Assembly (NCBI RefSeq): GCF_018595675.2
Contig: NZ_CP092333.1
Coordinates: 1,946,001 to 2,010,000 of the forward strand
Length of the DNA stretch: 64,000 nt
Source: Flavihumibacter fluvii
Lineage (GTDB): Bacteria; Bacteroidota; Bacteroidia; Chitinophagales; Chitinophagaceae
Reading direction: 5' to 3'
Part shown: one piece after another, positions 1 through 64,000 of the stretch
Numbering within the stretch: position 1 is the stretch's first letter
Layout of the letters: each line of letters begins with the position of its first letter
Notes under the pieces: generated by a model
Databases searched by the model: none
Told to the model about the DNA's origin: nothing
What the model saw: only the letters and a program-made list of their open reading frames with translations
Position numbers and translations under genes: made by a program

Positions 1-2
1 AT

Positions 3-512
3 ACAGACCATTCCTATTTATATATTGATGTAGGTGGCGGAAGTACCGAGCTCACCTTCTTTAACGACAACCAACTGGTATTTAAAGAATCCTTTAATAT
101 CGGCACCATCCGACTGCTGAAGAACCAGGTGGAAGAAGTTAAGTGGGACCAGATGAAGGATTTTATCCGTGTAAAAACCAAGGGCTTCAAGGAAATCATC
201 TGCATTGGTTCCGGCGGCAATATCAATAAGGTATTCTCGATGTCGAAGAAAAAAGACGGTAAGCCGTTGTCGCTTGAACTACTGAAAGATTACTATAAAG
301 AATTAAGCAGTTTTTCCGTTCCGGAACGCATGCGGTTATATAACCTGCGCGAAGACCGTGCAGATGTGATCGTACCAGCGCTCAGCATTTATATTAACGT
401 GATGCGCTGGTCAGATGCCCGCGAGATCTTCGTCCCGAAAATCGGATTGGCCGATGGCTTGATCCATATATTGTGGAATACCATAAATAACCCCGCACAT
501 GTCAGCAGCTGA
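3..512 (+). CDS. Ppx/GppA family phosphatase, C-terminal part (partial at window start)
   Basis: The frame is open from base 3, so the gene begins before the window; about 169 C-terminal residues are visible of a family usually near 300. The glycine-rich phosphate-binding motif DVGGGSTE lies right at the start of the visible part, as in the ASKHA-fold exopolyphosphatase/guanosine pentaphosphatase family. A second glycine-rich stretch (IGSGGN) follows near visible residue 67. The family hydrolyses polyphosphate or pppGpp in the cytoplasm; which substrate applies cannot be told here. The stop overlaps the panB start by 14 bp, suggesting co-transcription. Confidence 0.88.
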   Translation, partial: TDHSYLYIDVGGGSTELTFFNDNQLVFKESFNIGTIRLLKNQVEEVKWDQMKDFIRVKTKGFKEIICIGSGGNINKVFSMSKKKDGKPLSLELLKDYYKELSSFSVPERMRLYNLREDRADVIVPALSIYINVMRWSDAREIFVPKIGLADGLIHILWNTINNPAHVSS

Positions 513-1311
513 AGTAAAAAAAGTGACCACCAATACGTTGCAGATCATGAAAGCAGCGGGCCAGAAAATTTCGATGCTAACCGCCTATGATTTTTCATTT
601 GCCCGGCTCTTCGATACGGCAGGAATTGATGTGTTACTCGTGGGTGATTCGGCGAGCAATGTGATGGCCGGACATGAAACCACCGTACCCATCACCCTGG
701 AGCAAATGATTTACCATGCGCAGTGCGTGGTGCGCGGCATTGACCGGTGCCTGGTAGTGGTTGACCTTCCATTTGGCACTTACCAGTCCAACCCCGATGT
801 AGCCCTTGCTTCGGCCATCAGGGTAATGAAGGAAACCGGCGGTCACAGCATCAAACTGGAAGGAGGTGAAGAAGTGGTGGACAGTATCAGAAGGATCGTC
901 AAAGCCGGCATTCCGGTGATGGGCCACCTTGGACTAACCCCGCAATCCATTTATAAATTTGGCACTTATGCGGTAAGGGCGAAAGAAGAAGATGAGGCTG
1001 AGAAACTCAAAAAAGACGCCCTGCTCCTGCAACAGGCCGGCTGCTTTGCCATAGTGCTGGAGAAAATCCCGGCGGCACTGGCCAAAGCAGTCTCAGAAAG
1101 CCTGGAGATTCCTACCATTGGCATTGGTGCCGGAAAGTATTGCGATGGCCAGGTGCTGGTAATGCATGATATGCTCGGTATCAACAATGATTTCAATCCC
1201 AGGTTCCTGCGGAAATATGCCAACCTGCACGACCAGATCACGGGTGCTGTACAACAATATGTTAAAGACGTGCAATCGAATGATTTCCCTAACGAACAGG
1301 AGCAATACTGA
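499..1311 (+). CDS. panB: 3-methyl-2-oxobutanoate hydroxymethyltransferase (ketopantoate hydroxymethyltransferase)
   Basis: The 270-residue protein matches PanB in length and motifs. It transfers a hydroxymethyl group from 5,10-methylene-tetrahydrofolate to 2-oxoisovalerate, the first committed step of pantothenate and CoA synthesis. Visible signatures are VGDS (Asp50) and VVVDLPFG (Asp89), which supply the Mg2+-binding aspartates, IKLEGG around 118-123, GHLGLTPQS around 142-150, and the catalytic-base candidate Glu188 in VLEKIP. The ATG at 499 overlaps the upstream phosphatase gene by 14 bp. coaD, another CoA-pathway gene, is also in the window but far away at 56832. Confidence 0.97.
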   Translation: MSAAEVKKVTTNTLQIMKAAGQKISMLTAYDFSFARLFDTAGIDVLLVGDSASNVMAGHETTVPITLEQMIYHAQCVVRGIDRCLVVVDLPFGTYQSNPDVALASAIRVMKETGGHSIKLEGGEEVVDSIRRIVKAGIPVMGHLGLTPQSIYKFGTYAVRAKEEDEAEKLKKDALLLQQAGCFAIVLEKIPAALAKAVSESLEIPTIGIGAGKYCDGQVLVMHDMLGINNDFNPRFLRKYANLHDQITGAVQQYVKDVQSNDFPNEQEQY

Positions 1312-1322
1312 AGTCTAAACTG

Positions 1323-1330
1323 TACCTTTG
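1323..1330 (+). promoter_or_regulatory. Bacteroidota-type −7 element upstream of the aldehyde dehydrogenase
   Basis: TACCTTTG matches the TAnnTTTG −7 consensus of the Bacteroidota primary sigma factor and lies 19 bp before the ATG at 1350. No clear −33 TTG was found at the expected distance. Confidence 0.45.
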
Positions 1331-1349
1331 CCGGCTAAAATTAGCCGTC

Positions 1350-2873
1350 ATGGAATTTTTGACAACGCTTGGTATTGCCGCAGAGAATCCCGGAACCTCC
1401 ACCGGATCAGCCTGGATCAAAACAACCGGCGAAAACATCCCCTCTTATACACCAGTAAATGGAAGCCTGATCGGTTCGGTCACGGCTACAGATAAAGCAG
1501 GATACGAACAGGTCATCAATACCGCAGCGGCAGCATTCAGGGAATGGCGCAGCTGGCCGGCCCCCCGCCGGGGTGAGGTGGTCCGCCAGATCGGTGAAGC
1601 ACTAAGGGCTAAAAAACAAGCCCTTGGCCAACTTGTCAGCTATGAAATGGGCAAAAGCCTGCAGGAAGGCCTGGGTGAGGTGCAGGAAATGATCGATATC
1701 TGTGATTTTGCAGTTGGCTTATCGCGCCAGTTGCATGGACTCACCATGCACAGCGAAAGGCCCGGCCACCGGATGTACGAACAATGGCACCCGATGGGCA
1801 TCGTGGGCATCATTTCAGCCTTCAATTTCCCGGTAGCGGTATGGAGCTGGAACAGTATGCTGGCCTGGGTCTGCGGTGACGTTTGCGTATGGAAGCCTTC
1901 CGAGAAAGTGCCCCTTTGCGGCATCGCCTGCCAGAATATCGTGAATGAAGTATTTACTAAAAATAATGTGCCTGAAGGGGTGAGCGGACTGGTGAACGGT
2001 GGCCGCGAGCTGGGTGAATGGATCGCCGCCGATACCCGCATCCCGTTGGTTTCCGCAACAGGTTCCACGCGCATGGGTAAGGCAGTAGGCGCTGCAGTCG
2101 GTGCCCGCCTGGGTAACAGCCTGCTGGAACTGGGTGGCAATAATGCGATCATCATTTCCAAAGATGCCGACCTGGATATTGCCCTGATCGGAGCCGTTTT
2201 CGGGGCAGTAGGAACAGCCGGACAAAGATGCACCACAACCCGGCGGCTGATCATTCATGAGTCAATTTATGATGTCTTCAAAGCCAGGCTGGTGAAGGCC
2301 TATGGCCAGTTAAGGATCGGTGACCCGCTAGACCAGCACAACCATGTTGGTCCGCTCATTGATAAAGATGCCGTTAACCAGTACCTGGCCTCTATCGAAA
2401 AATGCAAGGCTGAAGGCGGGCATTTCATTGTGGAAGGCGGAGTAGTCGAAGGCCCGGGCTATGAAAGCGGATGTTATGTGAAACCCTGTATCGCAGAAGC
2501 TTCCAACGAATTCAAGATCGTGCAGCATGAAACTTTCGCACCGATCTTATACATCATGAAATATGCTACAATTGATGAAGCCATAGCTTACCAGAACGGG
2601 GTTCCGCAGGGATTATCCTCGGCGATCATGACCCTGAACCTGCGTGAGGCAGAACAGTTCCTTTCCCAGGCAGGCAGCGATTGTGGTATCGCCAATGTGA
2701 ATATCGGTACCAGCGGGGCTGAGATCGGCGGCGCATTTGGCGGAGAGAAAGAAACCGGTGGCGGCCGTGAAAGTGGAAGTGATGCCTGGAAAGCCTATAT
2801 GCGGCGCCAGACCAATACTATCAATTATTCCACCAGGCTGCCCTTGGCACAGGGTATCAAATTTGATCTCTGA
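1350..2873 (+). CDS. Aldehyde dehydrogenase family 7 (alpha-aminoadipic semialdehyde dehydrogenase type)
   Basis: A 507-residue NAD(P)-dependent aldehyde dehydrogenase. The N-terminal NPGTSTGSAW stretch and the active-site segment GQRCTTTRRL are typical of the ALDH7 (antiquitin/AmaB/Pcd) group, which oxidises alpha-aminoadipic semialdehyde in lysine breakdown. The catalytic nucleophile is Cys294, the general base Glu260 in LLELGGNN, and the oxyanion Asn159 lies in SAFNFPV. Length is normal and no catalytic residue is missing. It has its own likely promoter and neighbours unrelated to lysine metabolism, so the exact substrate is inferred from the family only. Confidence 0.92.
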   Translation: MEFLTTLGIAAENPGTSTGSAWIKTTGENIPSYTPVNGSLIGSVTATDKAGYEQVINTAAAAFREWRSWPAPRRGEVVRQIGEALRAKKQALGQLVSYEMGKSLQEGLGEVQEMIDICDFAVGLSRQLHGLTMHSERPGHRMYEQWHPMGIVGIISAFNFPVAVWSWNSMLAWVCGDVCVWKPSEKVPLCGIACQNIVNEVFTKNNVPEGVSGLVNGGRELGEWIAADTRIPLVSATGSTRMGKAVGAAVGARLGNSLLELGGNNAIIISKDADLDIALIGAVFGAVGTAGQRCTTTRRLIIHESIYDVFKARLVKAYGQLRIGDPLDQHNHVGPLIDKDAVNQYLASIEKCKAEGGHFIVEGGVVEGPGYESGCYVKPCIAEASNEFKIVQHETFAPILYIMKYATIDEAIAYQNGVPQGLSSAIMTLNLREAEQFLSQAGSDCGIANVNIGTSGAEIGGAFGGEKETGGGRESGSDAWKAYMRRQTNTINYSTRLPLAQGIKFDL

Positions 2874-2954
2874 TTTAGGTTAAAATTATTGAAACGGTAA
2901 ACTAATTTCCCCGAAATAGCGTCTATATAAGTATTGTAAATAAACCACGATTGC

Positions 2955-4664
2955 ATGAAGCAACAGTTAATCCTGCCTGCGGGTATACTTTTAGCAGTTC
3001 TTAGCCTTGGGTCAGCATTTGGCCAGGGGAACAGTACCAGTATAAAAAAAGAACTGCCAAAAGGCTGGCATTTGGGCGATAAGGCCCGCGACGGATATTA
3101 TGGCGTCAGTATGGATAAAGCCTATGAGTTCGTAAAAGGCAAACCCAGCAAAACGGTGATCGTTGCGGTCATTGATTCCGGGGTTGATACGCTTCATGAA
3201 GACCTGAAAGCCGTTTTGTGGGTGAATCCCAAGGAGATTCCGGGTAATGGCATAGATGATGACAAAAATGGCTATGTGGATGATGTGCATGGTTGGAATT
3301 TCCTGGGTGGAAAAGATGGGCAAAATGTGAAGCAGGATAGTTATGAAGGAGCACGCGTGTACCATAACGGGAAAGCAAAGTATAATGACCCGGCTTTTGA
3401 TGCAGAGAAATTAAATCCCGAAGAACTCGACCAGTACCGCATGTGGCTGAAAGCCAAGGAGCGGGTGGAAGGCGATGCCAGTGGTGGCGGTGCCGACCTT
3501 ATCTTCCTGAAAAGGGCATTGGAAAGCAGCCAGAAAAATGACAGCATCCTTCGCAAGGCAATCGGTAAGGATTCCTATACAGGCAAGGACCTGGAGCCAT
3601 TTTCGCCTTCTACAACTGAAGCCCAGAAAGCCAAATCGGGCATGATCTACATTTTCAAGGCCTTTAATATGATGGATGTGACCAATACGGAATTCCTGGA
3701 AGGTTTTGAAGATTATGTGAGTGGGGAAGAACGGAAAAAAGAACAGGCCGAAAAAGCGCCGAAGGACTACCGTGGTGAAATCGTGAAAGACAACTATTAT
3801 GATTTCAATGACCGGTATTATGGTAATAATGATGTGATGGCCAATACACCCATGCATGGAACCCATGTATCCGGCATCATAGGTGCACAGCGGAATAATG
3901 GGGTTGGAATGGATGGCGTGGCCGACAATGTAAAGATCATGATGATCAGGGTGGTACCTGATGGTGATGAGCACGATAAGGATATTGCCCTGGGTATCAG
4001 GTATGCCGCAGATAATGGCGCTAAAGTGGTGAATATGAGTTTTGGAAAAAGCTTTTCACCGGAAAAGAAATGGGTGGATGAAGCGGTAAAGTATGCCGAA
4101 TCTAAAGGCGTTTTACTGGTGCATGCAGCCGGAAACGATGCAGCCAATGTAGATTCAACAGATAATTTCCCTAATACAGACCTGACAACCATCAATGCAA
4201 AAGCAACCAACTGGATTACTGTTGGCGCAAGCAGCGATCCCCTGGCAGAACCCGGGTTCAATAGCTATACCGCCTCTTTCTCCAATTACGGCAAACAAGG
4301 TGTGGATGTATTTGCACCCGGCACCAAGATCTATTCTACCCTTCCGGGAGGCACCACCTATGGTAACCAGCAAGGCACCAGTATGGCAGCACCGGTTGTT
4401 GCCGGTGTGGCAGCCTTCCTGCTCAGTTACTATCCTTATCTAACCCCGCAGCAACTAAAAATGGTGATTGAAAAATCTGCTGTTGTACCGGAAGAAAAAG
4501 TGAAATTGCCGGGATCAGAAGAGATGGTACCACTTTCGGCTATCAGCCGTACAGGGGGATTCCTGAATGCCTATGAAGCGGCAAAACTGGCAGCAACCAT
4601 CAAGCCTGAACAAACAAATAAGAAGCTCCCCAAATCAACCTTGAAAAAAGGAGCCAAAGGATAA
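2955..4664 (+). CDS. Secreted S8 family serine peptidase (subtilisin-like)
   Basis: A 569-residue protein with an N-terminal signal peptide ending near residue 23 (AFGQG). The catalytic triad is visible: Asp74 in VIDSGVD, His301 in HGTHVSG and Ser476 in GTSMAAP, with oxyanion Asn394 in AAGND. The Asp-to-His distance of about 227 residues is far larger than in subtilisin, because a charged insert spans roughly residues 120-290. Such inserts are common in Bacteroidota S8 enzymes. The C-terminus is short and lysine-rich, without an obvious type IX sorting domain, so periplasmic or lipid-independent export is more likely than T9SS secretion. A strong terminator follows. Confidence 0.93.
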   Translation: MKQQLILPAGILLAVLSLGSAFGQGNSTSIKKELPKGWHLGDKARDGYYGVSMDKAYEFVKGKPSKTVIVAVIDSGVDTLHEDLKAVLWVNPKEIPGNGIDDDKNGYVDDVHGWNFLGGKDGQNVKQDSYEGARVYHNGKAKYNDPAFDAEKLNPEELDQYRMWLKAKERVEGDASGGGADLIFLKRALESSQKNDSILRKAIGKDSYTGKDLEPFSPSTTEAQKAKSGMIYIFKAFNMMDVTNTEFLEGFEDYVSGEERKKEQAEKAPKDYRGEIVKDNYYDFNDRYYGNNDVMANTPMHGTHVSGIIGAQRNNGVGMDGVADNVKIMMIRVVPDGDEHDKDIALGIRYAADNGAKVVNMSFGKSFSPEKKWVDEAVKYAESKGVLLVHAAGNDAANVDSTDNFPNTDLTTINAKATNWITVGASSDPLAEPGFNSYTASFSNYGKQGVDVFAPGTKIYSTLPGGTTYGNQQGTSMAAPVVAGVAAFLLSYYPYLTPQQLKMVIEKSAVVPEEKVKLPGSEEMVPLSAISRTGGFLNAYEAAKLAATIKPEQTNKKLPKSTLKKGAKG

Positions 4665-4680
4665 AAAAAGCCGTAGAAAA

Positions 4681-4710
4681 GCAAAAACCCCGCAAATGCG
4701 GGGTTTTTGC
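4681..4710 (+). terminator. Intrinsic terminator after the subtilisin gene
   Basis: A perfect inverted repeat with 14-bp arms (GCAAAAACCCCGCA and its complement) and a 2-base centre. It is A-rich on its left and T-rich on its right arm, so it can act in either direction. It starts 17 bp after the stop. Confidence 0.85.
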
Positions 4711-4752
4711 TTTTTGCAAGGTTAAAAAGCAGACAAGTATTAACTTTAAACA

Positions 4753-5259
4753 ATGAAATACAACCTTGTCTATTCCGACTTCAGCAAAAATTATGTAAAC
4801 CTTGCCCTTAGTGACTCCCTCGATAAATCACTGGCAAAAAGTACCAAACAGTTCCTTGAATTGCTGGACGAAATCCCTGCATCAAAGATAGATTATGCCT
4901 ATTCTGAAGGCAAGTGGACCATCAAAGAAGTATTACAACATATCATCGATACGGAAAGGGTATTCTCTTACCGGATCATCCGCCTGGCCCGCCTGGATGC
5001 TACGCCCCTGCCCGGGTTTGATGAAAATCACTGGGGCAACAGTATGGATGTGACTCATAAAAAATGGAAAGACCTGGTCAAGGAATTTAAACTGCTTCGC
5101 AGAAGTAACCTGCTGATGATCGCCGCATTAAATAAGGAAGAGCTGGCATTCATAGGCACAGCCAGCAATCATCCGGTTAGTACTGCTGCCATTTGTTTTG
5201 CCCTCGGCGGACATGTGCAGCACCATATGAATATATTGAAGGAGCGGTATTTGAAGTAG
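4753..5259 (+). CDS. DinB family protein
   Basis: A 168-residue four-helix-bundle protein of the DinB/YfiT type. Metal-ligand-like histidines occur in VLQHIIDTERV and in the C-terminal HVQHHMNIL, the usual spacing for this superfamily. Members are metal-dependent, often thiol transferases or of unknown role, so no reaction can be assigned. A −7-like TAACTTTA ends only a few bases before the ATG. The TAG stop sits at the edge of a 7-bp-period repeat. The gene converges with the C-terminal processing protease. Confidence 0.85.
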   Translation: MKYNLVYSDFSKNYVNLALSDSLDKSLAKSTKQFLELLDEIPASKIDYAYSEGKWTIKEVLQHIIDTERVFSYRIIRLARLDATPLPGFDENHWGNSMDVTHKKWKDLVKEFKLLRRSNLLMIAALNKEELAFIGTASNHPVSTAAICFALGGHVQHHMNILKERYLK

Positions 5260-5292
5260 GAAGCAGGAAGCAGAAAGCTGTGAGCAGTAACT
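5258..5292 (+). repeat. 7-bp-period tandem repeat at the dinB stop codon
   Basis: Units AGGAAGC, AGGAAGC, AGAAAGC, TGTGAGC and a decayed fifth copy run in perfect 7-bp register from 5258. The first unit overlaps the TAG stop at 5257-5259. A related array in inverted orientation lies at 5373-5407. Confidence 0.7.
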
Positions 5293-5299
5293 CCAATAA

Positions 5300-5333
5300 A
5301 AAAAGCCACATGATAAAAATCAGGTGGCTTTTT
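5300..5333. terminator. Bidirectional terminator between convergent genes
   Basis: AAAAAGCCAC and GTGGCTTTTT form a hairpin with A- and T-tracts on the two sides. It lies between the convergent dinB and processing-protease genes and is flanked on both sides by the 7-bp-period repeats. Confidence 0.8.
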
Positions 5334-5372
5334 CTATAATAATTTAAAAGATCCGAAGGTTAGGTCTTGAAG

Positions 5373-5407
5373 CACTGCTTCCTGCTCACTGCTGCCTGCT
5401 CACTGCT
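5373..5407 (-). repeat. 7-bp-period tandem repeat containing the protease stop codon
   Basis: Five 7-bp units read CACTGCT, TCCTGCT, CACTGCT, GCCTGCT, CACTGCT on the plus strand. On the minus strand they are AGCAGTG/AGCAGGC-type units. The TGA stop of the minus-strand protease gene (5400-5402) is formed inside the array. It is the inverted counterpart of 5258-5292. Confidence 0.75.
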
Positions 5408-7583
5408 TGGGATCCACCAAAACCTTCTGCTCGCCGGCTTTGGAAAAAGCGAGGTTCTTCTGGTAGACCATATCATTCACGGCATTAAGGGCCTCATCGA
5501 GGTAGATATCATTGCGTAGGTTCTTTTTCCAGACTTTATAGCGCTCCAGTTTATCCTTATCAGAACCGAAACGTTCTTCAGCACCGGGCATATCCTCCAC
5601 ATCAATTTCACGTGATAATTTATTCAGGGTTTCCAGTTGTTTTACTGTTGCACTGATCTTCTTTTTGTTATCGCGGTATTTATCGAGGTTCAGTGAATAC
5701 ACTTTATCGTTTTGCTCTTCCAGCCAGTTGGTATTGGCCTTGATCTGGTTGAATGCTGCATTATTGTCCACCCGCTGCTGGCTGTTTTTACTCACCGCAT
5801 TTAAATCATATGGCGCTTTCCAGGTATTGTAAGGCGACTTCTGGATCTCGTCCCAGGCCAATGCATCGGGATCATCCTTCTCCCGCACTTTTGATTTTTC
5901 CAGCATATCAGGAATCACCACATCAGAGCTTACGCCTTTCAATTGTGTTGATCCGCCATTGATGCGGTAAAATTTCTGCAGGGTCAGTTTGATAGTACCC
6001 AGTTCACTGTTGGAAGTAAACATTCCGGTCTCCTTATCCAGGCCGATATTACGTTGTACCGTACCCTTCCCATAGGTAGTGGAACTGCCGATTACAATAC
6101 CCCTTTTATAATCCTGGATAGCCGCTGCAAATATCTCAGAGGCAGAAGCGCTGAATTCATTTACCATTACAGCAAGAGGTCCATCATACAATACCGATTT
6201 ATCGCGATCACGCAATACGCTGGGCTTACCATCACGGTCTTTCACCTGCACAATGGGACCATCTTCAATGAAGAGGCCAACCATTTGCACCACATCATAC
6301 AGGGAACCGCCACCATTATTCCGGAGGTCCATTACAATGCCATCAATTTTTTGTTCTTTCAGTTTTATGATCTCCTTGGCCACATCTACTGCACATCGAT
6401 TGCCTTTGGGATTGTCAAAATCCGCATAGAATTCAGGCAGCCAGATAAAACCGATCTTTGATTTTCCATTAGCTACAATGGCACTGCGCGCGAAGGTTTC
6501 ATCCTGTACTATTTCATCGCGGATAATTGGAACAATTTTAATGCTGCCGTCATTCTTGCGCAGGGTCAAACGCACTTCCGTACCTTTTTTACCCCTGATA
6601 AGTTTCACGGCATCCTGGGTTTCAAAACCTGCCAGGTCAACGGGCTCCTCAGTTCCCTGGGCCACTTTCAACACGATATCGCCCACAGTCACTTCACCGG
6701 ATTTCCAGGCCGGACTACCAGTAATCAGCGAAGCGATCTTGATATTTCCTTCCACTTCACTCAGGGATGCCCCGATACCAAAGAATCGCCCACTCATCTG
6801 TTCATCAAAATACCGCTTATCTACCGGCGGGAAAAAGGTGGTATGCGGATCCATGGTACTGGTCACAATATTCACAAACTGGTTGAACCGGTCATCATCA
6901 CTGTATTTCAGTTTCAGCCTTTCGAACATACGGTTCAGGATCTTCACCACTCTTTCGCGGGCTTCTTTTTCCATCTCCACGTTTGTTTTTGCCACATACC
7001 CAGGTTTGCCCTTTGTTTTTTCCTGGTTATCCAAAAGATCGGCATAACGCTCGAGCGTCATATATTTCAGGCGCTTTCTCCAGCGGTCTTTCCGCTCGGC
7101 ATCTGTTTTGGGAAAATCAAGGCTATCGGGATCAAGCACAATATTTTCCTGTGCAGTAAATTCGAAGGGCTTGGCCAGGATCTCTTTGGAGATCTGTTCA
7201 GCTTCCAATACCCGGTTTTTAAAGATCAGGGAAACAGCAGGCACAAACGCTACATCTTCACCATTGATCTCATCGTCGAGTTTATTTTCATATTTGCGAA
7301 GGTTCTGAACATCGGACTGGAGGAAGATGTTCTTCTCTACATCTACAGTGGCCAGGAATTTCTTAAACACTTCCTTTGAAAAATCGTCATTAATCTTCTT
7401 GGGGCTATAATGCACCTGTTGCAGGATCTCACCAACATTGTGCAATATTTTTTCATATTTGCCAGGCGGGTCAGACCTATCGGTTCCCATAGAGCGAAAT
7501 CCAACGAAAACGGCACAGATCAATACGATCACCAGTACGGGTAAGCTTCTTTTACTAAACATAAAATCGAGCAATTTTTGCAT
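5400..7583 (-). CDS. Carboxy-terminal processing protease, S41 family (Tsp/Prc-like)
   Basis: A protein of 727 residues from the chosen start. It has an N-terminal membrane anchor or signal segment (SLPVLVIVLICAVFVGF), a long helical N-domain, a PDZ domain (around VDLAGFETQDAVKLIRG), and the S41 catalytic core with Ser in SASASEIFAA and Lys in TYGKGTVQ. A charged C-terminal domain follows. Tsp/Prc enzymes degrade or trim periplasmic proteins from their C-termini. An upstream ATG at 7634 would add 17 residues. I prefer the ATG at 7583 because a TATTTTTG −7 element (7589-7596) lies inside that extension. The stop codon is in a short-tandem repeat. Confidence 0.93.
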   Translation of the reverse strand: MQKLLDFMFSKRSLPVLVIVLICAVFVGFRSMGTDRSDPPGKYEKILHNVGEILQQVHYSPKKINDDFSKEVFKKFLATVDVEKNIFLQSDVQNLRKYENKLDDEINGEDVAFVPAVSLIFKNRVLEAEQISKEILAKPFEFTAQENIVLDPDSLDFPKTDAERKDRWRKRLKYMTLERYADLLDNQEKTKGKPGYVAKTNVEMEKEARERVVKILNRMFERLKLKYSDDDRFNQFVNIVTSTMDPHTTFFPPVDKRYFDEQMSGRFFGIGASLSEVEGNIKIASLITGSPAWKSGEVTVGDIVLKVAQGTEEPVDLAGFETQDAVKLIRGKKGTEVRLTLRKNDGSIKIVPIIRDEIVQDETFARSAIVANGKSKIGFIWLPEFYADFDNPKGNRCAVDVAKEIIKLKEQKIDGIVMDLRNNGGGSLYDVVQMVGLFIEDGPIVQVKDRDGKPSVLRDRDKSVLYDGPLAVMVNEFSASASEIFAAAIQDYKRGIVIGSSTTYGKGTVQRNIGLDKETGMFTSNSELGTIKLTLQKFYRINGGSTQLKGVSSDVVIPDMLEKSKVREKDDPDALAWDEIQKSPYNTWKAPYDLNAVSKNSQQRVDNNAAFNQIKANTNWLEEQNDKVYSLNLDKYRDNKKKISATVKQLETLNKLSREIDVEDMPGAEERFGSDKDKLERYKVWKKNLRNDIYLDEALNAVNDMVYQKNLAFSKAGEQKVLVDPKQ

Positions 7584-7588
7584 TGTAC

Positions 7589-7596
7589 CAAAAATA
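7589..7596 (-). promoter_or_regulatory. −7 element directly before the processing-protease start
   Basis: TATTTTTG on the minus strand matches TAnnTTTG exactly and ends 5 bases before the preferred ATG at 7583. Transcription would begin at or next to the start codon, so the mRNA may be almost leaderless. No −33 TTG is obvious. Confidence 0.5.
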
Positions 7597-7680
7597 ACGA
7601 TAAAACCACACGGCTTGTTGCTGATCTGCTCCAATTAACATGTGATTATGATGAATGGTGTGGAATATCAATTTTTTACT

Positions 7681-7688
7681 TATTTTTG
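7681..7688 (+). promoter_or_regulatory. −7 element of the tRNA-His gene
   Basis: TATTTTTG is an exact TAnnTTTG match 36 bp upstream of the mature tRNA 5' end. The −33 region is not clear. Confidence 0.5.
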
Positions 7689-7724
7689 TGCCCGCTTAAA
7701 AAACGAGGATCTTACAAAGATCAT

Positions 7725-7799
7725 GGAGGTTGTAGCTCAGTTGGTTAGAGCGTCAGTTTGTGGCACTGAAGGCCGGGGGTTCGAGACCCCTCAGCCTCC
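7725..7799 (+). tRNA. tRNA-His (anticodon GTG)
   Basis: The cloverleaf can be folded by hand. The D-arm is GCTCAGTTGGTTAGAGC. The anticodon stem is TCAGT/ACTGA with loop TTGTGGC, giving anticodon GTG. The T-arm is GGGGGTTCGAGACCCCT-like. An extra 5' G opposite discriminator C73 is the G−1 identity mark of histidine tRNA. A complete CCA is not encoded after the discriminator base. A terminator follows at once. Confidence 0.95.
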
Positions 7800-7806
7800 C
7801 ATTAAT

Positions 7807-7832
7807 CCCTCACTCCGGTGAGGGTTTTTTTT
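7807..7832 (+). terminator. Intrinsic terminator of tRNA-His
   Basis: A perfect CCCTCAC / GTGAGGG hairpin with a TCCG loop, followed by eight T residues. It begins 8 bp after the tRNA. Confidence 0.92.
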
Positions 7833-7848
7833 ACCATTTTTTGAAACC

Positions 7849-8454
7849 ATGAATTTCTGGTTATTCCTGATCCCCCTCCTTTCGGCGTTTACCGGCTGGA
7901 TTATAGTATGGATTTTTTTTACAGTCCTGTTCCATCCAAGCCAGCCTAAAACGGTCCTGGGTTTTGTATTCCAGGGTATATTCCCCAAAAAACAGCCACA
8001 AATAGCCAATGAACTCGGCAAACTGGTGAGCCGTGAATTATTTACCATGCAGGATATCACCAAAAAAATTGCCGACCCGGCCAATGTTCAACAGCTTTTG
8101 CCGTTTATGGACGCACATATTGATCATTTCCTGAAAGTAAAACTAAAGGAATCCATGCCGTTAATAAGTATGTTCATCGGTGACAAGACTGTGAACCAGC
8201 TAAAAGCTGTATTCCTGGAAGAGCTGACCCAGTTATTCCCCAACCTGATCGAACAATTTATAGATAACCTTAAGGGTCAACCAGACCTGGAAAAATTTGT
8301 TATAGAAAAAGTACAGGCCTTCCCCCCGGAAAAATTGGAGGAGATCCTGCACCAGACCATGTCAGCGGAGATCAGGTTGTTGGGCAGTATAGCTGCCATG
8401 CTGGGCCTCCTGATTGGGTTTTTGCAGTTGGCCATCGCCTTATTGGCCGGTTGA
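7849..8454 (+). CDS. DUF445 family membrane protein
   Basis: A 201-residue protein with one hydrophobic segment at each end (about residues 4-27 and 178-200) and a soluble, amphipathic middle. The region with PKTVLGFVFQGIFPKKQPQ and the repeated helical segments resembles DUF445 (YheB/YjiN-like) proteins. The function of this family is unknown. The gene starts just after the tRNA-His terminator, so it is probably transcribed on its own. Confidence 0.75.
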   Translation: MNFWLFLIPLLSAFTGWIIVWIFFTVLFHPSQPKTVLGFVFQGIFPKKQPQIANELGKLVSRELFTMQDITKKIADPANVQQLLPFMDAHIDHFLKVKLKESMPLISMFIGDKTVNQLKAVFLEELTQLFPNLIEQFIDNLKGQPDLEKFVIEKVQAFPPEKLEEILHQTMSAEIRLLGSIAAMLGLLIGFLQLAIALLAG

Positions 8455-8582
8455 GCAGGAAGGATAAATACCATTTAAATACTTATTCTTCCGTTCGTCA
8501 TTTCGATTAAACCTGTGGCGGTGAAATTTGTCTAAGTCAGGTTATTGCACCAGACATTTGCGCCACTTTCCAAAATTAACCA

Positions 8583-11237
8583 ATGAAAAAAAAGCTACTT
8601 GTCTTTTTATCCCTCGTTTATTGCGCAATCAGTGTTGCACAGATCCCTTCAGGGGCTGGTGGTGCCCGTCCGAATGCCGGCGGGGCAGCGATGAACATTG
8701 GCCATTTTTACGGCAGGATTGTGGAGAAGGCATCCAACAAGGGTATTGAAGCAGCTTCGGTGCAATTGATCCAAAGTAAATTCGATACGCTGACCAAAAA
8801 GCGGAAAGATACTCTGGTCGCTGGAATGCTAACTGATAAAAGGGGGGAATTCAGTTTTGAAAACCTGGCCATCATGTCCAGTTACCGCTTAAAGATAACT
8901 GCCATTGGTTTCAAGGAGATCGACCAGAAAGTGGGCTTTGAATTCAAACCCGGTGGCGGAGATATGTCACGTGCACTTTCGGCAGTGGATAAAGACCTGG
9001 GGAACCTGAAAATGGAAGCAGATGCCACTACGCTGGCGAATGTTACCGTAACGGGATCAAAACCCTTGGTGACCTCGAGCATAGACCGGAAGGTCTTTAA
9101 TGTGGAAAAAAACATTAATTCGGCCGGTGGAACCGCTGTGGATGTAATGAAGAATGTGCCTTCCCTGCAGGTTGACCTCGATGGAAATGTGACCCTGCGT
9201 AATGCCAGTCCGCAGATCTATGTAGATGGCCGTCCAACGACCTTAACACTTGAACAGATCCCGGCAGACGCCATTTCAACTGTAGAAGTCATAACCAATC
9301 CATCTGCGAAATTTGATGCCTCCGGCGGGACTGCCGGTATCCTGAATATCGTATTGAAGAAGAATAAAAAAATCGGCTACAGTGGCAACCTGCGCGGTGG
9401 AGTGGATATGCGTGGCAAAGTGAACGGTGGTGCGGATTTCAACCTTCGCCAGAATAAGATCAACCTGTTTGGAAATGTGAATTATAACCAAAGGAAATCA
9501 ATTTCAGATGGTGAAACAGAAAGGCTGTCCAGTTTTGGAAAACCAATTACTGAGTTACACCAGTACGATCATTCTGTGAATGAAGGCAGGTTCGCATTTG
9601 GAAGGTTTGGCGCAGATTATTTCATCAATAACAGGAATACGATAACTGCAGGCATCAGCCTAGTAGGCGGAAAATTTAAGCCCAGGACTGTAAGTGATAT
9701 TTTTGTTGACACCCTGTATGAAGGCAGTACCACTCAATCGTACAGCCAGCGTAACTCCAATACTGAAGGTAGTTTCCAAAACCTGGGATCATCCCTGGGC
9801 TACAAACATAATTTCTCGAAGCCCGGCAAGGAATTAACGGCGGACCTGAACTTCAACAAGAGCCACAATGAGAGCAATAATAATGTGCTTACCTATATTT
9901 ATCCCATTGCGGGATCGGAATTAAATTCCCGTGCCTATAACCAGCTACTGGCAGGCGAAGGGAATAACAAGTTCTTTACAGCGCAAACTGATTTCGTAAA
10001 CCCGTTGTCTGAGAACGCAAAGCTGGAAATGGGCCTCAGGGCACAATTGCGGGGGGTGGACAGCCGAAATGATATCGCGCAGCGGTTGCCGGATGGCACC
10101 ATTGTACCCCTGGAGGAATTGTCGTCCAAATATAAAAACAGCGACCAGGTATATGCTGCCTATACGTCCTTTTCTAATAAATACAAGAAGCTGGGTTACC
10201 AGTTGGGTTTAAGGGTGGAAAGCTCTTCATATGAAGGCACTGTATATTCTACGACCGCCACTATGAAAGATACTTCACAGTACTTCAGCAATACTTTCCC
10301 GCTAAGCCTTTTCCCAAGTATATTCCTGAAGTACGACCTGGGCAAACAGCAGGACCTCCAATTCAGTTATACCCGGCGCATCAACCGGCCGAATTTCTTC
10401 CAGTTATTTCCCTTTACAGACTATTCAGATTCGCTGAACCTGAACCGTGGTAACCCTGACCTGAAGCCCGAGTTCACCAACTCCCTGGAAGGGTCTTATA
10501 TGAAGACCTATGAGAACAGCAATAACCTCATGGGATCTATTTACCTGAAGCATACAGAAAACCAGATTACCCGTATCCAGCAAAAAGAAGCGAACCCGAT
10601 CTCAGGCGATACGGTGCTGATCAATACCTATACCAATGCCAACAGCAGTTTTGTGGGCGGAATAGAACTGACGTCAAAAACCATCTTTTATAAATGGTGG
10701 GAACTGAATGCCAACCTGAATTTATATACCTCAAAAATCAATATCGATGATCCCAACGTGGTGGAGCAGGATAATATGTTCAGTTACTTTTTTAAACTAA
10801 ATAATACATTCCGGTTGCCTAAGAATTTTACCGTGCAGCTGAGTGGTGAATATACGTCCAAGACCATCCTGCCGCCAGGCGGAAGTGGGGGTGGCAACCG
10901 CTTTGGGGGTGGTTTTATGGGCGGTCCTTCCAATTCGGCCCAGGGTTATGTTCGTCCAACCTACTATGTGGACCTTTCTGTAAAATATGAATTCCTGAAA
11001 AACAAAGCAGCAGCGGTTACCTTAAGCTGGAGTGATATATTCCGTACCCGTGTAAATGATGTGCACTCCGAGTCTGCTTTTTTCATCCAGGATGCGTTCC
11101 GCAGAAGGGACCCGCAATTCCTGCGCCTTGGATTCTCTTACCGGTTCGGGAAATTTGATGCGTCCTTATTCAAGCGCAAAAATATCAGGGGCGAAATGCA
11201 GAATATGCAGAATGCGGGTGAAGGTGCACAGTTCTGA
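8583..11237 (+). CDS. TonB-dependent receptor, outer-membrane beta-barrel family
   Basis: An 884-residue outer-membrane protein. Residues 1-20 form a signal peptide (LVYCAISVAQ). A carboxypeptidase-regulatory-like beta domain covers about 35-110. The plug domain follows (VFNVEKN, VDVMKNVPSLQVD, IYVDGRPT, ISTVEVITNPSAKFD). The rest is a beta-barrel ending in an aromatic-rich strand and a short Gln/Asn/Met-rich tail. The layout fits the OMP_b-brl_3 subgroup of TonB receptors. The substrate is unknown and there is no SusD-type lipoprotein beside it. Its last 53 bp overlap the convergent LysE gene. Confidence 0.93.
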   Translation: MKKKLLVFLSLVYCAISVAQIPSGAGGARPNAGGAAMNIGHFYGRIVEKASNKGIEAASVQLIQSKFDTLTKKRKDTLVAGMLTDKRGEFSFENLAIMSSYRLKITAIGFKEIDQKVGFEFKPGGGDMSRALSAVDKDLGNLKMEADATTLANVTVTGSKPLVTSSIDRKVFNVEKNINSAGGTAVDVMKNVPSLQVDLDGNVTLRNASPQIYVDGRPTTLTLEQIPADAISTVEVITNPSAKFDASGGTAGILNIVLKKNKKIGYSGNLRGGVDMRGKVNGGADFNLRQNKINLFGNVNYNQRKSISDGETERLSSFGKPITELHQYDHSVNEGRFAFGRFGADYFINNRNTITAGISLVGGKFKPRTVSDIFVDTLYEGSTTQSYSQRNSNTEGSFQNLGSSLGYKHNFSKPGKELTADLNFNKSHNESNNNVLTYIYPIAGSELNSRAYNQLLAGEGNNKFFTAQTDFVNPLSENAKLEMGLRAQLRGVDSRNDIAQRLPDGTIVPLEELSSKYKNSDQVYAAYTSFSNKYKKLGYQLGLRVESSSYEGTVYSTTATMKDTSQYFSNTFPLSLFPSIFLKYDLGKQQDLQFSYTRRINRPNFFQLFPFTDYSDSLNLNRGNPDLKPEFTNSLEGSYMKTYENSNNLMGSIYLKHTENQITRIQQKEANPISGDTVLINTYTNANSSFVGGIELTSKTIFYKWWELNANLNLYTSKINIDDPNVVEQDNMFSYFFKLNNTFRLPKNFTVQLSGEYTSKTILPPGGSGGGNRFGGGFMGGPSNSAQGYVRPTYYVDLSVKYEFLKNKAAAVTLSWSDIFRTRVNDVHSESAFFIQDAFRRRDPQFLRLGFSYRFGKFDASLFKRKNIRGEMQNMQNAGEGAQF

Positions 11238-11895
11238 TGACCGTTGTTTTCAGTCGTTTCTCCATAGGTTTGCTGATGACCCGCACCAACTGGATGACGG
11301 CAGAGACAAGGAATACGATGCCGACAAAAATATTGAGCAATTTCTGACCGGTATGTAAACGGTTCACCAACCATTTACCGCCATAAATAAACAGGAGCAG
11401 TCCAAGGATTGTTCCTGTTGCTATTCCCAGCGTATATACATTAAAGGCAAAGCTGGTGGATTGCAGTAATTGAATACTAAACAGGTAACTGGACCATAAA
11501 AACCAAAAAGGGATTTGTACGGGATTGATGGCACTCATGCTAAGGCCCAACCAAAAACGGTTCAGTGAATTATTCAGTAAGATGTTTTTTTGTTTTGCAG
11601 CCGGCTTTGCTGCTGTATAAAAACTACTGGTGGCCAGCACCAGGAAAAGTACTACAGTGGCCCACTCCAGCGCATGGAATATGTGCTGGTTGGCTAAGAT
11701 AAAATCTATCCCTTTAAGGGAAATCCGCACATAGATCAATTCAACCAGGGCCACTCCAAGTGCAAATACAAGGGCCTTCCGGACCGTTTCCTGAACAGCA
11801 ATTTGCATCGCGGTGATGTTGAGCGTACCCAGGGGCAGGCTACCCAGGAAACTGATGATCATCCCGGCCAGGAAAATTTTTGCACCACTAAACAT
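11185..11895 (-). CDS. LysE family translocator
   Basis: A 236-residue inner-membrane protein with about six hydrophobic segments. The N-terminus IISFLGSLPLGTLNITAMQ is the LysE/RhtB-type opening motif. The family exports amino acids or related small molecules, but no substrate can be assigned. The ATG at 11895 overlaps the end of the ATP-grasp gene by 8 bp, indicating translational coupling. The 3' end overlaps the convergent TonB receptor gene by 53 bp, which encodes its hydrophilic C-terminal tail. Confidence 0.85.
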   Translation of the reverse strand: MFSGAKIFLAGMIISFLGSLPLGTLNITAMQIAVQETVRKALVFALGVALVELIYVRISLKGIDFILANQHIFHALEWATVVLFLVLATSSFYTAAKPAAKQKNILLNNSLNRFWLGLSMSAINPVQIPFWFLWSSYLFSIQLLQSTSFAFNVYTLGIATGTILGLLLFIYGGKWLVNRLHTGQKLLNIFVGIVFLVSAVIQLVRVISKPMEKRLKTTVIRTVHLHPHSAYSAFRP

Positions 11896-12952
11896 ATAAT
11901 TGTTCTATCTTCTTTTCGAATGCTGCATTATCGCGGAACATCTGGCGGCCATCCTTATACGACATATAAGGCACGCCATTTTTATGGTTGCGCCGGCTTA
12001 CCCTGAACAACAGGATCCAATGCCTTATGATCTCCTTCCAGGCATAAAATACGCTATGGCGCGGGTCATACATATGGGTGGGCTCCGACCCTGCCCCATT
12101 CAGTTCAATAATCGAGAAATCTTTCCCCTGGCCAAGTGAATCCCAGTCTTTGAACCTGATATCCAGCCGGCCATAATAAAACCCCTTGATCTCGTGGGCA
12201 ATTTCGTCAATTTTCTGTTCCAGAGCTGCGGTCACCAGGTGGCTGTCATCCAGGAACTTTGCACCCCGTGCATGATTGCCATAAGGCACCAGCTCCTTTT
12301 TTACACCTGCGGCAAGCACCTGTTCAAGGCCCTTGCCAAACATTGCCTCGAGGGCCGGCAGTTGCAGGATGAATCGTTTTTCCTGCATCACCAATTCCCT
12401 GATCGTTTGCTGGCCGTTACCTGTTACACCTAAAAACTCCTTACCCACGATCCCGGTTATGCGCCCACGGGGTTCACCAGGCAGGCGATAATAAAATATA
12501 CCCACTTCTTTTTCGTAACCGATATATTCCTGTACCAGGAAATCGAGCGCTGAGTCATTACAATAAGTGATTATATCCTGCTCTGAATATAATTTCCTGA
12601 CCCCCATTCCCCTCGCGCCTATATTTGGTTTCCCGATCATCGGGAAACTGAATTGCCCTTCCCGGATGGTCTCCAATACGAGATCAATATCGGCAGGCAG
12701 GGAAAAATAGAGGGTACGCGGATAATAGTTTGCAGGGATCAGGTTGTAAATCTCGATTTTAGATTCCATCAGGAACCCGCCATTCATGATCGTAGGATTC
12801 GAAGCAGAAAAAAAGAATAGCGACCTGGCCCTTGCGCATAGAATAAGCCAGATCGGAATAATGGGCGCATATACCGTGTTGAAAGACCAGTATTCCCAAT
12901 TGAATAACCTGATAAAAAATGGCCGGTGTAATAATCTTTGGAACCAATTCAT
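11888..12952 (-). CDS. ATP-grasp domain protein (D-Ala–D-Ala ligase-like fold)
   Basis: A 354-residue protein. The glycine-rich nucleotide loop GKPNIGARGMGV lies near residue 107. VQEYIGYEKEVGIFYYR and the metal-binding segment FSIIELNGAGSEPTHMYDP (Glu and Asn ligands) follow in ATP-grasp order. Such enzymes activate a carboxylate as an acyl phosphate and ligate it to an amine or thiol. The N-terminal ~50 residues, hydrophobic and aromatic, are not part of the fold. Substrates are unknown. It overlaps the NRDE gene by 4 bp and the LysE gene by 8 bp, so a ligase-plus-exporter pair is plausible. Confidence 0.8.
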   Translation of the reverse strand: MNWFQRLLHRPFFIRLFNWEYWSFNTVYAPIIPIWLILCARARSLFFFSASNPTIMNGGFLMESKIEIYNLIPANYYPRTLYFSLPADIDLVLETIREGQFSFPMIGKPNIGARGMGVRKLYSEQDIITYCNDSALDFLVQEYIGYEKEVGIFYYRLPGEPRGRITGIVGKEFLGVTGNGQQTIRELVMQEKRFILQLPALEAMFGKGLEQVLAAGVKKELVPYGNHARGAKFLDDSHLVTAALEQKIDEIAHEIKGFYYGRLDIRFKDWDSLGQGKDFSIIELNGAGSEPTHMYDPRHSVFYAWKEIIRHWILLFRVSRRNHKNGVPYMSYKDGRQMFRDNAAFEKKIEQLYV

Positions 12953-13680
12953 GAATGTAGTTGGGGGACGGTTTTGTAAGTGATCGCTGCGTGGTGTTTT
13001 TCACCGTTTTGCAGGTCTGTATAATGCATGGCCGCACCATTTTCACCGGCCTCAATGCAGGTGATGCTGACCGTTAGTAACTGGCCATGGCGGTTCATCC
13101 GGATATTATTAAAATCATTGCTCTTGCCACCAAAGAGATGAAAATCAAGGATGTTGGAAACATTTGGGTTGGGGTACAGGCTTTTCCAATCCCTGAACCA
13201 TTCCTCGCGCTCCCGAACCATTGCCTCGTCGTATAGCGTGGCTGAGGACCAGATATGCGGTTGGTCAGCCGGAACCGGTTGTACAAGTTTCTGCAAGCCA
13301 TCCCACCTGTTCACCGTTAAACTACCAGGCCTGAAAAGAATAATGGTGAAAGGTTCAATATTACCGAGATCAATTTCCCTGAATGCAGTATCCATATCCG
13401 CACTGGCGACAATATCTAAAAAAACAAGCCCCCTGCTCCTGTTGTAAGGATATGCTGGCTCATGCTTTTGAAAGGCCCCATTCAATAATACCCCAAATTG
13501 TCCGGCATCCTGCATGGCAATCCAGGTTCCTGCTGCATCAGGGTCTTTGGGATATACCAGGCCAATGCCATTTAACTGGTAAAACATTGGCGGAAGTGCT
13601 ACTGACCTTTGTATTTTTTCATCACGGTTAGAGGTGATCAGAACACCGGATGTTGTTGGAATAAACGTTACTGTGCACAT
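12949..13680 (-). CDS. NRDE family protein (TANGO2-like)
   Basis: A 243-residue protein that starts MCTVTFIP and carries SNRDE near residue 18, the defining motif of the NRDE/TANGO2 family. Cys2 could become an N-terminal nucleophile after Met removal, as in Ntn hydrolases, but activity in this family is not established. Homologues occur from bacteria to humans. Overlaps are 4 bp with the ATP-grasp gene and 13 bp with the upstream DinB-like gene, so the four minus-strand genes from 14168 to 11185 form one compact operon. Confidence 0.88.
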   Translation of the reverse strand: MCTVTFIPTTSGVLITSNRDEKIQRSVALPPMFYQLNGIGLVYPKDPDAAGTWIAMQDAGQFGVLLNGAFQKHEPAYPYNRSRGLVFLDIVASADMDTAFREIDLGNIEPFTIILFRPGSLTVNRWDGLQKLVQPVPADQPHIWSSATLYDEAMVREREEWFRDWKSLYPNPNVSNILDFHLFGGKSNDFNNIRMNRHGQLLTVSITCIEAGENGAAMHYTDLQNGEKHHAAITYKTVPQLHS

Positions 13681-14168
13681 GCTTTCTTAAACTTCTGGGT
13701 TGAAGGGGCCACCCCGAAACCTTCGGGCAGTTCAAGATCTGTTACTTCCAGGATACCCACTTTGATCAGGGCCATATGGTGGATGGCATGTTCCAGGTTA
13801 TAAGCGATCTCCCGGAAGAAATTGGTGTCTAGTGCAATAGCCAGGTCATTTTCATCCAGGTAGGTTGCTTCAAGGACAAGGGTTTTATTTGGCCTGGCCA
13901 GGTCTGAAAACAGTGTTTTCATAATTGACAACGTGAAGGATCGGTCTGTTTCAATGCGTCTATTACGGGGCCGCTTTTCATAATTCACTATTCCGTCTGC
14001 ATACCCAGCCAGCAGGCATTGAAACATTTCAATAATATGCCTGGTATGCTGGCCAATGGTGGCGTTGGAAAGGTTCTTACAGGGTTGGCTAAACTGTTGT
14101 TCATTCAGCAGTAAAATCGTAGCGCTTAACTGGCCCAGGACATGTTGGATCGCGAAATGTAGCTGCAT
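13668..14168 (-). CDS. DinB-like helical-bundle protein
   Basis: A 166-residue, mainly helical protein. The histidine positions in TIGQHTRHIIEMFQ and LEHAIHHMALIKVGI follow the DinB/YfiT pattern of metal-binding helices. Function is unknown. It is the first gene of the four-gene overlapping minus-strand run and shares 13 bp with the NRDE gene. It is only distantly similar to the DinB protein at 4753. Confidence 0.72.
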   Translation of the reverse strand: MQLHFAIQHVLGQLSATILLLNEQQFSQPCKNLSNATIGQHTRHIIEMFQCLLAGYADGIVNYEKRPRNRRIETDRSFTLSIMKTLFSDLARPNKTLVLEATYLDENDLAIALDTNFFREIAYNLEHAIHHMALIKVGILEVTDLELPEGFGVAPSTQKFKKACAQ

Positions 14169-14212
14169 AGGTTAACAATCTCAGGCTTGAATATAATATT
14201 TTTTCCGGCAAA

Positions 14213-14755
14213 TTACCTGGCGCTGACTTTCAAAAAGACTGTGGCATCATCAGATAGAGAAACACTGTTACTGCCCACTTTATAATCTAACCGGTTGATG
14301 GTGAATTCACCCTCAAATATATACCCGGAAGCTGCCGGCTTTACCGTAAATGGAAGGTCAATTTTACGGCTGGCGCCTTTCATGGTTAAAACACCATGCA
14401 GGATGTACGAACCGATTTGCTTTCCGGATGTAATGGTTTCACTTTTAATAAAAATCTGCGGGAAATGTTCAACATCAAAATAGGCATCGGACCTGAGGTG
14501 CCTGTCGCGTGTATTATTGCCTGTTTCAATGGTGCCGGCTGAAATGCTGACATCAAATGCTGACCGGGAAAGATTTGCAGCATCAAAACTGATCTTACCG
14601 GTGATTCCTTTGAAACTGCCATTTGTACTGAACCCAAAGTTTTTGATCGAAAAGCGGATGGAGGACTCATTGTCAACAGGGACCAGTTGCTGGGCTGCAC
14701 CCCTTGCCGGGAAGAGGGTGCCTATTATAAAAGCCAGTATGATCAAGTGTTTCAT
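14213..14755 (-). CDS. YceI family periplasmic protein
   Basis: A 180-residue protein from the ATG at 14755, giving a clean signal peptide (HLIILAFIIGTLFPARGAAQ). The body shows the YceI lipocalin-like beta-barrel pattern: SSIRFSIKNFGFSTNGSFKG, then FDVSISAGTIETGN, HLRSDAYFDVEHFP and SYILHGVLTMKG. YceI proteins bind isoprenoid-type lipids in the periplasm, but ligand and role are unassigned here. A longer reading to 14878 would place 41 non-signal residues in front of the signal peptide, so I reject it. Confidence 0.88.
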   Translation of the reverse strand: MKHLIILAFIIGTLFPARGAAQQLVPVDNESSIRFSIKNFGFSTNGSFKGITGKISFDAANLSRSAFDVSISAGTIETGNNTRDRHLRSDAYFDVEHFPQIFIKSETITSGKQIGSYILHGVLTMKGASRKIDLPFTVKPAASGYIFEGEFTINRLDYKVGSNSVSLSDDATVFLKVSAR

Positions 14756-14908
14756 AGTTACCTGTTGAACTGATAGCTGTTTGGGCCGGAATGCAAGATA
14801 AACCTCTGGATTGAGGCTGCAATTACCACGGCCATCTGTTAGCAAAACATTAAAGGTGCAGGTACAGATATGCCGCATTTCCTATAGATTTACAAAAATA
14901 ATTAGTGC

Positions 14909-15685
14909 ATGCAGGTACCCACAATGGCAGAGATGATGGCCAATGGTGATAGTCCCGAAGTTTTATTCTGGGTAGGATGCGCCGGTAGTTTTGACCAGCG
15001 CGCCCAGAAGGTCACCAAAGCATTTGCATTGATATTACAGACTGTGGGCATAAAGTTTGCGATCCTGGGAAAGGAAGAAATGTGTACGGGCGATCCTGTC
15101 AGAAGGGCGGGAAATGAATTTATGTTCCAGATGATGGCCTACCAGAATATCCAGGTATTAAATGGTTATGGCATCAAAAAAATCGTAACCACCTGTCCGC
15201 ATTGTTTCAATACCTTAAAAAATGAATATGCTGAATTAGGGGGGCAATATGAAGTAATACACCATGCGACTTTTTTACAACAGCTAATCGATGAAGGCCG
15301 CATCATTATGAAAGAAGGTGGCGCGTTCAAGGGTAAAAAAATCACGTATCACGATAGTTGTTACCTGGGCCGTGCAAATGGCATATATGATGCACCCAGG
15401 AAAGTATTGGCCGCGCTTGATGCCGAACTGGTGGAGATGAAAAGATGCCGGGCTAATGGACTGTGTTGTGGCGCCGGTGGTGCTCAGATGTTCAAGGAAG
15501 AAGAAAAGGGAACTACGCGCGTGAACTGGGAGCGTACAACCGAAGCTATAGCAACAGGCGCCACAGTGATTGCTGCAGCTTGTCCGTTTTGCAATACGAT
15601 GATGACCGATGGTGTTAAGACCCGGGAAATGGAAGAAAGTGTGCAGGTGCTGGATATTGCGGAACTGATTGCAGCTGGGTTATAA
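14909..15685 (+). CDS. (Fe-S)-binding protein with two CCG domains (HdrD/LutA/GlpC-like)
   Basis: A 258-residue protein with two cysteine-rich CCG-type domains. The first has WVGCAGSF, MCTGDP (where CCG is usual) and TCPHC. The second has HDSCYLGR, LCCGAGG and CPFC. Such domains bind an Fe-S cluster in heterodisulfide-reductase- or lactate/glycolate-oxidation-type electron transfer. The ferredoxin-domain partner that often precedes such proteins in Bacteroidota is absent, since the upstream neighbour is divergent YceI. The gene is followed 25 bp later by the small protein at 15711. Confidence 0.87.
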   Translation: MQVPTMAEMMANGDSPEVLFWVGCAGSFDQRAQKVTKAFALILQTVGIKFAILGKEEMCTGDPVRRAGNEFMFQMMAYQNIQVLNGYGIKKIVTTCPHCFNTLKNEYAELGGQYEVIHHATFLQQLIDEGRIIMKEGGAFKGKKITYHDSCYLGRANGIYDAPRKVLAALDAELVEMKRCRANGLCCGAGGAQMFKEEEKGTTRVNWERTTEAIATGATVIAAACPFCNTMMTDGVKTREMEESVQVLDIAELIAAGL

Positions 15686-15698
15686 AGCGGGGTTTTCT

Positions 15699-15706
15699 TA
15701 ACTTTA
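15699..15706 (+). promoter_or_regulatory. −7-like element before the 15711 gene
   Basis: TAACTTTA differs from TAnnTTTG only in its last base. It ends 4 bases before the ATG at 15711. It may give the small downstream gene its own nearly leaderless transcript. Confidence 0.3.
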
Positions 15707-15710
15707 CACC

Positions 15711-16220
15711 ATGAACCTGGAATATAAAAGCCTATTACCCCAAGATTTCCACCCCGGCTCCAGGGTGTGGATCTACCAGAGCAACCGGATTTTCGGCATG
15801 ATGGAAGCCCTGCAAATTGAAAAAATGCTTCATGATTTTATTGCCGGCTGGCAGGCCCACGGGGATAAAGTGAAAGGATATGGAACCCTGTTCTTCGGAC
15901 AGTTCATCATCCTGATGGCCGATGAAACGCAAACGGGTGTAAGTGGTTGCAGTACGGATAGTTCGGTGCGATTGATCAAGGCTATTGAACAGCAGTTCAA
16001 CGTTAGCATGTTCGACCGGCAGTTATTGGCCTTTGTGGTGAAAGATAAAGTGCAGTTACTTCCTTTGGCGCAATTGAATCATGCCATGGAGAACCAGTTC
16101 ATCACTGGTGATACCCTCTACTTCAATAACCTGGCAGCCACCAAAGCAGAACTGGAGAAAAACTGGATCATACCGGTAAAAGAAAGCTGGCTAAAGGGCC
16201 GCATTAAAACTGCAGTATAA
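15711..16220 (+). CDS. Conserved protein of unknown function (family often labelled 'ABC transporter ATPase')
   Basis: A 169-residue soluble protein. I recall close Bacteroidota relatives being labelled ABC transporter ATPase, but I see no Walker A, Walker B or signature motif, so that name is not supported. A single cysteine occurs in TGVSGCSTDSSVR, and a HPGSRVWIYQSNRIFG opening looks conserved. It follows the Fe-S protein at 25 bp, so a joint role in redox chemistry is possible but unproven. Its 3' end overlaps the convergent histidine kinase gene by 17 bp. Confidence 0.7.
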   Translation: MNLEYKSLLPQDFHPGSRVWIYQSNRIFGMMEALQIEKMLHDFIAGWQAHGDKVKGYGTLFFGQFIILMADETQTGVSGCSTDSSVRLIKAIEQQFNVSMFDRQLLAFVVKDKVQLLPLAQLNHAMENQFITGDTLYFNNLAATKAELEKNWIIPVKESWLKGRIKTAV

Positions 16221-17547
16221 AAGCACTGCCCTCCCCTTCCACACTTTGCACCTGGATATTGCCTTTGTGCAACATCATGATCTGTTTGCAAAGGCTGAGG
16301 CCGATCCCGCTACCGGTCTTTTTGGTGCTGAAAAAGGGAATAAAGATTTTCTCTAAAACCTCCTGTGACATACCGGCGCCGTTATCGGTCACTTTGATGA
16401 TAGTTTTGCCCTTTGGACCGGTATTGGCCGATAAAATCACTTTCGGATGAGCGCTATCCTTAACGGCATCCATCGCATTTACCAGCAGGTTGATCAATAC
16501 CTGTTCAAGCAGGTTAATATCGGCCTCAAGGGCCAGTTCAGGTTCCTTTAAAATGATTTCCAGTTCAAACTTTTTCTGTTCGAAAGTTGGCTGCATCAAT
16601 TGTTGCAGGTTTCTGAATAAATCGATCACATAAATATTCTTCAGGTGCAGTTCACTGATCTTATTCAGGTTCCTGTAGGTCTCGGCAAACCGCAACAAAC
16701 CCTCACTCCTGCGCTTAATCGTCTCGATACCCAATTCAAGGTCTTCCAGTGATCCGTTCTTATCTTCAATTTCGCTGGCAGCCATGTGCAGCCTGTTTTT
16801 CAGCGTGTCTGCAAGAGAGGAGATCGGTGCAACAGAATTCATGATCTCATGTGTCATTACATTCAATAATTTCTGCCAGGCTTTCGATTCCGTTTCATCC
16901 AATGCTTCGTTCACATTCTGGAAGGCGATCAGTTTATATTGCTTTCCTTCTGTCTGGAAGGCTGTGCAGGATACCAGGATTTTGAAACTCCCTTTGTCGA
17001 GATGGGCAGTAGCCACTTTTCCTTCACCCGGACGAATATTCAGGACCACCTGGTACAATTCAGGATCGCGCTTTTCAAGGGAATGCACGGTTTTCAGGTA
17101 GGGTAATTGTAACATCCGTTTCAGGGATTCATTCATCCAGACCACACTTCCACCTTCCATTTCATAATTCAGGATACCCGTATCAACCAACTCCAGAATC
17201 TTTTGCAGGTACTGGTATTGGGTTTCCTTTTCCTTACTGATAACTTTAAACGTAGAATTGATCTCGTTGAAACCCTGGCGTAATGGTTGTAATTCAGCGG
17301 GTGCATGCTTTACATCAAAATACCGGGAGAAGTCCCGGTAATGCACGGCCTCAACAAACTGATCCAGCTCATCCTGCGCCTTACGCTGGTAACGGTACAG
17401 GTCCAGCACCTGGTAGGCCAGGACAGGGGCAATCAGAAAAAGGTATTTATATTGAAGGCTGACCAATAGATATGCAGCAGCACAGAGCACTGCGAAAAGC
17501 AGCACAATCCTGATGAACAACCGGTTTTCGCCTTTTTTAAATATCAT
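16204..17547 (-). CDS. Sensor histidine kinase (NtrY-like) of the export island
   Basis: A 447-residue kinase with two adjacent N-terminal membrane segments (about 10-30 and 35-50) and almost no periplasmic loop. A linker and PAS-like domain (about 105-215) follow, then HisKA with phosphoacceptor His233 in NVMTHEIMNSVAP and HATPase_c with N-box NLLVNAMDAV, DNGAGMS and GSGIGLSL. The lack of a periplasmic sensor suggests it senses a membrane or cytoplasmic signal. It overlaps the response-regulator gene by 11 bp, so the two are cognate partners. Phosphorylation is expected to activate the divergent export operon. Confidence 0.92.
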   Translation of the reverse strand: MIFKKGENRLFIRIVLLFAVLCAAAYLLVSLQYKYLFLIAPVLAYQVLDLYRYQRKAQDELDQFVEAVHYRDFSRYFDVKHAPAELQPLRQGFNEINSTFKVISKEKETQYQYLQKILELVDTGILNYEMEGGSVVWMNESLKRMLQLPYLKTVHSLEKRDPELYQVVLNIRPGEGKVATAHLDKGSFKILVSCTAFQTEGKQYKLIAFQNVNEALDETESKAWQKLLNVMTHEIMNSVAPISSLADTLKNRLHMAASEIEDKNGSLEDLELGIETIKRRSEGLLRFAETYRNLNKISELHLKNIYVIDLFRNLQQLMQPTFEQKKFELEIILKEPELALEADINLLEQVLINLLVNAMDAVKDSAHPKVILSANTGPKGKTIIKVTDNGAGMSQEVLEKIFIPFFSTKKTGSGIGLSLCKQIMMLHKGNIQVQSVEGEGSAFILQF

Positions 17548-18895
17548 ACTTGCTTAATCTGCGGTAAAGTGCGGTACGCGTAAGGCCTAATTCCCTGGCC
17601 GCTTTAGTGATATTTCCGTTATGTTTTTCAATGACCTTTAAAATGGTATTTTTTTCGATGGCACTCAGTTTCAGCTCAGAAGGCTCATCATTATCTTCGG
17701 TCACAAATTCGATTGGAGAGAATAAAAGATCGCTTGCTTTCAGCACCTCCCCTTCCGCCATAATCACCGCTCTTTCGATGGTATACTGCAGTTCCCGGAC
17801 ATTCCCGGGAAATGCATAGGTCAACAATTTGTCGGTAGCGCTTTCATCGAAATTCAATAGCGGCTTCATATACTTTTTACTGTACATGGTGTTGAAATAA
17901 TTTGCCAGCAGTAAAATATCTTTTCCTCTTTTTCTAAGCGGCGGCATGATGATCTCTACCGTATTGATGCGGTAAATCAGGTCCTTCCGGAAACGGTTCT
18001 CATTGGCCAGTTCAGAGATGGGCAGGTTAGTGGCACAGATGAGGCGGACATCAATGGGGATGGGCGTATTCGAACCCAGCCTGATCACCTGCCTGTTCTG
18101 CAACACACTCAGCAATTTTGCCTGTTGCTGTAAGCTGATGTTCCCGATCTCATCGAGAAAAACTGTGCCACCGTTGGCCGCTTCGAAACGGCCGGCACGG
18201 TCTTCACGGGCATCAGTGAACGCGCCTTTTTTATGTCCGAATAATTCACTTTCAAACAAAGAATCGGTTAACGCACCCACATCCACCTTCACAAAAGGCT
18301 TGTCGGCCCTCAGGGAATGCTGGTGGATCGCTTTAGCAATGAGGTCTTTGCCGGTGCCGTTCTCACCCAATACCAGGATATTGGCATCAGTTGGGGCGAT
18401 CTTTTCGATCTTATAAAAGATGGCCTGCATCTGTTCAGAGTTCCCCAAAAGTTCATTGCCAATGAGGGAGCCCGCCGGCAAACTTTTATCGCCGGAATGA
18501 TCACCATCACGTTTCTTCAATACTTCCCTGATGGTATTGATGAGGCGGTCGTTATGCCAGGGCTTCACAACAAAATCTGAAGCACCGTCTTTCAGGGAGC
18601 GAACAGCCAGGTCAACATCACCATAGGCAGTGATCATGATCACTGCTGCGTCGGACTTCAATTCCTTCACCTTGCGCAACCAGAACAGGCCTTCATTACC
18701 TGTATTGATAGAACTTGTGAAATTCATATCCAGCAAAATCACATCAAATTTTTTATTGCTGAGGATTTGCTGTAACAATTGCGGGTTCTTTTCCGTCACA
18801 ACATCTTTGACTTCTGTTTTGAGCAGGAGGCGTACCGCAGTGAGGACGTCGGTGTCATCGTCGACCACCAGGATGGATGCATTTTTTAAAGTCAT
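17537..18895 (-). CDS. Sigma-54-dependent response regulator, NtrC family
   Basis: A 452-residue three-domain regulator. The receiver has VDDD at 11-14, phosphoacceptor Asp56 and Lys111. The AAA+ domain has Walker A GENGTGKD at 178-185, a GAFTDA loop at 224-229, Walker B GGTVFLDEIG and FPGNVRELQ. A C-terminal Fis-type helix-turn-helix follows (ELGLTRTALYRRLSKYDI). The sigma-54 contact loop reads GAFTDA instead of canonical GAFTGA. The ATG at 18895 is chosen because a −7-like TATCATTG (18908-18915) lies upstream of it and the longer start at 18934 adds a non-receiver tail. It diverges from the export operon. Confidence 0.94.
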   Translation of the reverse strand: MTLKNASILVVDDDTDVLTAVRLLLKTEVKDVVTEKNPQLLQQILSNKKFDVILLDMNFTSSINTGNEGLFWLRKVKELKSDAAVIMITAYGDVDLAVRSLKDGASDFVVKPWHNDRLINTIREVLKKRDGDHSGDKSLPAGSLIGNELLGNSEQMQAIFYKIEKIAPTDANILVLGENGTGKDLIAKAIHQHSLRADKPFVKVDVGALTDSLFESELFGHKKGAFTDAREDRAGRFEAANGGTVFLDEIGNISLQQQAKLLSVLQNRQVIRLGSNTPIPIDVRLICATNLPISELANENRFRKDLIYRINTVEIIMPPLRKRGKDILLLANYFNTMYSKKYMKPLLNFDESATDKLLTYAFPGNVRELQYTIERAVIMAEGEVLKASDLLFSPIEFVTEDNDEPSELKLSAIEKNTILKVIEKHNGNITKAARELGLTRTALYRRLSKYDI

Positions 18896-18907
18896 AATTA
18901 TTCGTTG

Positions 18908-18915
18908 CAATGATA
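18908..18915 (-). promoter_or_regulatory. −7-like element of the response-regulator/kinase operon
   Basis: TATCATTG on the minus strand differs from TAnnTTTG at one base and lies 12 bases before the ATG at 18895. This supports the shorter start for the regulator. Confidence 0.35.
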
Positions 18916-18930
18916 GGATTTTTTTTTGCT

Positions 18931-18955
18931 CCACCCGCCGGTTGCTACCGGGTGG
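18931..18955. other. Inverted repeat in the divergent regulatory gap
   Basis: CCACCCG and CGGGTGG form 7-bp arms around an 11-base centre. On the minus strand it is followed by an A-tract, not a T-tract, and on the plus strand no T-tract follows. It therefore does not look like a terminator. It could be a leader hairpin of the regulator mRNA or a protein site. Confidence 0.45.
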
Positions 18956-18967
18956 ATGGAGGAAACA

Positions 18968-19009
18968 AAAGCGGACAGTTGTTGTATCGAAAGCGGACAG
19001 TTGTTGTAT
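18968..19009 (+). repeat. Tandem 20-bp repeat, likely activator-binding sites
   Basis: Two identical 20-bp copies (AAAGCGGACAGTTGTTGTAT) start at 18968 and 18990, with a 22-bp period or about two helical turns. They lie in the divergent gap between the NtrC-type regulator and the adaptor gene, 44 bp or more upstream of a −24-like element. That is the usual place for enhancer sites of a sigma-54 activator. Binding by this regulator is inferred. Confidence 0.75.
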
Positions 19010-19051
19010 TAGCCGGTTTCACATAATATTGATTTACAGCACATTAAAATA

Positions 19052-19067
19052 TGGCACGGGGTTTATC
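19052..19067 (+). promoter_or_regulatory. Putative sigma-54 promoter of the export operon
   Basis: TGGCACG at 19052-19058 is a perfect −24 element. The −12 position, ten bases after GG, reads AT instead of GC within GTTTATC, so the match is incomplete. The predicted start would be near 19078, about 34 nt before the GTG start codon, with the tandem repeat at about −68 to −110. Confidence 0.45.
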
Positions 19068-19111
19068 TATATAGGTTCAGAATAAAGACAGGAACCGAAA
19101 AAAACATTAAC

Positions 19112-20365
19112 GTGGATAGAGTTATAGAAAAAAAGAAATGGTCGACCAAGCGAATCCTGACCATAGCCGGAGTTACCGCATTAGTGGCCCTGATTACTGG
19201 CAGCTACTATTTTACTTCAGGTAACAGCCAGTTGAATGTAGACACAGAAAGAATTACGATCGCCGAGATCAAGAAAGGTATATTCCAGGAAAATATTCCG
19301 GTAAATGGGATAGTGCTGCCGGTGACCACTATTTACCTGGATGCAACAGAAGGTGGCCGGGTGGAAGAAAAGTATGTGGAAGATGGGGCAATCATGAAAA
19401 AAGGCCAACCTATCATGAGGTTGAGTAATACTGACCTGGAGCTGAGCCTGTCGAACCAGGAAACGCAGGTATTCAATGTTTTGACACAAATGCAGATCTC
19501 AAAAAACAATGCCGACCAGAATACCATTACCCGCCTGAACCAGATGGCAGAAGTGGATAATGCTGTGAAAGAAGCTGAAAGGGTATATACCGTAAATAAA
19601 AAATTATATGCCCAGAAGGCCATTGGTGCCCAGGAATACAAATCTTCGGAAAACCTGTGGCAGTACCAGGTAACCAGGAAAAAACTGACCGAAGATATCT
19701 TAAGGAAAGATTCGATATCCAACCGGGTGCAACTATCCCAGGGACAGCAATCTTATGAAAGGATGCAGAATGCCCTTTTGCTGATGCGCAAAAAAGTGGG
19801 CGACCTGGTGGTAAGGGCTCCTGTGGATGGCCAGCTGACCTCATTGGATGCAGAGATCGGCCAGTCCAAAAATAAGGGCGAAAGGCTGGGACAACTCGAT
19901 GTGCTAAGTGGATTCAAAGTAAGGGTGGATGTAGATGAACATTATATCTCCAGGATCTTTACGGGACTGAGCGGCAATTTTGATTTTGCCGGAAAGAACT
20001 ACAAGCTGGCCATCAAAAAAGTATATACTCAGGTAACCAATGGACGTTTCCAGGTAGATATGGAATTTGAAAATGAAGTGCCGAAGGGTATCAGGCGTGG
20101 CCAGACCCTGCAGATCAGGCTGGCACTGAGTGAGGAAAAGCAGGCCCTGTTATTACCGAAGGGTGGGTTTTACCAGCAGACCGGGGGCAACTGGATCTTC
20201 AAAGTAAATGAAGCCGGAACCAAGGCTTATAAGGTAGACATCCAGCTGGGCATGCAGAGCCCGGATAACTATGAAGTATTGAGTGGGCTGGAACCTGGCG
20301 ATAAAGTAATCACCAGCAGTTATGAGAACTATGGAACCATGCAGGAACTTATCCTAAAGAAATAA
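19112..20365 (+). CDS. Periplasmic adaptor (membrane fusion protein, HlyD/MacA type)
   Basis: A 417-residue adaptor starting with GTG. One N-terminal membrane helix (about 14-32) anchors it. A biotinyl/lipoyl-like half (GRVEEKYVEDGAIMKKGQPIMRL is interrupted by the hairpin) flanks a long alpha-helical hairpin at about 110-225. The second lipoyl half (VGDLVVRAPVDGQLTSL) and beta-barrel/membrane-proximal domains follow. It should link the inner-membrane permeases to the TolC-type channel encoded at the far end of the cluster. It is the first gene of the operon and the only adaptor for all six permeases. Confidence 0.93.
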   Translation: MDRVIEKKKWSTKRILTIAGVTALVALITGSYYFTSGNSQLNVDTERITIAEIKKGIFQENIPVNGIVLPVTTIYLDATEGGRVEEKYVEDGAIMKKGQPIMRLSNTDLELSLSNQETQVFNVLTQMQISKNNADQNTITRLNQMAEVDNAVKEAERVYTVNKKLYAQKAIGAQEYKSSENLWQYQVTRKKLTEDILRKDSISNRVQLSQGQQSYERMQNALLLMRKKVGDLVVRAPVDGQLTSLDAEIGQSKNKGERLGQLDVLSGFKVRVDVDEHYISRIFTGLSGNFDFAGKNYKLAIKKVYTQVTNGRFQVDMEFENEVPKGIRRGQTLQIRLALSEEKQALLLPKGGFYQQTGGNWIFKVNEAGTKAYKVDIQLGMQSPDNYEVLSGLEPGDKVITSSYENYGTMQELILKK

Positions 20366-20392
20366 ATAGCCATTAACCATTAAACCTTTTTT

Positions 20393-20599
20393 ATGAAACA
20401 AAAATTATTACCTGTGGCATTCCTGCTTTTGGTATTGGCTATTGGTTCTTCGCCATCCCATAGCAACGGGTATGCTGCTAAAGGCTTTCACCAAACAAGT
20501 ATAATGAAGTCTTCAGCCGGACCTTCATCCACAAATCCTGAAAAAACAACTGGTTCCCATTTAACAGATTCACCAGTCACCATTTTATTATCCTTTTAA
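20393..20599 (+). CDS. Small secreted protein of unknown function
   Basis: A 68-residue frame whose N-terminus (KLLPVAFLLLVLAIGSS) looks like a signal peptide. The rest is Ser/Thr/Pro/Gly-rich with no recognised domain. It sits 27 bp after the adaptor and 9 bp before the ATPase gene, in the same direction, as expected for an operon member. Coding status rests on the signal peptide and spacing only. It could be a small periplasmic accessory or signal peptide of the export system, or a chance frame. Confidence 0.5.
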   Translation: MKQKLLPVAFLLLVLAIGSSPSHSNGYAAKGFHQTSIMKSSAGPSSTNPEKTTGSHLTDSPVTILLSF

Positions 20600-20608
20600 T
20601 CAATTAAT

Positions 20609-21286
20609 ATGATCAAGATCACCAACCTGGAAAAGATCTACCGCACAGAAGAAGTAGAAACTGTTGCACTTAACAAATTATCCTTTGAAGTAAAGGAAGG
20701 CGAGTTTATTGCTGTAATGGGTCCCTCAGGCTGCGGTAAATCAACCCTTCTGAATATTCTTGGCTTGCTGGATGATCCGGATGCCGGAAGTTTTTTATTC
20801 AATGGCATCGAAGTGGCCAAATTCAATGAGCGCAAACGGGCAGACCTACGCAAGCACAATATCGGTTTTGTCTTCCAGAGCTTTAACCTCATTGATGAAC
20901 TCACCGTATTTGAAAATGTGGAATTACCGCTCATCTATACTGGGGTGAAAGCTGCAGAAAGGAAAAAAATAGTGGAAGAAGCGCTTGACAAGATGCTCAT
21001 CATGCATCGCCGGAACCATTACCCACAGCAGCTATCAGGCGGACAACAACAAAGGGTGGCTGTTGCGCGGGCAGTAGTGAACAATCCCAAACTGATACTG
21101 GCGGATGAACCGACCGGTAACCTTGATTCCAGCAATGGTAACGAGGTGATGCAATTGCTGACCGACCTGAATGAACAAGGCACCACTATTATCATGGTTA
21201 CGCACAGTGAACATGATGCGAGGTATAGTCATCGCGTGATCAGGATGCTCGATGGCCAGACTGTAATGGAAAACCTGATGGCATAA
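20609..21286 (+). CDS. ABC transporter ATPase (MacB/LolD type), first copy
   Basis: A 225-residue ATPase with Walker A GPSGCGKST (38-46), Q-loop FVFQSFN near 87-93, signature LSGGQQQRVAVARA (142-155), Walker B LILADEP (162-168), D-loop GNLDS (170-174) and H-loop VTHSE. All catalytic motifs are intact. It belongs to the MacB/LolD/FtsE branch that drives FtsX-type permeases by mechanotransmission. It lies directly upstream of the six permease genes and most likely powers them. Confidence 0.95.
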   Translation: MIKITNLEKIYRTEEVETVALNKLSFEVKEGEFIAVMGPSGCGKSTLLNILGLLDDPDAGSFLFNGIEVAKFNERKRADLRKHNIGFVFQSFNLIDELTVFENVELPLIYTGVKAAERKKIVEEALDKMLIMHRRNHYPQQLSGGQQQRVAVARAVVNNPKLILADEPTGNLDSSNGNEVMQLLTDLNEQGTTIIMVTHSEHDARYSHRVIRMLDGQTVMENLMA

Positions 21287-21306
21287 ACAATTAACAATTG
21301 AAATTT

Positions 21307-23661
21307 ATGTGGAGGAATTACCTGGTCATATCATGGCGTAACCTGGTTAAAAGTGTAAGTTTTTCGATAATCAATATAGCGGGGCTTACCATCGGCATGT
21401 CAGCCACCATGCTGATATTGCTTTGGGTCTATAATGAATACTCCTGGGATACTTCCTATAAAAAGTACCGCCAGGTATACCATGCTATGAGCAACCGTAA
21501 TTTTAACGGTTCGGTATCAACTGGCCCGGATTTAATGTATCCCCTGCCAGCAGCAGCCAAATCAACCATTCCGGAAATTGAGCATGCCGCCATAGTCAGT
21601 TTCGGGGAAACCACATTATTCAGCAATCAGGATAAAAAATTAAATAAACAAAGTGTAACGGCATCTGCAGAATTCTTTGACCTGTTCAATTATGAATTTA
21701 TTGAAGGTAATGCAACTGCAATCAAGGATCCGGATGCCGTGATCCTTACGGAAAGTACAGCCAGGGCATTATTTGGAACTACTAATATTTATAACCAGCC
21801 AATACAGGTCAACAATGCCCGTACAGCCTATGTAAAAGCAGTAGTAAAAGATGTGCCAAAAAATTCCACGATCCAGTTTGAAGCCATCATTCCGTTCAAT
21901 CCATCATCTCCCCAAATAAAAGAAGCAGAACATGATTGGGTGAACTGCGGGAACCGGATATTTTTCAGCATCCAAAAAGGGGCGGATATAGCAAAACTGG
22001 AAAAGTCGATCCATTCCCTGATCAAGGCAAGAACGAATAGTGATAATCCCACTACTAAGGGAAGTATCGTATTACACCCCATGAGCAAATGGCGGCTATA
22101 TGAGGAATTCAGGGATGGCAAAAACACAGGTGGACGGATCCAGTATGTAAACCTGTTTACCTGGATCGCAGTAATTATTCTGTTGATCGCCTGTATCAAC
22201 TTCATGAACCTTTCAACAGCAAGGTCTGAAAAAAGAGCAAAGGAAATAGGCATCCGGAAAACACTGGGTTCGGCCAGAAAGCAATTACTCGCCCAATTTA
22301 TGGTAGAATCGATCATGCTATCCCTAATTGCATTCATTTTCGCCATCATTGCTGTTACCCTGGTGTTGCCATTTTTCGGGAACATCCTGAATCAAACAAT
22401 CGAAATCCCTTATAGAAATCCATTATTATGGGGCTGTAGCATTGGATTGGTGTTATTTACGGGAGGTATTGCTGGAAGTTATCCCGCCCTGTATTTATCG
22501 GGCTTTGATCCGATCAGGGTACTGAAAGGGACATTACAATCAGGTAAGGCGGCACTGATGCCGAGGAAAGTTTTAGTTACCATTCAGTTCATTGCATCAA
22601 TTATATTGATCACTGCGACGTTGATCATTTACCAGCAATTGAAATATGTGATGAACCGGGAAATCGGATATGATCCGAATAACCTGGTACTGGTCAATTC
22701 CAGTCCGGATACCGACCAGCATTTCAGTGCCTTCAAAAATGAATTACTGAAATCCGGTGCAGTCACTTCAGTTTCCCGTACCTCCAGTCCGATTACCACC
22801 ATTTGGGGATACACTTCAGGTGTTCGCTGGAAAGGCGCGCCGGAGAACGGCAACCTGATCATTGGATTTCTTTTTGCAGATGAGGATTTTTCAAAGACCA
22901 TGAATGCAAAGATGATTGCGGGCCGTGATTTCAGGAACGGAGACAGTACTGCAGTTGTATTTAATAAAGAAGCGATCAAGGTAATGGGTATTGAGTCGCC
23001 TGTAGGTAAAACGATAACCTGGGCCGGACAGGAAAGGACGATCGTCGGCATCATTGATAATATAGTTTTCACCTCCCCTTATGAGGCTGCCACACCCATC
23101 ATGATCAACTATAGCAACCGTTCGCAAAGTACCATGATCCGTTTGAACAGTGGGGTAAACATAAAAGACGCTATTGCGAAAATCGAAACCACGTATAAAA
23201 AATTCAGTGCGGCCTACCCTTTTGAGATGACCTTCACCGACAAGGAATTCGGATTGAAATTTTCCAATGAGAAGATGATCGGAACCTTATCAGTAATATT
23301 TGCCGGACTGGCCATTTTTGTAAGTTGCCTGGGTTTATTTGGACTAGTTTCTTATGCGATAGAAAAAAGGAAAAAAGAGATTGGTATCAGGAAAGTATTG
23401 GGCGCATCGGTGAATCAATTACTTATGATCATGTCCAAAGAATTTTTAATCATCGTGGCCATCGCCTTTTTAGTAGCCATCCCTGTTTCCTGGATGGTGA
23501 TGAACAACTGGCTGAACAATTTCAATTACAGGACAAATATCCATATCGGTATCTATATTATTGCAGGCATTATCATGTTTATTATCACGGTAGTGACCAT
23601 CAGCTTAAACGCAACGAAAGCAGCACTGAGTAATCCAATCAAGTCGCTCCGCACAGAATAA
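21307..23661 (+). CDS. ABC transporter permease with two FtsX domains, copy 1 of 6
   Basis: A 784-residue permease from the ATG at 21307; a TTG at 21298 would add three residues. Layout is TM1 (about 18-40), a MacB-type periplasmic core domain, an FtsX block of three TMs (about 285-400) with EIGIRKTLGSARKQLL, a fourth TM near 425, a second periplasmic domain, and a C-terminal FtsX block with EIGIRKVLGASVNQLL and the ending NPIKSLRTE. The two-FtsX architecture resembles a fused MacB-like dimer. Copy 1 has the least similar N-terminus (MWRNYLVISWRNLVKSVSFS). Confidence 0.93.
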   Translation: MWRNYLVISWRNLVKSVSFSIINIAGLTIGMSATMLILLWVYNEYSWDTSYKKYRQVYHAMSNRNFNGSVSTGPDLMYPLPAAAKSTIPEIEHAAIVSFGETTLFSNQDKKLNKQSVTASAEFFDLFNYEFIEGNATAIKDPDAVILTESTARALFGTTNIYNQPIQVNNARTAYVKAVVKDVPKNSTIQFEAIIPFNPSSPQIKEAEHDWVNCGNRIFFSIQKGADIAKLEKSIHSLIKARTNSDNPTTKGSIVLHPMSKWRLYEEFRDGKNTGGRIQYVNLFTWIAVIILLIACINFMNLSTARSEKRAKEIGIRKTLGSARKQLLAQFMVESIMLSLIAFIFAIIAVTLVLPFFGNILNQTIEIPYRNPLLWGCSIGLVLFTGGIAGSYPALYLSGFDPIRVLKGTLQSGKAALMPRKVLVTIQFIASIILITATLIIYQQLKYVMNREIGYDPNNLVLVNSSPDTDQHFSAFKNELLKSGAVTSVSRTSSPITTIWGYTSGVRWKGAPENGNLIIGFLFADEDFSKTMNAKMIAGRDFRNGDSTAVVFNKEAIKVMGIESPVGKTITWAGQERTIVGIIDNIVFTSPYEAATPIMINYSNRSQSTMIRLNSGVNIKDAIAKIETTYKKFSAAYPFEMTFTDKEFGLKFSNEKMIGTLSVIFAGLAIFVSCLGLFGLVSYAIEKRKKEIGIRKVLGASVNQLLMIMSKEFLIIVAIAFLVAIPVSWMVMNNWLNNFNYRTNIHIGIYIIAGIIMFIITVVTISLNATKAALSNPIKSLRTE

Positions 23662-23671
23662 AACCAATTGT

Positions 23672-26104
23672 ATGCAACTGAATTACCTGAAGATCGCCTG
23701 GAGAAACCTGGTCAAAAACAGGTTCTTCACTTTGCTCAATATTGCAGGCCTTGCCATTGGCGTAGCATGTTTCCTGCTCATTTCCCTGTATGTAACTGAT
23801 GAACTCAGTTATGACCACTATCATGAAAAAGCAGACCGGATCTACAGGATAAATTCAGACATCATTTTCGGGGGAACCGAATTAAAACTGGCGGTGTCGT
23901 CGGATCCCATGGGGGCTGCATTGAAGAAAGACTATCCTGAGGTGGAAGAATTTGCGCGCATCTATGCATCTGAAGGCTCAAAGATGATCAAAAAGGGCAA
24001 TGCCTTTATCCAGGAAAATAATGTGGCCTATGCCGACTCCACCTTTTTTGATGTATTTACGTTTCCGGCAGTGGAAGGCGATACCCATACGGCATTAAAC
24101 GAACCCAATACCGTGGTCATTTCTGCGACAGCAGCACAAAAATATTTTGGCACTACCCATGCCATTGGAAAATTTGTAGAAATAAATGACGATAACCATA
24201 CCTTATTCAAGGTAACGGCTGTAATAAAAGACATGCCCTTAAATTCGCATTTCAGGTATGACTTCCTTTTTTCCATGGATAATGTTGATTATGGCTTCGG
24301 CAATTACCTGAGCCACAATTTTGTCACCTACCTGCTTTTCAAAAAAGGTACTGACATAAAAGCCTTTGAGAAAAAATTTCCGGCCTACGTCAATAAATAT
24401 ATTTTACCACAGGCACAGGGCATGATGCAGGTAAAAAGCATGGAAGAATTTGAAAAAATGGGCAATAAACTAGCCTACCACCTGATTCCCGTAACGGATA
24501 TACATCTTCGTTCGGACCGTTCAGCTGAACTAAGTGTCAATGGAAATATACAGTATGTGTATATCTTTTCAGCGGTGGCTATATTCATCCTGTTAATCGC
24601 CTGTGTAAACTTCATGAACCTGTCCACAGCGCGGTCTGCCAACCGATCCAAAGAAGTTGGCATCAGGAAAGTATTAGGTTCAGAAAAAAATACGCTGGTA
24701 CGGCAGTTCCTGGCAGAATCAACACTTGTTTCATTCATCGCCATTGTGTTTGCTGTAGGTATTACCATGCTGGCCCTCTCCTATTTTAATGGTATTTCCG
24801 GCAAAACTATTTCCATGTCGAAAATTGCAGGTCCGGGCTTTTTAGTATTCCTGTTTTGTTTACCATTTGTAATAGGATTATTAGCAGGAACCTATCCAGC
24901 GTTTTACCTGTCCTCATTCAACCCAATAACAGTTTTAAAAGGAAAATCAAATGCTGCTGCGAAAAAAAGCATGTTGCGCAGTGCCCTTGTGGTGTTCCAG
25001 TTTGCGACCTCTATAATTTTAATGGTCGGCACCATGGTGGTATATAAACAACTCAATTATATCCAGAATAAAAAAATAGGTTTTAATAAGGAGCAGGTAT
25101 TGACTGTAGAAGGCACCTGGTCATTAGGCAATAATTACCAGGCGTTCAGGAATGAGATCGAGAAAATTCCAGGTGTAACCGGAAGTACACAGGCCGCCTA
25201 CCTGCCGGTCAGTTCGAGTTCGAGAAGCGACAATACTTTTTTCAAGGAAGCGGTAATGGATGTAAAAGGCGGGTTCAATATGCAGAACTGGCGGATAGAT
25301 GAAAATTATATTCCGATCATGGGCATGGAGATAGTAGCCGGAAGAAATTTCTCAAAAGCCTTTCAATCAGATTCCAATGCCATCATCATCAATGAGAGTA
25401 CAGCCCAGTTATTGGGATATAAAGACCCGGTTGGAAAAATCATCTATTCCGGGGCCAACCCCGGAGAAGGAACTGTGCCACAGACCATTATTGGCGTGGT
25501 AAAAAATTTCCATTTTGAATCAATGAAGCAAAGGATTGCCCCCCTTTGTTTTACACTGGGCAATGCCAATTGGGTAACTGCCTTCAAGGTTGATAGCCGC
25601 AATCTGCCTTACATTATCAAGGAAGTGGAAAAAAAATGGACGGCGATGGCACCCACCATGCCGTTCCGGTATGAGTTTCTCGATGAAGCGTTTTCCAATA
25701 TGTACAATGCAGAACAAAGGGCTGGGAAAGTGGTGCTGAGTTTCTCCATCCTGGCCATATTAATAGCCTGCATTGGACTATTCGGACTCGCTTCCTATAT
25801 GGCAGAACAAAGGACCAAGGAAATCGGGGTAAGGAAAGTATTGGGTGCAACAGTTAACAACATCGTGACCATGATGTCAAAAGACTTTATGAAACTGGTA
25901 TTGCTATCAGCCTTCTTTGCGATTCCGCTGGCGGCCTGGGGAATGCATTACTGGTTACAGGATTTTGCTTACAGGATCAACCTGAGCTGGTGGATCTTTG
26001 CGGCAGCCAGCCTTTTGGCCATTGTTATTGCACTTATCACGATCAGCTTCCAGGCCATTAAGGCTGCATTAACCAACCCTGTTAAAAGTTTGCGTTCGGA
26101 ATAA
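23672..26104 (+). CDS. ABC transporter permease with two FtsX domains, copy 2 of 6
   Basis: An 810-residue paralogue starting 10 bp after copy 1. It opens with YLKIAWRNLVKNRFFTLLNI. The first FtsX block contains ARSANRSKEVGIRKVLGSEK, and the C-terminal block contains RTKEIGVRKVLGATVNNI and ends NPVKSLRSE. The two periplasmic segments, where substrate and adaptor specificity would lie, differ clearly from those of the other copies, while the TM blocks are conserved. This points to old duplication followed by divergence of the periplasmic part. Confidence 0.93.
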   Translation: MQLNYLKIAWRNLVKNRFFTLLNIAGLAIGVACFLLISLYVTDELSYDHYHEKADRIYRINSDIIFGGTELKLAVSSDPMGAALKKDYPEVEEFARIYASEGSKMIKKGNAFIQENNVAYADSTFFDVFTFPAVEGDTHTALNEPNTVVISATAAQKYFGTTHAIGKFVEINDDNHTLFKVTAVIKDMPLNSHFRYDFLFSMDNVDYGFGNYLSHNFVTYLLFKKGTDIKAFEKKFPAYVNKYILPQAQGMMQVKSMEEFEKMGNKLAYHLIPVTDIHLRSDRSAELSVNGNIQYVYIFSAVAIFILLIACVNFMNLSTARSANRSKEVGIRKVLGSEKNTLVRQFLAESTLVSFIAIVFAVGITMLALSYFNGISGKTISMSKIAGPGFLVFLFCLPFVIGLLAGTYPAFYLSSFNPITVLKGKSNAAAKKSMLRSALVVFQFATSIILMVGTMVVYKQLNYIQNKKIGFNKEQVLTVEGTWSLGNNYQAFRNEIEKIPGVTGSTQAAYLPVSSSSRSDNTFFKEAVMDVKGGFNMQNWRIDENYIPIMGMEIVAGRNFSKAFQSDSNAIIINESTAQLLGYKDPVGKIIYSGANPGEGTVPQTIIGVVKNFHFESMKQRIAPLCFTLGNANWVTAFKVDSRNLPYIIKEVEKKWTAMAPTMPFRYEFLDEAFSNMYNAEQRAGKVVLSFSILAILIACIGLFGLASYMAEQRTKEIGVRKVLGATVNNIVTMMSKDFMKLVLLSAFFAIPLAAWGMHYWLQDFAYRINLSWWIFAAASLLAIVIALITISFQAIKAALTNPVKSLRSE

Positions 26105-26127
26105 TCCTTAATCTTCAAAAAGCAGAC

Positions 26128-28554
26128 ATGTTTACACTATATGCGAAAATTGCCTGGCGGAACCTGGTACGGAATAAAATTTATTCTGTGATCAACGTTG
26201 TGGGATTAGCATTGGGCATCACTGCATTTTTATTAATACTGGAATATGTCAGTTTTGAAAAAAGCTATAACAAATTCCATAAGGACCTCGGCAATACTTA
26301 CCGGCTCATTAATGAAGACACCAAAGGAGGAACATGGGCACAGGTTGAACCGGGATGGGCGGCCAGAGCAAAACAAAATTTCCCTCAGATCACCGCCTAT
26401 TGCCGGTTTGAGGAAGGTATTGCAAAAGGCATAGTAAAGGTAGACGGCAGCAATACAGAACCTTTCCGGGAGAATAGCATCGGATATGCAGAAGGCAATT
26501 TCTTTAGTTTTTTTAGTTTCCCGGTGGTGCAGGGAGAAGCCACTTCCTTTGATGCACCCAATACCGTATTCCTTTCAGCAAGCACTGCACAGAAATATTT
26601 TGGCAGTCGGGATCCTATTAACCAGGCCCTAACCTTGTCGAACCAGTTTGGGGACGCCAAATACACCATAAAAGGCATTTATACGATGCCGGAAAATTCG
26701 GATATCCGATACGATATGGTGTTCTCGCTGGCAACCCTTCAAAATCCAGCCAACCTGAATGGAAATGACTGGGCAGCGCCGGATAACCTGAACTCGCAAT
26801 ATATCTATACTTATTTTAAAACAAGTGCGGGTACCAACTATAAGGCGTTGGAAAAGAAACTAACGGAGATCCGGAATACATTAAAAAAAGATAAGGATGG
26901 CGTAGTATTTCGGTTACAGCCCTTTGCGAATATCCATATGGCTCCAACATTAGGTGATAACTTACCCACCACCGGCGACCTGAAATATATTTATATCCTG
27001 AGTAGTATTGCCTTCCTGATCCTGCTGATTGCCTGGTTCAATTATATCAACCTGAGCACCGCGAATTCATTAAAACGGGCCAATGAGGTAGGTGTTCGAA
27101 AAATCGTAGGCGCTTCACAAAGATCACTCATTACACAGTTCCTGGGTGAATCAATACTGGTGAATAGCCTGGGATTTGCATTGGCCATCGCACTTGTGAT
27201 TTTGATACAACCGGTTTTTAATGGCATCATGGGCAAGAACATTACACTGGCTTCCATTACTCAGTCTGCTGCCTGGATATGGGGCCTGGTGCTGCTGGCC
27301 CTGGGCTCTTTGCTCTCCGGTATTTATACCGCCTGGTCCCTGTCAGAATTCAACCCGGTTGAAACCCTGAAGAATAAGATCAATAAGACCAATAAAGGTG
27401 GATTACTCAGGAAGACGCTGGTTGTTTCGCAGTTTGCCATATCCATATCCTTAGTACTGGCCACCATACTTATCTACCAGCAATTGACCTATATGCAGCA
27501 TGAAAAGCTGGGATTGAACCCGAACCAGATGCTGGTGATCAGGGGACCGGAAATTGGACGCGACAGTACATTTTCGCAAAGAAAAAGTTCCTTTATCAAC
27601 CAGGTACAGCAGGAAAGTTTTGTGAAGGATTTTACGGCCAGCGGAACCTATCCGGGCGGCTGGTACAATTTTACGACGAGCGGGTTTACACAATCAGGGT
27701 CAAAGCCCGGCGATGAAATGAAGCCCTATTCATTTGCAATCATTGATCACCGTTATATGGATGCCTACCAGATCAAATTAAAGGCAGGCCGGAGTTTTAC
27801 CGCAGCCGAATGTGCGGTGGAATGGAATGATAACAACAAAGTGATGCTGAACGAGAAAGGCATTGCAGAATTAGGATTTGCATCAGCAGCAGAAGCAGTG
27901 AACAAAAAGATCAAATGGGATGAGCGATTCCTGGAAATCGTAGGTGTAGTGGCCGATTACCACCATATGGGCTTACAAAGAACTATTGAACCCATCATAT
28001 TTTATCCGCAGCAAAGCAGTGCCTATTTAACGGTAAGGCTGGGCACACAAAACATACAGCAAAACATCGCGAGGTTAGAAGACATTTATAAAAATACCTT
28101 CACAGGAAATCCCTTTGAGTACTTTTTCATCGATGATAATTTCAATAAACAATACACCACTGAAATGCAGTATGGCCAATTGTTTACGGCAGCAGCGATC
28201 TGGGCCGTGGTGATCGCGTGTCTGGGATTATTTGGACTGACCACCTTCACCGTTGAATCACGTACCAAGGAAATTGGGATCAGGAAAGTATTGGGTGCAA
28301 GTGTTGCAGATATCACCAGCCTTTTATCCAAAGATTTCCTGAAGCTGGTAATCCTGGCTGCTGTGATCGCCTTCCCTGTTGGCTGGTATGCCATGCACTC
28401 CTGGTTACAGGATTTCGCCTACCGCATCAAAATAGAATGGTGGGTATTTGTATTGGCAGGAGGATTAGCTATGTTGATCGCATTTTCTACGATAGCCGTG
28501 CAAGCCATAAAAGCAGCATTATCAAACCCTGTAAAAAACCTACGGACAGAATAA
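26128..28554 (+). CDS. ABC transporter permease with two FtsX domains, copy 3 of 6
   Basis: An 808-residue paralogue. It opens with YAKIAWRNLVRNKIYSVINV. The first FtsX block has NSLKRANEVGVRKIVGASQ, and the C-terminal block has RTKEIGIRKVLGASVADITS and ends NPVKNLRTE. In the first block the motif preceding it is AWFNYINLSTANS where the others have ACxNF/YxNLxTA. All eight expected membrane segments are present and there is no frameshift. The gap to copy 4 is 6 bp. Confidence 0.93.
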   Translation: MFTLYAKIAWRNLVRNKIYSVINVVGLALGITAFLLILEYVSFEKSYNKFHKDLGNTYRLINEDTKGGTWAQVEPGWAARAKQNFPQITAYCRFEEGIAKGIVKVDGSNTEPFRENSIGYAEGNFFSFFSFPVVQGEATSFDAPNTVFLSASTAQKYFGSRDPINQALTLSNQFGDAKYTIKGIYTMPENSDIRYDMVFSLATLQNPANLNGNDWAAPDNLNSQYIYTYFKTSAGTNYKALEKKLTEIRNTLKKDKDGVVFRLQPFANIHMAPTLGDNLPTTGDLKYIYILSSIAFLILLIAWFNYINLSTANSLKRANEVGVRKIVGASQRSLITQFLGESILVNSLGFALAIALVILIQPVFNGIMGKNITLASITQSAAWIWGLVLLALGSLLSGIYTAWSLSEFNPVETLKNKINKTNKGGLLRKTLVVSQFAISISLVLATILIYQQLTYMQHEKLGLNPNQMLVIRGPEIGRDSTFSQRKSSFINQVQQESFVKDFTASGTYPGGWYNFTTSGFTQSGSKPGDEMKPYSFAIIDHRYMDAYQIKLKAGRSFTAAECAVEWNDNNKVMLNEKGIAELGFASAAEAVNKKIKWDERFLEIVGVVADYHHMGLQRTIEPIIFYPQQSSAYLTVRLGTQNIQQNIARLEDIYKNTFTGNPFEYFFIDDNFNKQYTTEMQYGQLFTAAAIWAVVIACLGLFGLTTFTVESRTKEIGIRKVLGASVADITSLLSKDFLKLVILAAVIAFPVGWYAMHSWLQDFAYRIKIEWWVFVLAGGLAMLIAFSTIAVQAIKAALSNPVKNLRTE

Positions 28555-28560
28555 AACATT

Positions 28561-30960
28561 ATGTTCAAGAATTATTTTAGAATCGCCCTGCGTAACCTCC
28601 GCAAATACAAACTGTATACCATCATCAATATAACAGGACTGATGACTGGTTTATCGGCCTGCCTGTTAATAGGCCTTTATATCACCCATGAATTAAGCTA
28701 TGACCAGTTCCACGCGAAAAAAGACAGGATCGCCAGGGTCACTATGGAGTATGGGCGCAGCGGCAATATCAATACTGTAGCCCTTACCGGAACGAAAGTG
28801 GGTCCGCAGTTAAAAAGAACATTTCCTGCAGTAGAAGCTTATGTGCGCACTTTCATCCGCAGCAGGGTTGTGAAAAAAGAAGAAAAGGTATTTGAAGAAA
28901 GCCGGTTCCTCTATGCAGATGATCCCTTTTTTACCCTATTCAGTTTTCCACTGATAGAAGGAGACCCGGCAACAGCATTAAATGCGCCGGATAAAATCGT
29001 GATCTCTCAATCTATGGCCAGGAAATATTTTGGCCAGGAAACAGCGATCAATAAGACACTCACGATTGGCAATACAGATTATACGATTTCAGGCATCAGC
29101 AAAGATGTGCCCCAGAATTCGCAACTCAAATTTGATTTTGTTACGCAGTTCATGAACCTTGGCAAAGATGTAGTGGAAGAAAACTGGTGGACGGCGAACT
29201 GGATCACTTACCTGCAGGTAAAAGATGCCCGCGACATTCCACAACTGGAAAAGCAGGTGGAAGCATTTATGAATACTCAGGGTGTGCGCACAGAAGCAAG
29301 ATTAGAAGGAGCTGATTTCCTCCGGTATAAACTGGAACCACTTACCCGGGTACACCTTTATTCGCCATTAGCAGGATTTGAACCTAATGGAAATATCAGG
29401 TACATCTATATTTTTGGTGTCATCGCTTTTTTAATTGTATTGATCGCCTGCGCCAATTATACCAACCTGGCTACAGCGCAATCTGTGGGCAGAAGTGGTG
29501 AAATTGGTATAAGAAAAGTGATGGGCGCATCAAGGCAACAATTGTTTTTCCAGTTTATTGGAGAGTCAACTACCATCACCACCATTGCCGCGATTCTTGC
29601 CTTTGGATTAAGTATCTGGCTACTGCCCTATTTCAATACCATCAGTGGAAAGGCATTTTCAGCTGAAGACCTGCTGCAACCAAAACCCGTATTGATGCTT
29701 AGTGCACTGGCCATCGCCGTTAGCTTCCTTGCGGGTGCTTATCCGGCCATGGTTTTGTCGGGGAATGCTTTGCTGGGCGTGATGAAAAAAGGATTCAATT
29801 TTACCGGTACCAATAGCATTTTGCGTAAATCACTGATCGTGCTGCAATTCGGGATCTCAGTATTCCTAATTATCTATACCCTGATCATTTTGCAACAGAT
29901 AAATTACCTGCAACATAAAAAGCTGGGCTATGATAAAGACCATGTCCTGGTATTACCGGTAGATACAAAAATGACGGCCAATTATGCGACGATCAAAGCG
30001 GCGATAGCAGCTGTTCCAGGTGTGGAAGGTATCACAGCTTCCTATGAGACCCCGGAGTTTGTGGAATGGGGCGATGGCATCAGGGCTACAGATGAAAGAG
30101 GCGTACATGATGTTTCGCTGAATGCCATGCCTGTAGACCTTGAATTCACAAAAACACTGGGAATGGCAATGATTGCCGGAAGGGATTTCCAGGAAAATGA
30201 TTTTCCCCTTATGGACACCAGCAATGGATATGCGCATTTCAGGCAGCCGTATATCATCAATGAAAGCCTGGCCAAAAAAATCGGGTGGACACCGGAACAG
30301 GCCATTGGCAAAACGATAGAGAAGAACTTTCCAGGCCCGGTTGTAGGTGTCGTAAAGGATTTCCATTTTGAAAGCCTGCACCAGCCGGTGAAGCCTCTGG
30401 TGATGTTCCTTGATAAGGACATGGCGCGGATATTTATGGTAAGGCTGAGAGGTACAAATATTCCAGCTGTTATCGCAAGGCTGGAAGGTGTATGGAAAGT
30501 ACGTGTACCACACCGGCCATTCGAATACCATTTCCTGGATGAGGATTATAATAAACTGTATATCGCAGAGCAAAGAAGCTCAGCCCTGTTTACTGTATCG
30601 GGCGGATTGGCGATCCTATTAGCCTGTTTAGGCTTGTTTGGACTGGCCACTTTCACTACAGTACAACGCAAAAAAGAAATTGGTATCCGGCGGATACTAG
30701 GTGCGGATATCAGCAATATCGCCTTCCTGATCTCAAAAAATTTCCTGGTCCTGGTTGGCCTATCGATACTTATTGCCATGCCTTTCGCCTGGTACGCCGG
30801 CAATGAATGGCTGAATGCATTTGCTTACAGGATATCCATCCACGCAGGCCTCTTTATAGGCACAGCAGCAGCTGTATTGCTGATCGCTTTTTTAACAGTT
30901 TGTTTCCAGGCTGTGAAAGCAGCCATCACCAATCCTGTAAAATCATTAAGAACTGAATAA
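28561..30960 (+). CDS. ABC transporter permease with two FtsX domains, copy 4 of 6
   Basis: A 799-residue paralogue opening with YFRIALRNLRKYKLYTIINI. The first FtsX block has SGEIGIRKVMGASRQQLF and the second RKKEIGIRRILGADISNIAF, ending NPVKSLRTE. The VLGA of the C-terminal block is changed to ILGA with an extra Arg. Copy-specific periplasmic sequence covers about 45-280 and 445-665. It is intact and lies 9 bp before copy 5. Confidence 0.93.
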   Translation: MFKNYFRIALRNLRKYKLYTIINITGLMTGLSACLLIGLYITHELSYDQFHAKKDRIARVTMEYGRSGNINTVALTGTKVGPQLKRTFPAVEAYVRTFIRSRVVKKEEKVFEESRFLYADDPFFTLFSFPLIEGDPATALNAPDKIVISQSMARKYFGQETAINKTLTIGNTDYTISGISKDVPQNSQLKFDFVTQFMNLGKDVVEENWWTANWITYLQVKDARDIPQLEKQVEAFMNTQGVRTEARLEGADFLRYKLEPLTRVHLYSPLAGFEPNGNIRYIYIFGVIAFLIVLIACANYTNLATAQSVGRSGEIGIRKVMGASRQQLFFQFIGESTTITTIAAILAFGLSIWLLPYFNTISGKAFSAEDLLQPKPVLMLSALAIAVSFLAGAYPAMVLSGNALLGVMKKGFNFTGTNSILRKSLIVLQFGISVFLIIYTLIILQQINYLQHKKLGYDKDHVLVLPVDTKMTANYATIKAAIAAVPGVEGITASYETPEFVEWGDGIRATDERGVHDVSLNAMPVDLEFTKTLGMAMIAGRDFQENDFPLMDTSNGYAHFRQPYIINESLAKKIGWTPEQAIGKTIEKNFPGPVVGVVKDFHFESLHQPVKPLVMFLDKDMARIFMVRLRGTNIPAVIARLEGVWKVRVPHRPFEYHFLDEDYNKLYIAEQRSSALFTVSGGLAILLACLGLFGLATFTTVQRKKEIGIRRILGADISNIAFLISKNFLVLVGLSILIAMPFAWYAGNEWLNAFAYRISIHAGLFIGTAAAVLLIAFLTVCFQAVKAAITNPVKSLRTE

Positions 30961-30969
30961 CACCAAATC

Positions 30970-33357
30970 ATGCTAAAAAATTATTTCAGGGTTGCTTTAA
31001 GGAACCTTTGGCGCAACAAGATATTTTCAGGAATCAACATAGCCGGACTAAGTGTAGGCCTGGCCTGTTGCATGCTGATCTTATTGTACCTGAAAGATGA
31101 GGTCAGCTTTGACCGGTTCCATAAAAACCAGGCACAGATTTACAGGATCACTTCCGAAATAAGTTCACCGGATGGAAAGGTCAATAAGTCCGGGATCACA
31201 GGAATGATGCCGGGACCAGAATTCAAGGCTTCCATACCGGAGATTGAATCCTTTGTCAGGTTACAGGGGAATGGATATACCATTAAACATAACAATGAGA
31301 TCTACGACCAGCCGGTGCTCGTAGTAGATGATAATTTCTTTTCCGTATTTAGTTTTCCCTTAGTGGAGGGGTCGGCGGCAGATGCTCTAAAAGAGATGCA
31401 TACTGTAGTGCTGACCGAAGCCACTGCTAAAAAATATTTCGGCAACAAAAAAGCGGTAGGGCAGGTATTAAACCTGAAGAACGGCGATAATTTTGAGCCC
31501 TTTGTAGTGTCAGCGGTAGCAAAAAATATCCCCCAGAATTCATCGATCCAGTTTGAGATGCTGGTCCCCATGAAGTTTATGCAATCGCAGAATAATGATA
31601 CTGAGTGGATCAATTTTTTCCTGAATACCTTTGTGGTGTTGAAACCCGGCACCGACTGGCAGAAAGTTGCTGCAAAATTTGACCAGGTATTCATGGTGAA
31701 AGCAGGAGACCAGTTAAAGCAGATGGCAGAGAAATATAATTTCAAGGAGAAAATAAGCTTTGGATTACAGCCGTTGCTGGATATCCACCTGAGTACTGTA
31801 TATACCGCGGCGAACGGACTCAATAAAGCCAGTAACCCAATATATTCCTATATACTCACCGGTATAGCCATTTTTATCCTGCTGATCGCTTGCATCAATT
31901 TCATTAACCTCACAGTTTCCAGGTCCTTAAAAAGGGCTAAGGAGATTGGGATCCGTAAAGTTGTGGGCGGACAGCGAAAACAACTGGTACTGCAATTCCT
32001 GGGTGAGTCGATGATTTTGAGTTTCATCTCGTTTGTGCTGGCACTGGTATTGGTTATACTCATCATGCCGGTTTTCAATTCACTGGCCAACAAATCACTG
32101 GCATTTTCCTACCTGGCAGATGCGCCATTGATCATTGGTTATATTGTATTGTTCATGTTCACCGGTTTACTGGCAGGCTTCTATCCGGCGCTGGTATTAT
32201 CTGGCTTCAACCCGGTGCAAACCCTTTATGGCCGGCAACGCTTTACGGGTAAGAATTACCTCAGCAAAGGCATGGTCGTTTTCCAGTTTTCCCTGGCCTG
32301 TATCCTCATCATTTCTACTATTGTGATCTATTCCCAATTTAATTACCTGATGAAATTTGACCTTGGGTATAATGATAAGAATGTGGTCCGGGTAAATGTC
32401 GGCGGAATTGATAAAGATAAGCTGGCCCTGTTCAGTAATGAACTCATGAAAAACCCGGCAATTGAAAAAGTTACAGCTAACCAGGGAGGGGAATGGATAA
32501 CCGTTGCCCAAGTGAATAACGGCACGGATATCAATTTTGATTTCAAATACATTGACCATAATTATTTCCCGTTATTTGAAATACCCATTGTGAAGGGTAG
32601 GAATTTTTCACCTGAACTTTCATCAGATACTGCAGAAGGCGCCATAGTGAATGAGGCATTTGTAGAAAAAGCCGGCTGGAAAAATCCCATCGGGGAAAAG
32701 GTTGATTTCTTTTACAATAACAAGAAGTTTACGGTGATAGGCGTTATCAAAGATTACCATTATGCTTCACTGTCCCAGAAGATCGGTCCGCAATTGTTTC
32801 TCACACATCCCTCCTATCGTTATGGTGATGTATACATGAAGATAAAACCCGGGTCAACCGCAAGTGTACAGCCCTATATTGCAGCCACTTTTAAAAAATT
32901 CTTCCCGGTGCAGCCATACCAGTTCAGTTCGAAAGACCTGGACAATGCGAAGCAATACGAGAGTGAATTGAAATGGAAACAGATGATCACCTTCAGTGCC
33001 ATACTCACGATTTTTATATCCTGTATCGGGTTATTTGGACTGGCCACTTTCGCAGCTGAAAAAAGAACCAAGGAGATTGGTATCAGGAAAGTATTAGGTG
33101 CATCAATACCGGTCATTGTGAGGACCTTGTCCATTGATTTCCTCAAACTGGTACTCCTCTCCACACTGATTGCATCACCGGTGGCCTGGTGGGCGATGAA
33201 TAAATGGCTGGGCAATTATCCTTACAGGATAGAGATCAGCTGGTGGGTATTTGGACTCACTATATTCCTGGCGACCGGAATAGCCCTGCTGACCATAAGC
33301 TATCAGGCGATCAGGGCTGCAATGGCCAATCCGGTGAACAGTTTAAAAACAGAATAA
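30970..33357 (+). CDS. ABC transporter permease with two FtsX domains, copy 5 of 6
   Basis: A 795-residue paralogue opening with YFRVALRNLWRNKIFSGINI. The FtsX motifs are LKRAKEIGIRKVVGGQRKQL and RTKEIGIRKVLGASIPVIV, and the C-terminus is NPVNSLKTE. The N-terminal segment is most like that of copy 4. The frame is intact, with 18 bp to copy 6. Confidence 0.93.
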   Translation: MLKNYFRVALRNLWRNKIFSGINIAGLSVGLACCMLILLYLKDEVSFDRFHKNQAQIYRITSEISSPDGKVNKSGITGMMPGPEFKASIPEIESFVRLQGNGYTIKHNNEIYDQPVLVVDDNFFSVFSFPLVEGSAADALKEMHTVVLTEATAKKYFGNKKAVGQVLNLKNGDNFEPFVVSAVAKNIPQNSSIQFEMLVPMKFMQSQNNDTEWINFFLNTFVVLKPGTDWQKVAAKFDQVFMVKAGDQLKQMAEKYNFKEKISFGLQPLLDIHLSTVYTAANGLNKASNPIYSYILTGIAIFILLIACINFINLTVSRSLKRAKEIGIRKVVGGQRKQLVLQFLGESMILSFISFVLALVLVILIMPVFNSLANKSLAFSYLADAPLIIGYIVLFMFTGLLAGFYPALVLSGFNPVQTLYGRQRFTGKNYLSKGMVVFQFSLACILIISTIVIYSQFNYLMKFDLGYNDKNVVRVNVGGIDKDKLALFSNELMKNPAIEKVTANQGGEWITVAQVNNGTDINFDFKYIDHNYFPLFEIPIVKGRNFSPELSSDTAEGAIVNEAFVEKAGWKNPIGEKVDFFYNNKKFTVIGVIKDYHYASLSQKIGPQLFLTHPSYRYGDVYMKIKPGSTASVQPYIAATFKKFFPVQPYQFSSKDLDNAKQYESELKWKQMITFSAILTIFISCIGLFGLATFAAEKRTKEIGIRKVLGASIPVIVRTLSIDFLKLVLLSTLIASPVAWWAMNKWLGNYPYRIEISWWVFGLTIFLATGIALLTISYQAIRAAMANPVNSLKTE

Positions 33358-33375
33358 AGAAAAAAACCAAAGCGC

Positions 33376-35844
33376 ATGCAAAGGAATTTTTGGATACTGG
33401 CCCTTAGGAATTTCTGGAAGCACAAATATCTGTCCGCAATAAATATCGGTGGGCTGGCCATCGGCATCAGTGCGTCACTGGTGATCTACCTGATGGTTGC
33501 ATACGAATTCAGTTTTGAAACCTTCCATCGCAATAAGGAAAATATTTACCGGGTAGTTTCGCAAATCGATTTTCCCGATTTAAGGATCCACAATTCCGGG
33601 GTGCCTGTTCCAACTGCCGCAGCTGCCCGCCAGGAAATAACAGGCTTACAAACAATTGCACATTTTATTAAGGCTAATGAAACCAAGGTTACAGTTGCAC
33701 AACCTGCTGCAGACTTACCGAAGGATTTCAGGAACCAGAAAAACATCATCTATACCGACCCGGAATATTTTGACATCATTGGATATACCTGGTTAAAGGG
33801 AACAGCAAAACAGGCACTATCAAGTCCTTTCCAGGTTGTATTAACTAAAAGCAGGAGCGCACAATATTTCCCGGGACTGGAGGATGGCCAGGTCATTGGG
33901 CGTACAATAATTTATGACGACAGTATAAAAACAACGGTCACAGGCATTGTGCAGGACCTGCCTGGAAATACGGATTTTCAATTCAGGGAATTCGTGTCAA
34001 GGGCAACTATAGAACAAACAGGTTTAAAGGAATTCTGGAACTGGGCAGAATGGGGCAGCATAAATGATAATTCCCAGATGCTGGTTGCATTATTACCAGG
34101 TACACCCCCCAGGCAGGTAGAAAAGCAACTGGCCCGCCTTCGCAATAAATACAGGGAGAAAAACCCTGAAAATTCAGGGGGCAAGGATGATACACAGCAT
34201 TTCCTGCAGCCTTTGAAAGATATCCATTTTAATACAGAATACGGCGCTTTCAATGAGCGACAGGCCAATAAAACAACCCTCTATGGGTTACTTGCCGTTG
34301 CTTTCTTTTTATTGTTACTGGGTTGTATAAATTTCATCAACCTCTCCACTGCACAGGCATCAAACAGGGCAAAAGAAATCGGTATCCGGAAAACCATGGG
34401 AGCCAGTAAACAGCAGTTGATCATGCAGTTCATGGGCGAAACATTTCTAATGACGGTACTCGCCACGATATTATCTATCCTCATCATGCCCTGGATCTTA
34501 CAGGTATTCGGAAATTTCATACCACCGGCCATTAGAATCCAGAGCCTGCTGCAGGTACATGTAGGGATTTTCATGGCAGGATTGGTCTTACTGGTCACTT
34601 TTTGTTCAGGATATTATCCGGCCATTGTATTAACCAGGCTACAACCTGTAACAGTACTGAAAAACCAGGTGGTGAGCGGGAATGGATCGACACAAAAACT
34701 TTGGCTGAGGAAGACCTTAACGGTTTCACAGTTTATGATTGCGCAGTTTTTATTGCTGGCCACACTGATTGTGAGTAAACAAATCCATTATTCCTTAAGT
34801 AAGGACCTTGGGTATAAAAAAGATGCGATCCTGTTTTTTAACACCCCCTGGAGCTGGCGTGCAAAAGCACCAGACCAGCGAAAATACCTGTTGGTCCGGC
34901 AACTGCAGGCCATACCGGAGATAGAGAAAATAAGCCTGGGCGGATCACCACCGGCATCATCAAATACCAGCACTACAACAATGGTCTTCAATGAAGGCAA
35001 GAAAAAACTGGAGACGATGGTGGAAGTAAAATATGCAGACACCAATTATTTTGGATTATATGGCATGAAATTACGCGCAGGCCGGAACCTGAAGCAAAGC
35101 GATACCACCAGGGAATTTGTCGTAAACGAAACCTATGCGCGGATGATGGGCTTCAGCAAGCCAGAGGAGGCCGTAGGCCATTTTATTGAACATAACTTTA
35201 AAGTGCCGATCATAGGTGTCCTGGCCGATTTTCATACGAAGTCCACCCATGATGCAATCAAGCCACTGGCCTATTCCTCAGCAGACAAACGAAGTTATAC
35301 CCTGCATGTGGCGCTGAAAAATGGGAACAACAATGCAGACCAGTGGAAAAAAGGAATTGCAAAAATCGAAAAGTCATTTAAAGCATTGTATCCTGAGAAG
35401 GATTTTGAATACTCTTTTTACGATGAGAGTATCGCAGCATTCTATAAAACGGAACAAAATATTTCAGGCCTGTTGAAATGGGCTTCGGGCTTATGCCTGC
35501 TGATCAGCTCTTTGGGATTGCTGGGGCTGGTGATCTTTACCACCAATGCCCGGACCAAGGAGATCGGTGTTCGCAAAGTGCTGGGCGCATCTATCGGGCA
35601 AATCATTTTCCTCCTTTCCAAAGATTTCATTGCATTGGTGCTGCTGGCCTTTATCATTGTAGCCCCAATTGCCGGGATAGTGATGAAAAACTGGTTGCAG
35701 CAATTTGCTTACCGCACGGAGATGGACTGGTGGCTATTTGCAGCAAGCGGTGGGATCATGATTTTACTGGCAATAATCACACTGGGCATCCGGACGATCA
35801 GGTCTGCGGCAGAAAACCCCATCTACAGTTTACGGTCAGAATAA
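33376..35844 (+). CDS. ABC transporter permease with two FtsX domains, copy 6 of 6
   Basis: An 822-residue paralogue, the longest of the set, opening with FWILALRNFWKHKYLSAINI. FtsX motifs are SNRAKEIGIRKTMGASKQQL and RTKEIGVRKVLGASIGQI, and the C-terminus is NPIYSLRSE. The extra length lies mainly in the periplasmic parts. It is followed by a 158-bp gap with two palindromes before the second ATPase, so the last two genes of the cluster may be expressed separately as well. Confidence 0.93.
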   Translation: MQRNFWILALRNFWKHKYLSAINIGGLAIGISASLVIYLMVAYEFSFETFHRNKENIYRVVSQIDFPDLRIHNSGVPVPTAAAARQEITGLQTIAHFIKANETKVTVAQPAADLPKDFRNQKNIIYTDPEYFDIIGYTWLKGTAKQALSSPFQVVLTKSRSAQYFPGLEDGQVIGRTIIYDDSIKTTVTGIVQDLPGNTDFQFREFVSRATIEQTGLKEFWNWAEWGSINDNSQMLVALLPGTPPRQVEKQLARLRNKYREKNPENSGGKDDTQHFLQPLKDIHFNTEYGAFNERQANKTTLYGLLAVAFFLLLLGCINFINLSTAQASNRAKEIGIRKTMGASKQQLIMQFMGETFLMTVLATILSILIMPWILQVFGNFIPPAIRIQSLLQVHVGIFMAGLVLLVTFCSGYYPAIVLTRLQPVTVLKNQVVSGNGSTQKLWLRKTLTVSQFMIAQFLLLATLIVSKQIHYSLSKDLGYKKDAILFFNTPWSWRAKAPDQRKYLLVRQLQAIPEIEKISLGGSPPASSNTSTTTMVFNEGKKKLETMVEVKYADTNYFGLYGMKLRAGRNLKQSDTTREFVVNETYARMMGFSKPEEAVGHFIEHNFKVPIIGVLADFHTKSTHDAIKPLAYSSADKRSYTLHVALKNGNNNADQWKKGIAKIEKSFKALYPEKDFEYSFYDESIAAFYKTEQNISGLLKWASGLCLLISSLGLLGLVIFTTNARTKEIGVRKVLGASIGQIIFLLSKDFIALVLLAFIIVAPIAGIVMKNWLQQFAYRTEMDWWLFAASGGIMILLAIITLGIRTIRSAAENPIYSLRSE

Positions 35845-35887
35845 AATGCATAAAACACCGTGCATCAAAAAGGAACAATAAATGTAT

Positions 35888-35905
35888 CATTACCGAACAG
35901 TAATG
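35888..35905. promoter_or_regulatory. Palindrome CATTAC-N6-GTAATG before the second ATPase
   Basis: Two perfect 6-bp arms are separated by 6 bp, in the only sizeable gap inside the export cluster. It has operator-like geometry; no binding protein is identified. Confidence 0.35.
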
Positions 35906-35939
35906 GTTTAAAAAGAAATCATAATTATATGGTTATCAA

Positions 35940-35953
35940 AACATTATAATGTT
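35940..35953. promoter_or_regulatory. 14-bp perfect palindrome before the second ATPase
   Basis: AACATTATAATGTT reads the same on both strands and ends 49 bp before the ATPase start. The region is AT-rich, so chance is possible. Confidence 0.3.
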
Positions 35954-36002
35954 GGCATACAATTATAGGACATTGGTCAGGAAAAGAAAAAGGAGTAAAG
36001 AC

Positions 36003-36674
36003 ATGATAAAGCTAGAGCATATTTCAAAATGGGTTACAACTGCCGGACTAAGGACATTCCTGTTAAAGGACATCAACCTGAATATACAGGAAGGCGAATT
36101 TGTATCGATCATGGGTCCTTCGGGCTCGGGAAAATCGACTTTGTTAAACGTGATCGGCATGCTGGATGATGCCAATGAAGGCGCATATGATTTCCTGGGC
36201 CAGCCGATTCACCAACTCAAGGAAAAACAGCGTTCACAACTCTATAAACAATATATCGGGTTTGTCTTCCAGGCATACCATTTAATTGATGAGCTCACAG
36301 TATATGAAAATATCGAGACCCCATTGCTTTACCAGGATACCAAATCATCAGAAAGAAAAGCCATGGTAGCAGATATCCTTGACAGATTCAACATGGTAGG
36401 AAAGAAAGACCTCTTTCCCACCCAGTTGTCAGGTGGCCAGCAGCAATTGGTCGGTATTGCCCGGGCACTAATCTCATCTCCCAAACTAATACTAGCCGAT
36501 GAACCGACAGGGAACCTGAATTCAAAACAAGGCGAAGAAATAATGGATCTATTTAAAAAACTGAATGAAGAAGATGGCGTTACCATCATCCAGGTGACCC
36601 ATTCGGAAAAGAATGCCGCCTATGGAAACCGGATTATTCACCTTTTGGATGGAAGAATTGAACAGCCCAGATAA
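36003..36674 (+). CDS. ABC transporter ATPase (MacB/LolD type), second copy, divergent motifs
   Basis: A 223-residue ATPase that aligns without gaps to the first copy over residues 1-180. Walker A GPSGSGKST (38-46), Q-loop FVFQAYH, LSGGQ (142-146), Walker B LILADEP (162-168) and H-loop VTHSE are kept. Two motif positions differ: Arg149 after the signature is Leu (LSGGQQQLVGIARA), and the D-loop Asp173 is Asn (GNLNS). It may be a less active or regulatory partner of the first ATPase. The ATG at 36003 gives the family-typical MIKLEHISK start; an in-frame ATG at 35949 would add 18 basic residues. TolC follows 12 bp downstream. Confidence 0.9.
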   Translation: MIKLEHISKWVTTAGLRTFLLKDINLNIQEGEFVSIMGPSGSGKSTLLNVIGMLDDANEGAYDFLGQPIHQLKEKQRSQLYKQYIGFVFQAYHLIDELTVYENIETPLLYQDTKSSERKAMVADILDRFNMVGKKDLFPTQLSGGQQQLVGIARALISSPKLILADEPTGNLNSKQGEEIMDLFKKLNEEDGVTIIQVTHSEKNAAYGNRIIHLLDGRIEQPR

Positions 36675-36686
36675 AGAATCACTACC

Positions 36687-38138
36687 ATGAAAATTAGCCT
36701 TTACTATCGGTTACGCATATATGCATTTGCTATAATCATCGCAGCAATGCCCGGGTTTTTAATGGCACAGACCGACAGCGCCGCATACCTCACCCTGCAA
36801 CAATGTGTAGAAACCGCCTTCAGGAATAACCTGGAATTAAAGCAGGCAGAAATACAAGCCGAGAATGCCAGGATCGATTACAAACAATCGAAAAATAACC
36901 TTTTACCTGGGGTAGCGGGATCAATTGAACATGGCTTAAACCAGGGCCGGAGTATCGATCCTTTTACCAATAGTTACCTGAACCAGAATATCAATTATGC
37001 CAACTGGGGCCTGAATGGTGGAATTGTTTTATTCAATGGATTGTCCTACCAATATGGTGTAAGGCAACAAAATTACGCCAGGCAGGCAGCCAATATGGAT
37101 GTTCAGCAGAACAAAGACAACCTCACAATCAATATAATTGTAGCCTATCTGCAGGTATTGAGTGCAGAAGATCTACTGGTGCAGATCACTAACCAGGCAG
37201 AACTGAGTAAAAAGCAGGTTGACCGGTTAAATATCCTGAACCAGGAAGGTTCGATTACCCCTTCACAACTATATGACCTTAAAGGCCAGCTGGCCAATGA
37301 TCAGATCAGCCTCATCAATACCAAAAACCAGCTGGAAGCTGCAAAACTTTCCCTTGCACAACTGATGAATATTCCCTACGATACAGGTATCAGGCTGGAG
37401 CGAATCAGCACTGACCAGTTCCTGAATGTTTACGAAGGCACACCAGAAAGTATTTACCAAACCGCCTTGAACCAACTTGCACAGGTAAAGGCTGTAAACC
37501 TTCGCAAACAGAGCGCTGAAATGGGCGTAAAAGCATGGAAGGGACAACTATGGCCAACATTTTCTTTAAACGCGGGACTGTATACTAACTATTCGAATGC
37601 AGCAAGGACCTCTACCCTTGTAAGCTCCAGTGACCAGCCATCAAGTGATTATGTACTGATCAATAGTGTAAAAGAGCCGGTATATACTCCGGTAAGTGAG
37701 TACAAACAAAACCCAATTAGCTATACAGAGCAGTTTAAAAATAACTACAGTACCAATGTCAATTTTTCCATCCGGATACCCATCCTGAATAGTTTTCAAA
37801 CCAGGAACCAGGTCAGCAAATCGAGACTCACCTTGCAAAATGCGGATTATGTGGAGAAGGCCACCAAGATCAGGCTGCAACAGGCAGTAGAACAAGCTTA
37901 CCTGAATATGAATGCCACGTACAACCGCTACAGGGCCATTTTAACACAGGTTGATGCTTTCCAGGAATCTTTCCTTGCAACTGAAGCCAGGTTCAATGAA
38001 GGTGTACTCAATTCGGTGGATTACCTGGTAGCCAAGAACAATGTAGACCGGGCCAGCACCAGTCTAATAACCTCAAAGTACGAATACGTATTCCGAACCA
38101 AGATTCTCGATTATTACCAGGGTAAACCTTTGTGGTAA
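36687..38138 (+). CDS. TolC family outer-membrane channel
   Basis: A 483-residue protein with a signal peptide (YAFAIIIAAMPGFLMAQ). It has the two-fold TolC repeat of long helices: LTLQQCVETAFRNNLELKQA opens the first and VEQAYLNMNATYNRYRAI lies in the second. Beta-barrel segments such as NAGLYTNYSN and NVNFSIRIPILN are also present. As the last gene of the cluster it completes a tripartite pump with the adaptor and permeases. Export substrate is not known; MacB-type systems move antibiotics, peptides, lipids or siderophores. Confidence 0.93.
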   Translation: MKISLYYRLRIYAFAIIIAAMPGFLMAQTDSAAYLTLQQCVETAFRNNLELKQAEIQAENARIDYKQSKNNLLPGVAGSIEHGLNQGRSIDPFTNSYLNQNINYANWGLNGGIVLFNGLSYQYGVRQQNYARQAANMDVQQNKDNLTINIIVAYLQVLSAEDLLVQITNQAELSKKQVDRLNILNQEGSITPSQLYDLKGQLANDQISLINTKNQLEAAKLSLAQLMNIPYDTGIRLERISTDQFLNVYEGTPESIYQTALNQLAQVKAVNLRKQSAEMGVKAWKGQLWPTFSLNAGLYTNYSNAARTSTLVSSSDQPSSDYVLINSVKEPVYTPVSEYKQNPISYTEQFKNNYSTNVNFSIRIPILNSFQTRNQVSKSRLTLQNADYVEKATKIRLQQAVEQAYLNMNATYNRYRAILTQVDAFQESFLATEARFNEGVLNSVDYLVAKNNVDRASTSLITSKYEYVFRTKILDYYQGKPLW

Positions 38139-38165
38139 ACTTTGAATGAATTTAACTACTGCCAA

Positions 38166-38198
38166 TTTGGCATCTATGGGCATTTTTAGCTATTTTTG
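38166..38198 (+). promoter_or_regulatory. miaB promoter, TTTG-N21-TATTTTTG
   Basis: TTTG at 38166-38169 and an exact TAnnTTTG match at 38191-38198, 21 bp apart, give a full Bacteroidota-type promoter. The ATG of miaB follows 19 bp later. Confidence 0.7.
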
Positions 38199-38216
38199 CC
38201 CTCTTAATTTTATTAG

Positions 38217-39644
38217 ATGCTGGAATTGTCCATCGAAAAACGACATGATGAAGCGAGGCAGGGCGAGGCTTTCGGTCCTGCAATTGAGGCGGATTTTCCA
38301 TTCAAAAAACACTTTTACATAGAGAGTTATGGCTGTGCCATGAACTTTGCCGATAGTGAGGTTGTAGCTTCCATCCTGCAGGGTAGTGGTTTCGGGGCAA
38401 CAAAAAACGTGGAAGAAGCAGACCTGGTGCTCCTCAACACCTGTTCCATCAGGGAAAAGGCAGAGCAGACGGTACGGAAAAGACTCACAGAATTTAAGAA
38501 AGCCAAAAGGGCCAAACCAGGTATGCTGGTAGGCGTACTGGGATGTATGGCTGAGCGGCTCAAGGGCAAATTACTGGAAGAAGAGAAACTGGTAGACCTG
38601 GTAGTTGGGCCTGATGCTTACCGGTCCTTACCGGCGCTGATAGAAGAAGCCGAAGGCGGACAAAAAGCGGTAAATGTGTTACTGAGCCGCGATGAAACCT
38701 ATGCGGATATTGCACCAGTGAGGTTAGATTCAAACGGTATTTCCGCCTTTGTTAGCATCATGCGGGGCTGTAATAATATGTGCTCATTTTGCGTGGTACC
38801 TTTTACCCGGGGCCGGGAAAGGAGCCGCGATGCCGGAAGTATAGTGGAAGAATGTACCACACTATTTGAACAGGGATATAAGGAAGTCACCTTACTTGGA
38901 CAAAACGTGGACAGTTATTATTATGTAGGCGAGCAGGCGGCAGCGCCCGTCACTTTTGCGAAGTTACTCGAACAGGTAGCGAGGATCTCCCCCACGCTAA
39001 GGGTGCGATTTTCCACATCCCATCCCAAGGATATTACAGACGAGGTATTATATACCATGGTCCGTTATGACAATATCTGTAAATACATCCACCTCCCGGT
39101 ACAAAGCGGAAGCAGCAGGATACTACAACTGATGAACCGTACCTATACCCGTGAATGGTATTTGGCCAAGGTCAACCGCATCAGGGAGATCATTCCGGAT
39201 TGTGGCATCTCATCAGATATTATAGCCGGATTTTGCACAGAAACTGAGGAGGACCACCAGGACACGTTGAGCATCATGGACTTCAGCCGTTATGACATGA
39301 GCTATATGTATTTCTATAGTGAAAGGCCGGGAACTCTTGCTGCACGAAGGTTTACAGATGATATACCGGAGGCGGTCAAAAAAAGAAGGTTGCAGGAAAT
39401 AGTAGACCTGCAGGGCCGGCTAAGCCGGGAAAGCAATGAACGCGACCTGGGAAATACATATACTGTGCTGATCGAAGGAAATAGCCGTAGAAGTGAACTG
39501 GACTGGAGCGGAAGAAATAGCCAAAGCAAGGTGATCGTCTTTCCAAAACAAGACTATCCATTAAAAAAAGGCGATTATGTGCGTGTTAAGGTCACCGGTT
39601 GCACCAGGACCACACTGGTAGGGGAAATTATTAAAGACGAATGA
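38217..39644 (+). CDS. miaB: tRNA-2-methylthio-N6-dimethylallyladenosine synthase
   Basis: A 475-residue radical-SAM methylthiotransferase that adds a methylthio group to i6A37 of tRNA. The N-terminal UPF0004 domain holds three cluster cysteines ([29 protein letters not shown]). The radical-SAM cluster is CNNMCSFC with [10 protein letters not shown] after it. A TRAM domain closes the protein (about 410-473). Length and motifs are complete. The stop codon lies at the start of an intergenic repeat. A sigma-54 activator gene follows. Confidence 0.96.
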
Positions 39645-39647
39645 ATG

Positions 39648-39671
39648 GGTGAATACCTGAACCTATTCACC
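39648..39671. repeat. Inverted repeat just after the miaB stop
   Basis: GGTGAATA and TATTCACC form 8-bp arms around an 8-base centre, 3 bp after the TGA. The right arm is part of the 8-bp-period tandem repeat that follows. Confidence 0.6.
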
Positions 39672-39700
39672 TAATCACCTATTGACCTATTGACCTTTTC
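39661..39700 (+). repeat. 8-bp-period tandem repeat between miaB and the sigma-54 activator
   Basis: Five units in exact 8-bp register read ACCTATTC, ACCTAATC, ACCTATTG, ACCTATTG and ACCTTTTC. They end 3 bp before the ATG at 39704 and fill almost the entire intergenic gap. Confidence 0.75.
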
Positions 39701-39703
39701 ATT

Positions 39704-40969
39704 ATGGATATACAAAGTATTAAAAACCGTTTTGGCATTATCGGCAACTCCCCTTCCCTGATCCATTCATTGAATGTCGCAGCCCAGGTAGCCAATACAG
39801 ACCTGAGTGTTTTAATTGTTGGCGAAAGCGGGGTTGGAAAGGAGGCCTTTTCTCAGATCATCCATGCCTTATCGGCCCGGAAGCACAATCCCTTCATTGC
39901 CGTTAACTGTGGTGCTATCCCGGAAGGGACCATAGATTCAGAATTATTCGGCCATGAAAAAGGAGCATTCACCGGAGCCGTTGACAGCAGGAAAGGGTAT
40001 TTTGAAACTGTGAATGGCGGCACCATCTTCCTGGATGAGATTGGTGAAATGCCACTAGGCACACAGGCCCGTTTATTGCGGGTTCTGGAAGCAGGTGAAT
40101 TCATCCGGGTAGGTTCATCCAAAGTCCAAAAAACAGATGTGCGGGTAATTGCCGCCACCAATAAAGACCTGATGGAATTCACCCAGAACGGGAAATTCAG
40201 GGAAGACCTCTATTATCGCCTGAGCACAGTACCGATAAGAGTTCCCTCTCTGCGCGACCGCAAGGAAGATATCCCCCTGCTTTTCAGGAAGTTTGCAGTG
40301 GATTTTGCAGAACGGTATAAAACAGCCCCGGTTCAGTTGGATGATGATGCCAGGAACCTGCTGGTGAATTATCCTTTTCCGGGAAATGTGCGCGAGTTGA
40401 AAAATATAGCAGAGCAGGTTTCAGTGTTGAGTGTAGATAAGCTGGTGAATGCATTTGAATTAAAGAAGTTCCTGCCCGAGAATGTAATTAATCGGTTACC
40501 CATGGTTGTTGGCCAGGGGGCATTTACGAGTTCCCCTGAATTCAATAATGAAAGGGAGTTGCTTTACAAGCTTTTTTTCGATATGAAAAAGGATGTTACC
40601 GAGTTGAAAAAAATGTTTGTGGAGATTTTGCAAAATCCAGGTGAAGCAGCTGCCGCTGCAGCTTACACAAAAGAAAGCCTGATGCGCGAATACCCTACCA
40701 CCGTTGACTTCCAGCAACCGACGCAGGTTTTGCCTTCAACTTTTATGCAACCAGTCAGCAGCCAGCAACCCGCAGTATTAATTCCCCACGGAGATATTCA
40801 TGAGCATGAAGAAGTTGAGGAATCGCTCAACATTATGGACAAGGAAAAGGAGCTGATCATTAAAGCCCTCAGGAAGCATAAGGGAAAAAGAAAAGATGCA
40901 GCTTCAGACCTTGGTATCAGTGAAAGAACATTATACAGAAAACTAAAAGAGTACGATATCAATGACTAA
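39704..40969 (+). CDS. Sigma-54-dependent activator without receiver domain
   Basis: A 421-residue regulator. The AAA+ domain starts almost at the N-terminus: Walker A GESGVGKE (40-47), canonical GAFTGA (87-92), Walker B GGTIFLDEIG and FPGNVRELK. A linker rich in Ala, Gln and Pro follows, then a Fis-type helix-turn-helix (SDLGISERTLYRKLKEYD). With no receiver or sensory domain it is either constitutively active or controlled by a partner protein. It overlaps lptE by 8 bp, linking it to outer-membrane assembly genes. The same gene order is familiar in Bacteroidota. Confidence 0.93.
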   Translation: MDIQSIKNRFGIIGNSPSLIHSLNVAAQVANTDLSVLIVGESGVGKEAFSQIIHALSARKHNPFIAVNCGAIPEGTIDSELFGHEKGAFTGAVDSRKGYFETVNGGTIFLDEIGEMPLGTQARLLRVLEAGEFIRVGSSKVQKTDVRVIAATNKDLMEFTQNGKFREDLYYRLSTVPIRVPSLRDRKEDIPLLFRKFAVDFAERYKTAPVQLDDDARNLLVNYPFPGNVRELKNIAEQVSVLSVDKLVNAFELKKFLPENVINRLPMVVGQGAFTSSPEFNNERELLYKLFFDMKKDVTELKKMFVEILQNPGEAAAAAAYTKESLMREYPTTVDFQQPTQVLPSTFMQPVSSQQPAVLIPHGDIHEHEEVEESLNIMDKEKELIIKALRKHKGKRKDAASDLGISERTLYRKLKEYDIND

Positions 40970-41459
40970 AGCTATTTATATAATGTCCCTCGTGGTGATC
41001 AGCCTGATCAGCGGATGTTATTCCTTCAAGGATGTTTCAATACCACCGGAAGTAAAGACGATCCGCATAAGTTATATCGAAAACAAAGCCCGGTTGGTCA
41101 ATCCCCAGTTGAGCCCGCAGTTAACTGACAAGCTCAGGCAAAAAGTAATCAGCCAAACCAACCGCACCCAGATACAGGGAGATAATGCCGATTATGATAT
41201 CAGTGGGTATATCAGTGATTATTCCGTAACAACATCCGGTATTTCAAATAAGGAGGCTGCAAGTAACCGGTTAAATATTTCCGTACACATCATTTTCAAA
41301 AACAGGCTGGATGAAAAAAAGAACTTTGAAGCTGATATTGCCCGGAATTTTGATTTCAGTGCTTCATTGAGTTTGCCGCAGGCGGAGGCCCAACTCAATG
41401 AAACCATCATCAAAAACCTGAGTGATGAAATTTTTAACCGGATTTTTTCTAACTGGTAA
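40962..41459 (+). CDS. lptE: LptE family LPS-assembly lipoprotein
   Basis: A 165-residue lipoprotein with a signal peptide and lipobox (LISGCYSF). The body (VKTIRISYIENKARLVNPQL, DYDISGYISDYSVTT) fits the Bacteroidota LptE family, the plug partner of the LptD translocon that inserts LPS at the outer membrane. It overlaps the preceding regulator by 8 bp, and an unknown gene and secG follow, which is a familiar Bacteroidota arrangement. Confidence 0.85.
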   Translation: MTKAIYIMSLVVISLISGCYSFKDVSIPPEVKTIRISYIENKARLVNPQLSPQLTDKLRQKVISQTNRTQIQGDNADYDISGYISDYSVTTSGISNKEAASNRLNISVHIIFKNRLDEKKNFEADIARNFDFSASLSLPQAEAQLNETIIKNLSDEIFNRIFSNW

Positions 41460-41488
41460 TAAGCCAGTATATTGCTTGCCCGCATAAT

Positions 41489-42313
41489 ATGGAGCTCAAC
41501 AAAACGATACCATTTTATTTCCGTCAACCTGCATTGGAAAGTGTGAGCATACCGGAATTGCAAAAAGCTATTTCCAGGTTTCCCTATTGTGCTTGTCTCC
41601 AATATCTTCTGCTAAAAAAACAGAAAATAGAGCAGGACCCGGCCTTTAACAGCCAGCTCAACAAAGCCTACCTGTATTTCCCTAATGTGTACCGCCTGCA
41701 TAGTCTATTGCAGGAAAAATCTGCAATACCCCATGTTCCTGTTTTGGAATACACCCCAAAAAAGGAAGAATTCATCCAGGAGCCTGTTTTGGCCCCTCTG
41801 ACTGCCGAGGAAGACGAATCACCAGAGCTGGAAGTCGAATCAGGGCCGGAACCGGCGCTCAGGACCGATCTTTTACTGAAGGAATCGCCCATTCCAATCC
41901 CTTCCTTAAAAGATATTAGCCCACAAACTGACGAACTTCCCATATTTGAACCCTATCATACTATCGATTATTTTGCCTCACAAGGCATTAAGCTGAGCCA
42001 TGAATTACCCGTTAATGATCGTTTGGGGCGCCAGCTAAGGAGTTTTACCGACTGGATCAAAACCATGAAAAAACTACCACAGGCAGACCTGGAACACAAG
42101 CTGGACGAGGTAGGAATGGGTGAAAGAATCGTTGCCATGGCCGCAGGCTCTGTTTTACCCAGGGAGGTTGTAACGGAAACCATGGCTGAAGTCCTGGTAA
42201 AACAGGGGAATTTCGGCGGTGCCATTGACTTATACCATAAATTAAGTTTGGCCCATCCCGACAAATCCGCTTATTTTGCGGCACGAATTGACCATTTAAA
42301 CAAGTTAAGATGA
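41489..42313 (+). CDS. Conserved protein of unknown function between lptE and secG
   Basis: A 274-residue soluble protein without signal peptide or membrane segment. The N-terminal part is helical with a Cys pair (FPYCACLQYLLLKK). A Pro/Glu-rich acidic linker covers about 85-150, and the C-terminal part ends in a helical hairpin (AEVLVKQGNFGGAIDLYHKL) that resembles one TPR unit. The function is not recognised. It overlaps secG by 4 bp, so translational coupling with the translocase subunit is likely. Confidence 0.78.
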   Translation: MELNKTIPFYFRQPALESVSIPELQKAISRFPYCACLQYLLLKKQKIEQDPAFNSQLNKAYLYFPNVYRLHSLLQEKSAIPHVPVLEYTPKKEEFIQEPVLAPLTAEEDESPELEVESGPEPALRTDLLLKESPIPIPSLKDISPQTDELPIFEPYHTIDYFASQGIKLSHELPVNDRLGRQLRSFTDWIKTMKKLPQADLEHKLDEVGMGERIVAMAAGSVLPREVVTETMAEVLVKQGNFGGAIDLYHKLSLAHPDKSAYFAARIDHLNKLR

Positions 42314-42684
42314 TTATTCTGTTTCTGATTTTAGTGTTATTGTGCAGTGCAGTCCTTGGTTTTGTAATATTGGTACAGAATCCGAAAGGTGGAGGCCTCG
42401 CAGGAAATGTAGGTGGGTTAAGCAACCAGTTCATGGGTGTTAAACAAACCACTGATGTGCTGGAAAAAGGTACCTGGATTTTTGCCACAGTAGTAGCATT
42501 GTTGTGTATTTTTTCTGCCATGTTTATTCCAAAGGCCTCCTCAAAGAACAATGGTCTTTTGGAACAGCTGAATACCAAGCCTACAACGACAACTCCCGCA
42601 CAAACGCCAGCCAACCAGAGCACACAGCCACTGGTTCCAGCGCCTGCACCTGCTAACAACCAGCCGGCTGCACCACAGAAGTAA
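42310..42684 (+). CDS. secG: Preprotein translocase subunit SecG
   Basis: A 124-residue protein with two membrane helices (about 2-20 and 54-73) joined by the conserved loop VQNPKGGGLAGNVGG, typical of SecG. A low-complexity Thr/Pro/Ala/Gln tail of about 40 residues extends the C-terminus, as often seen in Bacteroidota. It stimulates SecYEG export. A terminator follows after 21 bp. Confidence 0.93.
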   Translation: MIILFLILVLLCSAVLGFVILVQNPKGGGLAGNVGGLSNQFMGVKQTTDVLEKGTWIFATVVALLCIFSAMFIPKASSKNNGLLEQLNTKPTTTTPAQTPANQSTQPLVPAPAPANNQPAAPQK

Positions 42685-42705
42685 TAAACTGTCTACAGTA
42701 TATTT

Positions 42706-42733
42706 AAACCCTGCTATAATAGCAGGGTTTTTT
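42706..42733 (+). terminator. Intrinsic terminator after secG
   Basis: AAACCCTGCTA and TAGCAGGGTTT form 11-bp arms with a 3-base loop, continuing into a T-tract. Confidence 0.9.
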
Positions 42734-42762
42734 GTTTTATTTTACACGGCAATCACTATTCC

Positions 42763-43809
42763 ATGAAAAGAGTCCTGTTGTTTATTATATTGGCCCTTAT
42801 CTTAATGGCGGGGTTTATCAGTTGGTCACTTGTAGGTCCGGCAACAGCTTTTGAAGGTAAATCATATGCCTTGCTCATACACACCGGAACCAATTATGAG
42901 ACCGTCCTATCAAAACTGAAAGAGGAAAAAGTCATTATTAACCCAGCCATTTTCAACCTGCTGGCCAGGCAACTGGGATATCCCGAAAAAGTTAAAGCGG
43001 GGCGGTACCTGATCCAAAAAGGCAATAGTCTTATCACCATTCTCCGAAAATTACGCAACGGCCAACAGGATCCCGTGAACCTGGTCATCACCAAACTCCG
43101 TACAAAGGAAGACTTTGCCGGTTTGGCAGGAAGGAAATTCGAATTCGATTCTGCCAGTTTTATCCGGTTCCTGGATAATAATGATTCCGTTGCCAGATAC
43201 GCGCTGGATACAAATACCGTCATGACTGCCATACTTCCTGATACTTACACCTACTTCTGGAATACCACACCCAGCCGGGTTATGGAAAAAATTGTAAAAA
43301 CCAGCAGGGATTTCTGGACTTCAGAACGCCTGGAACTGGCCAGAAGCAAAGGCTTTACACCAGCCCAGGTGGTCATCCTGGCTTCAATCGTAGATGAAGA
43401 AACCAACAAAAAAGAAGACAAGGGAAATATCGCCAGTGTATATATCAACCGGATGAATAAGGGTATGAAATTAGGCGCAGACCCAACCGTAAAATTTGCC
43501 TTACGCGATTTTGGGCTGAAAAGAATTTACAACAAACACCTGGCTGTTGAGTCCCCATACAATACCTACCGAGTAGCCGGACTTCCACCCGGACCTATCT
43601 GCACACCGCAACGGGAAACCATTGATGCCGTGCTACATGCACCCGCAACTAATTACCTTTTCTTTGTGGCCAAATCGGATTTTTCAGGGTATCATGTATT
43701 TGCTGAAACATATGAACAACATTTGCAATTTGCCAAAGCTTACCAACTGGCCCTGGATAATTACCTCAAATCCAAATCCGCAGGAGAGGATAACGGAAAC
43801 AAACCATGA
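42763..43809 (+). CDS. mltG: Endolytic transglycosylase MltG
   Basis: A 348-residue protein with one N-terminal membrane anchor (FIILALILMAGFISWSL) and a YceG catalytic domain. The catalytic Glu lies in ILASIVDEETNKKEDKG, followed by VYINRM and the conserved GLPPGPICTP region. MltG cleaves nascent glycan strands and sets their length. It overlaps the YihY gene by 4 bp and heads a three-gene overlapping run. Confidence 0.93.
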   Translation: MKRVLLFIILALILMAGFISWSLVGPATAFEGKSYALLIHTGTNYETVLSKLKEEKVIINPAIFNLLARQLGYPEKVKAGRYLIQKGNSLITILRKLRNGQQDPVNLVITKLRTKEDFAGLAGRKFEFDSASFIRFLDNNDSVARYALDTNTVMTAILPDTYTYFWNTTPSRVMEKIVKTSRDFWTSERLELARSKGFTPAQVVILASIVDEETNKKEDKGNIASVYINRMNKGMKLGADPTVKFALRDFGLKRIYNKHLAVESPYNTYRVAGLPPGPICTPQRETIDAVLHAPATNYLFFVAKSDFSGYHVFAETYEQHLQFAKAYQLALDNYLKSKSAGEDNGNKP

Positions 43810-44780
43810 TCAAGCTGGAACGCATAATAATAGAAAGCCTGCCTGTCCGATTTGTTATCAATAAGAGCAAGAAAATCAGTTTACCTGGCTTTGAAGGATT
43901 GCCATTATTTGATGTGGTCAGTTTTTTTCTGCAGCAGGTAAGGAAAGTCGGATTGAATGACCGGGCAGCAGCCATATCCTTTAATTTATTGATGGCAATA
44001 CCCGCATCGACAATTTTCCTTTGCACATTGATACCATATATGCCTTTTTCAAGGCAGATCACTTCACAGTTATTGTTGCTTACCCGCGACCTTACGCCAG
44101 ACCTCAATACCTTTTTGCTGGTTAAAGACTTCCTTGTCGATTTTATTGAAACACCCAGGTCGGGCCTCCTGTCTTTCGGTTTTCTTGCAGCGATTTATTA
44201 TGCTTCCAATGCTGTTCTGGGCATTATGCGGACTTTTAATAAATCGCTCATGCATTCAACAAAACAGAATTTCGTGCAGAGCCGCTGGATGGCTATAAAG
44301 ATCACGACTATACTTATCCTGCTGATCCTTTCGGCAATTATTCTATTAATGGCACAAGGTACCGTACTCAGCTGGATGCTCGATAAATTGAATATTAATA
44401 CACCCTTTGTCAACTGGCTGGTCGAAAACCTGCGTTGGGTTTTGATTATAGCACTTGTTTATTACAGTATAGCCATTATTTACAAATATGTGCCTTCCAT
44501 TCATGAGCGTTGGCAACTTTCCTCGCCTGGTACCATCTTTGCAACCGGGTTAATTATTATCACAGTATTAGGTTTCACTTTCTGGGTGAATAAATTCAAT
44601 AATTTCAATAAAGTATATGGATCCATCGGTACCATTTTGATCCTGATGTTGCTCATATATTTCAGTTCATTGGTATTATTAATCGGATATGAACTAAATG
44701 TTAGTATCCATTCGCTCAAAATGCTGGCAGCTGAACGAGAAAGGCTGGAGGCGCTTGAAACTCAAAAACCACCCGCATGA
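43806..44780 (+). CDS. YihY/BrkB family membrane protein
   Basis: A 324-residue protein with about six membrane segments and the family motifs RAAAISFNLLMAIPASTIF near the N-terminus and YGSIGTILILMLLIYFSSL near the C-terminus. The family is sometimes mislabelled ribonuclease BN; its transport or envelope role is uncertain. 4-bp overlaps on both sides couple it to mltG and the thioredoxin-fold gene. Confidence 0.88.
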   Translation: MIKLERIIIESLPVRFVINKSKKISLPGFEGLPLFDVVSFFLQQVRKVGLNDRAAAISFNLLMAIPASTIFLCTLIPYMPFSRQITSQLLLLTRDLTPDLNTFLLVKDFLVDFIETPRSGLLSFGFLAAIYYASNAVLGIMRTFNKSLMHSTKQNFVQSRWMAIKITTILILLILSAIILLMAQGTVLSWMLDKLNINTPFVNWLVENLRWVLIIALVYYSIAIIYKYVPSIHERWQLSSPGTIFATGLIIITVLGFTFWVNKFNNFNKVYGSIGTILILMLLIYFSSLVLLIGYELNVSIHSLKMLAAERERLEALETQKPPA

Positions 44781-45379
44781 AATTATTTTTAGTTATTTTT
44801 TCATTAGTATTCGCCACATTATCTGCCCATTGTCAAACAGATCCATTTCCAATAGGATCCCGGCTACCCAAGGCTACCATTAAAATGAAAGATGTTTCCG
44901 GAAAACTGATCTCCCTGGCAGATATAAAAACCAATAATGGTCTGCTGGTTATTTTCGGGAGTAATAATTGCATGTACATGGTCAAAAACCAGCAAAGATT
45001 GCGTGATATATGTACGTATGGACAAAAAAAGAATATTGGTGTAGTAGTTATGAATTCCAATGAAGGCCAAAGAACCAGCGATGATTCTTACCAGTCGATG
45101 CAACAATATGCAGCGGCGCAGGGGTACAAGTGGCCATATCTCCTTGACAGTAATAATGAACTGGCTGATGCCTTCAGTGCATCACGTGGACCTGAATGTT
45201 ACCTGTTTAATGGAAAGGGGCTTCTGGTATACCATGGCGCAATTGATGACAATCCGGTTGACGATACCAAAATCAAACGGCGCCATTTATTTGAAGCAAT
45301 GAATGAAATGTTATCCAACAAAGATATCCTGATCAAAGAAAGCCGGTCAATCGGCTGCAGTATTGAAAGAAAGAATTGA
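44777..45379 (+). CDS. Exported thioredoxin-fold (redoxin) protein with a single active-site Cys
   Basis: A 200-residue protein with a signal peptide (LFLVIFSLVFATLSAHC). A thioredoxin/AhpC-TSA-like fold follows: LPKATIKMKDVSGK, LLVIFGSNNCMYM, NIGVVVMNSNEG, ASRGPECYLFN and the tail SIGCSIERKN. Where I expect CxxC in relatives, this copy has SNNC, so the first, nucleophilic Cys is Ser. A disulfide-reductase reaction of the usual kind is therefore doubtful; a peroxiredoxin-like or chaperone role is possible. Confidence 0.78.
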   Translation: MKLFLVIFSLVFATLSAHCQTDPFPIGSRLPKATIKMKDVSGKLISLADIKTNNGLLVIFGSNNCMYMVKNQQRLRDICTYGQKKNIGVVVMNSNEGQRTSDDSYQSMQQYAAAQGYKWPYLLDSNNELADAFSASRGPECYLFNGKGLLVYHGAIDDNPVDDTKIKRRHLFEAMNEMLSNKDILIKESRSIGCSIERKN

Positions 45380-45427
45380 TCCCTACGCGGCATGATTTTT
45401 TCATAGGGATATAAAATCTAATACCTG

Positions 45428-48400
45428 ATGTGGAAGAAAATTCTGTGGATCACCGGCATCATCCTGTTTTTATTAGTGGTAATTGCCGCAGCAGCCCCCT
45501 GGTTGTTTAAGGATAAATTAAAGTCGCTGGCCAAAAACCAGTTGAATGAGCAAATCAATGCCAAAGCAGGGTTCACAAATGCTTCCTTGTCATTATTCAG
45601 GAATTTCCCAAGGTTATCACTGGGTCTGGAACAGTTTTTCATTACCGGGAAAGAGGATTTTGCGGCAGACACCCTCATCTCTGCCCAAAGAATTGATATT
45701 GCACTCAATATATTCAGCCTGTTTGGAAAAGGTCCCATCGAAATTAAGCAGGTCATCCTGCAGGATCCACGAATACATGCCATCGTTGATAAAAACGGTC
45801 GGAAAAACTGGGATATCGTGAAAGCCAGTGAACCTTCAGCCGCCGATACCGCCCAAGATCAGACCTTCCAGATGAACTTATCCAAATACAATATTAATAA
45901 TGGCCATTTAGCTTATGATGATGACCAGGGTAATATCCACTTCTCCATCGACCAGTTGAATCATGAAGGCAGTGGCAATTTCAGTGAAAAAGAATTCCGG
46001 TTAAATACCTCAACCGTTATCGGTGCCACTAATTTCAGTTACGGGGGGATCCCTTACCTGGTTAATACAAATATTTCCGTTGATGCTGCATTTGATATTA
46101 ACACCGATGAAAGCAAATATGGTTTCAGCAAGGCAAGTGCAAAACTGAATGCAATGAAAATAAATGCAGATGGGTATTTTCAGTTGCTGAATGATTCCAC
46201 CTATTCCATGGATATAACCTTTAATACCCCATCCAATGATTTCAGGGATATTCTATCATTAGTGCCGGCCATATACCAAAATGATTTCAGTACATTAAAG
46301 ACAAAGGGTACAGCGGCGTTTGACGGATTTGTAAAAGGCAGCTACTCACCCTCATCCCTACCCGCTTATGCAGTGAATGTTATCATCAAAGATGGTTATT
46401 TTAAATACCCCGACCTGCCACAACCTGTACAGGATATCAACCTTTTGCTGAAGGCTTCGAATGTTGACGGACAACCAGATAATATGGTGCTCGAAATTCC
46501 GACAGCAACATTGCGCTTTGGAAATGACCCTTTCCGTTTGAGGGTAGTATATAAACAACCCAATTCGGCGCAATATTTAGATGCTGAGGCAAAAGGCAAA
46601 ATAGACCTTGGCACCATCGGCCAATTCGTGAAATTACCGGAGGGAACAAATATAGGCGGACAAATCAATGCTGACCTGGCGGCAAAAGGCAACCTGAATG
46701 TTATACTGCAACAAAAACCGGGTCCTTTCCAGGCTAATGGATTATTACAGTTGACGAATGTGTTGTATGCTTCAAAAGAATTTCCACAACCAATCAAAAA
46801 TACCAGTGCAACGATCCGCGTAGCAAATCCGGATGGTATTCCAGATCACACCAGCATGGACCTTACCAGTGGGCATACTGAAATCGGGAATGATATGATT
46901 GACTTCAGCCTTTTAGTCACCCACCCTGCAACTGATCCGGAATTTAATGCAGGAATTAAAGGCGGGTTAGCACTTGACCGCATCAAACAATGGTATAATT
47001 TCGAGACAGGCACAAGACTTGATGGACATATGGATGCAGACCTGAAGGTAAGTGGGAAAAAATCAATGATCGACCATGAAAAATATGAAATGGTGCAGGC
47101 ATCGGGGCGTATTCTGATAAAGGACTTGTTATTCACGACAAAGAATTACCCGCAGGGCCTTCAAATAAGCGATGCCCAATTAGATGTAACCCCAACAGTT
47201 ATCAATATCACCAAGGCAAGCGGATCGTTCCAGGAGACCCAATTTACAGCAAAGGGTAAGATTACAAACGCCATAGGTTATGGCATGAATGATGAACCCT
47301 TATCAGGCAATATGCAGGTAAATGCCGGTCGGATTAATTTAAATAAATGGATGGGATTACCAGAAACCAGGGATGCTACCAGTAATGCCCAGTCGCTTCC
47401 ATTTGCTGTTCCGGCAAATATCCGTTTTGCCCTGGAAGCAACAGCGGATGAGGTGAGTTATGACAGTGTAAAATACGAACAGGTAAAGGGTATTCTAATC
47501 ATCAGTGACGAAACGGTGACGCTGCAAAACCTGGATATGCAGGCTTTGGGGGGATCCATTGGTTTGAACGGTAATTATTCCACAAAAACAAGCAAAACAA
47601 AACCAGCCATAAACCTCAGTTACAATATGAAGAACCTGGATGTTGAACAAACATTCAAGGCCTATAATACGGTAAAATACCTGATGCCTGTCGGGGAATT
47701 TATAGCGGGGAAACTCAATTCAACCATGCAGGTAACAGGAAAGCTAGGTGATGGCATGATGCCTGACCTGCCGTCGCTGGCAGGCAATGGATCAGTTTTA
47801 CTTGTGGAAGGTTTCCTAAGCAAATTCAAGCCTTTGGAGGAATTAGCCGGGAAACTAAATATCCGGGAATTGCAAAAAATCAGTGTTAAAGACATCAAAC
47901 AATATTTTGAGTTTATAAATGGGAAAGTGCTGGTAAAACCATTCAAGTTAAAAGTGAGTGACATCGATATGGAAATCGGGGGGATGCATGGTTTTGACCA
48001 ATCCCTCGATTATGTTATCAACCTGAAAATACCCCGTTCAAAAATGGGCACGCAGGCCAATCAACTGGTCAATGGACTGGCAGCAGAGCTCAGCAAAAAA
48101 GGATTGCCGGTGAGCCTTGGAGAAACGGTCAGCCTCAAAGTAAACATGGGGGGAACGATCACAAAGCCGAATATTACCTATAACCTGCAACAGGCATCGG
48201 CCAGCCTGGCCAATGAAATGGAGGAGAAGGTAAAAAACCTGGCAGCGGAGCAAAAGGCAAAAGCGGATACCCTTTTGGCGGAAGCAAAAAAAGCAGCCCT
48301 TGATTCCCTGGAAATGGTCAAAAAGCAAGCCATTAAAGATGTCCAGGACCTGGTCAGGGAAAAGATATCCGGGACAAAAGACAGCTCAAAATCAGGTGGA

Positions 48401-48508
48401 TCGGGTATTTCAACCCAAAAAAAGGCAGAAGAAGCCGCCAAGGGATTACTCAATGACCTGCTGAAGAAAAAGAAGAATCCGCCTGATACCACCAGGAAAA
48501 AAGACTGA
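45428..48508 (+). CDS. AsmA family protein
   Basis: A 1026-residue envelope protein with an N-terminal membrane helix (ILWITGIILFLLVVIAAAAP) followed by the AsmA N-terminal domain (FTNASLSLFRNFPRLSLGLE). Long beta-rich repeats follow, then an AsmA_2-like C-terminal region (KISVKDIKQYFEFINGKVLV, GGMHGFDQSLDYVINLKIP). A coiled, Lys/Ala-rich tail closes it. AsmA-like proteins form bridge-like grooves thought to carry phospholipids between the inner and outer membranes. It is transcribed alone with a terminator after it. Confidence 0.9.
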   Translation: MWKKILWITGIILFLLVVIAAAAPWLFKDKLKSLAKNQLNEQINAKAGFTNASLSLFRNFPRLSLGLEQFFITGKEDFAADTLISAQRIDIALNIFSLFGKGPIEIKQVILQDPRIHAIVDKNGRKNWDIVKASEPSAADTAQDQTFQMNLSKYNINNGHLAYDDDQGNIHFSIDQLNHEGSGNFSEKEFRLNTSTVIGATNFSYGGIPYLVNTNISVDAAFDINTDESKYGFSKASAKLNAMKINADGYFQLLNDSTYSMDITFNTPSNDFRDILSLVPAIYQNDFSTLKTKGTAAFDGFVKGSYSPSSLPAYAVNVIIKDGYFKYPDLPQPVQDINLLLKASNVDGQPDNMVLEIPTATLRFGNDPFRLRVVYKQPNSAQYLDAEAKGKIDLGTIGQFVKLPEGTNIGGQINADLAAKGNLNVILQQKPGPFQANGLLQLTNVLYASKEFPQPIKNTSATIRVANPDGIPDHTSMDLTSGHTEIGNDMIDFSLLVTHPATDPEFNAGIKGGLALDRIKQWYNFETGTRLDGHMDADLKVSGKKSMIDHEKYEMVQASGRILIKDLLFTTKNYPQGLQISDAQLDVTPTVINITKASGSFQETQFTAKGKITNAIGYGMNDEPLSGNMQVNAGRINLNKWMGLPETRDATSNAQSLPFAVPANIRFALEATADEVSYDSVKYEQVKGILIISDETVTLQNLDMQALGGSIGLNGNYSTKTSKTKPAINLSYNMKNLDVEQTFKAYNTVKYLMPVGEFIAGKLNSTMQVTGKLGDGMMPDLPSLAGNGSVLLVEGFLSKFKPLEELAGKLNIRELQKISVKDIKQYFEFINGKVLVKPFKLKVSDIDMEIGGMHGFDQSLDYVINLKIPRSKMGTQANQLVNGLAAELSKKGLPVSLGETVSLKVNMGGTITKPNITYNLQQASASLANEMEEKVKNLAAEQKAKADTLLAEAKKAALDSLEMVKKQAIKDVQDLVREKISGTKDSSKSGGSGISTQKKAEEAAKGLLNDLLKKKKNPPDTTRKKD

Positions 48509-48527
48509 TTCATCGAAAATGATATGC

Positions 48528-48565
48528 ATAAAAGCCACCTGTATACAATTATGGGTGGCTTTTAT
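48528..48565. terminator. Terminator after the AsmA gene
   Basis: ATAAAAGCCACC and GGTGGCTTTTAT form perfect 12-bp arms with a 14-base loop and A/T-rich flanks. Confidence 0.82.
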
Positions 48566-48578
48566 GGCTTTTCTACCC

Positions 48579-48586
48579 TATTTTTG
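48579..48586 (+). promoter_or_regulatory. −7 element of the pyrophosphatase gene
   Basis: TATTTTTG matches TAnnTTTG exactly, 35 bp before the ATG at 48622. A clear −33 element is not seen because the preceding terminator occupies that stretch. Confidence 0.5.
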
Positions 48587-48621
48587 CCCACTCTAAAATT
48601 TTTGTTAACAAGCAATTCATT

Positions 48622-51045
48622 ATGGACAAATTGTTTTACCTGGTCCCGGCATTTGGTGTGATCGGCTTGCTGTACACCATTATTAAGTTTGCCTGGGTTT
48701 CCAAACAAGACGCCGGTACAGACCGGATGAAAGAAATCAGTCAATATATAGCCGAAGGTGCCATGGCATTCCTGAAAGCGGAATGGAAGATCCTGGGTTA
48801 TTTTGTCGTAATTGTTGGTATTCTATTAGGCTATATGGCCAGCAGGAATGAGCATTCCCACTGGAGTATTGCCATCGCATTTGTTATAGGTGCTGTGTTT
48901 AGTGCGCTGGCCGGTTATATAGGTATGCGTATTGCAACGAAAGCCAACGTACGTACAGCACACGCAGCCCGTACCAGCCTTTCCAGGGCATTACAGGTGT
49001 CTTTCACCGGTGGTTCAGTAATGGGATTGGGCGTAGCCGGACTGGCAGTACTTGGATTGGGAAGTTTATTTATTGTATTGGTAATGGCATTTGCACCCGG
49101 ACTTGCCGCCAATGATGCACTTGTAGCGAAAGCGATTGAAGTATTGACCGGATTTTCACTGGGAGCAGAATCTATTGCCTTGTTTGCGCGTGTAGGTGGT
49201 GGTATCTATACCAAAGCGGCCGATGTGGGTGCCGACCTGGTGGGAAAAGTGGAGGCCGGTATTCCCGAAGATGATCCCCGTAATCCGGCGACCATTGCCG
49301 ATAACGTGGGTGATAACGTAGGCGATGTGGCCGGTATGGGTGCCGATCTATTCGGTTCATATGTGGCTACAGTTTTAGCGACGATGGTGCTTGGACAGGA
49401 AACCATTGCAACGGATAATTATAATGGCTTTTCCCCTATATTATTACCAATGCTGATTGCTGGTGCCGGCATTATTTTCTCCATTGTAGGTACCTGGTTT
49501 GTCCGCATTTCTGAATCAGCCGGTATAAGCACCGAAGCTGTACAAAAAGCGCTGAATATGGGCAACTGGGGATCAGTGGTATTATCTGCCATAGCATGCT
49601 TTTTCCTCGTTCAATATATATTACCTGACACTACCCTAACCCTGCGCGGGTTTGAATTTACCCGTATGGATGTTTTTTATGCCATCGTGGTGGGACTGGT
49701 AGTGGGTATTTTAATGAGTATCATTACAGAGTACTACACAGCCATGGGTAAACGCCCGGTCAATAGTATTATCCGCCAATCTGCAACAGGTCATGCCACC
49801 AATATTATTGGTGGTTTGGCCATGGGAATGGAATCAACCTTCCTGCCTATCCTTGTATTGGCGGCCGGAATTTATGGCTCTTATCATTTCGCCGGATTAT
49901 ATGGTGTGGCAATTGCTGCAGCAGGGATGATGGCTACAACAGCTATGCAGTTGGCCATTGATGCATTTGGACCTATTGCGGATAATGCCGGTGGTATTGC
50001 AGAAATGAGTGAACTGCCTAAAGAAGTTCGTGAAAAAACTGATGTGCTTGATGCTGTTGGCAACACCACAGCAGCTACTGGTAAAGGTTTTGCAATCGCC
50101 TCTGCAGCACTCACGGCCTTGGCTTTATTTGCAGCCTTCGTAGGTGTGGCCGGAATTTCCGGTATCGATATTTATAAAGCGGATGTACTGGCCTGTTTAT
50201 TTGTGGGCGGTATGATTCCGTTTATTTTCTCTTCATTGGCCATACGCGCAGTAGGTGAAGCGGCAATGGCAATGGTTGAAGAAGTCCGCCGCCAGTTCCG
50301 TACAATTCCTGGTATCATGGAAGGAACAGGTAAACCTGAGTATGATAAATGTGTGGCCATTTCAACTGATGCATCTATCAAAAAGATGATGCTACCAGGA
50401 GCCATCACAATAATTTCCCCTATCATTATTGGATTCATATTCGGACCAGAAGCATTGGGAGGTTTCCTGGCAGGCGCTACCGTTAGTGGTGTGCTGATGG
50501 GAATGTTCCAGAATAATGCTGGTGGTGCCTGGGATAATGCTAAAAAGTCATTTGAGAAAGGTGTGATGATCAACGGTGAAATGTATTACAAAAAATCAGA
50601 ACCCCATAAGGCTTCCGTAACAGGAGATACAGTAGGTGATCCGTTTAAGGATACATCAGGTCCATCCATGAACATCCTGATCAAATTGATGAGCATTGTC
50701 TCCCTTGTAATTGCGCCAACACTTGCTGACCTGCACCATACCCGTGATGGAAAAGGACATGAAGTGAAAATGGAAAAAAAGATTGAGGTTAGGGTCAATG
50801 CTGAAGATGGTGGTGTTGCAACCGTTGATATCAAAGGTTCTGGCCAGGATGACAAACTGAACCATTTGATCGAAGCCTTACAAAAAGACGGATATTCACA
50901 GGACGGCAAATTATCCGTAGCCTATAAAAATGGCGTTCTTGCTATTAACGGAAAAGAGCAAAGTGCCGAAATCGTTAAGAAATATGAAAATTTACTATCT
51001 CCCGGGAAGGATATTTCCATTTCGGTTAATGTAGATAAAAATTAA
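48622..51045 (+). CDS. hppA: Membrane-bound ion-pumping pyrophosphatase with C-terminal extension
   Basis: An 807-residue protein with about 16 membrane segments. The PPi/Mg2+-binding motif [17 protein letters not shown] is complete, with [11 protein letters not shown] after it. The late loop has [11 protein letters not shown], whose Ala points to the K+-dependent class. [19 protein letters not shown] is intact. It couples PPi hydrolysis to Na+ and/or H+ export; which ion cannot be decided by eye. A hydrophilic tail of about 100 residues (706-807) follows the last membrane segment, is not part of the usual family, and ends in a [13 protein letters not shown]-like beta motif. Confidence 0.94.
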
Positions 51046-51085
51046 GTTTATATTTGCATCAGAAACTAATCAGATCCAAAATACC

Positions 51086-51118
51086 AAAAGTCCCGGCGTG
51101 TCTACGTTGGGGCTTTTT
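51086..51118 (+). terminator. Terminator after the pyrophosphatase gene
   Basis: AAAAGTCCC pairs with GGGGCTTTT (one G-T pair) around a 14-base loop, ending in a T-run. Confidence 0.7.
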
Positions 51119-51196
51119 GTTTTAGTATGCCCTGCTCCCCCACTCACCGTTTTCCGTTTACCATTTACACACTTTTTAACAATTTTACTTTTTCTC

Positions 51197-51214
51197 ATAC
51201 GAAACAAATCGTAT
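51197..51214. promoter_or_regulatory. BlaI-type operator (ATACGA-N6-TCGTAT)
   Basis: Two perfect 6-bp arms separated by 6 bp lie 23 bp upstream of the blaI-like start. Its right arm runs into TATTTTCA, a −7-like sequence, so bound repressor would block the promoter. Autoregulation is the rule for this repressor family. Confidence 0.65.
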
Positions 51215-51237
51215 TTTCATCCACAAATTGACAGATC

Positions 51238-51621
51238 ATGCCTACCGGAAAGTATATCAAACCCACAGAAAGTGAATTAGAGATATTGCAGGTGCTATGG
51301 GCCAACGGCCAGGCCAGTGTTCGGGAAGTGCATGAAAAATTAGCGGAGACAAAAGACGTTGGTTATACTACCACACTTAAACTGATGCAAATCATGCATG
51401 AAAAAGGACTTGTCAAGCGTGATGATTCTATAAAAACCCATATTTACCAGGCGGCGGTTAGCCGGGAAAAAACCCAGAAACACCTGGTGGGTAAAATGGT
51501 GGATGGGCTTTTTGGAGGTTCTCCCACCCAGTTGGTCCTACAAGCCCTGGGTAATCATAAAGCCACTTCAAAAGAGCTGGAAGAGATCCAGGAATTATTA
51601 AATAACCTTAAAAAGCATTGA
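51238..51621 (+). CDS. BlaI/MecI/CopY family transcriptional repressor
   Basis: A 127-residue winged-helix repressor. The N-terminal domain has PTESELEILQVLWANGQASV and the recognition part GYTTTLKLMQIMHEKGLVKR. A C-terminal helical dimerisation domain follows. The family represses its own operon and is inactivated by proteolysis through the partner peptidase, encoded 1 bp downstream. A perfect palindromic site lies just upstream. Confidence 0.93.
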   Translation: MPTGKYIKPTESELEILQVLWANGQASVREVHEKLAETKDVGYTTTLKLMQIMHEKGLVKRDDSIKTHIYQAAVSREKTQKHLVGKMVDGLFGGSPTQLVLQALGNHKATSKELEEIQELLNNLKKH

Positions 51622-51622
51622 G

Positions 51623-53305
51623 ATGCCAAACCCTCCCCAGGCTGCTTTTCTAGAAGCACTGGGCTGGACGATTCTGAACAGTTGGTGGCAGTTTGGACTA
51701 TTGTGGGTATTGTTACTGTTCCTGAAAAAGGTCTTGCCTAAAGGATCTGCAGCATTTCGGTATAATCTATCCCTGACCTTTCTGGTGATGGGTTTGTGCT
51801 GGATCACTATTTCCTTCCTTTTACGCTGGAATAGCTTTTTGAATAGTGGCTATCATATTGCGACCATAACTGATAATAACCTCCACGATTGGTACATGCA
51901 GGCAACCGGTTACCTTAGGTTGGCATTACCATATATTTCAGTTATTTACCTTTTTTGGCTGGGTATCAATTTGCTGAAATTTTCTAAATTATTATGGTTC
52001 AGTCAGCATCTTAAAACAGGTGGTTTGCAAAAAGCACCCGTGGACTGGCGATTATTTTTAGGGAAGATGTCGGGGCATATGAATATTAAAAATTCCGTAC
52101 AACTTTGGATTTCAGACAGAATAGATACGCCCATGATATTGGGTTGGTTAAAGCCAGTGATCCTTTTACCTGTTACGGTCATTAACCAATTAAGCCCAGA
52201 CCAGCTTGAAGCCATTCTGATACATGAGCTGGCACATATTAAGCGAAATGATTATTTCTGGAATATGCTGGTTGCCCTGGCGGAGGTAGTTTTGTATTTT
52301 AATCCTTTTGCAAGATGGATAATTAATGAAATAAGGGTTGAACGGGAAAACTCCTGTGATGATTGGGTATTGCAATTTCCCTATCAACCCGAACAATATG
52401 CCCATGCTTTATTAAAACTGGAACACCAAAGAATTGGGCACCAGTCCCGGTTAGTTTTGGCAGCAAGAGGAAGTAGCCGTAATCTGCTGCTGTTCAGGGT
52501 ACAAAGGATGTTACAAGTACCCCTGTCAAACCAGGACCACCATGGTCGTTTGACAGTTATGACAATTGTAGTAATTATATTATGCATGGTAGGCCTCTTT
52601 GAACCGAGGCAGGAAATCCGGCAATTCTTTGAAGATGCCATCCGTTTTCCGGCGGTTAGCCAGGAAACACAATTTCCACAAGTGATTCATTCTGGAAATG
52701 GGGAAACTCAACATGCCACAAAAACAGCCAATAAAAAAAATGCCAGGAATACACCAGCACGCCTTCAGAATTCCCCGGGAGAAGTGATTCCTATGGAAAG
52801 CAATGATGAAGAAGCCTTCAGTTTGTTAACAACAGGTCAGGATTTGCCAAAGGCCATTGAGGAATCAGCTTTACCTGCTCTATTAACAGAAGAAAGAACT
52901 TTCTCACTTTTGCAGGGTAAATCATTACCGCTAACAACAGAACCAGCCAATTTGAACGACCTGCCTTATGTCCCGAAAAGCAGTTTCGATGCATTAATAC
53001 AGCGGGATTCAATAATACCAAATGCAATTTTAGCGGAAAAACTGGCCATTTTACAGGAAAAAGAAGCCGCATTACAAGCCAAACTTTACCAGGTTCAGGA
53101 AAATTGGGAAAAAATCCAGCAAGAAAAAGTTAGCAGAATCGAGCTGAACGACCAGTATACCCTGAAAAAGGAACAATTGGAAAAGATGCAGACCCAGGTA
53201 GAAAAACAGGCTAAAGCATTTGAACAACTCATCGAAAAGCAAACCAAAATGCTTCGGAACCAACAGGAAAAGACACCCCGCAAGCGTAAGATCGTTCATA
53301 TCTAA
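51623..53305 (+). CDS. BlaR1-like M56 family membrane metallopeptidase
   Basis: A 560-residue protein with four N-terminal membrane segments around a cytosolic zinc-protease domain carrying HELAHIKRND (zinc ligands at 201-205). Another membrane helix lies near 310-327. The C-terminal ~230 residues contain no penicillin-sensor domain. They are hydrophilic and end in a Glu/Gln/Lys-rich coiled coil (about 465-545) with a basic tail. It most likely responds to an envelope signal and cleaves the BlaI-type repressor; beta-lactam sensing is not supported. Confidence 0.9.
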   Translation: MPNPPQAAFLEALGWTILNSWWQFGLLWVLLLFLKKVLPKGSAAFRYNLSLTFLVMGLCWITISFLLRWNSFLNSGYHIATITDNNLHDWYMQATGYLRLALPYISVIYLFWLGINLLKFSKLLWFSQHLKTGGLQKAPVDWRLFLGKMSGHMNIKNSVQLWISDRIDTPMILGWLKPVILLPVTVINQLSPDQLEAILIHELAHIKRNDYFWNMLVALAEVVLYFNPFARWIINEIRVERENSCDDWVLQFPYQPEQYAHALLKLEHQRIGHQSRLVLAARGSSRNLLLFRVQRMLQVPLSNQDHHGRLTVMTIVVIILCMVGLFEPRQEIRQFFEDAIRFPAVSQETQFPQVIHSGNGETQHATKTANKKNARNTPARLQNSPGEVIPMESNDEEAFSLLTTGQDLPKAIEESALPALLTEERTFSLLQGKSLPLTTEPANLNDLPYVPKSSFDALIQRDSIIPNAILAEKLAILQEKEAALQAKLYQVQENWEKIQQEKVSRIELNDQYTLKKEQLEKMQTQVEKQAKAFEQLIEKQTKMLRNQQEKTPRKRKIVHI

Positions 53306-53931
53306 ATTAGCCATTTCCCGGCAGCCGGACCTTCACAAAACAATAAATCAAGGATAGATAAGCCGGGTACAAACCCCACCCGATCCTCAAATACCTGTGT
53401 GTATTTGACCGGCTCTCCCTGTAACCATTCCGCCTTGTTTCCCGGCCTGAAGAAATTCCTGCAATCCATTTCCAACCAGTTGAATATTTCACGGGGAGCG
53501 TTACCCGGCAAGTAATACAAGGTGGGTGAAGGGATTTGACCGATCAGCCAATTGTGGCAGGCGAGGTTCCAATCCCAGAGAAAGGTGAAAGGGGTTGCAT
53601 ATAAAGCTGCCAGTTCGTCACGGTAATGTTCAAACCATGGTGACCTGTTGTAACAGGATTCAATCGTCCTAAAATGGCTAATGGCCCAGTTACCGGGCGC
53701 GATCCGGAGATCCTTATATAATTGCTTTTCATTCCGGCTTCCCACCACTGGAATGGACAAACTTAACAGGCCATCTGCTCCGGCTACCCATAACCTGTTT
53801 CGAAAACTCATTTTAACATGACGTTCAGATTCATTAATTATTATATATTTATATTGGCCAGCTTTTTTATACCAATTAACATTTGCAAAATATTGTAAAT
53901 CAATTAGTAAGTATTCATTTCTACCATTCAT
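53302..53931 (-). CDS. WbqC family protein
   Basis: A 209-residue protein with the WbqC opening pattern: DLQYFANVNWYKKAGQYKYI, followed by NRLWVAGADGLLSLSIPV and ENY-type aromatic helices. WbqC-like proteins are linked to nucleotide-sugar or O-antigen pathways, but the reaction is unknown. The gene converges on the BlaR1 gene and the two stops overlap by 4 bp. Confidence 0.85.
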   Translation of the reverse strand: MNGRNEYLLIDLQYFANVNWYKKAGQYKYIIINESERHVKMSFRNRLWVAGADGLLSLSIPVVGSRNEKQLYKDLRIAPGNWAISHFRTIESCYNRSPWFEHYRDELAALYATPFTFLWDWNLACHNWLIGQIPSPTLYYLPGNAPREIFNWLEMDCRNFFRPGNKAEWLQGEPVKYTQVFEDRVGFVPGLSILDLLFCEGPAAGKWLI

Positions 53932-54200
53932 AATTTGTTTATTTAATTTTCCGATGCCCTAAGTGTTTAAAGCAATTTAACTGTGATTTTATTCATTTTT
54001 TAATACTGCTATATATCTTCTATATAATTGTAAATAAATTATTTATATAAAATATACTAGGCTAAATTTATTATCATTACAATTCTACTATTAAACCAAC
54101 GGTAAATTGAATACATACCAAAGAAATTAGGACTAAAGATAGTCCATTTCCAGATATTGAATTTGGCGATAAACGGGCAATCCCCTATTTTGCCGGCAAT
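53932..54200. other. AT-rich divergent intergenic region
   Basis: This 269-bp gap between the divergent WbqC and LEA-lipoprotein genes is markedly more AT-rich than its surroundings, with long TA/AT runs around 54000-54070. I see no coding frame, tRNA or hairpin terminator in it. It probably carries both promoters and may be bent DNA. Confidence 0.5.
54162..54192 (+). promoter_or_regulatory. Promoter-like TTTG-N20-TATTTTG before the LEA lipoprotein
   Basis: TTTG at 54162-54165 and TATTTTG at 54186-54192, 8 bp before the ATG, resemble the −33/−7 pair. The −7 is one base shorter than TAnnTTTG. Confidence 0.4.
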
Positions 54201-54674
54201 ATGTTACCAACCAACCCCACCCGCTTAAAATGGCTTAAAATCACCATCCTGTCCGCACAGCTTTTCGGATTAGCCAGTTGTAAGCAACCCCAGATCCCAG
54301 AATACCAGGCATTTGAAAATTTCACTATCAGTAAATTTGGATTTTCTGAATCTGTCGTTTCGGCAGATTTAAAATATTATAATCCCAATACTTATGCCCT
54401 AAGTTTGAAAAGGGCGGAATTGGATATTTCGATAAATGACCAACCAGTTGGTAAGAGTATTTTAGATACCCTGATCGCGATTCCCCGCCAGGACACGTTT
54501 TACCTTCCGGTTAAAATGAAGGTGAACATGAAGCAATTATTCAATAATGCACTGAGCCTGCTGATGAATAACGAGATAGATGTGAAAGTGAATGGCACGG
54601 TCAAATTGGGGAAATCCGGCGTCTTTTTCAACATGCCGGTGAATTATGCCGGAAAGCAAAAGATAGAGTGGTAG
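54201..54674 (+). CDS. LEA type 2 (WHy-domain) lipoprotein
   Basis: A 157-residue protein with a signal peptide and lipobox ending at Cys27 (LFGLASCKQ). The rest is a beta-sandwich with SADLKYYNPNTYALSLKRAE, the hallmark of the LEA14/WHy water-stress domain. Such lipoproteins are common in Bacteroidota; their role is unknown, possibly envelope protection. The gene converges with the HMA-domain gene across a terminator. Confidence 0.82.
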   Translation: MLPTNPTRLKWLKITILSAQLFGLASCKQPQIPEYQAFENFTISKFGFSESVVSADLKYYNPNTYALSLKRAELDISINDQPVGKSILDTLIAIPRQDTFYLPVKMKVNMKQLFNNALSLLMNNEIDVKVNGTVKLGKSGVFFNMPVNYAGKQKIEW

Positions 54675-54685
54675 GCAAAAAAAAT

Positions 54686-54706
54686 CCCGGTCTCAAAGAG
54701 ACCGGG
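54686..54706 (-). terminator. Terminator for the HMA-domain gene
   Basis: CCCGGTCTC / GAGACCGGG is a perfect 9-bp hairpin with a 3-base loop. On the minus strand an eight-T run follows, so it serves the minus-strand gene. It may also stop the LEA gene. Confidence 0.88.
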
Positions 54707-54726
54707 ACCTGGTTATTTATAAAAAA

Positions 54727-55092
54727 TTAATTCTTCTTCATTCCCCCACCGTCTACCGGCTTCTTGCAACATTTGGGGAGTTTTTTATATGATTCTTCAT
54801 TAGCCGCAACATCATCGGCGTCATAGCCAACATTCGCAATAGCTGTCTTAATATTTTCAATATTGGTCTGTGAACTGTGAAAGCTCACTTTGGTTTGTTT
54901 GCGTTTATAATCGACTACAACAGTTTCAACCCCATCTTCTTTTGCCAGGAAATCTTCAATTTTCTTTTTACAGGTTTCGCATTGTACAGTTGGCGTACTG
55001 ATGGTTACTTTTTGCAGTTCCTTTTTGGCCTGTGCCATGCTTATGCTGCCAAGGCAAATGAGCAAAGCCAGCAGCAAAGAGATCTTTTTCAT
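54727..55092 (-). CDS. Exported heavy-metal-associated (HMA) domain protein
   Basis: A 121-residue protein with a signal peptide (LLLALLICLGSISMAQA). A ferredoxin-like HMA domain follows with metal-binding VQCETCKKKI and the usual GV(E) and VGYDADDV elements. A Cys-Cys pair near the C-terminus (LPKCCKKP) could add metal ligands. It likely binds copper or a similar ion in the periplasm. No P-type ATPase or metal regulator is adjacent. Confidence 0.88.
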   Translation of the reverse strand: MKKISLLLALLICLGSISMAQAKKELQKVTISTPTVQCETCKKKIEDFLAKEDGVETVVVDYKRKQTKVSFHSSQTNIENIKTAIANVGYDADDVAANEESYKKLPKCCKKPVDGGGMKKN

Positions 55093-55114
55093 ATTGTGCG
55101 TTTTTACGAATTTA

Positions 55115-55750
55115 CTACAGTCCGCTCCAGTTTGCAGGGTCTTCCCGCCATTTTAACAATACAGGCTGCATAGCAGGCTCTATTATCCCCTTTTCCAGGG
55201 CCAGGCTGATCATATTCTCATAATTGGTCAGGGAAATATAAGGAACCCCGGCTGCTGCAAATGCATCCTGGGCTACTGTAAACCCATACGTAAAAATAGA
55301 TACCATACCAACCACCTCCAAGCCTGCATTTTTTAATACATCCACTACCTGGAGGCTGCTTTTACCAGTTGAAATCAGGTCTTCAATGACCACTACTTTT
55401 TGTCCGGGTTCAAAACTGCCTTCAATCTGGTTGCCCATACCATGTTCCTTTGGTTTTGGGCGCACATAGATATAAGGCAGTTTCAGCTGATCAGCAGCCA
55501 TTGCCCCCCAGGCAATCCCGGCTGTAGCTACCCCGGCAACCAGGTTGGCATTCGGGAAGCCTTCGAAAATCACATTACACATTTCCGATTTGATGAAGTC
55601 GCGTACATAGGGATAGGATAATAACCTGCGGTTGTCACAATAGATCGGGCTTTTCCAGCCACTTGCCCAGGTAAATGGTTGGCCTGGACTGAGTTTTACT
55701 GCATTGCTCTGCAACAGTTTTTCCGCCACAGCTTTTTCATTGGTCTTCAT
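55115..55750 (-). CDS. pyrE: Orotate phosphoribosyltransferase
   Basis: A 211-residue enzyme converting orotate and PRPP to OMP. The PRPP-binding motif is VVVIEDLISTGKSS. WASGWKSPIYCDNRRLL and YVRPKPKEHGMG are also typical. The ATG at 55750 is preferred over 55798 because an exact −7 element (55768-55775) lies between them. It is divergent from the NUDIX gene by 37 bp. Other pyrimidine genes (pyrB, pyrR) are 1.6 kb away, across two other genes. Confidence 0.95.
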   Translation of the reverse strand: MKTNEKAVAEKLLQSNAVKLSPGQPFTWASGWKSPIYCDNRRLLSYPYVRDFIKSEMCNVIFEGFPNANLVAGVATAGIAWGAMAADQLKLPYIYVRPKPKEHGMGNQIEGSFEPGQKVVVIEDLISTGKSSLQVVDVLKNAGLEVVGMVSIFTYGFTVAQDAFAAAGVPYISLTNYENMISLALEKGIIEPAMQPVLLKWREDPANWSGL

Positions 55751-55767
55751 GTTATCTTTATATCCGG

Positions 55768-55775
55768 CAAAAATA
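55768..55775 (-). promoter_or_regulatory. −7 element of pyrE
   Basis: TATTTTTG on the minus strand, 17 bases upstream of the chosen pyrE start, exactly matches TAnnTTTG. Confidence 0.55.
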
Positions 55776-55787
55776 CCCCCAGCCATT

Positions 55788-56426
55788 ATGTACATCAAAA
55801 TCTATTTTGGCGATAAGCCGCTTTTTCTCTGCGACAAGGTTTCGCCGGATATAGAACCTTATCTCCATCACGACGATGCCGTATTCATAGAAGAGTTCTC
55901 TACCCCGGCCCTGAATTCAATGATCTACGAAATGGAATTGCCGGGAATTCATGCAGGTATTTTGCAGCATAATGACCTGGATGCCCTTAAAAAAGCATTC
56001 TGGAAAAAATTCCTGGTGGTAAAAGCAGGTGGTGGTGCTGTTTGGAATCCAGCACAACAATTGTTGTTTATCCACCGGAGGGGGAAATGGGATTTGCCAA
56101 AAGGTAAACTGGATGATGGGGAAACTATTGAAGCATGTGCCATAAGGGAAGTGGAAGAAGAAACAGGATTAGATTCACCCCAAATCACCAGGCCCCTGTT
56201 AACGACATACCATACCTACTACGAAAGCGGAAAACATATCCTTAAGGAATCCTACTGGTTTGAAATGACGGTTAAAGGCCAGCAGCACCTTGTACCACAA
56301 ACCAGTGAAGACATACATGCCATTGAATGGTTGGGAAAAGCAGCGTGGCCAAAGATATTGGAAAACACTTTCCCATCTATTAAGGATGTAGTGGCGGCAC
56401 TGGCTTCTTCAGAATCGCCACGGTAA
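55788..56426 (+). CDS. NUDIX hydrolase
   Basis: A 212-residue protein with an N-terminal ~70-residue domain and a C-terminal NUDIX fold. The box runs from GKLDDGETIEACAIREVE to EETGL with all consensus Gly, Glu and Arg-Glu positions kept. It should hydrolyse a nucleoside-diphosphate-linked compound; the substrate is unknown. The ATG at 55788 is chosen because a frame extending to 55704 would run through pyrE. Its last 47 bp overlap the convergent thioesterase gene. Confidence 0.88.
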   Translation: MYIKIYFGDKPLFLCDKVSPDIEPYLHHDDAVFIEEFSTPALNSMIYEMELPGIHAGILQHNDLDALKKAFWKKFLVVKAGGGAVWNPAQQLLFIHRRGKWDLPKGKLDDGETIEACAIREVEEETGLDSPQITRPLLTTYHTYYESGKHILKESYWFEMTVKGQQHLVPQTSEDIHAIEWLGKAAWPKILENTFPSIKDVVAALASSESPR

Positions 56427-56829
56427 GCCGGCTGAGGCAGATCAACTTCCCCTTTTCATCTTCGATACGGATATCCCAAACCTGTGTTGTACTACCCTTA
56501 TGTAAGGGCCTGGCGGTTCCAGTTACAAATCCGCTGCGGGCACTTCGCACATGGTTGGCATTGATTTCCAGCCCAACTGCAATGAATTTATCCTGGTCCA
56601 CGGTCATGGCTGCCCCAACGCTGCCTATCGTTTCAGCCAGGGCAACAGAAGCTCCGCCGTGTAATAGACCATGCGGTTGTTTAGTTCGATGGTCCACCGG
56701 CATGCGGGCCCTGATATAATCTGGACCTACCTCCACCCATTCAATACCCAGGTGTTCACCCATGGTATGCTTTTCCAAGCCTTCTAATTGAGCCAGGGAA
56801 AAAGACGGATCAAACCAGATCACAGACAT
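56380..56829 (-). CDS. Hotdog-fold thioesterase (PaaI/MenI/YdiI type)
   Basis: A 149-residue single-domain hotdog protein. HGLLHGGASVALAETIGSVG holds the catalytic Glu and the conserved His-Gly-Gly of the YdiI/PaaI group. VGLEINANHVRSARSG follows. It hydrolyses an acyl-CoA thioester; the acyl group is not defined. It starts 2 bp after coaD in the same direction and overlaps the NUDIX gene at its 3' end. Confidence 0.88.
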   Translation of the reverse strand: MSVIWFDPSFSLAQLEGLEKHTMGEHLGIEWVEVGPDYIRARMPVDHRTKQPHGLLHGGASVALAETIGSVGAAMTVDQDKFIAVGLEINANHVRSARSGFVTGTARPLHKGSTTQVWDIRIEDEKGKLICLSRLTVAILKKPVPPLHP

Positions 56830-56831
56830 GC

Positions 56832-57305
56832 TTAACTGATTTTAGGTAAACTCCTGAATACAGCTTCGGGTATAAAGGGGGAAGCATCTCCATTGTTACG
56901 GATGATATCACGAACGATCGTAGAGGCCACCGAGGTATATTTTGGTTCCCCGGTCAGGAATATGGTTTCAATCCTATTATCCAGTGTACGGTTAGCATCA
57001 GCAATTGTTTTTTCATATTCAAAATCACTTACATACCTGATGCCACGTAAAATAAAATGGGCATTAATCTCCTGGCAGAACTTTACGGTTAGCCCCTCAT
57101 AACTTGCCCCTTCCACCTTTGGTTCGTCCTGGAAAATCTCCCTGATCCAGAGCAGGCGCTGCTCAGGAGTAAACATCGGAGCTTTGGAGGTATTCAATCC
57201 AATGCCCACAATAATCTTATCAAATAGTGGAAGTGCCCTGTTGACAATATCAACATGACCCAATGTGATGGGATCAAAAGTCCCGGGAAACAAACAAATT
57301 CGCAT
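56832..57305 (-). CDS. coaD: Phosphopantetheine adenylyltransferase
   Basis: A 157-residue enzyme that makes dephospho-CoA from 4'-phosphopantetheine and ATP. GTFDPITLGHVDI carries the TxGH nucleotide motif, and GIRYVSDFEYEKTIADAN and YTSVASTIVRDI are characteristic. It follows pyrB by 14 bp and precedes the thioesterase by 2 bp, forming the pyrR-pyrB-coaD-thioesterase run. Confidence 0.96.
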   Translation of the reverse strand: MRICLFPGTFDPITLGHVDIVNRALPLFDKIIVGIGLNTSKAPMFTPEQRLLWIREIFQDEPKVEGASYEGLTVKFCQEINAHFILRGIRYVSDFEYEKTIADANRTLDNRIETIFLTGEPKYTSVASTIVRDIIRNNGDASPFIPEAVFRSLPKIS

Positions 57306-57319
57306 ATGGTAATTTGTAC

Positions 57320-58246
57320 TTAACCTTCTCTGCCTGCCAGTAAATATAATACAGCCATCCTAACGGCTACACCATTTTCCACCTGCTGTAATATAATAGA
57401 TTGTTTGCTGTCAGCAACATCGCTATCCAGTTCCACACCACGGTTTATTGGTCCGGGATGTAACACAATGATCTCTTTGTCCAGATTATCGAGCAGGCTT
57501 TTTTTCACGCCATAAGCCAGGTTGTATTCGCGTAAGGAGGAAAACAGCACCTGGTTCTGTCTTTCCAGCTGGATCCGAAGCACATTGGCCACATCACACC
57601 ATTGCAGTGCTTTTTGAAGGTCATACTCCACCCTTACATCAAAAGCCTCGGCCATATGTTTGGGAATAAGCGTAGGAGGACCCGCAACCGTCACTTCAGC
57701 ACCCATTTTTTTCAGGAGGTAAATATTGCTGAGGGCCACTCTCGAATGCATGATATCACCAATGATGGCGATCTTTTTGCCTTCCAGGCTACCGAGTTTT
57801 TCGCGGATAGAGAAAGCATCAAGTAAAGCCTGTGTAGGATGTTCATTTATACCATCGCCGGCGTTCACAATTGCAGCCGGTATATGTTTGGCCAGGAAAT
57901 GCGGGGCGCCGGTGGCACTATGCCGCATCACCACCATATCCACTTTCATGCTTAAAATATTATTCACGGTATCGAGCAGGGTCTCTCCTTTTGATACCGA
58001 AGACCCGCTGGCAGAAAAATTTATAGTGTCTGCACTCAGGCGTTTTTCAGCCAATTCGAAAGATATCCGGGTACGGGTTGAATTTTCGTAAAAGAGATTC
58101 ACAATGGTTACATCCCGCAGGGAAGGGACTTTCTTAATAGGCCGCTGCAGCACCTCTTTAAACTGGGTGGCAGTATCTAAAATAAGCTGGATGTCCTGGG
58201 GAGAAAGGTCTCTAATGCCGAGTAGGTGTTTTGTGCTGAGTCGCAT
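57320..58246 (-). CDS. pyrB: Aspartate carbamoyltransferase catalytic subunit
   Basis: A 308-residue enzyme joining carbamoyl phosphate and aspartate. The carbamoyl-phosphate motif STRTRISFE and HPTQALLDAFSIRE are present, with VLRIQLERQ and HPGPINRGVE near the end. The regulatory chain gene pyrI is not adjacent. It lies 19 bp after pyrR, consistent with control of the operon by PyrR. Confidence 0.96.
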   Translation of the reverse strand: MRLSTKHLLGIRDLSPQDIQLILDTATQFKEVLQRPIKKVPSLRDVTIVNLFYENSTRTRISFELAEKRLSADTINFSASGSSVSKGETLLDTVNNILSMKVDMVVMRHSATGAPHFLAKHIPAAIVNAGDGINEHPTQALLDAFSIREKLGSLEGKKIAIIGDIMHSRVALSNIYLLKKMGAEVTVAGPPTLIPKHMAEAFDVRVEYDLQKALQWCDVANVLRIQLERQNQVLFSSLREYNLAYGVKKSLLDNLDKEIIVLHPGPINRGVELDSDVADSKQSIILQQVENGVAVRMAVLYLLAGREG

Positions 58247-58265
58247 TAGGGTGCAAAGTTAATTG

Positions 58266-58787
58266 TTAGAGCAATACGACTTCATCAATTCCATTATTTT
58301 CCACCCAGCCAACTTTTACCCGCTGGGTAATGATGGAGTCGATGGCTTTTCCTGAGTAATCGGGTTGAATCGGCAACTGCCTGCTGAACCGCCTGTCTAT
58401 CAACACGCAGAGTTCGACTTTTTCGGGACGGCCAAAATCTAGTAAGGCATCAAGTGCGGCCCTGATGGTTCGGCCCGTGTACAATACATCATCCACCAGA
58501 ATAACTTTCCGGTTTTCTATGGAAAAAGGAATATCGGTCTGGTTGGCGACATGTAATTCATTGCGCACATCATCCCGGTAAAAGGTAATGTCCAGAATAC
58601 CATACATGAGCTTTGCATCAGGTTGCAGTGCCCGGATCTCTTTCACAATCCTGCCGCTCAGCCAGATACCACGGGGCTGTATGCCGATGATACAGGTATT
58701 AGACAAATCTGAGCTATTTTCAAGAATCTGGTGGCTCAACCTTTTAATCGTCATTGCTATTTGGTCGCCACTGAGTATCGTTTTCAA
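58266..58787 (-). CDS. pyrR: Pyrimidine operon regulator / uracil phosphoribosyltransferase
   Basis: A 173-residue PRTase-fold protein. The PRPP loop VILVDDVLYTGRTIRAALD and the regions CIIGIQPRG and DITFYRDDV match PyrR. It appears to start with TTG, giving KTILSGDQIAMTIKRLSHQ, the usual PyrR opening; an ATG 12 codons later would cut into the first helix. In Gram-positive bacteria PyrR binds leader RNA to attenuate transcription. I found no convincing PyrR-binding loop upstream, so its regulatory role here is open. Confidence 0.92.
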   Translation of the reverse strand: MKTILSGDQIAMTIKRLSHQILENSSDLSNTCIIGIQPRGIWLSGRIVKEIRALQPDAKLMYGILDITFYRDDVRNELHVANQTDIPFSIENRKVILVDDVLYTGRTIRAALDALLDFGRPEKVELCVLIDRRFSRQLPIQPDYSGKAIDSIITQRVKVGWVENNGIDEVVLL

Positions 58788-59038
58788 GCTTTCTTCTTTT
58801 AGCTAAATTAAGGCTTAAGCGCCGTTATAAAAAAGGTGTTTATACTCTTCAACGCTTTACCACGAATGGCATTTGGGCCATTTCCATTTTAATCCACTGA
58901 AATCTATGCTCATGCAAACATGGATTTCACTATTCTTAAGTGTTTCTCACGTTCAGAATAAATGCTTGTGCCCAGGTTATACCGTCCATTGACGCCAAAA
59001 TCTGTGTCGAACCAGAAACCGGAAATGTGAAATGCTCA
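58788..59038. other. Intergenic region between pyrR and pruA
   Basis: This 251-bp gap holds no coding frame I would support. It contains a TGAAATC / GATTTCA inverted repeat (58898-58904 and 58923-58929) and an AATGGC / GCCATT pair (58865-58882). Neither has a T-tract, so they are weak terminator candidates. The pyrR promoter should lie here but no clear −7 element was found. Confidence 0.4.
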
Positions 59039-60670
59039 TTATGGTTCCTGTAAAAAAGTATACCTGTAATCAGTAGGCGGATTAAATGTTTCCTTGATAG
59101 TCCGGGCGCTTAACCAGCGAAAAAGATTCAGCATAGAGCCGGCTTTATCATTGGTTCCGCTGGCCCGGGCACCACCAAAAGGTTGCTGGCCTACTACGGC
59201 CCCGGTTGGTTTATCATTAATATAAAAATTACCGGCAGCATTGCGTAATTTATGGGTAGCTAATTCAACAGCCTCCCGGTCCCGTGCAATGATGGCGCCT
59301 GTTAAAGCATAGGGTGATGTTGAGTCTACCAGTTGCAGGGCTTTTTCAAACTGGTCGGCATTATAAATATAGATGGTCAGCACCGGTCCGAATAATTCTT
59401 CGCACATGGTGATGTATTTAGGATCAGTCGTGAGTATTACAGTAGGCTCAATAAAATATCCTCTTCGTTTATCGCAATTTCCACCAACAATAATTTTTGC
59501 CTTCCGGTCTTTCTTAGCCTTATCAATATATTTCTTCAGTTTATCAAAACTCTTCTCATCGATCACTGCATTAATGAAATTGCTGAAGTCCTCCACTGAT
59601 CCCATTTTCATGCTGCTTACCTGCTCCACCAGTTTTTTCAGGACAGCTGCCGCAATATTTGATGGCAGGTAGGCCCTTGAAGCAGCAGAACACTTTTGGC
59701 CCTGGTATTCAAATGCACCACGGGCCAGCGAAGTGGCTACCACATCTGGATCTGCAGAACGGTGTGCGATCACAAAATCCTTACCGCCGGTTTCACCAAC
59801 AATACGTGGGTAGGACCGGTAATTCGGCATATTCGCACCAATGGTCGCCCACATCTGGTTAAATACACCTGTTGATCCGGTAAAATGTACGCCAGCAAAA
59901 TCTTTGTGTGCGAAGCATACTTTTCCCAATGTCGGACCATCTACATAGATCAGGTTGATGACACCATCGGGTAATCCGGCTTCCTGCAAAATACGCATGA
60001 ACATCTGTGCTGAATATACCTGGGTGTTAGCGGGCTTCCATACAACCGTGTTACCGCACATAGCAGCTGAGGTTGGCAGGTTTCCTCCAATAGCTGTAAA
60101 ATTAAATGGTGTTACTGCCAGTACAAATCCCTCCAACGGTCGCCATTCCAGCCGGTTGTGCATTCCTGCACTACTGATGGGTTGTTGTTTATAAATCTCA
60201 CTGAGGTAATGCACATTGAAGCGGAGGAAATCGATCAGTTCACAAGCGCTGTCGATTTCTGCCTGGAAAGCATTCTTACTTTGTCCAAGCATGGTTGTGC
60301 CATTAATATACGGGCGATACTTTGTAGCCAGAAGGTCAGCAGCTTTTAAAAATATTCCAGCCCTGTTTTCCCAACTCATTGCTGCCCAAGCCTCTTTAGC
60401 CTTAAGGGCGGCATCAATTGCCTGGTACACATGTTTCTCATCACCTGAATGGAAAAATCCCAACACATGATTTCTTTCATGTGGGGGATGAATGCTGATT
60501 TTATTTCCGGTGCGTATAGCCCTGCCACCAATATACATGGGGATATCGGCTTCTTTTTTCTTCAACTCGGCCAAAACCTTTTTAAGGTTGGCTTTTTCGG
60601 GTGAGCCTGGTGCATATTGGAAAACAGGCTCATTCGCCGGCATGGGGTAAGAAAAGGTTCCTAAACTCAT
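59039..60670 (-). CDS. pruA: L-glutamate gamma-semialdehyde dehydrogenase (delta-1-pyrroline-5-carboxylate dehydrogenase)
   Basis: A 543-residue ALDH4-type enzyme, the second step of proline degradation to glutamate. The nucleophile Cys lies in GQKCSAASRAYLP, the base Glu in VGETGGKD, and the end has KPTGAVVGQQPFGGARASGTN. Length fits the stand-alone form without a PutA proline dehydrogenase domain; no proline dehydrogenase gene is in the window. It follows prfB by 18 bp and is probably co-transcribed with it. Confidence 0.95.
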   Translation of the reverse strand: MSLGTFSYPMPANEPVFQYAPGSPEKANLKKVLAELKKKEADIPMYIGGRAIRTGNKISIHPPHERNHVLGFFHSGDEKHVYQAIDAALKAKEAWAAMSWENRAGIFLKAADLLATKYRPYINGTTMLGQSKNAFQAEIDSACELIDFLRFNVHYLSEIYKQQPISSAGMHNRLEWRPLEGFVLAVTPFNFTAIGGNLPTSAAMCGNTVVWKPANTQVYSAQMFMRILQEAGLPDGVINLIYVDGPTLGKVCFAHKDFAGVHFTGSTGVFNQMWATIGANMPNYRSYPRIVGETGGKDFVIAHRSADPDVVATSLARGAFEYQGQKCSAASRAYLPSNIAAAVLKKLVEQVSSMKMGSVEDFSNFINAVIDEKSFDKLKKYIDKAKKDRKAKIIVGGNCDKRRGYFIEPTVILTTDPKYITMCEELFGPVLTIYIYNADQFEKALQLVDSTSPYALTGAIIARDREAVELATHKLRNAAGNFYINDKPTGAVVGQQPFGGARASGTNDKAGSMLNLFRWLSARTIKETFNPPTDYRYTFLQEP

Positions 60671-60688
60671 TGTGTGTGTTTTATTCGG

Positions 60689-61787
60689 TTAGGTAGTAGG
60701 TTCTTCTTCCTTTTGGCTCATGAGGTAGGCTTTGATAAATCCATCCAGTTCACCATCCATAACCGGTTGGACATTGCCCACTTCAAAATCGGTGCGGTGG
60801 TCCTTGATCATTTTGTATGGATGGAATACATAACTCCTGATCTGGCTGCCCCATTCGATCTTCTTTTTGCTTGAATTCGTGACATTTTTCGCTTCTTCGC
60901 GACGGCGAAGTTCTTCTTCATAGAGCCGGCTTTTCAACATCTGCATAGCTTTCTCGCGGTTGCCCAACTGTGTCCTTTCGGTTTGGCAGATTACCACAAT
61001 TCCAGTTGCCAGGTGGGTAAGCATTACCTTGGTTTCAACTTTGTTCACGTTTTGTCCGCCTGCCCCTCCACTCCTGGAAGTCTCCATCTTCACTTCACTG
61101 TCTTTTACTTCAATTTCGATGGTATCATCTACCAGTGGGTAAACAAAAACTGATGCAAAAGAGGTATGGCGCCTTGCATTTGAATCAAAGGGAGATATCC
61201 TTACCAGCCTGTGAACGCCACTTTCCCCTTTCAGGAAGCCATAAGCAAATGGCCCGTCAAACTGAAAAGTCGCGCTTTTAATACCAGCACCATCGCCATC
61301 CTGCCAGTCAAGTTCTGTAACTGTCCAACCCTGTTTCTCCCCATACATGCGGTACATGCGGGTGAGCATTTGGGCCCAATCCTGGCTTTCGGTTCCTCCT
61401 GCACCACTGTTGATCTGCACAACTGCCGGCAGTTCATCTTCCGGTTGGTTAAGGGTACTTTTGAATTCAGCTTCTTCAATTGCGTCCAGGGACTTGTCAT
61501 AAGCTTCCTTTACCTCTTCTTCAGTAGTTTCTCCTGCCTTCCAGTAATCATGGAGTATGGCAAAGTCCTCAACTGATGTTTCCACAGAGTTGAACAGGTT
61601 GATCCAGTATTCATGGACCTTAATTTCTTTCAGGATAGCCGTAGCACGCTGGTTATCATCCCAAAAACCGGGCGATAGTGTTAGTTGTTTGTCTTGGTGG
61701 ATCTTGTCATTTCGGTTAGCGACGTCAAAGAAACCTCCTTAGAACCGAAACCCGCTCCCGTAATGTTTTCAATTGTTCTTGTGTCAT
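60689..61787 (-). CDS. prfB: Peptide chain release factor 2, expressed by programmed +1 frameshift
   Basis: Translation begins at the ATG at 61787, and 20 codons lead to an in-frame TGA at 61727-61725. The site reads AGGAGGTTTCTTTGAC, the classic RF2 frameshift signal (internal Shine-Dalgarno, three-base spacer, CTT, TGA, C). A +1 shift on CTT continues into the main frame for another 345 codons, giving about 365 residues. The class-I motifs are complete: GGQ in [11 protein letters not shown] and the RF2 tripeptide SPF in [13 protein letters not shown]2 reads UGA and UAA. It autoregulates through this site. Confidence 0.96.
61725..61740 (-). other. prfB frameshift signal
   Basis: AGGAGG, spacer TTT, slippery CTT and stop TGA (followed by C at 61724) lie in the same spacing as the Escherichia coli site. 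The downstream reading frame resumes with GAC. Confidence 0.95.
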
Positions 61788-61795
61788 AGCGGGTG

Positions 61796-61803
61796 CGAAG
61801 ATA
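61796..61803 (-). promoter_or_regulatory. −7-like element of prfB
   Basis: TATCTTCG on the minus strand differs from TAnnTTTG at one base and ends 8 bases before the prfB ATG. Confidence 0.35.
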
Positions 61804-61844
61804 TTACGATTTAAGTTATTTTCACGCCATCAATAAAAAACACC

Positions 61845-62297
61845 ATGAAGAACTTAACCCTTATTATCCTCATATTTAGCCTTTTGGTTGCCGTTCCCGC
61901 ACTGAAAGCTGCAGAAACAGAGCCTGTTGCCAGGCACACCCACCTTACTGATGAATCGGCAAAAACAGCCTTAGATGCAGCCGTTTCTGAATTCAATGCT
62001 CTGAGTAAAAAAGAAAAAAAGGCTCGTTTCCGCGACGCAAAAAAGCTTATCCGTCAATATAAAGCTGAAAAAAATGCAGGAATTGAAGAAGATACAGACC
62101 TGAGTCTGGTCTTACTGGCCATAATTGCGATTCTACTACCACCCCTCGCCGTTTACCTGAAAGAAAGGGAACTCACCTGGAAATTCTGGGCCACCCTTGC
62201 CTTGATGGTGACCGGGATCATTTTCCTATCAGCCCTTCCATTTTTGTGGATAATTGCAGCCGGACTTGCTTTACTGGTAATTTTTGATGTCTTATAA
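61845..62297 (+). CDS. Membrane protein with YqaE/Pmp3-like C-terminus
   Basis: A 150-residue protein with a signal peptide (LIILIFSLLVAVPALKA), a lysine-rich helical middle (LSKKEKKARFRDAKKLIRQY) and two C-terminal membrane segments. The first contains LPPLAVYLKERELTWKFW, close to the YqaE/Pmp3 signature. Fusions of an exported helical part to a Pmp3-like hairpin occur in Bacteroidota. Pmp3 proteins affect membrane potential under stress, but the role here is unknown. Confidence 0.78.
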   Translation: MKNLTLIILIFSLLVAVPALKAAETEPVARHTHLTDESAKTALDAAVSEFNALSKKEKKARFRDAKKLIRQYKAEKNAGIEEDTDLSLVLLAIIAILLPPLAVYLKERELTWKFWATLALMVTGIIFLSALPFLWIIAAGLALLVIFDVL

Positions 62298-62398
62298 GGA
62301 TCGTTAAGGCTTTCCTAAAAGGTGCGTATTGTCAGGTCATTGACAATCCGTAACCCTTTTGCCATCGTAACTTGCACTGTTACTCATTTTAAAATGCC

Positions 62399-63085
62399 AT
62401 GAAATATATACACCTTTTTACAACCTTTTCACTTTTCTCCATATACCAACTTTGCACGGGTTGTGCACAGAAAGAAAATCCCAATAAGAGTATGAACAAT
62501 GAAGTAATGTATGCAGAGGCTGTAGGAAGAACTGATACGGCAACCTTTGGCGCAGGATGTTTCTGGTGTGTGGAAGCAGTCTTTCAACAATTAAATGGTG
62601 TGCTGAAAGTATCATCGGGTTATTCCGGCGGTCATGTAGCCAATCCAAGCTATGAACAGGTTTGCGAAAAGAATACAGGGCATGCTGAAGTTGCACAGAT
62701 CATATTTGATCCTTCAATAATCACCTATGATGAACTGCTGGAAGTATTCTGGCAGACACATGACCCAACCACATTGAACCGGCAGGGAAATGATGCTGGT
62801 CCGCAATACCGTAGCGTGGTTTTTTACCATAATGCCGCACAAAAAGACAAAGCCAGTTACTATAAGGAGCAACTTGATAAAAGCGGTGCATGGAAGGATC
62901 CTATCATTACCGAAATTGCACCCCTTAATAATTTTTATGTTGCGGAAGATTACCACCAGAATTATTACCTTAATAATGGTTCACAACCCTATTGCTATTT
63001 CGTGATCAGGCCAAAGATGGAAAAATTTGAAAAAGTATTCAAGGATAAATTGAAAAGAACCAACCAGGCACAAACGAAGAACTGA
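62399..63085 (+). CDS. msrA: Peptide-methionine (S)-S-oxide reductase, lipoprotein form
   Basis: A 228-residue protein whose MsrA domain (from about residue 45) has the active-site motif FGAGCFWCVEAVF, then SSGYSGGHVANPSYEQV and HDPTTLNRQGNDAGPQYRS. The N-terminus is a signal peptide with lipobox LCTGC, so the enzyme is exported and lipid-anchored, repairing oxidised methionine in envelope proteins. No MsrB is adjacent. A possible recycling Cys lies in SQPYCYFVIRPK. Confidence 0.94.
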   Translation: MKYIHLFTTFSLFSIYQLCTGCAQKENPNKSMNNEVMYAEAVGRTDTATFGAGCFWCVEAVFQQLNGVLKVSSGYSGGHVANPSYEQVCEKNTGHAEVAQIIFDPSIITYDELLEVFWQTHDPTTLNRQGNDAGPQYRSVVFYHNAAQKDKASYYKEQLDKSGAWKDPIITEIAPLNNFYVAEDYHQNYYLNNGSQPYCYFVIRPKMEKFEKVFKDKLKRTNQAQTKN

Positions 63086-63093
63086 TTATAATG

Positions 63094-63124
63094 AAAAATC
63101 CCCCGGCAAAACCAGGGGATTTTT
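63094..63124. terminator. Bidirectional terminator between msrA and the desaturase
   Basis: AAAAATCCCC and GGGGATTTTT form perfect 10-bp arms with an 11-base loop between two convergent genes. Confidence 0.85.
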
Positions 63125-63151
63125 CAATTATGCTACAATAGAAAATTCCAA

Positions 63152-63967
63152 CTAGTGGACTTTCTTGACCAATTTAGGTCGGATTGATATTGCCTGATCA
63201 TCCTGCTCATTGGGTTCTTTACTAACTACTACCATTGCTTTCTTCAGCCGTATTATACCGAGTAAATTCATCAGTTTCATTACATGGAAAGTTGGATCCA
63301 GTTCAAACCACTTGCGGGCGAAATTAGGGTTGGTGCCTTCCTTGTGGTGATTATTCTGGAACAACTCGCCCAGGAGGAAAATACCCCATGGCTCAGAATT
63401 CTTTGAATGATCACCATTCTTATAGTTGGCATAGCCATATTTATGACCACACCAATTCACAATTGCACCCTGAACCGGCCCCATTAAAAAATGGATCGGC
63501 AATAAGAGGAACCACCAATAACTGGGCGCGAAAATAACATAGACCATTACATATAAAAATCCGAAGAACAAACGCATGGCCGTACTGTCTGCCAGTCGGT
63601 CGAGTTTTGTCCAAACCGGAAGGTATTCCCTTGTAAACTGCTCATCAGGCACATTTTTACCGGTGAGGAATGCATTGTAAATGTTGCGTGTATGGATCAT
63701 CATACCCATAACGTCTTTGAAAAAATGGGGACTATGTGGATCCTTTTCGGTATCACTGTAAACGTGGTGCATCCGGTGCATTACTGCATAGGCACGGGGA
63801 ACAAGGTATGATGAACCCTGTGTGATCCAGGTGGACAAATAAAACACTCTCTCCCAGCCTTTACTGGTCGTATACATCTGGTGGGAAGCAAACCGGTGAA
63901 GGAAAAATGTGTGGAAAAACAAGGATAAAAACCAATGTGTAAAAAAGAAAATTAAAATAACTGCCAT
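63152..63967 (-). CDS. Acyl-CoA desaturase (fatty acid desaturase)
   Basis: A 271-residue membrane di-iron enzyme. The three histidine boxes are HRFASH (24-29), HRMHH (64-68) and NNHHKEG near 205, matching delta-9-type acyl-CoA/acyl-lipid desaturases. Four membrane segments surround them. It inserts a cis double bond in membrane fatty acids and may adjust fluidity. The electron donor is not encoded nearby. It is near full length with its own promoter at the window edge. Confidence 0.92.
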   Translation of the reverse strand: MAVILIFFFTHWFLSLFFHTFFLHRFASHQMYTTSKGWERVFYLSTWITQGSSYLVPRAYAVMHRMHHVYSDTEKDPHSPHFFKDVMGMMIHTRNIYNAFLTGKNVPDEQFTREYLPVWTKLDRLADSTAMRLFFGFLYVMVYVIFAPSYWWFLLLPIHFLMGPVQGAIVNWCGHKYGYANYKNGDHSKNSEPWGIFLLGELFQNNHHKEGTNPNFARKWFELDPTFHVMKLMNLLGIIRLKKAMVVVSKEPNEQDDQAISIRPKLVKKVH

Positions 63968-63990
63968 AACCGTTCAATAAATTTGTGGCG

Positions 63991-63998
63991 CAAAGTTA
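63991..63998 (-). promoter_or_regulatory. −7 element of the desaturase gene
   Basis: TAACTTTG on the minus strand exactly matches TAnnTTTG, 23 bases before the ATG at 63967. The −33 element would lie beyond the window. Confidence 0.55.
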
Positions 63999-64000
63999 CG

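Follow-up and report, generated by a model that had tools for sequence, protein, structure and literature searches.

A tripartite-exporter island with two unlike ATPases and a variable permease array in Flavihumibacter fluvii and its relatives

Introduction

The genomes of two Dyadobacter species are reported to hold 28 and 33 duplicated orphan permeases (ADOP) of unknown function (PMC11573002), and 102 of them, many and unexplained, are reported for an acidobacterial MAG (PMC10564751). BceAB-type permeases are described as having 10 helices and one extracellular domain (PMC5985334). For ECF importers, two papers describe one module with two ATPases that serves many competing substrate subunits (PMC7755397, PMC4525288). 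Here, we compare these systems, the type VII ABC tripartite efflux system MacAB-TolC, and the darobactin exporter DarBCD with a permease-rich locus in a 64,000-nucleotide stretch of the F. fluvii genome (“the window”). In the titles and opening lines of abstracts of the mostly open-access journal literature searched, we found no description of a shared core for permeases of this kind, nor an array with a known cargo, a precedent that the preliminary description of the locus had considered.

Results

Layout of the island. The locus is a tripartite-exporter island in which a kinase and a sigma-54 regulator are followed by an adaptor, ATPase 1, six permeases, ATPase 2, and TolC. Every gene that the preliminary description had named between 16204 and 38138 was recovered as an intact open reading frame (ORF) in its place. 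The features are as follows.

16204..17547, minus strand: histidine kinase (Pfam HATPase_c, E 3.4e-22); hairpin of two membrane helices, its periplasmic loop nearly absent
17537..18934, minus strand: sigma-54-dependent response regulator of the NtrC type (Pfam Sigma54_activat, 8e-66; Response_reg; HTH_8)
18961..18999, plus strand: predicted regulator sites in two copies at 22-bp spacing; 18983-18999 (TGTATCGAAAGCGGACA) matches the motif exactly, the first copy is degenerate
19052..19066, plus strand: sigma-54-like promoter, TGGCAC-N4-TT
19112..20365, plus strand: periplasmic adaptor (Pfam HlyD_3; TIGR01730, 130.8 bits)
20393..20599, plus strand: 68-residue signal-peptide-like ORF, hypervariable (hydropathy criterion)
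20609..21286, plus strand: ATPase 1, canonical LSGGQQQR and NLD (Pfam ABC_tran, 1.8e-36)
21298..23661, plus strand: permease 1, subfamily F9 (Pfam, two MacB_PCD and two FtsX)
23672..26104, plus strand: permease 2, subfamily F2 (NCBIfam scan, pairwise identity, subfamily assignment)
26128..28554, plus strand: permease 3, subfamily F23 (pairwise identity, subfamily assignment)
28561..30960, plus strand: permease 4, subfamily F5 (modeled structure, pLDDT 85.1, pTM 0.80)
30970..33357, plus strand: permease 5, subfamily F8 (pairwise identity, subfamily assignment)
33376..35844, plus strand: permease 6, subfamily F4 (NCBIfam scan, pairwise identity, subfamily assignment)
35883..35899, plus strand: predicted regulator site 5' of ATPase 2 (exact motif; PWM 24.1)
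35953..35967, plus strand: promoter-like element TGGCAT, enclosed by the ATPase 2 ORF as listed (over-long); F. profundi has TGGCAC at the corresponding position
36003..36674, plus strand: ATPase 2, corrected start 36003, ORF from 35949 (Pfam ABC_tran; D-loop NLN, LSGGQQQL)
36687..38138, plus strand: TolC-type outer-membrane channel (Pfam OEP, 1.1e-43)

The first codon of ATPase 2 is probably at 36003 (MIKLEH...), since the longer reading frame contains the TGGCAT element and is closely preceded by a regulator site (35883-35899). Given this site and promoter-like element, a second promoter probably exists within the run to 38138. Between the adaptor and ATPase 1 is a 68-residue ORF that the preliminary description did not mention and that appears to be fast-evolving and signal-peptide-like. 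By the hydropathy criterion, such an ORF is present in 20/20 islands with an adaptor-ATPase 1 gap of 200 to 420 bp, against 0.18 expected from shuffles.

Islands in other genomes. An island was counted as whole if adaptor and ATPase 2 were both present in the same orientation and flanked the array; 25 of 43 stretches qualify, that of F. fluvii included. They carry from 1 to 14 permeases. As the median is six, we rejected the notion that a six-fold array is exceptional. Nor is its combination with a sigma-54 pair the unusual part for which it had been taken, since the kinase/regulator pair adjoins 24 of the whole islands (the remaining stretch begins just before the adaptor) as well as 6/7 forms that have one or two permeases and no ATPase 2. 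A TolC gene is likewise present in 24/25. Judged from these comparisons, the flanks seem mostly fixed and the number and mix of permeases variable; the F. fluvii island is one representative of a widespread type of bacterial exporter.

The ATPase motifs are canonical for ATPase 1 in 42/42 sequences, whereas ATPase 2 has lost the D-loop Asp and shows the altered signature flank LSGGQQQ-L/I in 29/29, so that an asymmetry at the ATP site is conserved between two unlike ATPases. Among four other ATPases checked in the F. fluvii genome, NLD is kept in three and the R after the signature in all four. Both island ATPases are retained even with one array permease (G120). In the 51 phylum genomes that have adaptor and permease, ATPase 2 occurs in 39/40 with at least three permeases versus 1/11 with fewer (P = 9e-9; permease counts were limited to 4, and the bit cut of 345 was chosen after the scores were known), which suggests that ATPase 2 goes with larger permease repertoires. 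ATPase 1 is the sole ATPase in the seven minimal islands inspected; thus, a heterodimer would not be essential to the machine. Five permease-bearing family genomes have no ATPase 2 match at 1e-85, namely, G073, with one permease, and the fragmented G042, G141, G149, and G154, with at least six.

Orphan permeases and core genes. Besides the array, the F. fluvii genome has eight intact dispersed (orphan) two-FtsX permeases, seven of which belong to subfamilies found in arrays elsewhere (up to 76% identity). Array members lie between ATPases, whereas no ATPase ORF was recognized beside the eight orphans within flanks of about 0.75 to 1.5 kb. Among 147 family genomes, two-FtsX permeases (counted at 1e-60, orphans included) accompany an adaptor or ATPase 2 in 71 and occur alone in none; the core occurs alone in one (G061, 83% complete), and 75 genomes have neither (P = 7e-42). 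In five genera (g4, g15, g21, g22, and g25), one species has all three and one has none, among the genomes listed. The association is looser across 198 phylum genomes: adaptor and permease in 51, adaptor alone in 3, permease alone in 10, and neither in 134 (P = 2e-33). The 10 adaptor-less genomes, out of 61 with a permease, have one permease match each (1e-62 to 1e-76); therefore, permeases of a related kind do not always require this core. Part of the co-occurrence could stem from common descent, or from co-regulation in which ATPases are not shared.

A regulator motif is common to adaptor upstream regions, and the site upstream of the F. fluvii adaptor has a PWM score of 25.6, compared to 10.6 for the null 99.9% level. 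The motif has 67 matches in ten genomes (28 exact, 39 with one mismatch); a reversed control pattern has 30. For 43 matches (23/28 exact, 20/39 with one mismatch), a permease, adaptor, or ATPase 2 gene starts no more than 1 kb downstream, although the adaptor matches are circular because the motif was derived from adaptor upstream regions. By script, the other 24 are upstream of none of these genes. Inspection covered 15 of these 24: those in L133 and L134, as well as most of the inspected one-mismatch matches, look like chance; one further exact match was seen by inspection 5' of a TolC-adaptor pair. In the same ten genomes, six of which have orphans, the motif precedes 29/60 orphan permeases and 0/43 array permeases. 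A PWM trained without the F. fluvii genome finds 5/8 intact orphans there and misses three, and it places no site at a split permease that has its own ATPase.

These data bear on the possibility of ordinary multi-pump efflux, in which the permeases form a stress regulon, each using any MacB/LolD-type ATPase at hand, and the island is merely the largest member. Other ATPases of the same class do adjoin other FtsX genes in F. fluvii, and the motif, with one mismatch allowed, is missing from 31/60 orphans. However, the family-wide absence of two-FtsX permeases without an adaptor or ATPase 2, in spite of at least 25 first-look ABC ATPase candidates in the listed core-less genomes, makes this explanation improbable.

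Promoter elements and kinase. An NtrC-type activator and rpoN are both encoded in the genome (two Sigma54_DBD matches). The TGGCA element recurs upstream of adaptors, with N4 rather than N5 spacing and often without the -12 GC; the textbook sigma-54 promoter (GG-N10-GC) has a spacing one base longer. The island kinase, read by eye, has no periplasmic sensor domain, in which it resembles that of BceAB-BceRS; a similar N-terminal hairpin is present in the kinases of the 14 relatives compared. As BceAB does with BceS, the permeases might serve chiefly to sense peptides and pass the signal to the intramembrane kinase, with transport being secondary. We consider this unlikely, given that the near-constant TolC gene fits export through the outer membrane and that there is a single kinase for a much larger number of dispersed permeases.

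The array permeases. Permease lengths had been put at 784 to 822 residues; the ORF list gives 787 to 822, and 784 fits permease 1 if it starts at an ATG three codons after the listed TTG. The gaps of 10, 23, 6, 9, and 18 bp agree with the range of 6 to 23 bp reported earlier. Pairwise identities are 29.2 to 39.8%; the six are therefore old paralogs, all unbroken, and not the near-identical or inactivated copies that had been named as a counter-finding. The MacB_PCD and FtsX fold is seen in permease 1 (the one scanned with Pfam) and in the model of permease 4. This predicted structure has eight membrane helices, two periplasmic domains, and two coupling helices, and its closest structural match is YbbP. 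Heteromeric permease assembly, suggested earlier, looks unlikely, as permease 4, the sole one modeled, resembles a complete double unit.

Faster evolution of periplasmic parts than of FtsX was rejected as a general rule. In a comparison with Flavihumibacter profundi, using rough domain bounds, dN is higher in both periplasmic parts for permeases 3 and 4, mixed for 5 and 6, and not higher for 1 and 2. Fourfold-site differences amount to 469/934 in permeases 2, 4, and 5 together versus 486/759 in six core genes (P = 1.6e-8), a weak signal near saturation in which codon constraint may also differ; as a weak hint, it may reflect later exchange of these cassettes.

It is very improbable that the array arose as a neutral side effect of tandem duplication, its copies sharing out no tasks: its size varies freely and 2/25 whole islands (G020 and G112) also hold a permease fragment, but the F. 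fluvii copies are diverged yet intact, their dN to F. profundi is 0.045 to 0.16 with synonymous sites saturated or nearly so, and the same subfamilies recur across genera.

Discussion

The island recurs as a frame with variable filling, its core co-occurs with the permeases, arrays and orphans share subfamilies and a regulator site, and the two ATPases differ consistently at the ATP site. The earlier proposal of exchangeable permeases that would share an adaptor, an ATPase set, and a channel gains support from the variable filling between mostly fixed flanks, the mosaic of subfamilies, and the nearly all-or-none co-occurrence. On this genomic evidence, we think it probable that a single tripartite chassis, equipped with two unlike ATPases, is shared by exchangeable permeases that form a genome-wide regulon.

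The island would encode the chassis of a MacAB-TolC-like exporter, consisting of the adaptor, TolC, and the two ATPases, which probably pair as a heterodimer, such that the two FtsX halves of one fused permease would each sit on one of them. The six array permeases and eight dispersed ones would plug into this chassis, physically sharing its ATPases, and set the substrate; the lone pump genes around the genome would thus probably be powered by the shared core. In the cell, the same site would let the divergent kinase and sigma-54 regulator activate two operons, adaptor-ATPase 1-array and ATPase 2-TolC, together with many dispersed permeases. Permease genes may be acquired or lost by a genome and may change places between the array and dispersed sites. 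The exporter would probably serve to rid the periplasm of peptides or other amphiphiles, or to export them, when the envelope is under stress, with peptides as the most likely cargo.

A bolder version is a tentative possibility. The two-ATPase chassis would power dozens of permeases, in the array and across the chromosome, under one regulator and with cassette-like swapping between lineages, and the hypervariable Sec-secreted peptide would be cargo, inducer, or weapon. If true, it would explain how orphan double permeases are energized in Bacteroidota and perhaps Acidobacteria, and it would amount to a new way of waging peptide warfare or providing immunity. For the orphan permeases of Bacteroidota, candidates for power source, channel, and regulator can now be named, and a predicted regulon is defined in which to seek the cargo.

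Comparison with known systems

The island resembles MacAB-TolC in its MacB_PCD-FtsX units, its TolC-type channel, and its MacA/RND-type adaptor, which exceeds the curated cut-off of TIGR01730 (130.8 versus 94.9 bits). However, MacB is an ATPase fused to the N terminus of a permease, whereas the island has separate ATPase genes of two kinds, fuses two permease units, and has many permeases per core. As for the DarBCD profiles (NF038008, NF038010, and NF038007), the adaptor matches DarC best among NCBIfam models and both ATPases match DarD best; DarB ranks second for the four permeases that were scanned. None of these scores reaches its curated cut-off (DarC [NF038010], 168.3 versus 450 bits; DarD, 297 and 255 versus 375; DarB, 107 to 135 versus 700). 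Unlike DarBCD, the island core is accompanied by many permeases and by a sigma-54 pair.

For these four permeases, the best NCBIfam match is ADOP (TIGR03434), at 285 to 340 bits, and the 15 best matches in the F. fluvii genome score 250 to 338 bits; the cut-off of 622.3 is exceeded in 0/147 family and 0/198 phylum genomes. Double permease units, large paralogous sets, and orphan surroundings devoid of ATPases (within short flanks) are shared with ADOP, but for the island permeases an ATPase set, an adaptor, a channel, and a regulator can be proposed. To our knowledge, neither YbbAP nor BceAB shares an ATPase with many permeases or uses TolC, and the permease 4 model, with eight helices and two periplasmic domains, would differ from BceAB-type permeases. 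The logic of such sharing resembles that of the group II ECF importers; these import, and their membrane subunits are unrelated, so that a shared chassis would be the exporter counterpart of their shared module.

Island layout and array size

The ORFs and domain matches agree with the gene layout in the preliminary description: a kinase and a sigma-54 regulator on the minus strand and, on the plus strand, an adaptor, ATPase 1, six two-FtsX permeases (permeases 1 to 6), ATPase 2, and TolC. The six permeases are all intact and share 29.2 to 39.8% pairwise identity. The window (1,946,001 to 2,010,000) belongs to a one-contig genome of 5.0 Mb, and the nearest named relative found is Flavihumibacter profundi, whose permease 4 is 91% identical. 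A second sigma-54 activator, for which Pfam shows no receiver domain, lies downstream of the island (window 39704-40969).

The six-fold array had been regarded as the unusual part, a view that the relatives do not bear out. In 25 of 43 stretches around the island from relatives (window included), the adaptor and ATPase 2 share a strand and flank the array; if a permease is taken as an ORF of at least 650 residues that scores >150 bits against any of the six, these islands hold 1 to 14 permeases (1, 2, 2, 2, 3, 4, 4, 5, 5, 5, 6, 6, 6, 6, 7, 8, 8, 8, 8, 8, 8, 10, 10, 12, and 14). Two of the 25 (genomes G020 and G112) carry an additional permease fragment besides those counted, and in one (G079) ATPase 1 follows the third permease. 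The remaining 18 stretches are open-ended, cut, rearranged (e.g., G115, G067, and G010), or without a linked ATPase 2. Of two species placed in the genus of this genome, G120 has one array permease and G020 has four. F. profundi has eight, comprising counterparts of all six and two extra ones, between 2/3 and 3/4, which F. profundi may have gained or this genome may have lost. At least 12 permeases are present in several open arrays; those of Larkinella humicola (L064, L022, and L065) and Mucilaginibacter L294 (L014, L054, and L055) have at least 13 and at least 15 in tandem, respectively. A simpler form is seen in seven loci picked for the absence of ATPase 2, where the adaptor and a canonical ATPase 1 accompany one or two permeases; six of these loci adjoin a kinase/regulator pair like that of the island.

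Arrays also differ between genomes in the choice and order of permease subfamilies. Clustering of 323 permeases at 48% identity (315 from annotated stretches, near-duplicate genomes kept, and 8 dispersed “orphan” permeases of this genome) gave 47 singletons and 37 subfamilies with more than one member. Of the eight intact orphans, seven have subfamily members that sit within arrays elsewhere, and in three genomes the permease at the first array position is 76% identical to orphan 8196. A stop divides a ninth double-permease match (15816) into two proteins, and an ATPase of its own lies alongside; this match is treated as part of a different, parallel system. This locus (L034; 15,816-18,233 of this genome) encodes two single-FtsX permeases, an ATPase 54% identical to ATPase 1, and a neighboring sigma-54-type regulator; the regulator motif described below is absent upstream of its ATPase (position weight matrix [PWM] score, -9.5).

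Two ATPases

All 42 ATPase 1 sequences carry the LSGGQQQR and NLD motifs. In ATPase 2 the signature is LSGGQQQL/I in 29/29 (L in 28, I in 1), and the D-loop aspartate is gone in all 29 (Asn in 27, Ser in 1, His in 1). This conserved asymmetry, with Walker A, the glutamate of Walker B, and the histidine of the H-loop retained in both ATPases, is the pattern of specialised partners rather than of redundant copies. Among the 51 genomes of the phylum in which adaptor and permease both occur, ATPase 2 (called at a 345-bit cut picked after the scores were seen) is present in 39/40 with three or more permeases and in 1/11 with fewer (P = 9e-9; counts run to 4, meaning at least 4). G120 keeps both ATPases with its one-permease array and has 12 orphans.

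Regulator site and proposed regulon

Adaptor upstream regions share the motif TGTATCAAAA(C/G)CGNACA, often as two copies 22 bp apart, and many have TGGCA(C/T)-N4-TT downstream of it. In sigma-54-like TGGCAC elements at window 19052-19066 and in the adaptor upstream regions of relatives, four bases precede TTG. Textbook sigma-54 spacing is one base longer; the short spacing may be characteristic of RpoN in this phylum, and this genome has two rpoN-type genes.

A scan of ten genomes with one mismatch allowed yielded 67 matches, compared with 30 for a reversed-pattern control known as a total only. Forty-three (23/28 exact and 20/39 one-mismatch matches) are located upstream, by at most 1 kb, of a permease (29, one in opposite orientation), the adaptor (9/10), or ATPase 2 (5/10), and a further exact match precedes a TolC-adaptor pair. 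The adaptor matches are circular, since the motif was derived from adaptor upstream regions; the orphan and ATPase 2 matches are not. All 29 permeases with the motif are orphans, out of 60 (counting two split ones), and orphans are absent from four of the ten genomes. None of the 43 array permeases in these genomes has the motif upstream, as expected if the array is transcribed from the adaptor promoter. A PWM trained on 33 islands, the window left out (99.9% null value, 10.6), scored 13.9 to 25.8 upstream of five of the eight orphans in this genome and below 0 for the other three, 25.6 for the adaptor, 24.1 for ATPase 2, at most 4.1 for permeases 1 to 5, and 10.6 (P = 0.004) for permease 6, at a site within permease 5.

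Other genes near the site offer hints of function. A one-mismatch site at 885,283 of this genome is upstream of a Toastrack DUF4097 protein (E = 5e-11). The Toastrack gene (L129:392-1432, about 885,391) is also preceded by a TGGCAC element. Passages of a PSP survey tie Toastrack proteins to membrane-stress signaling and resistance to cell wall antibiotics (PMC11237479). In two relatives (L131 and L135), sites away from the island lie ahead of small proteins that have a hydrophobic stretch in their interior and failed the hydropathy signal-peptide criterion.

Co-occurrence of the parts

Searches of one set of 147 family genomes found the adaptor (1e-60) in 70, the double permease (1e-60) in 71, and ATPase 2 (1e-85) in 66. 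At 1e-60, the double permease was absent from every genome that had neither adaptor nor ATPase 2. The permease occurs without the adaptor in G088 (460 contigs) and G136 (300 contigs), both with ATPase 2, and the adaptor without the permease only in G061 (83% complete). Five permease-bearing genomes without ATPase 2 at 1e-85 count against strict co-occurrence: G073, with one permease, and the fragmented G042, G141, G149, and G154, with six or more each. In some genomes (e.g., G153, G070, G082, G110, and G135), ATPase 2 is present without linkage to the adaptor. Among the genomes listed (56 to 61 negatives per search lie outside these), five genera each include a species that has every part and another that lacks them all.

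Of 198 phylum genomes, 51 have both adaptor and permease, 3 the adaptor only, 10 the permease only, and 134 neither. The ten permease-only genomes, with a single match each (1e-62 to 1e-76), probably carry a related system. All three genomes with the adaptor only belong to genus g108, three siblings of which have matches barely within threshold (4e-69 to 9e-62).

A small ORF next to ATPase 1

The gap between adaptor and ATPase 1 contains a hypervariable, signal peptide-like ORF of 68 residues (window 20393-20599), barely similar between this genome and F. profundi, whereas ATPase 1 is 98% identical. By a hydropathy rule, 22/41 islands have such an ORF, including G115, where the ORF retained is a 475-residue protein adjoined by a 61-residue ORF; at least two cysteines follow residue 20 in 15/22. 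In the 19 islands without it the gap is mostly short, but that of G067 is 529 bp. Where the gap measures 200 to 420 bp, 20/20 islands (near-duplicates G142 and G052 included) have the ORF, versus 0.18 expected from dinucleotide shuffles; any ORF of at least 50 residues is expected in 1.6 of them. Two close pairs diverge too little for selection to be measured. The product is a candidate cargo, inducer, or effector.

Proposed mechanism and relation to known systems

We infer ATPase sharing, an ATPase heterodimer, and a cargo. The hairpin kinase would sense stress or a peptide at the membrane, possibly via the permeases, as in BceAB/BceS (a comparison from passages of a MacB review, PMC5985334). 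The regulator would then switch on the core and the permease set; a permease would dock onto TolC, the adaptor, and the two paired ATPases and would select the substrate through its periplasmic domains; and ATP hydrolysis would expel this substrate by mechanotransmission, as proposed for MacB. No description of regulon-wide sharing of one core was found in the literature searched. Interest is high because what drives the orphan permeases becomes directly testable. By NCBIfam cut-offs, the permeases are not formal ADOP members and the island falls outside DarB/C/D; by fold and parts, it is related to MacAB-TolC and the darobactin exporter.
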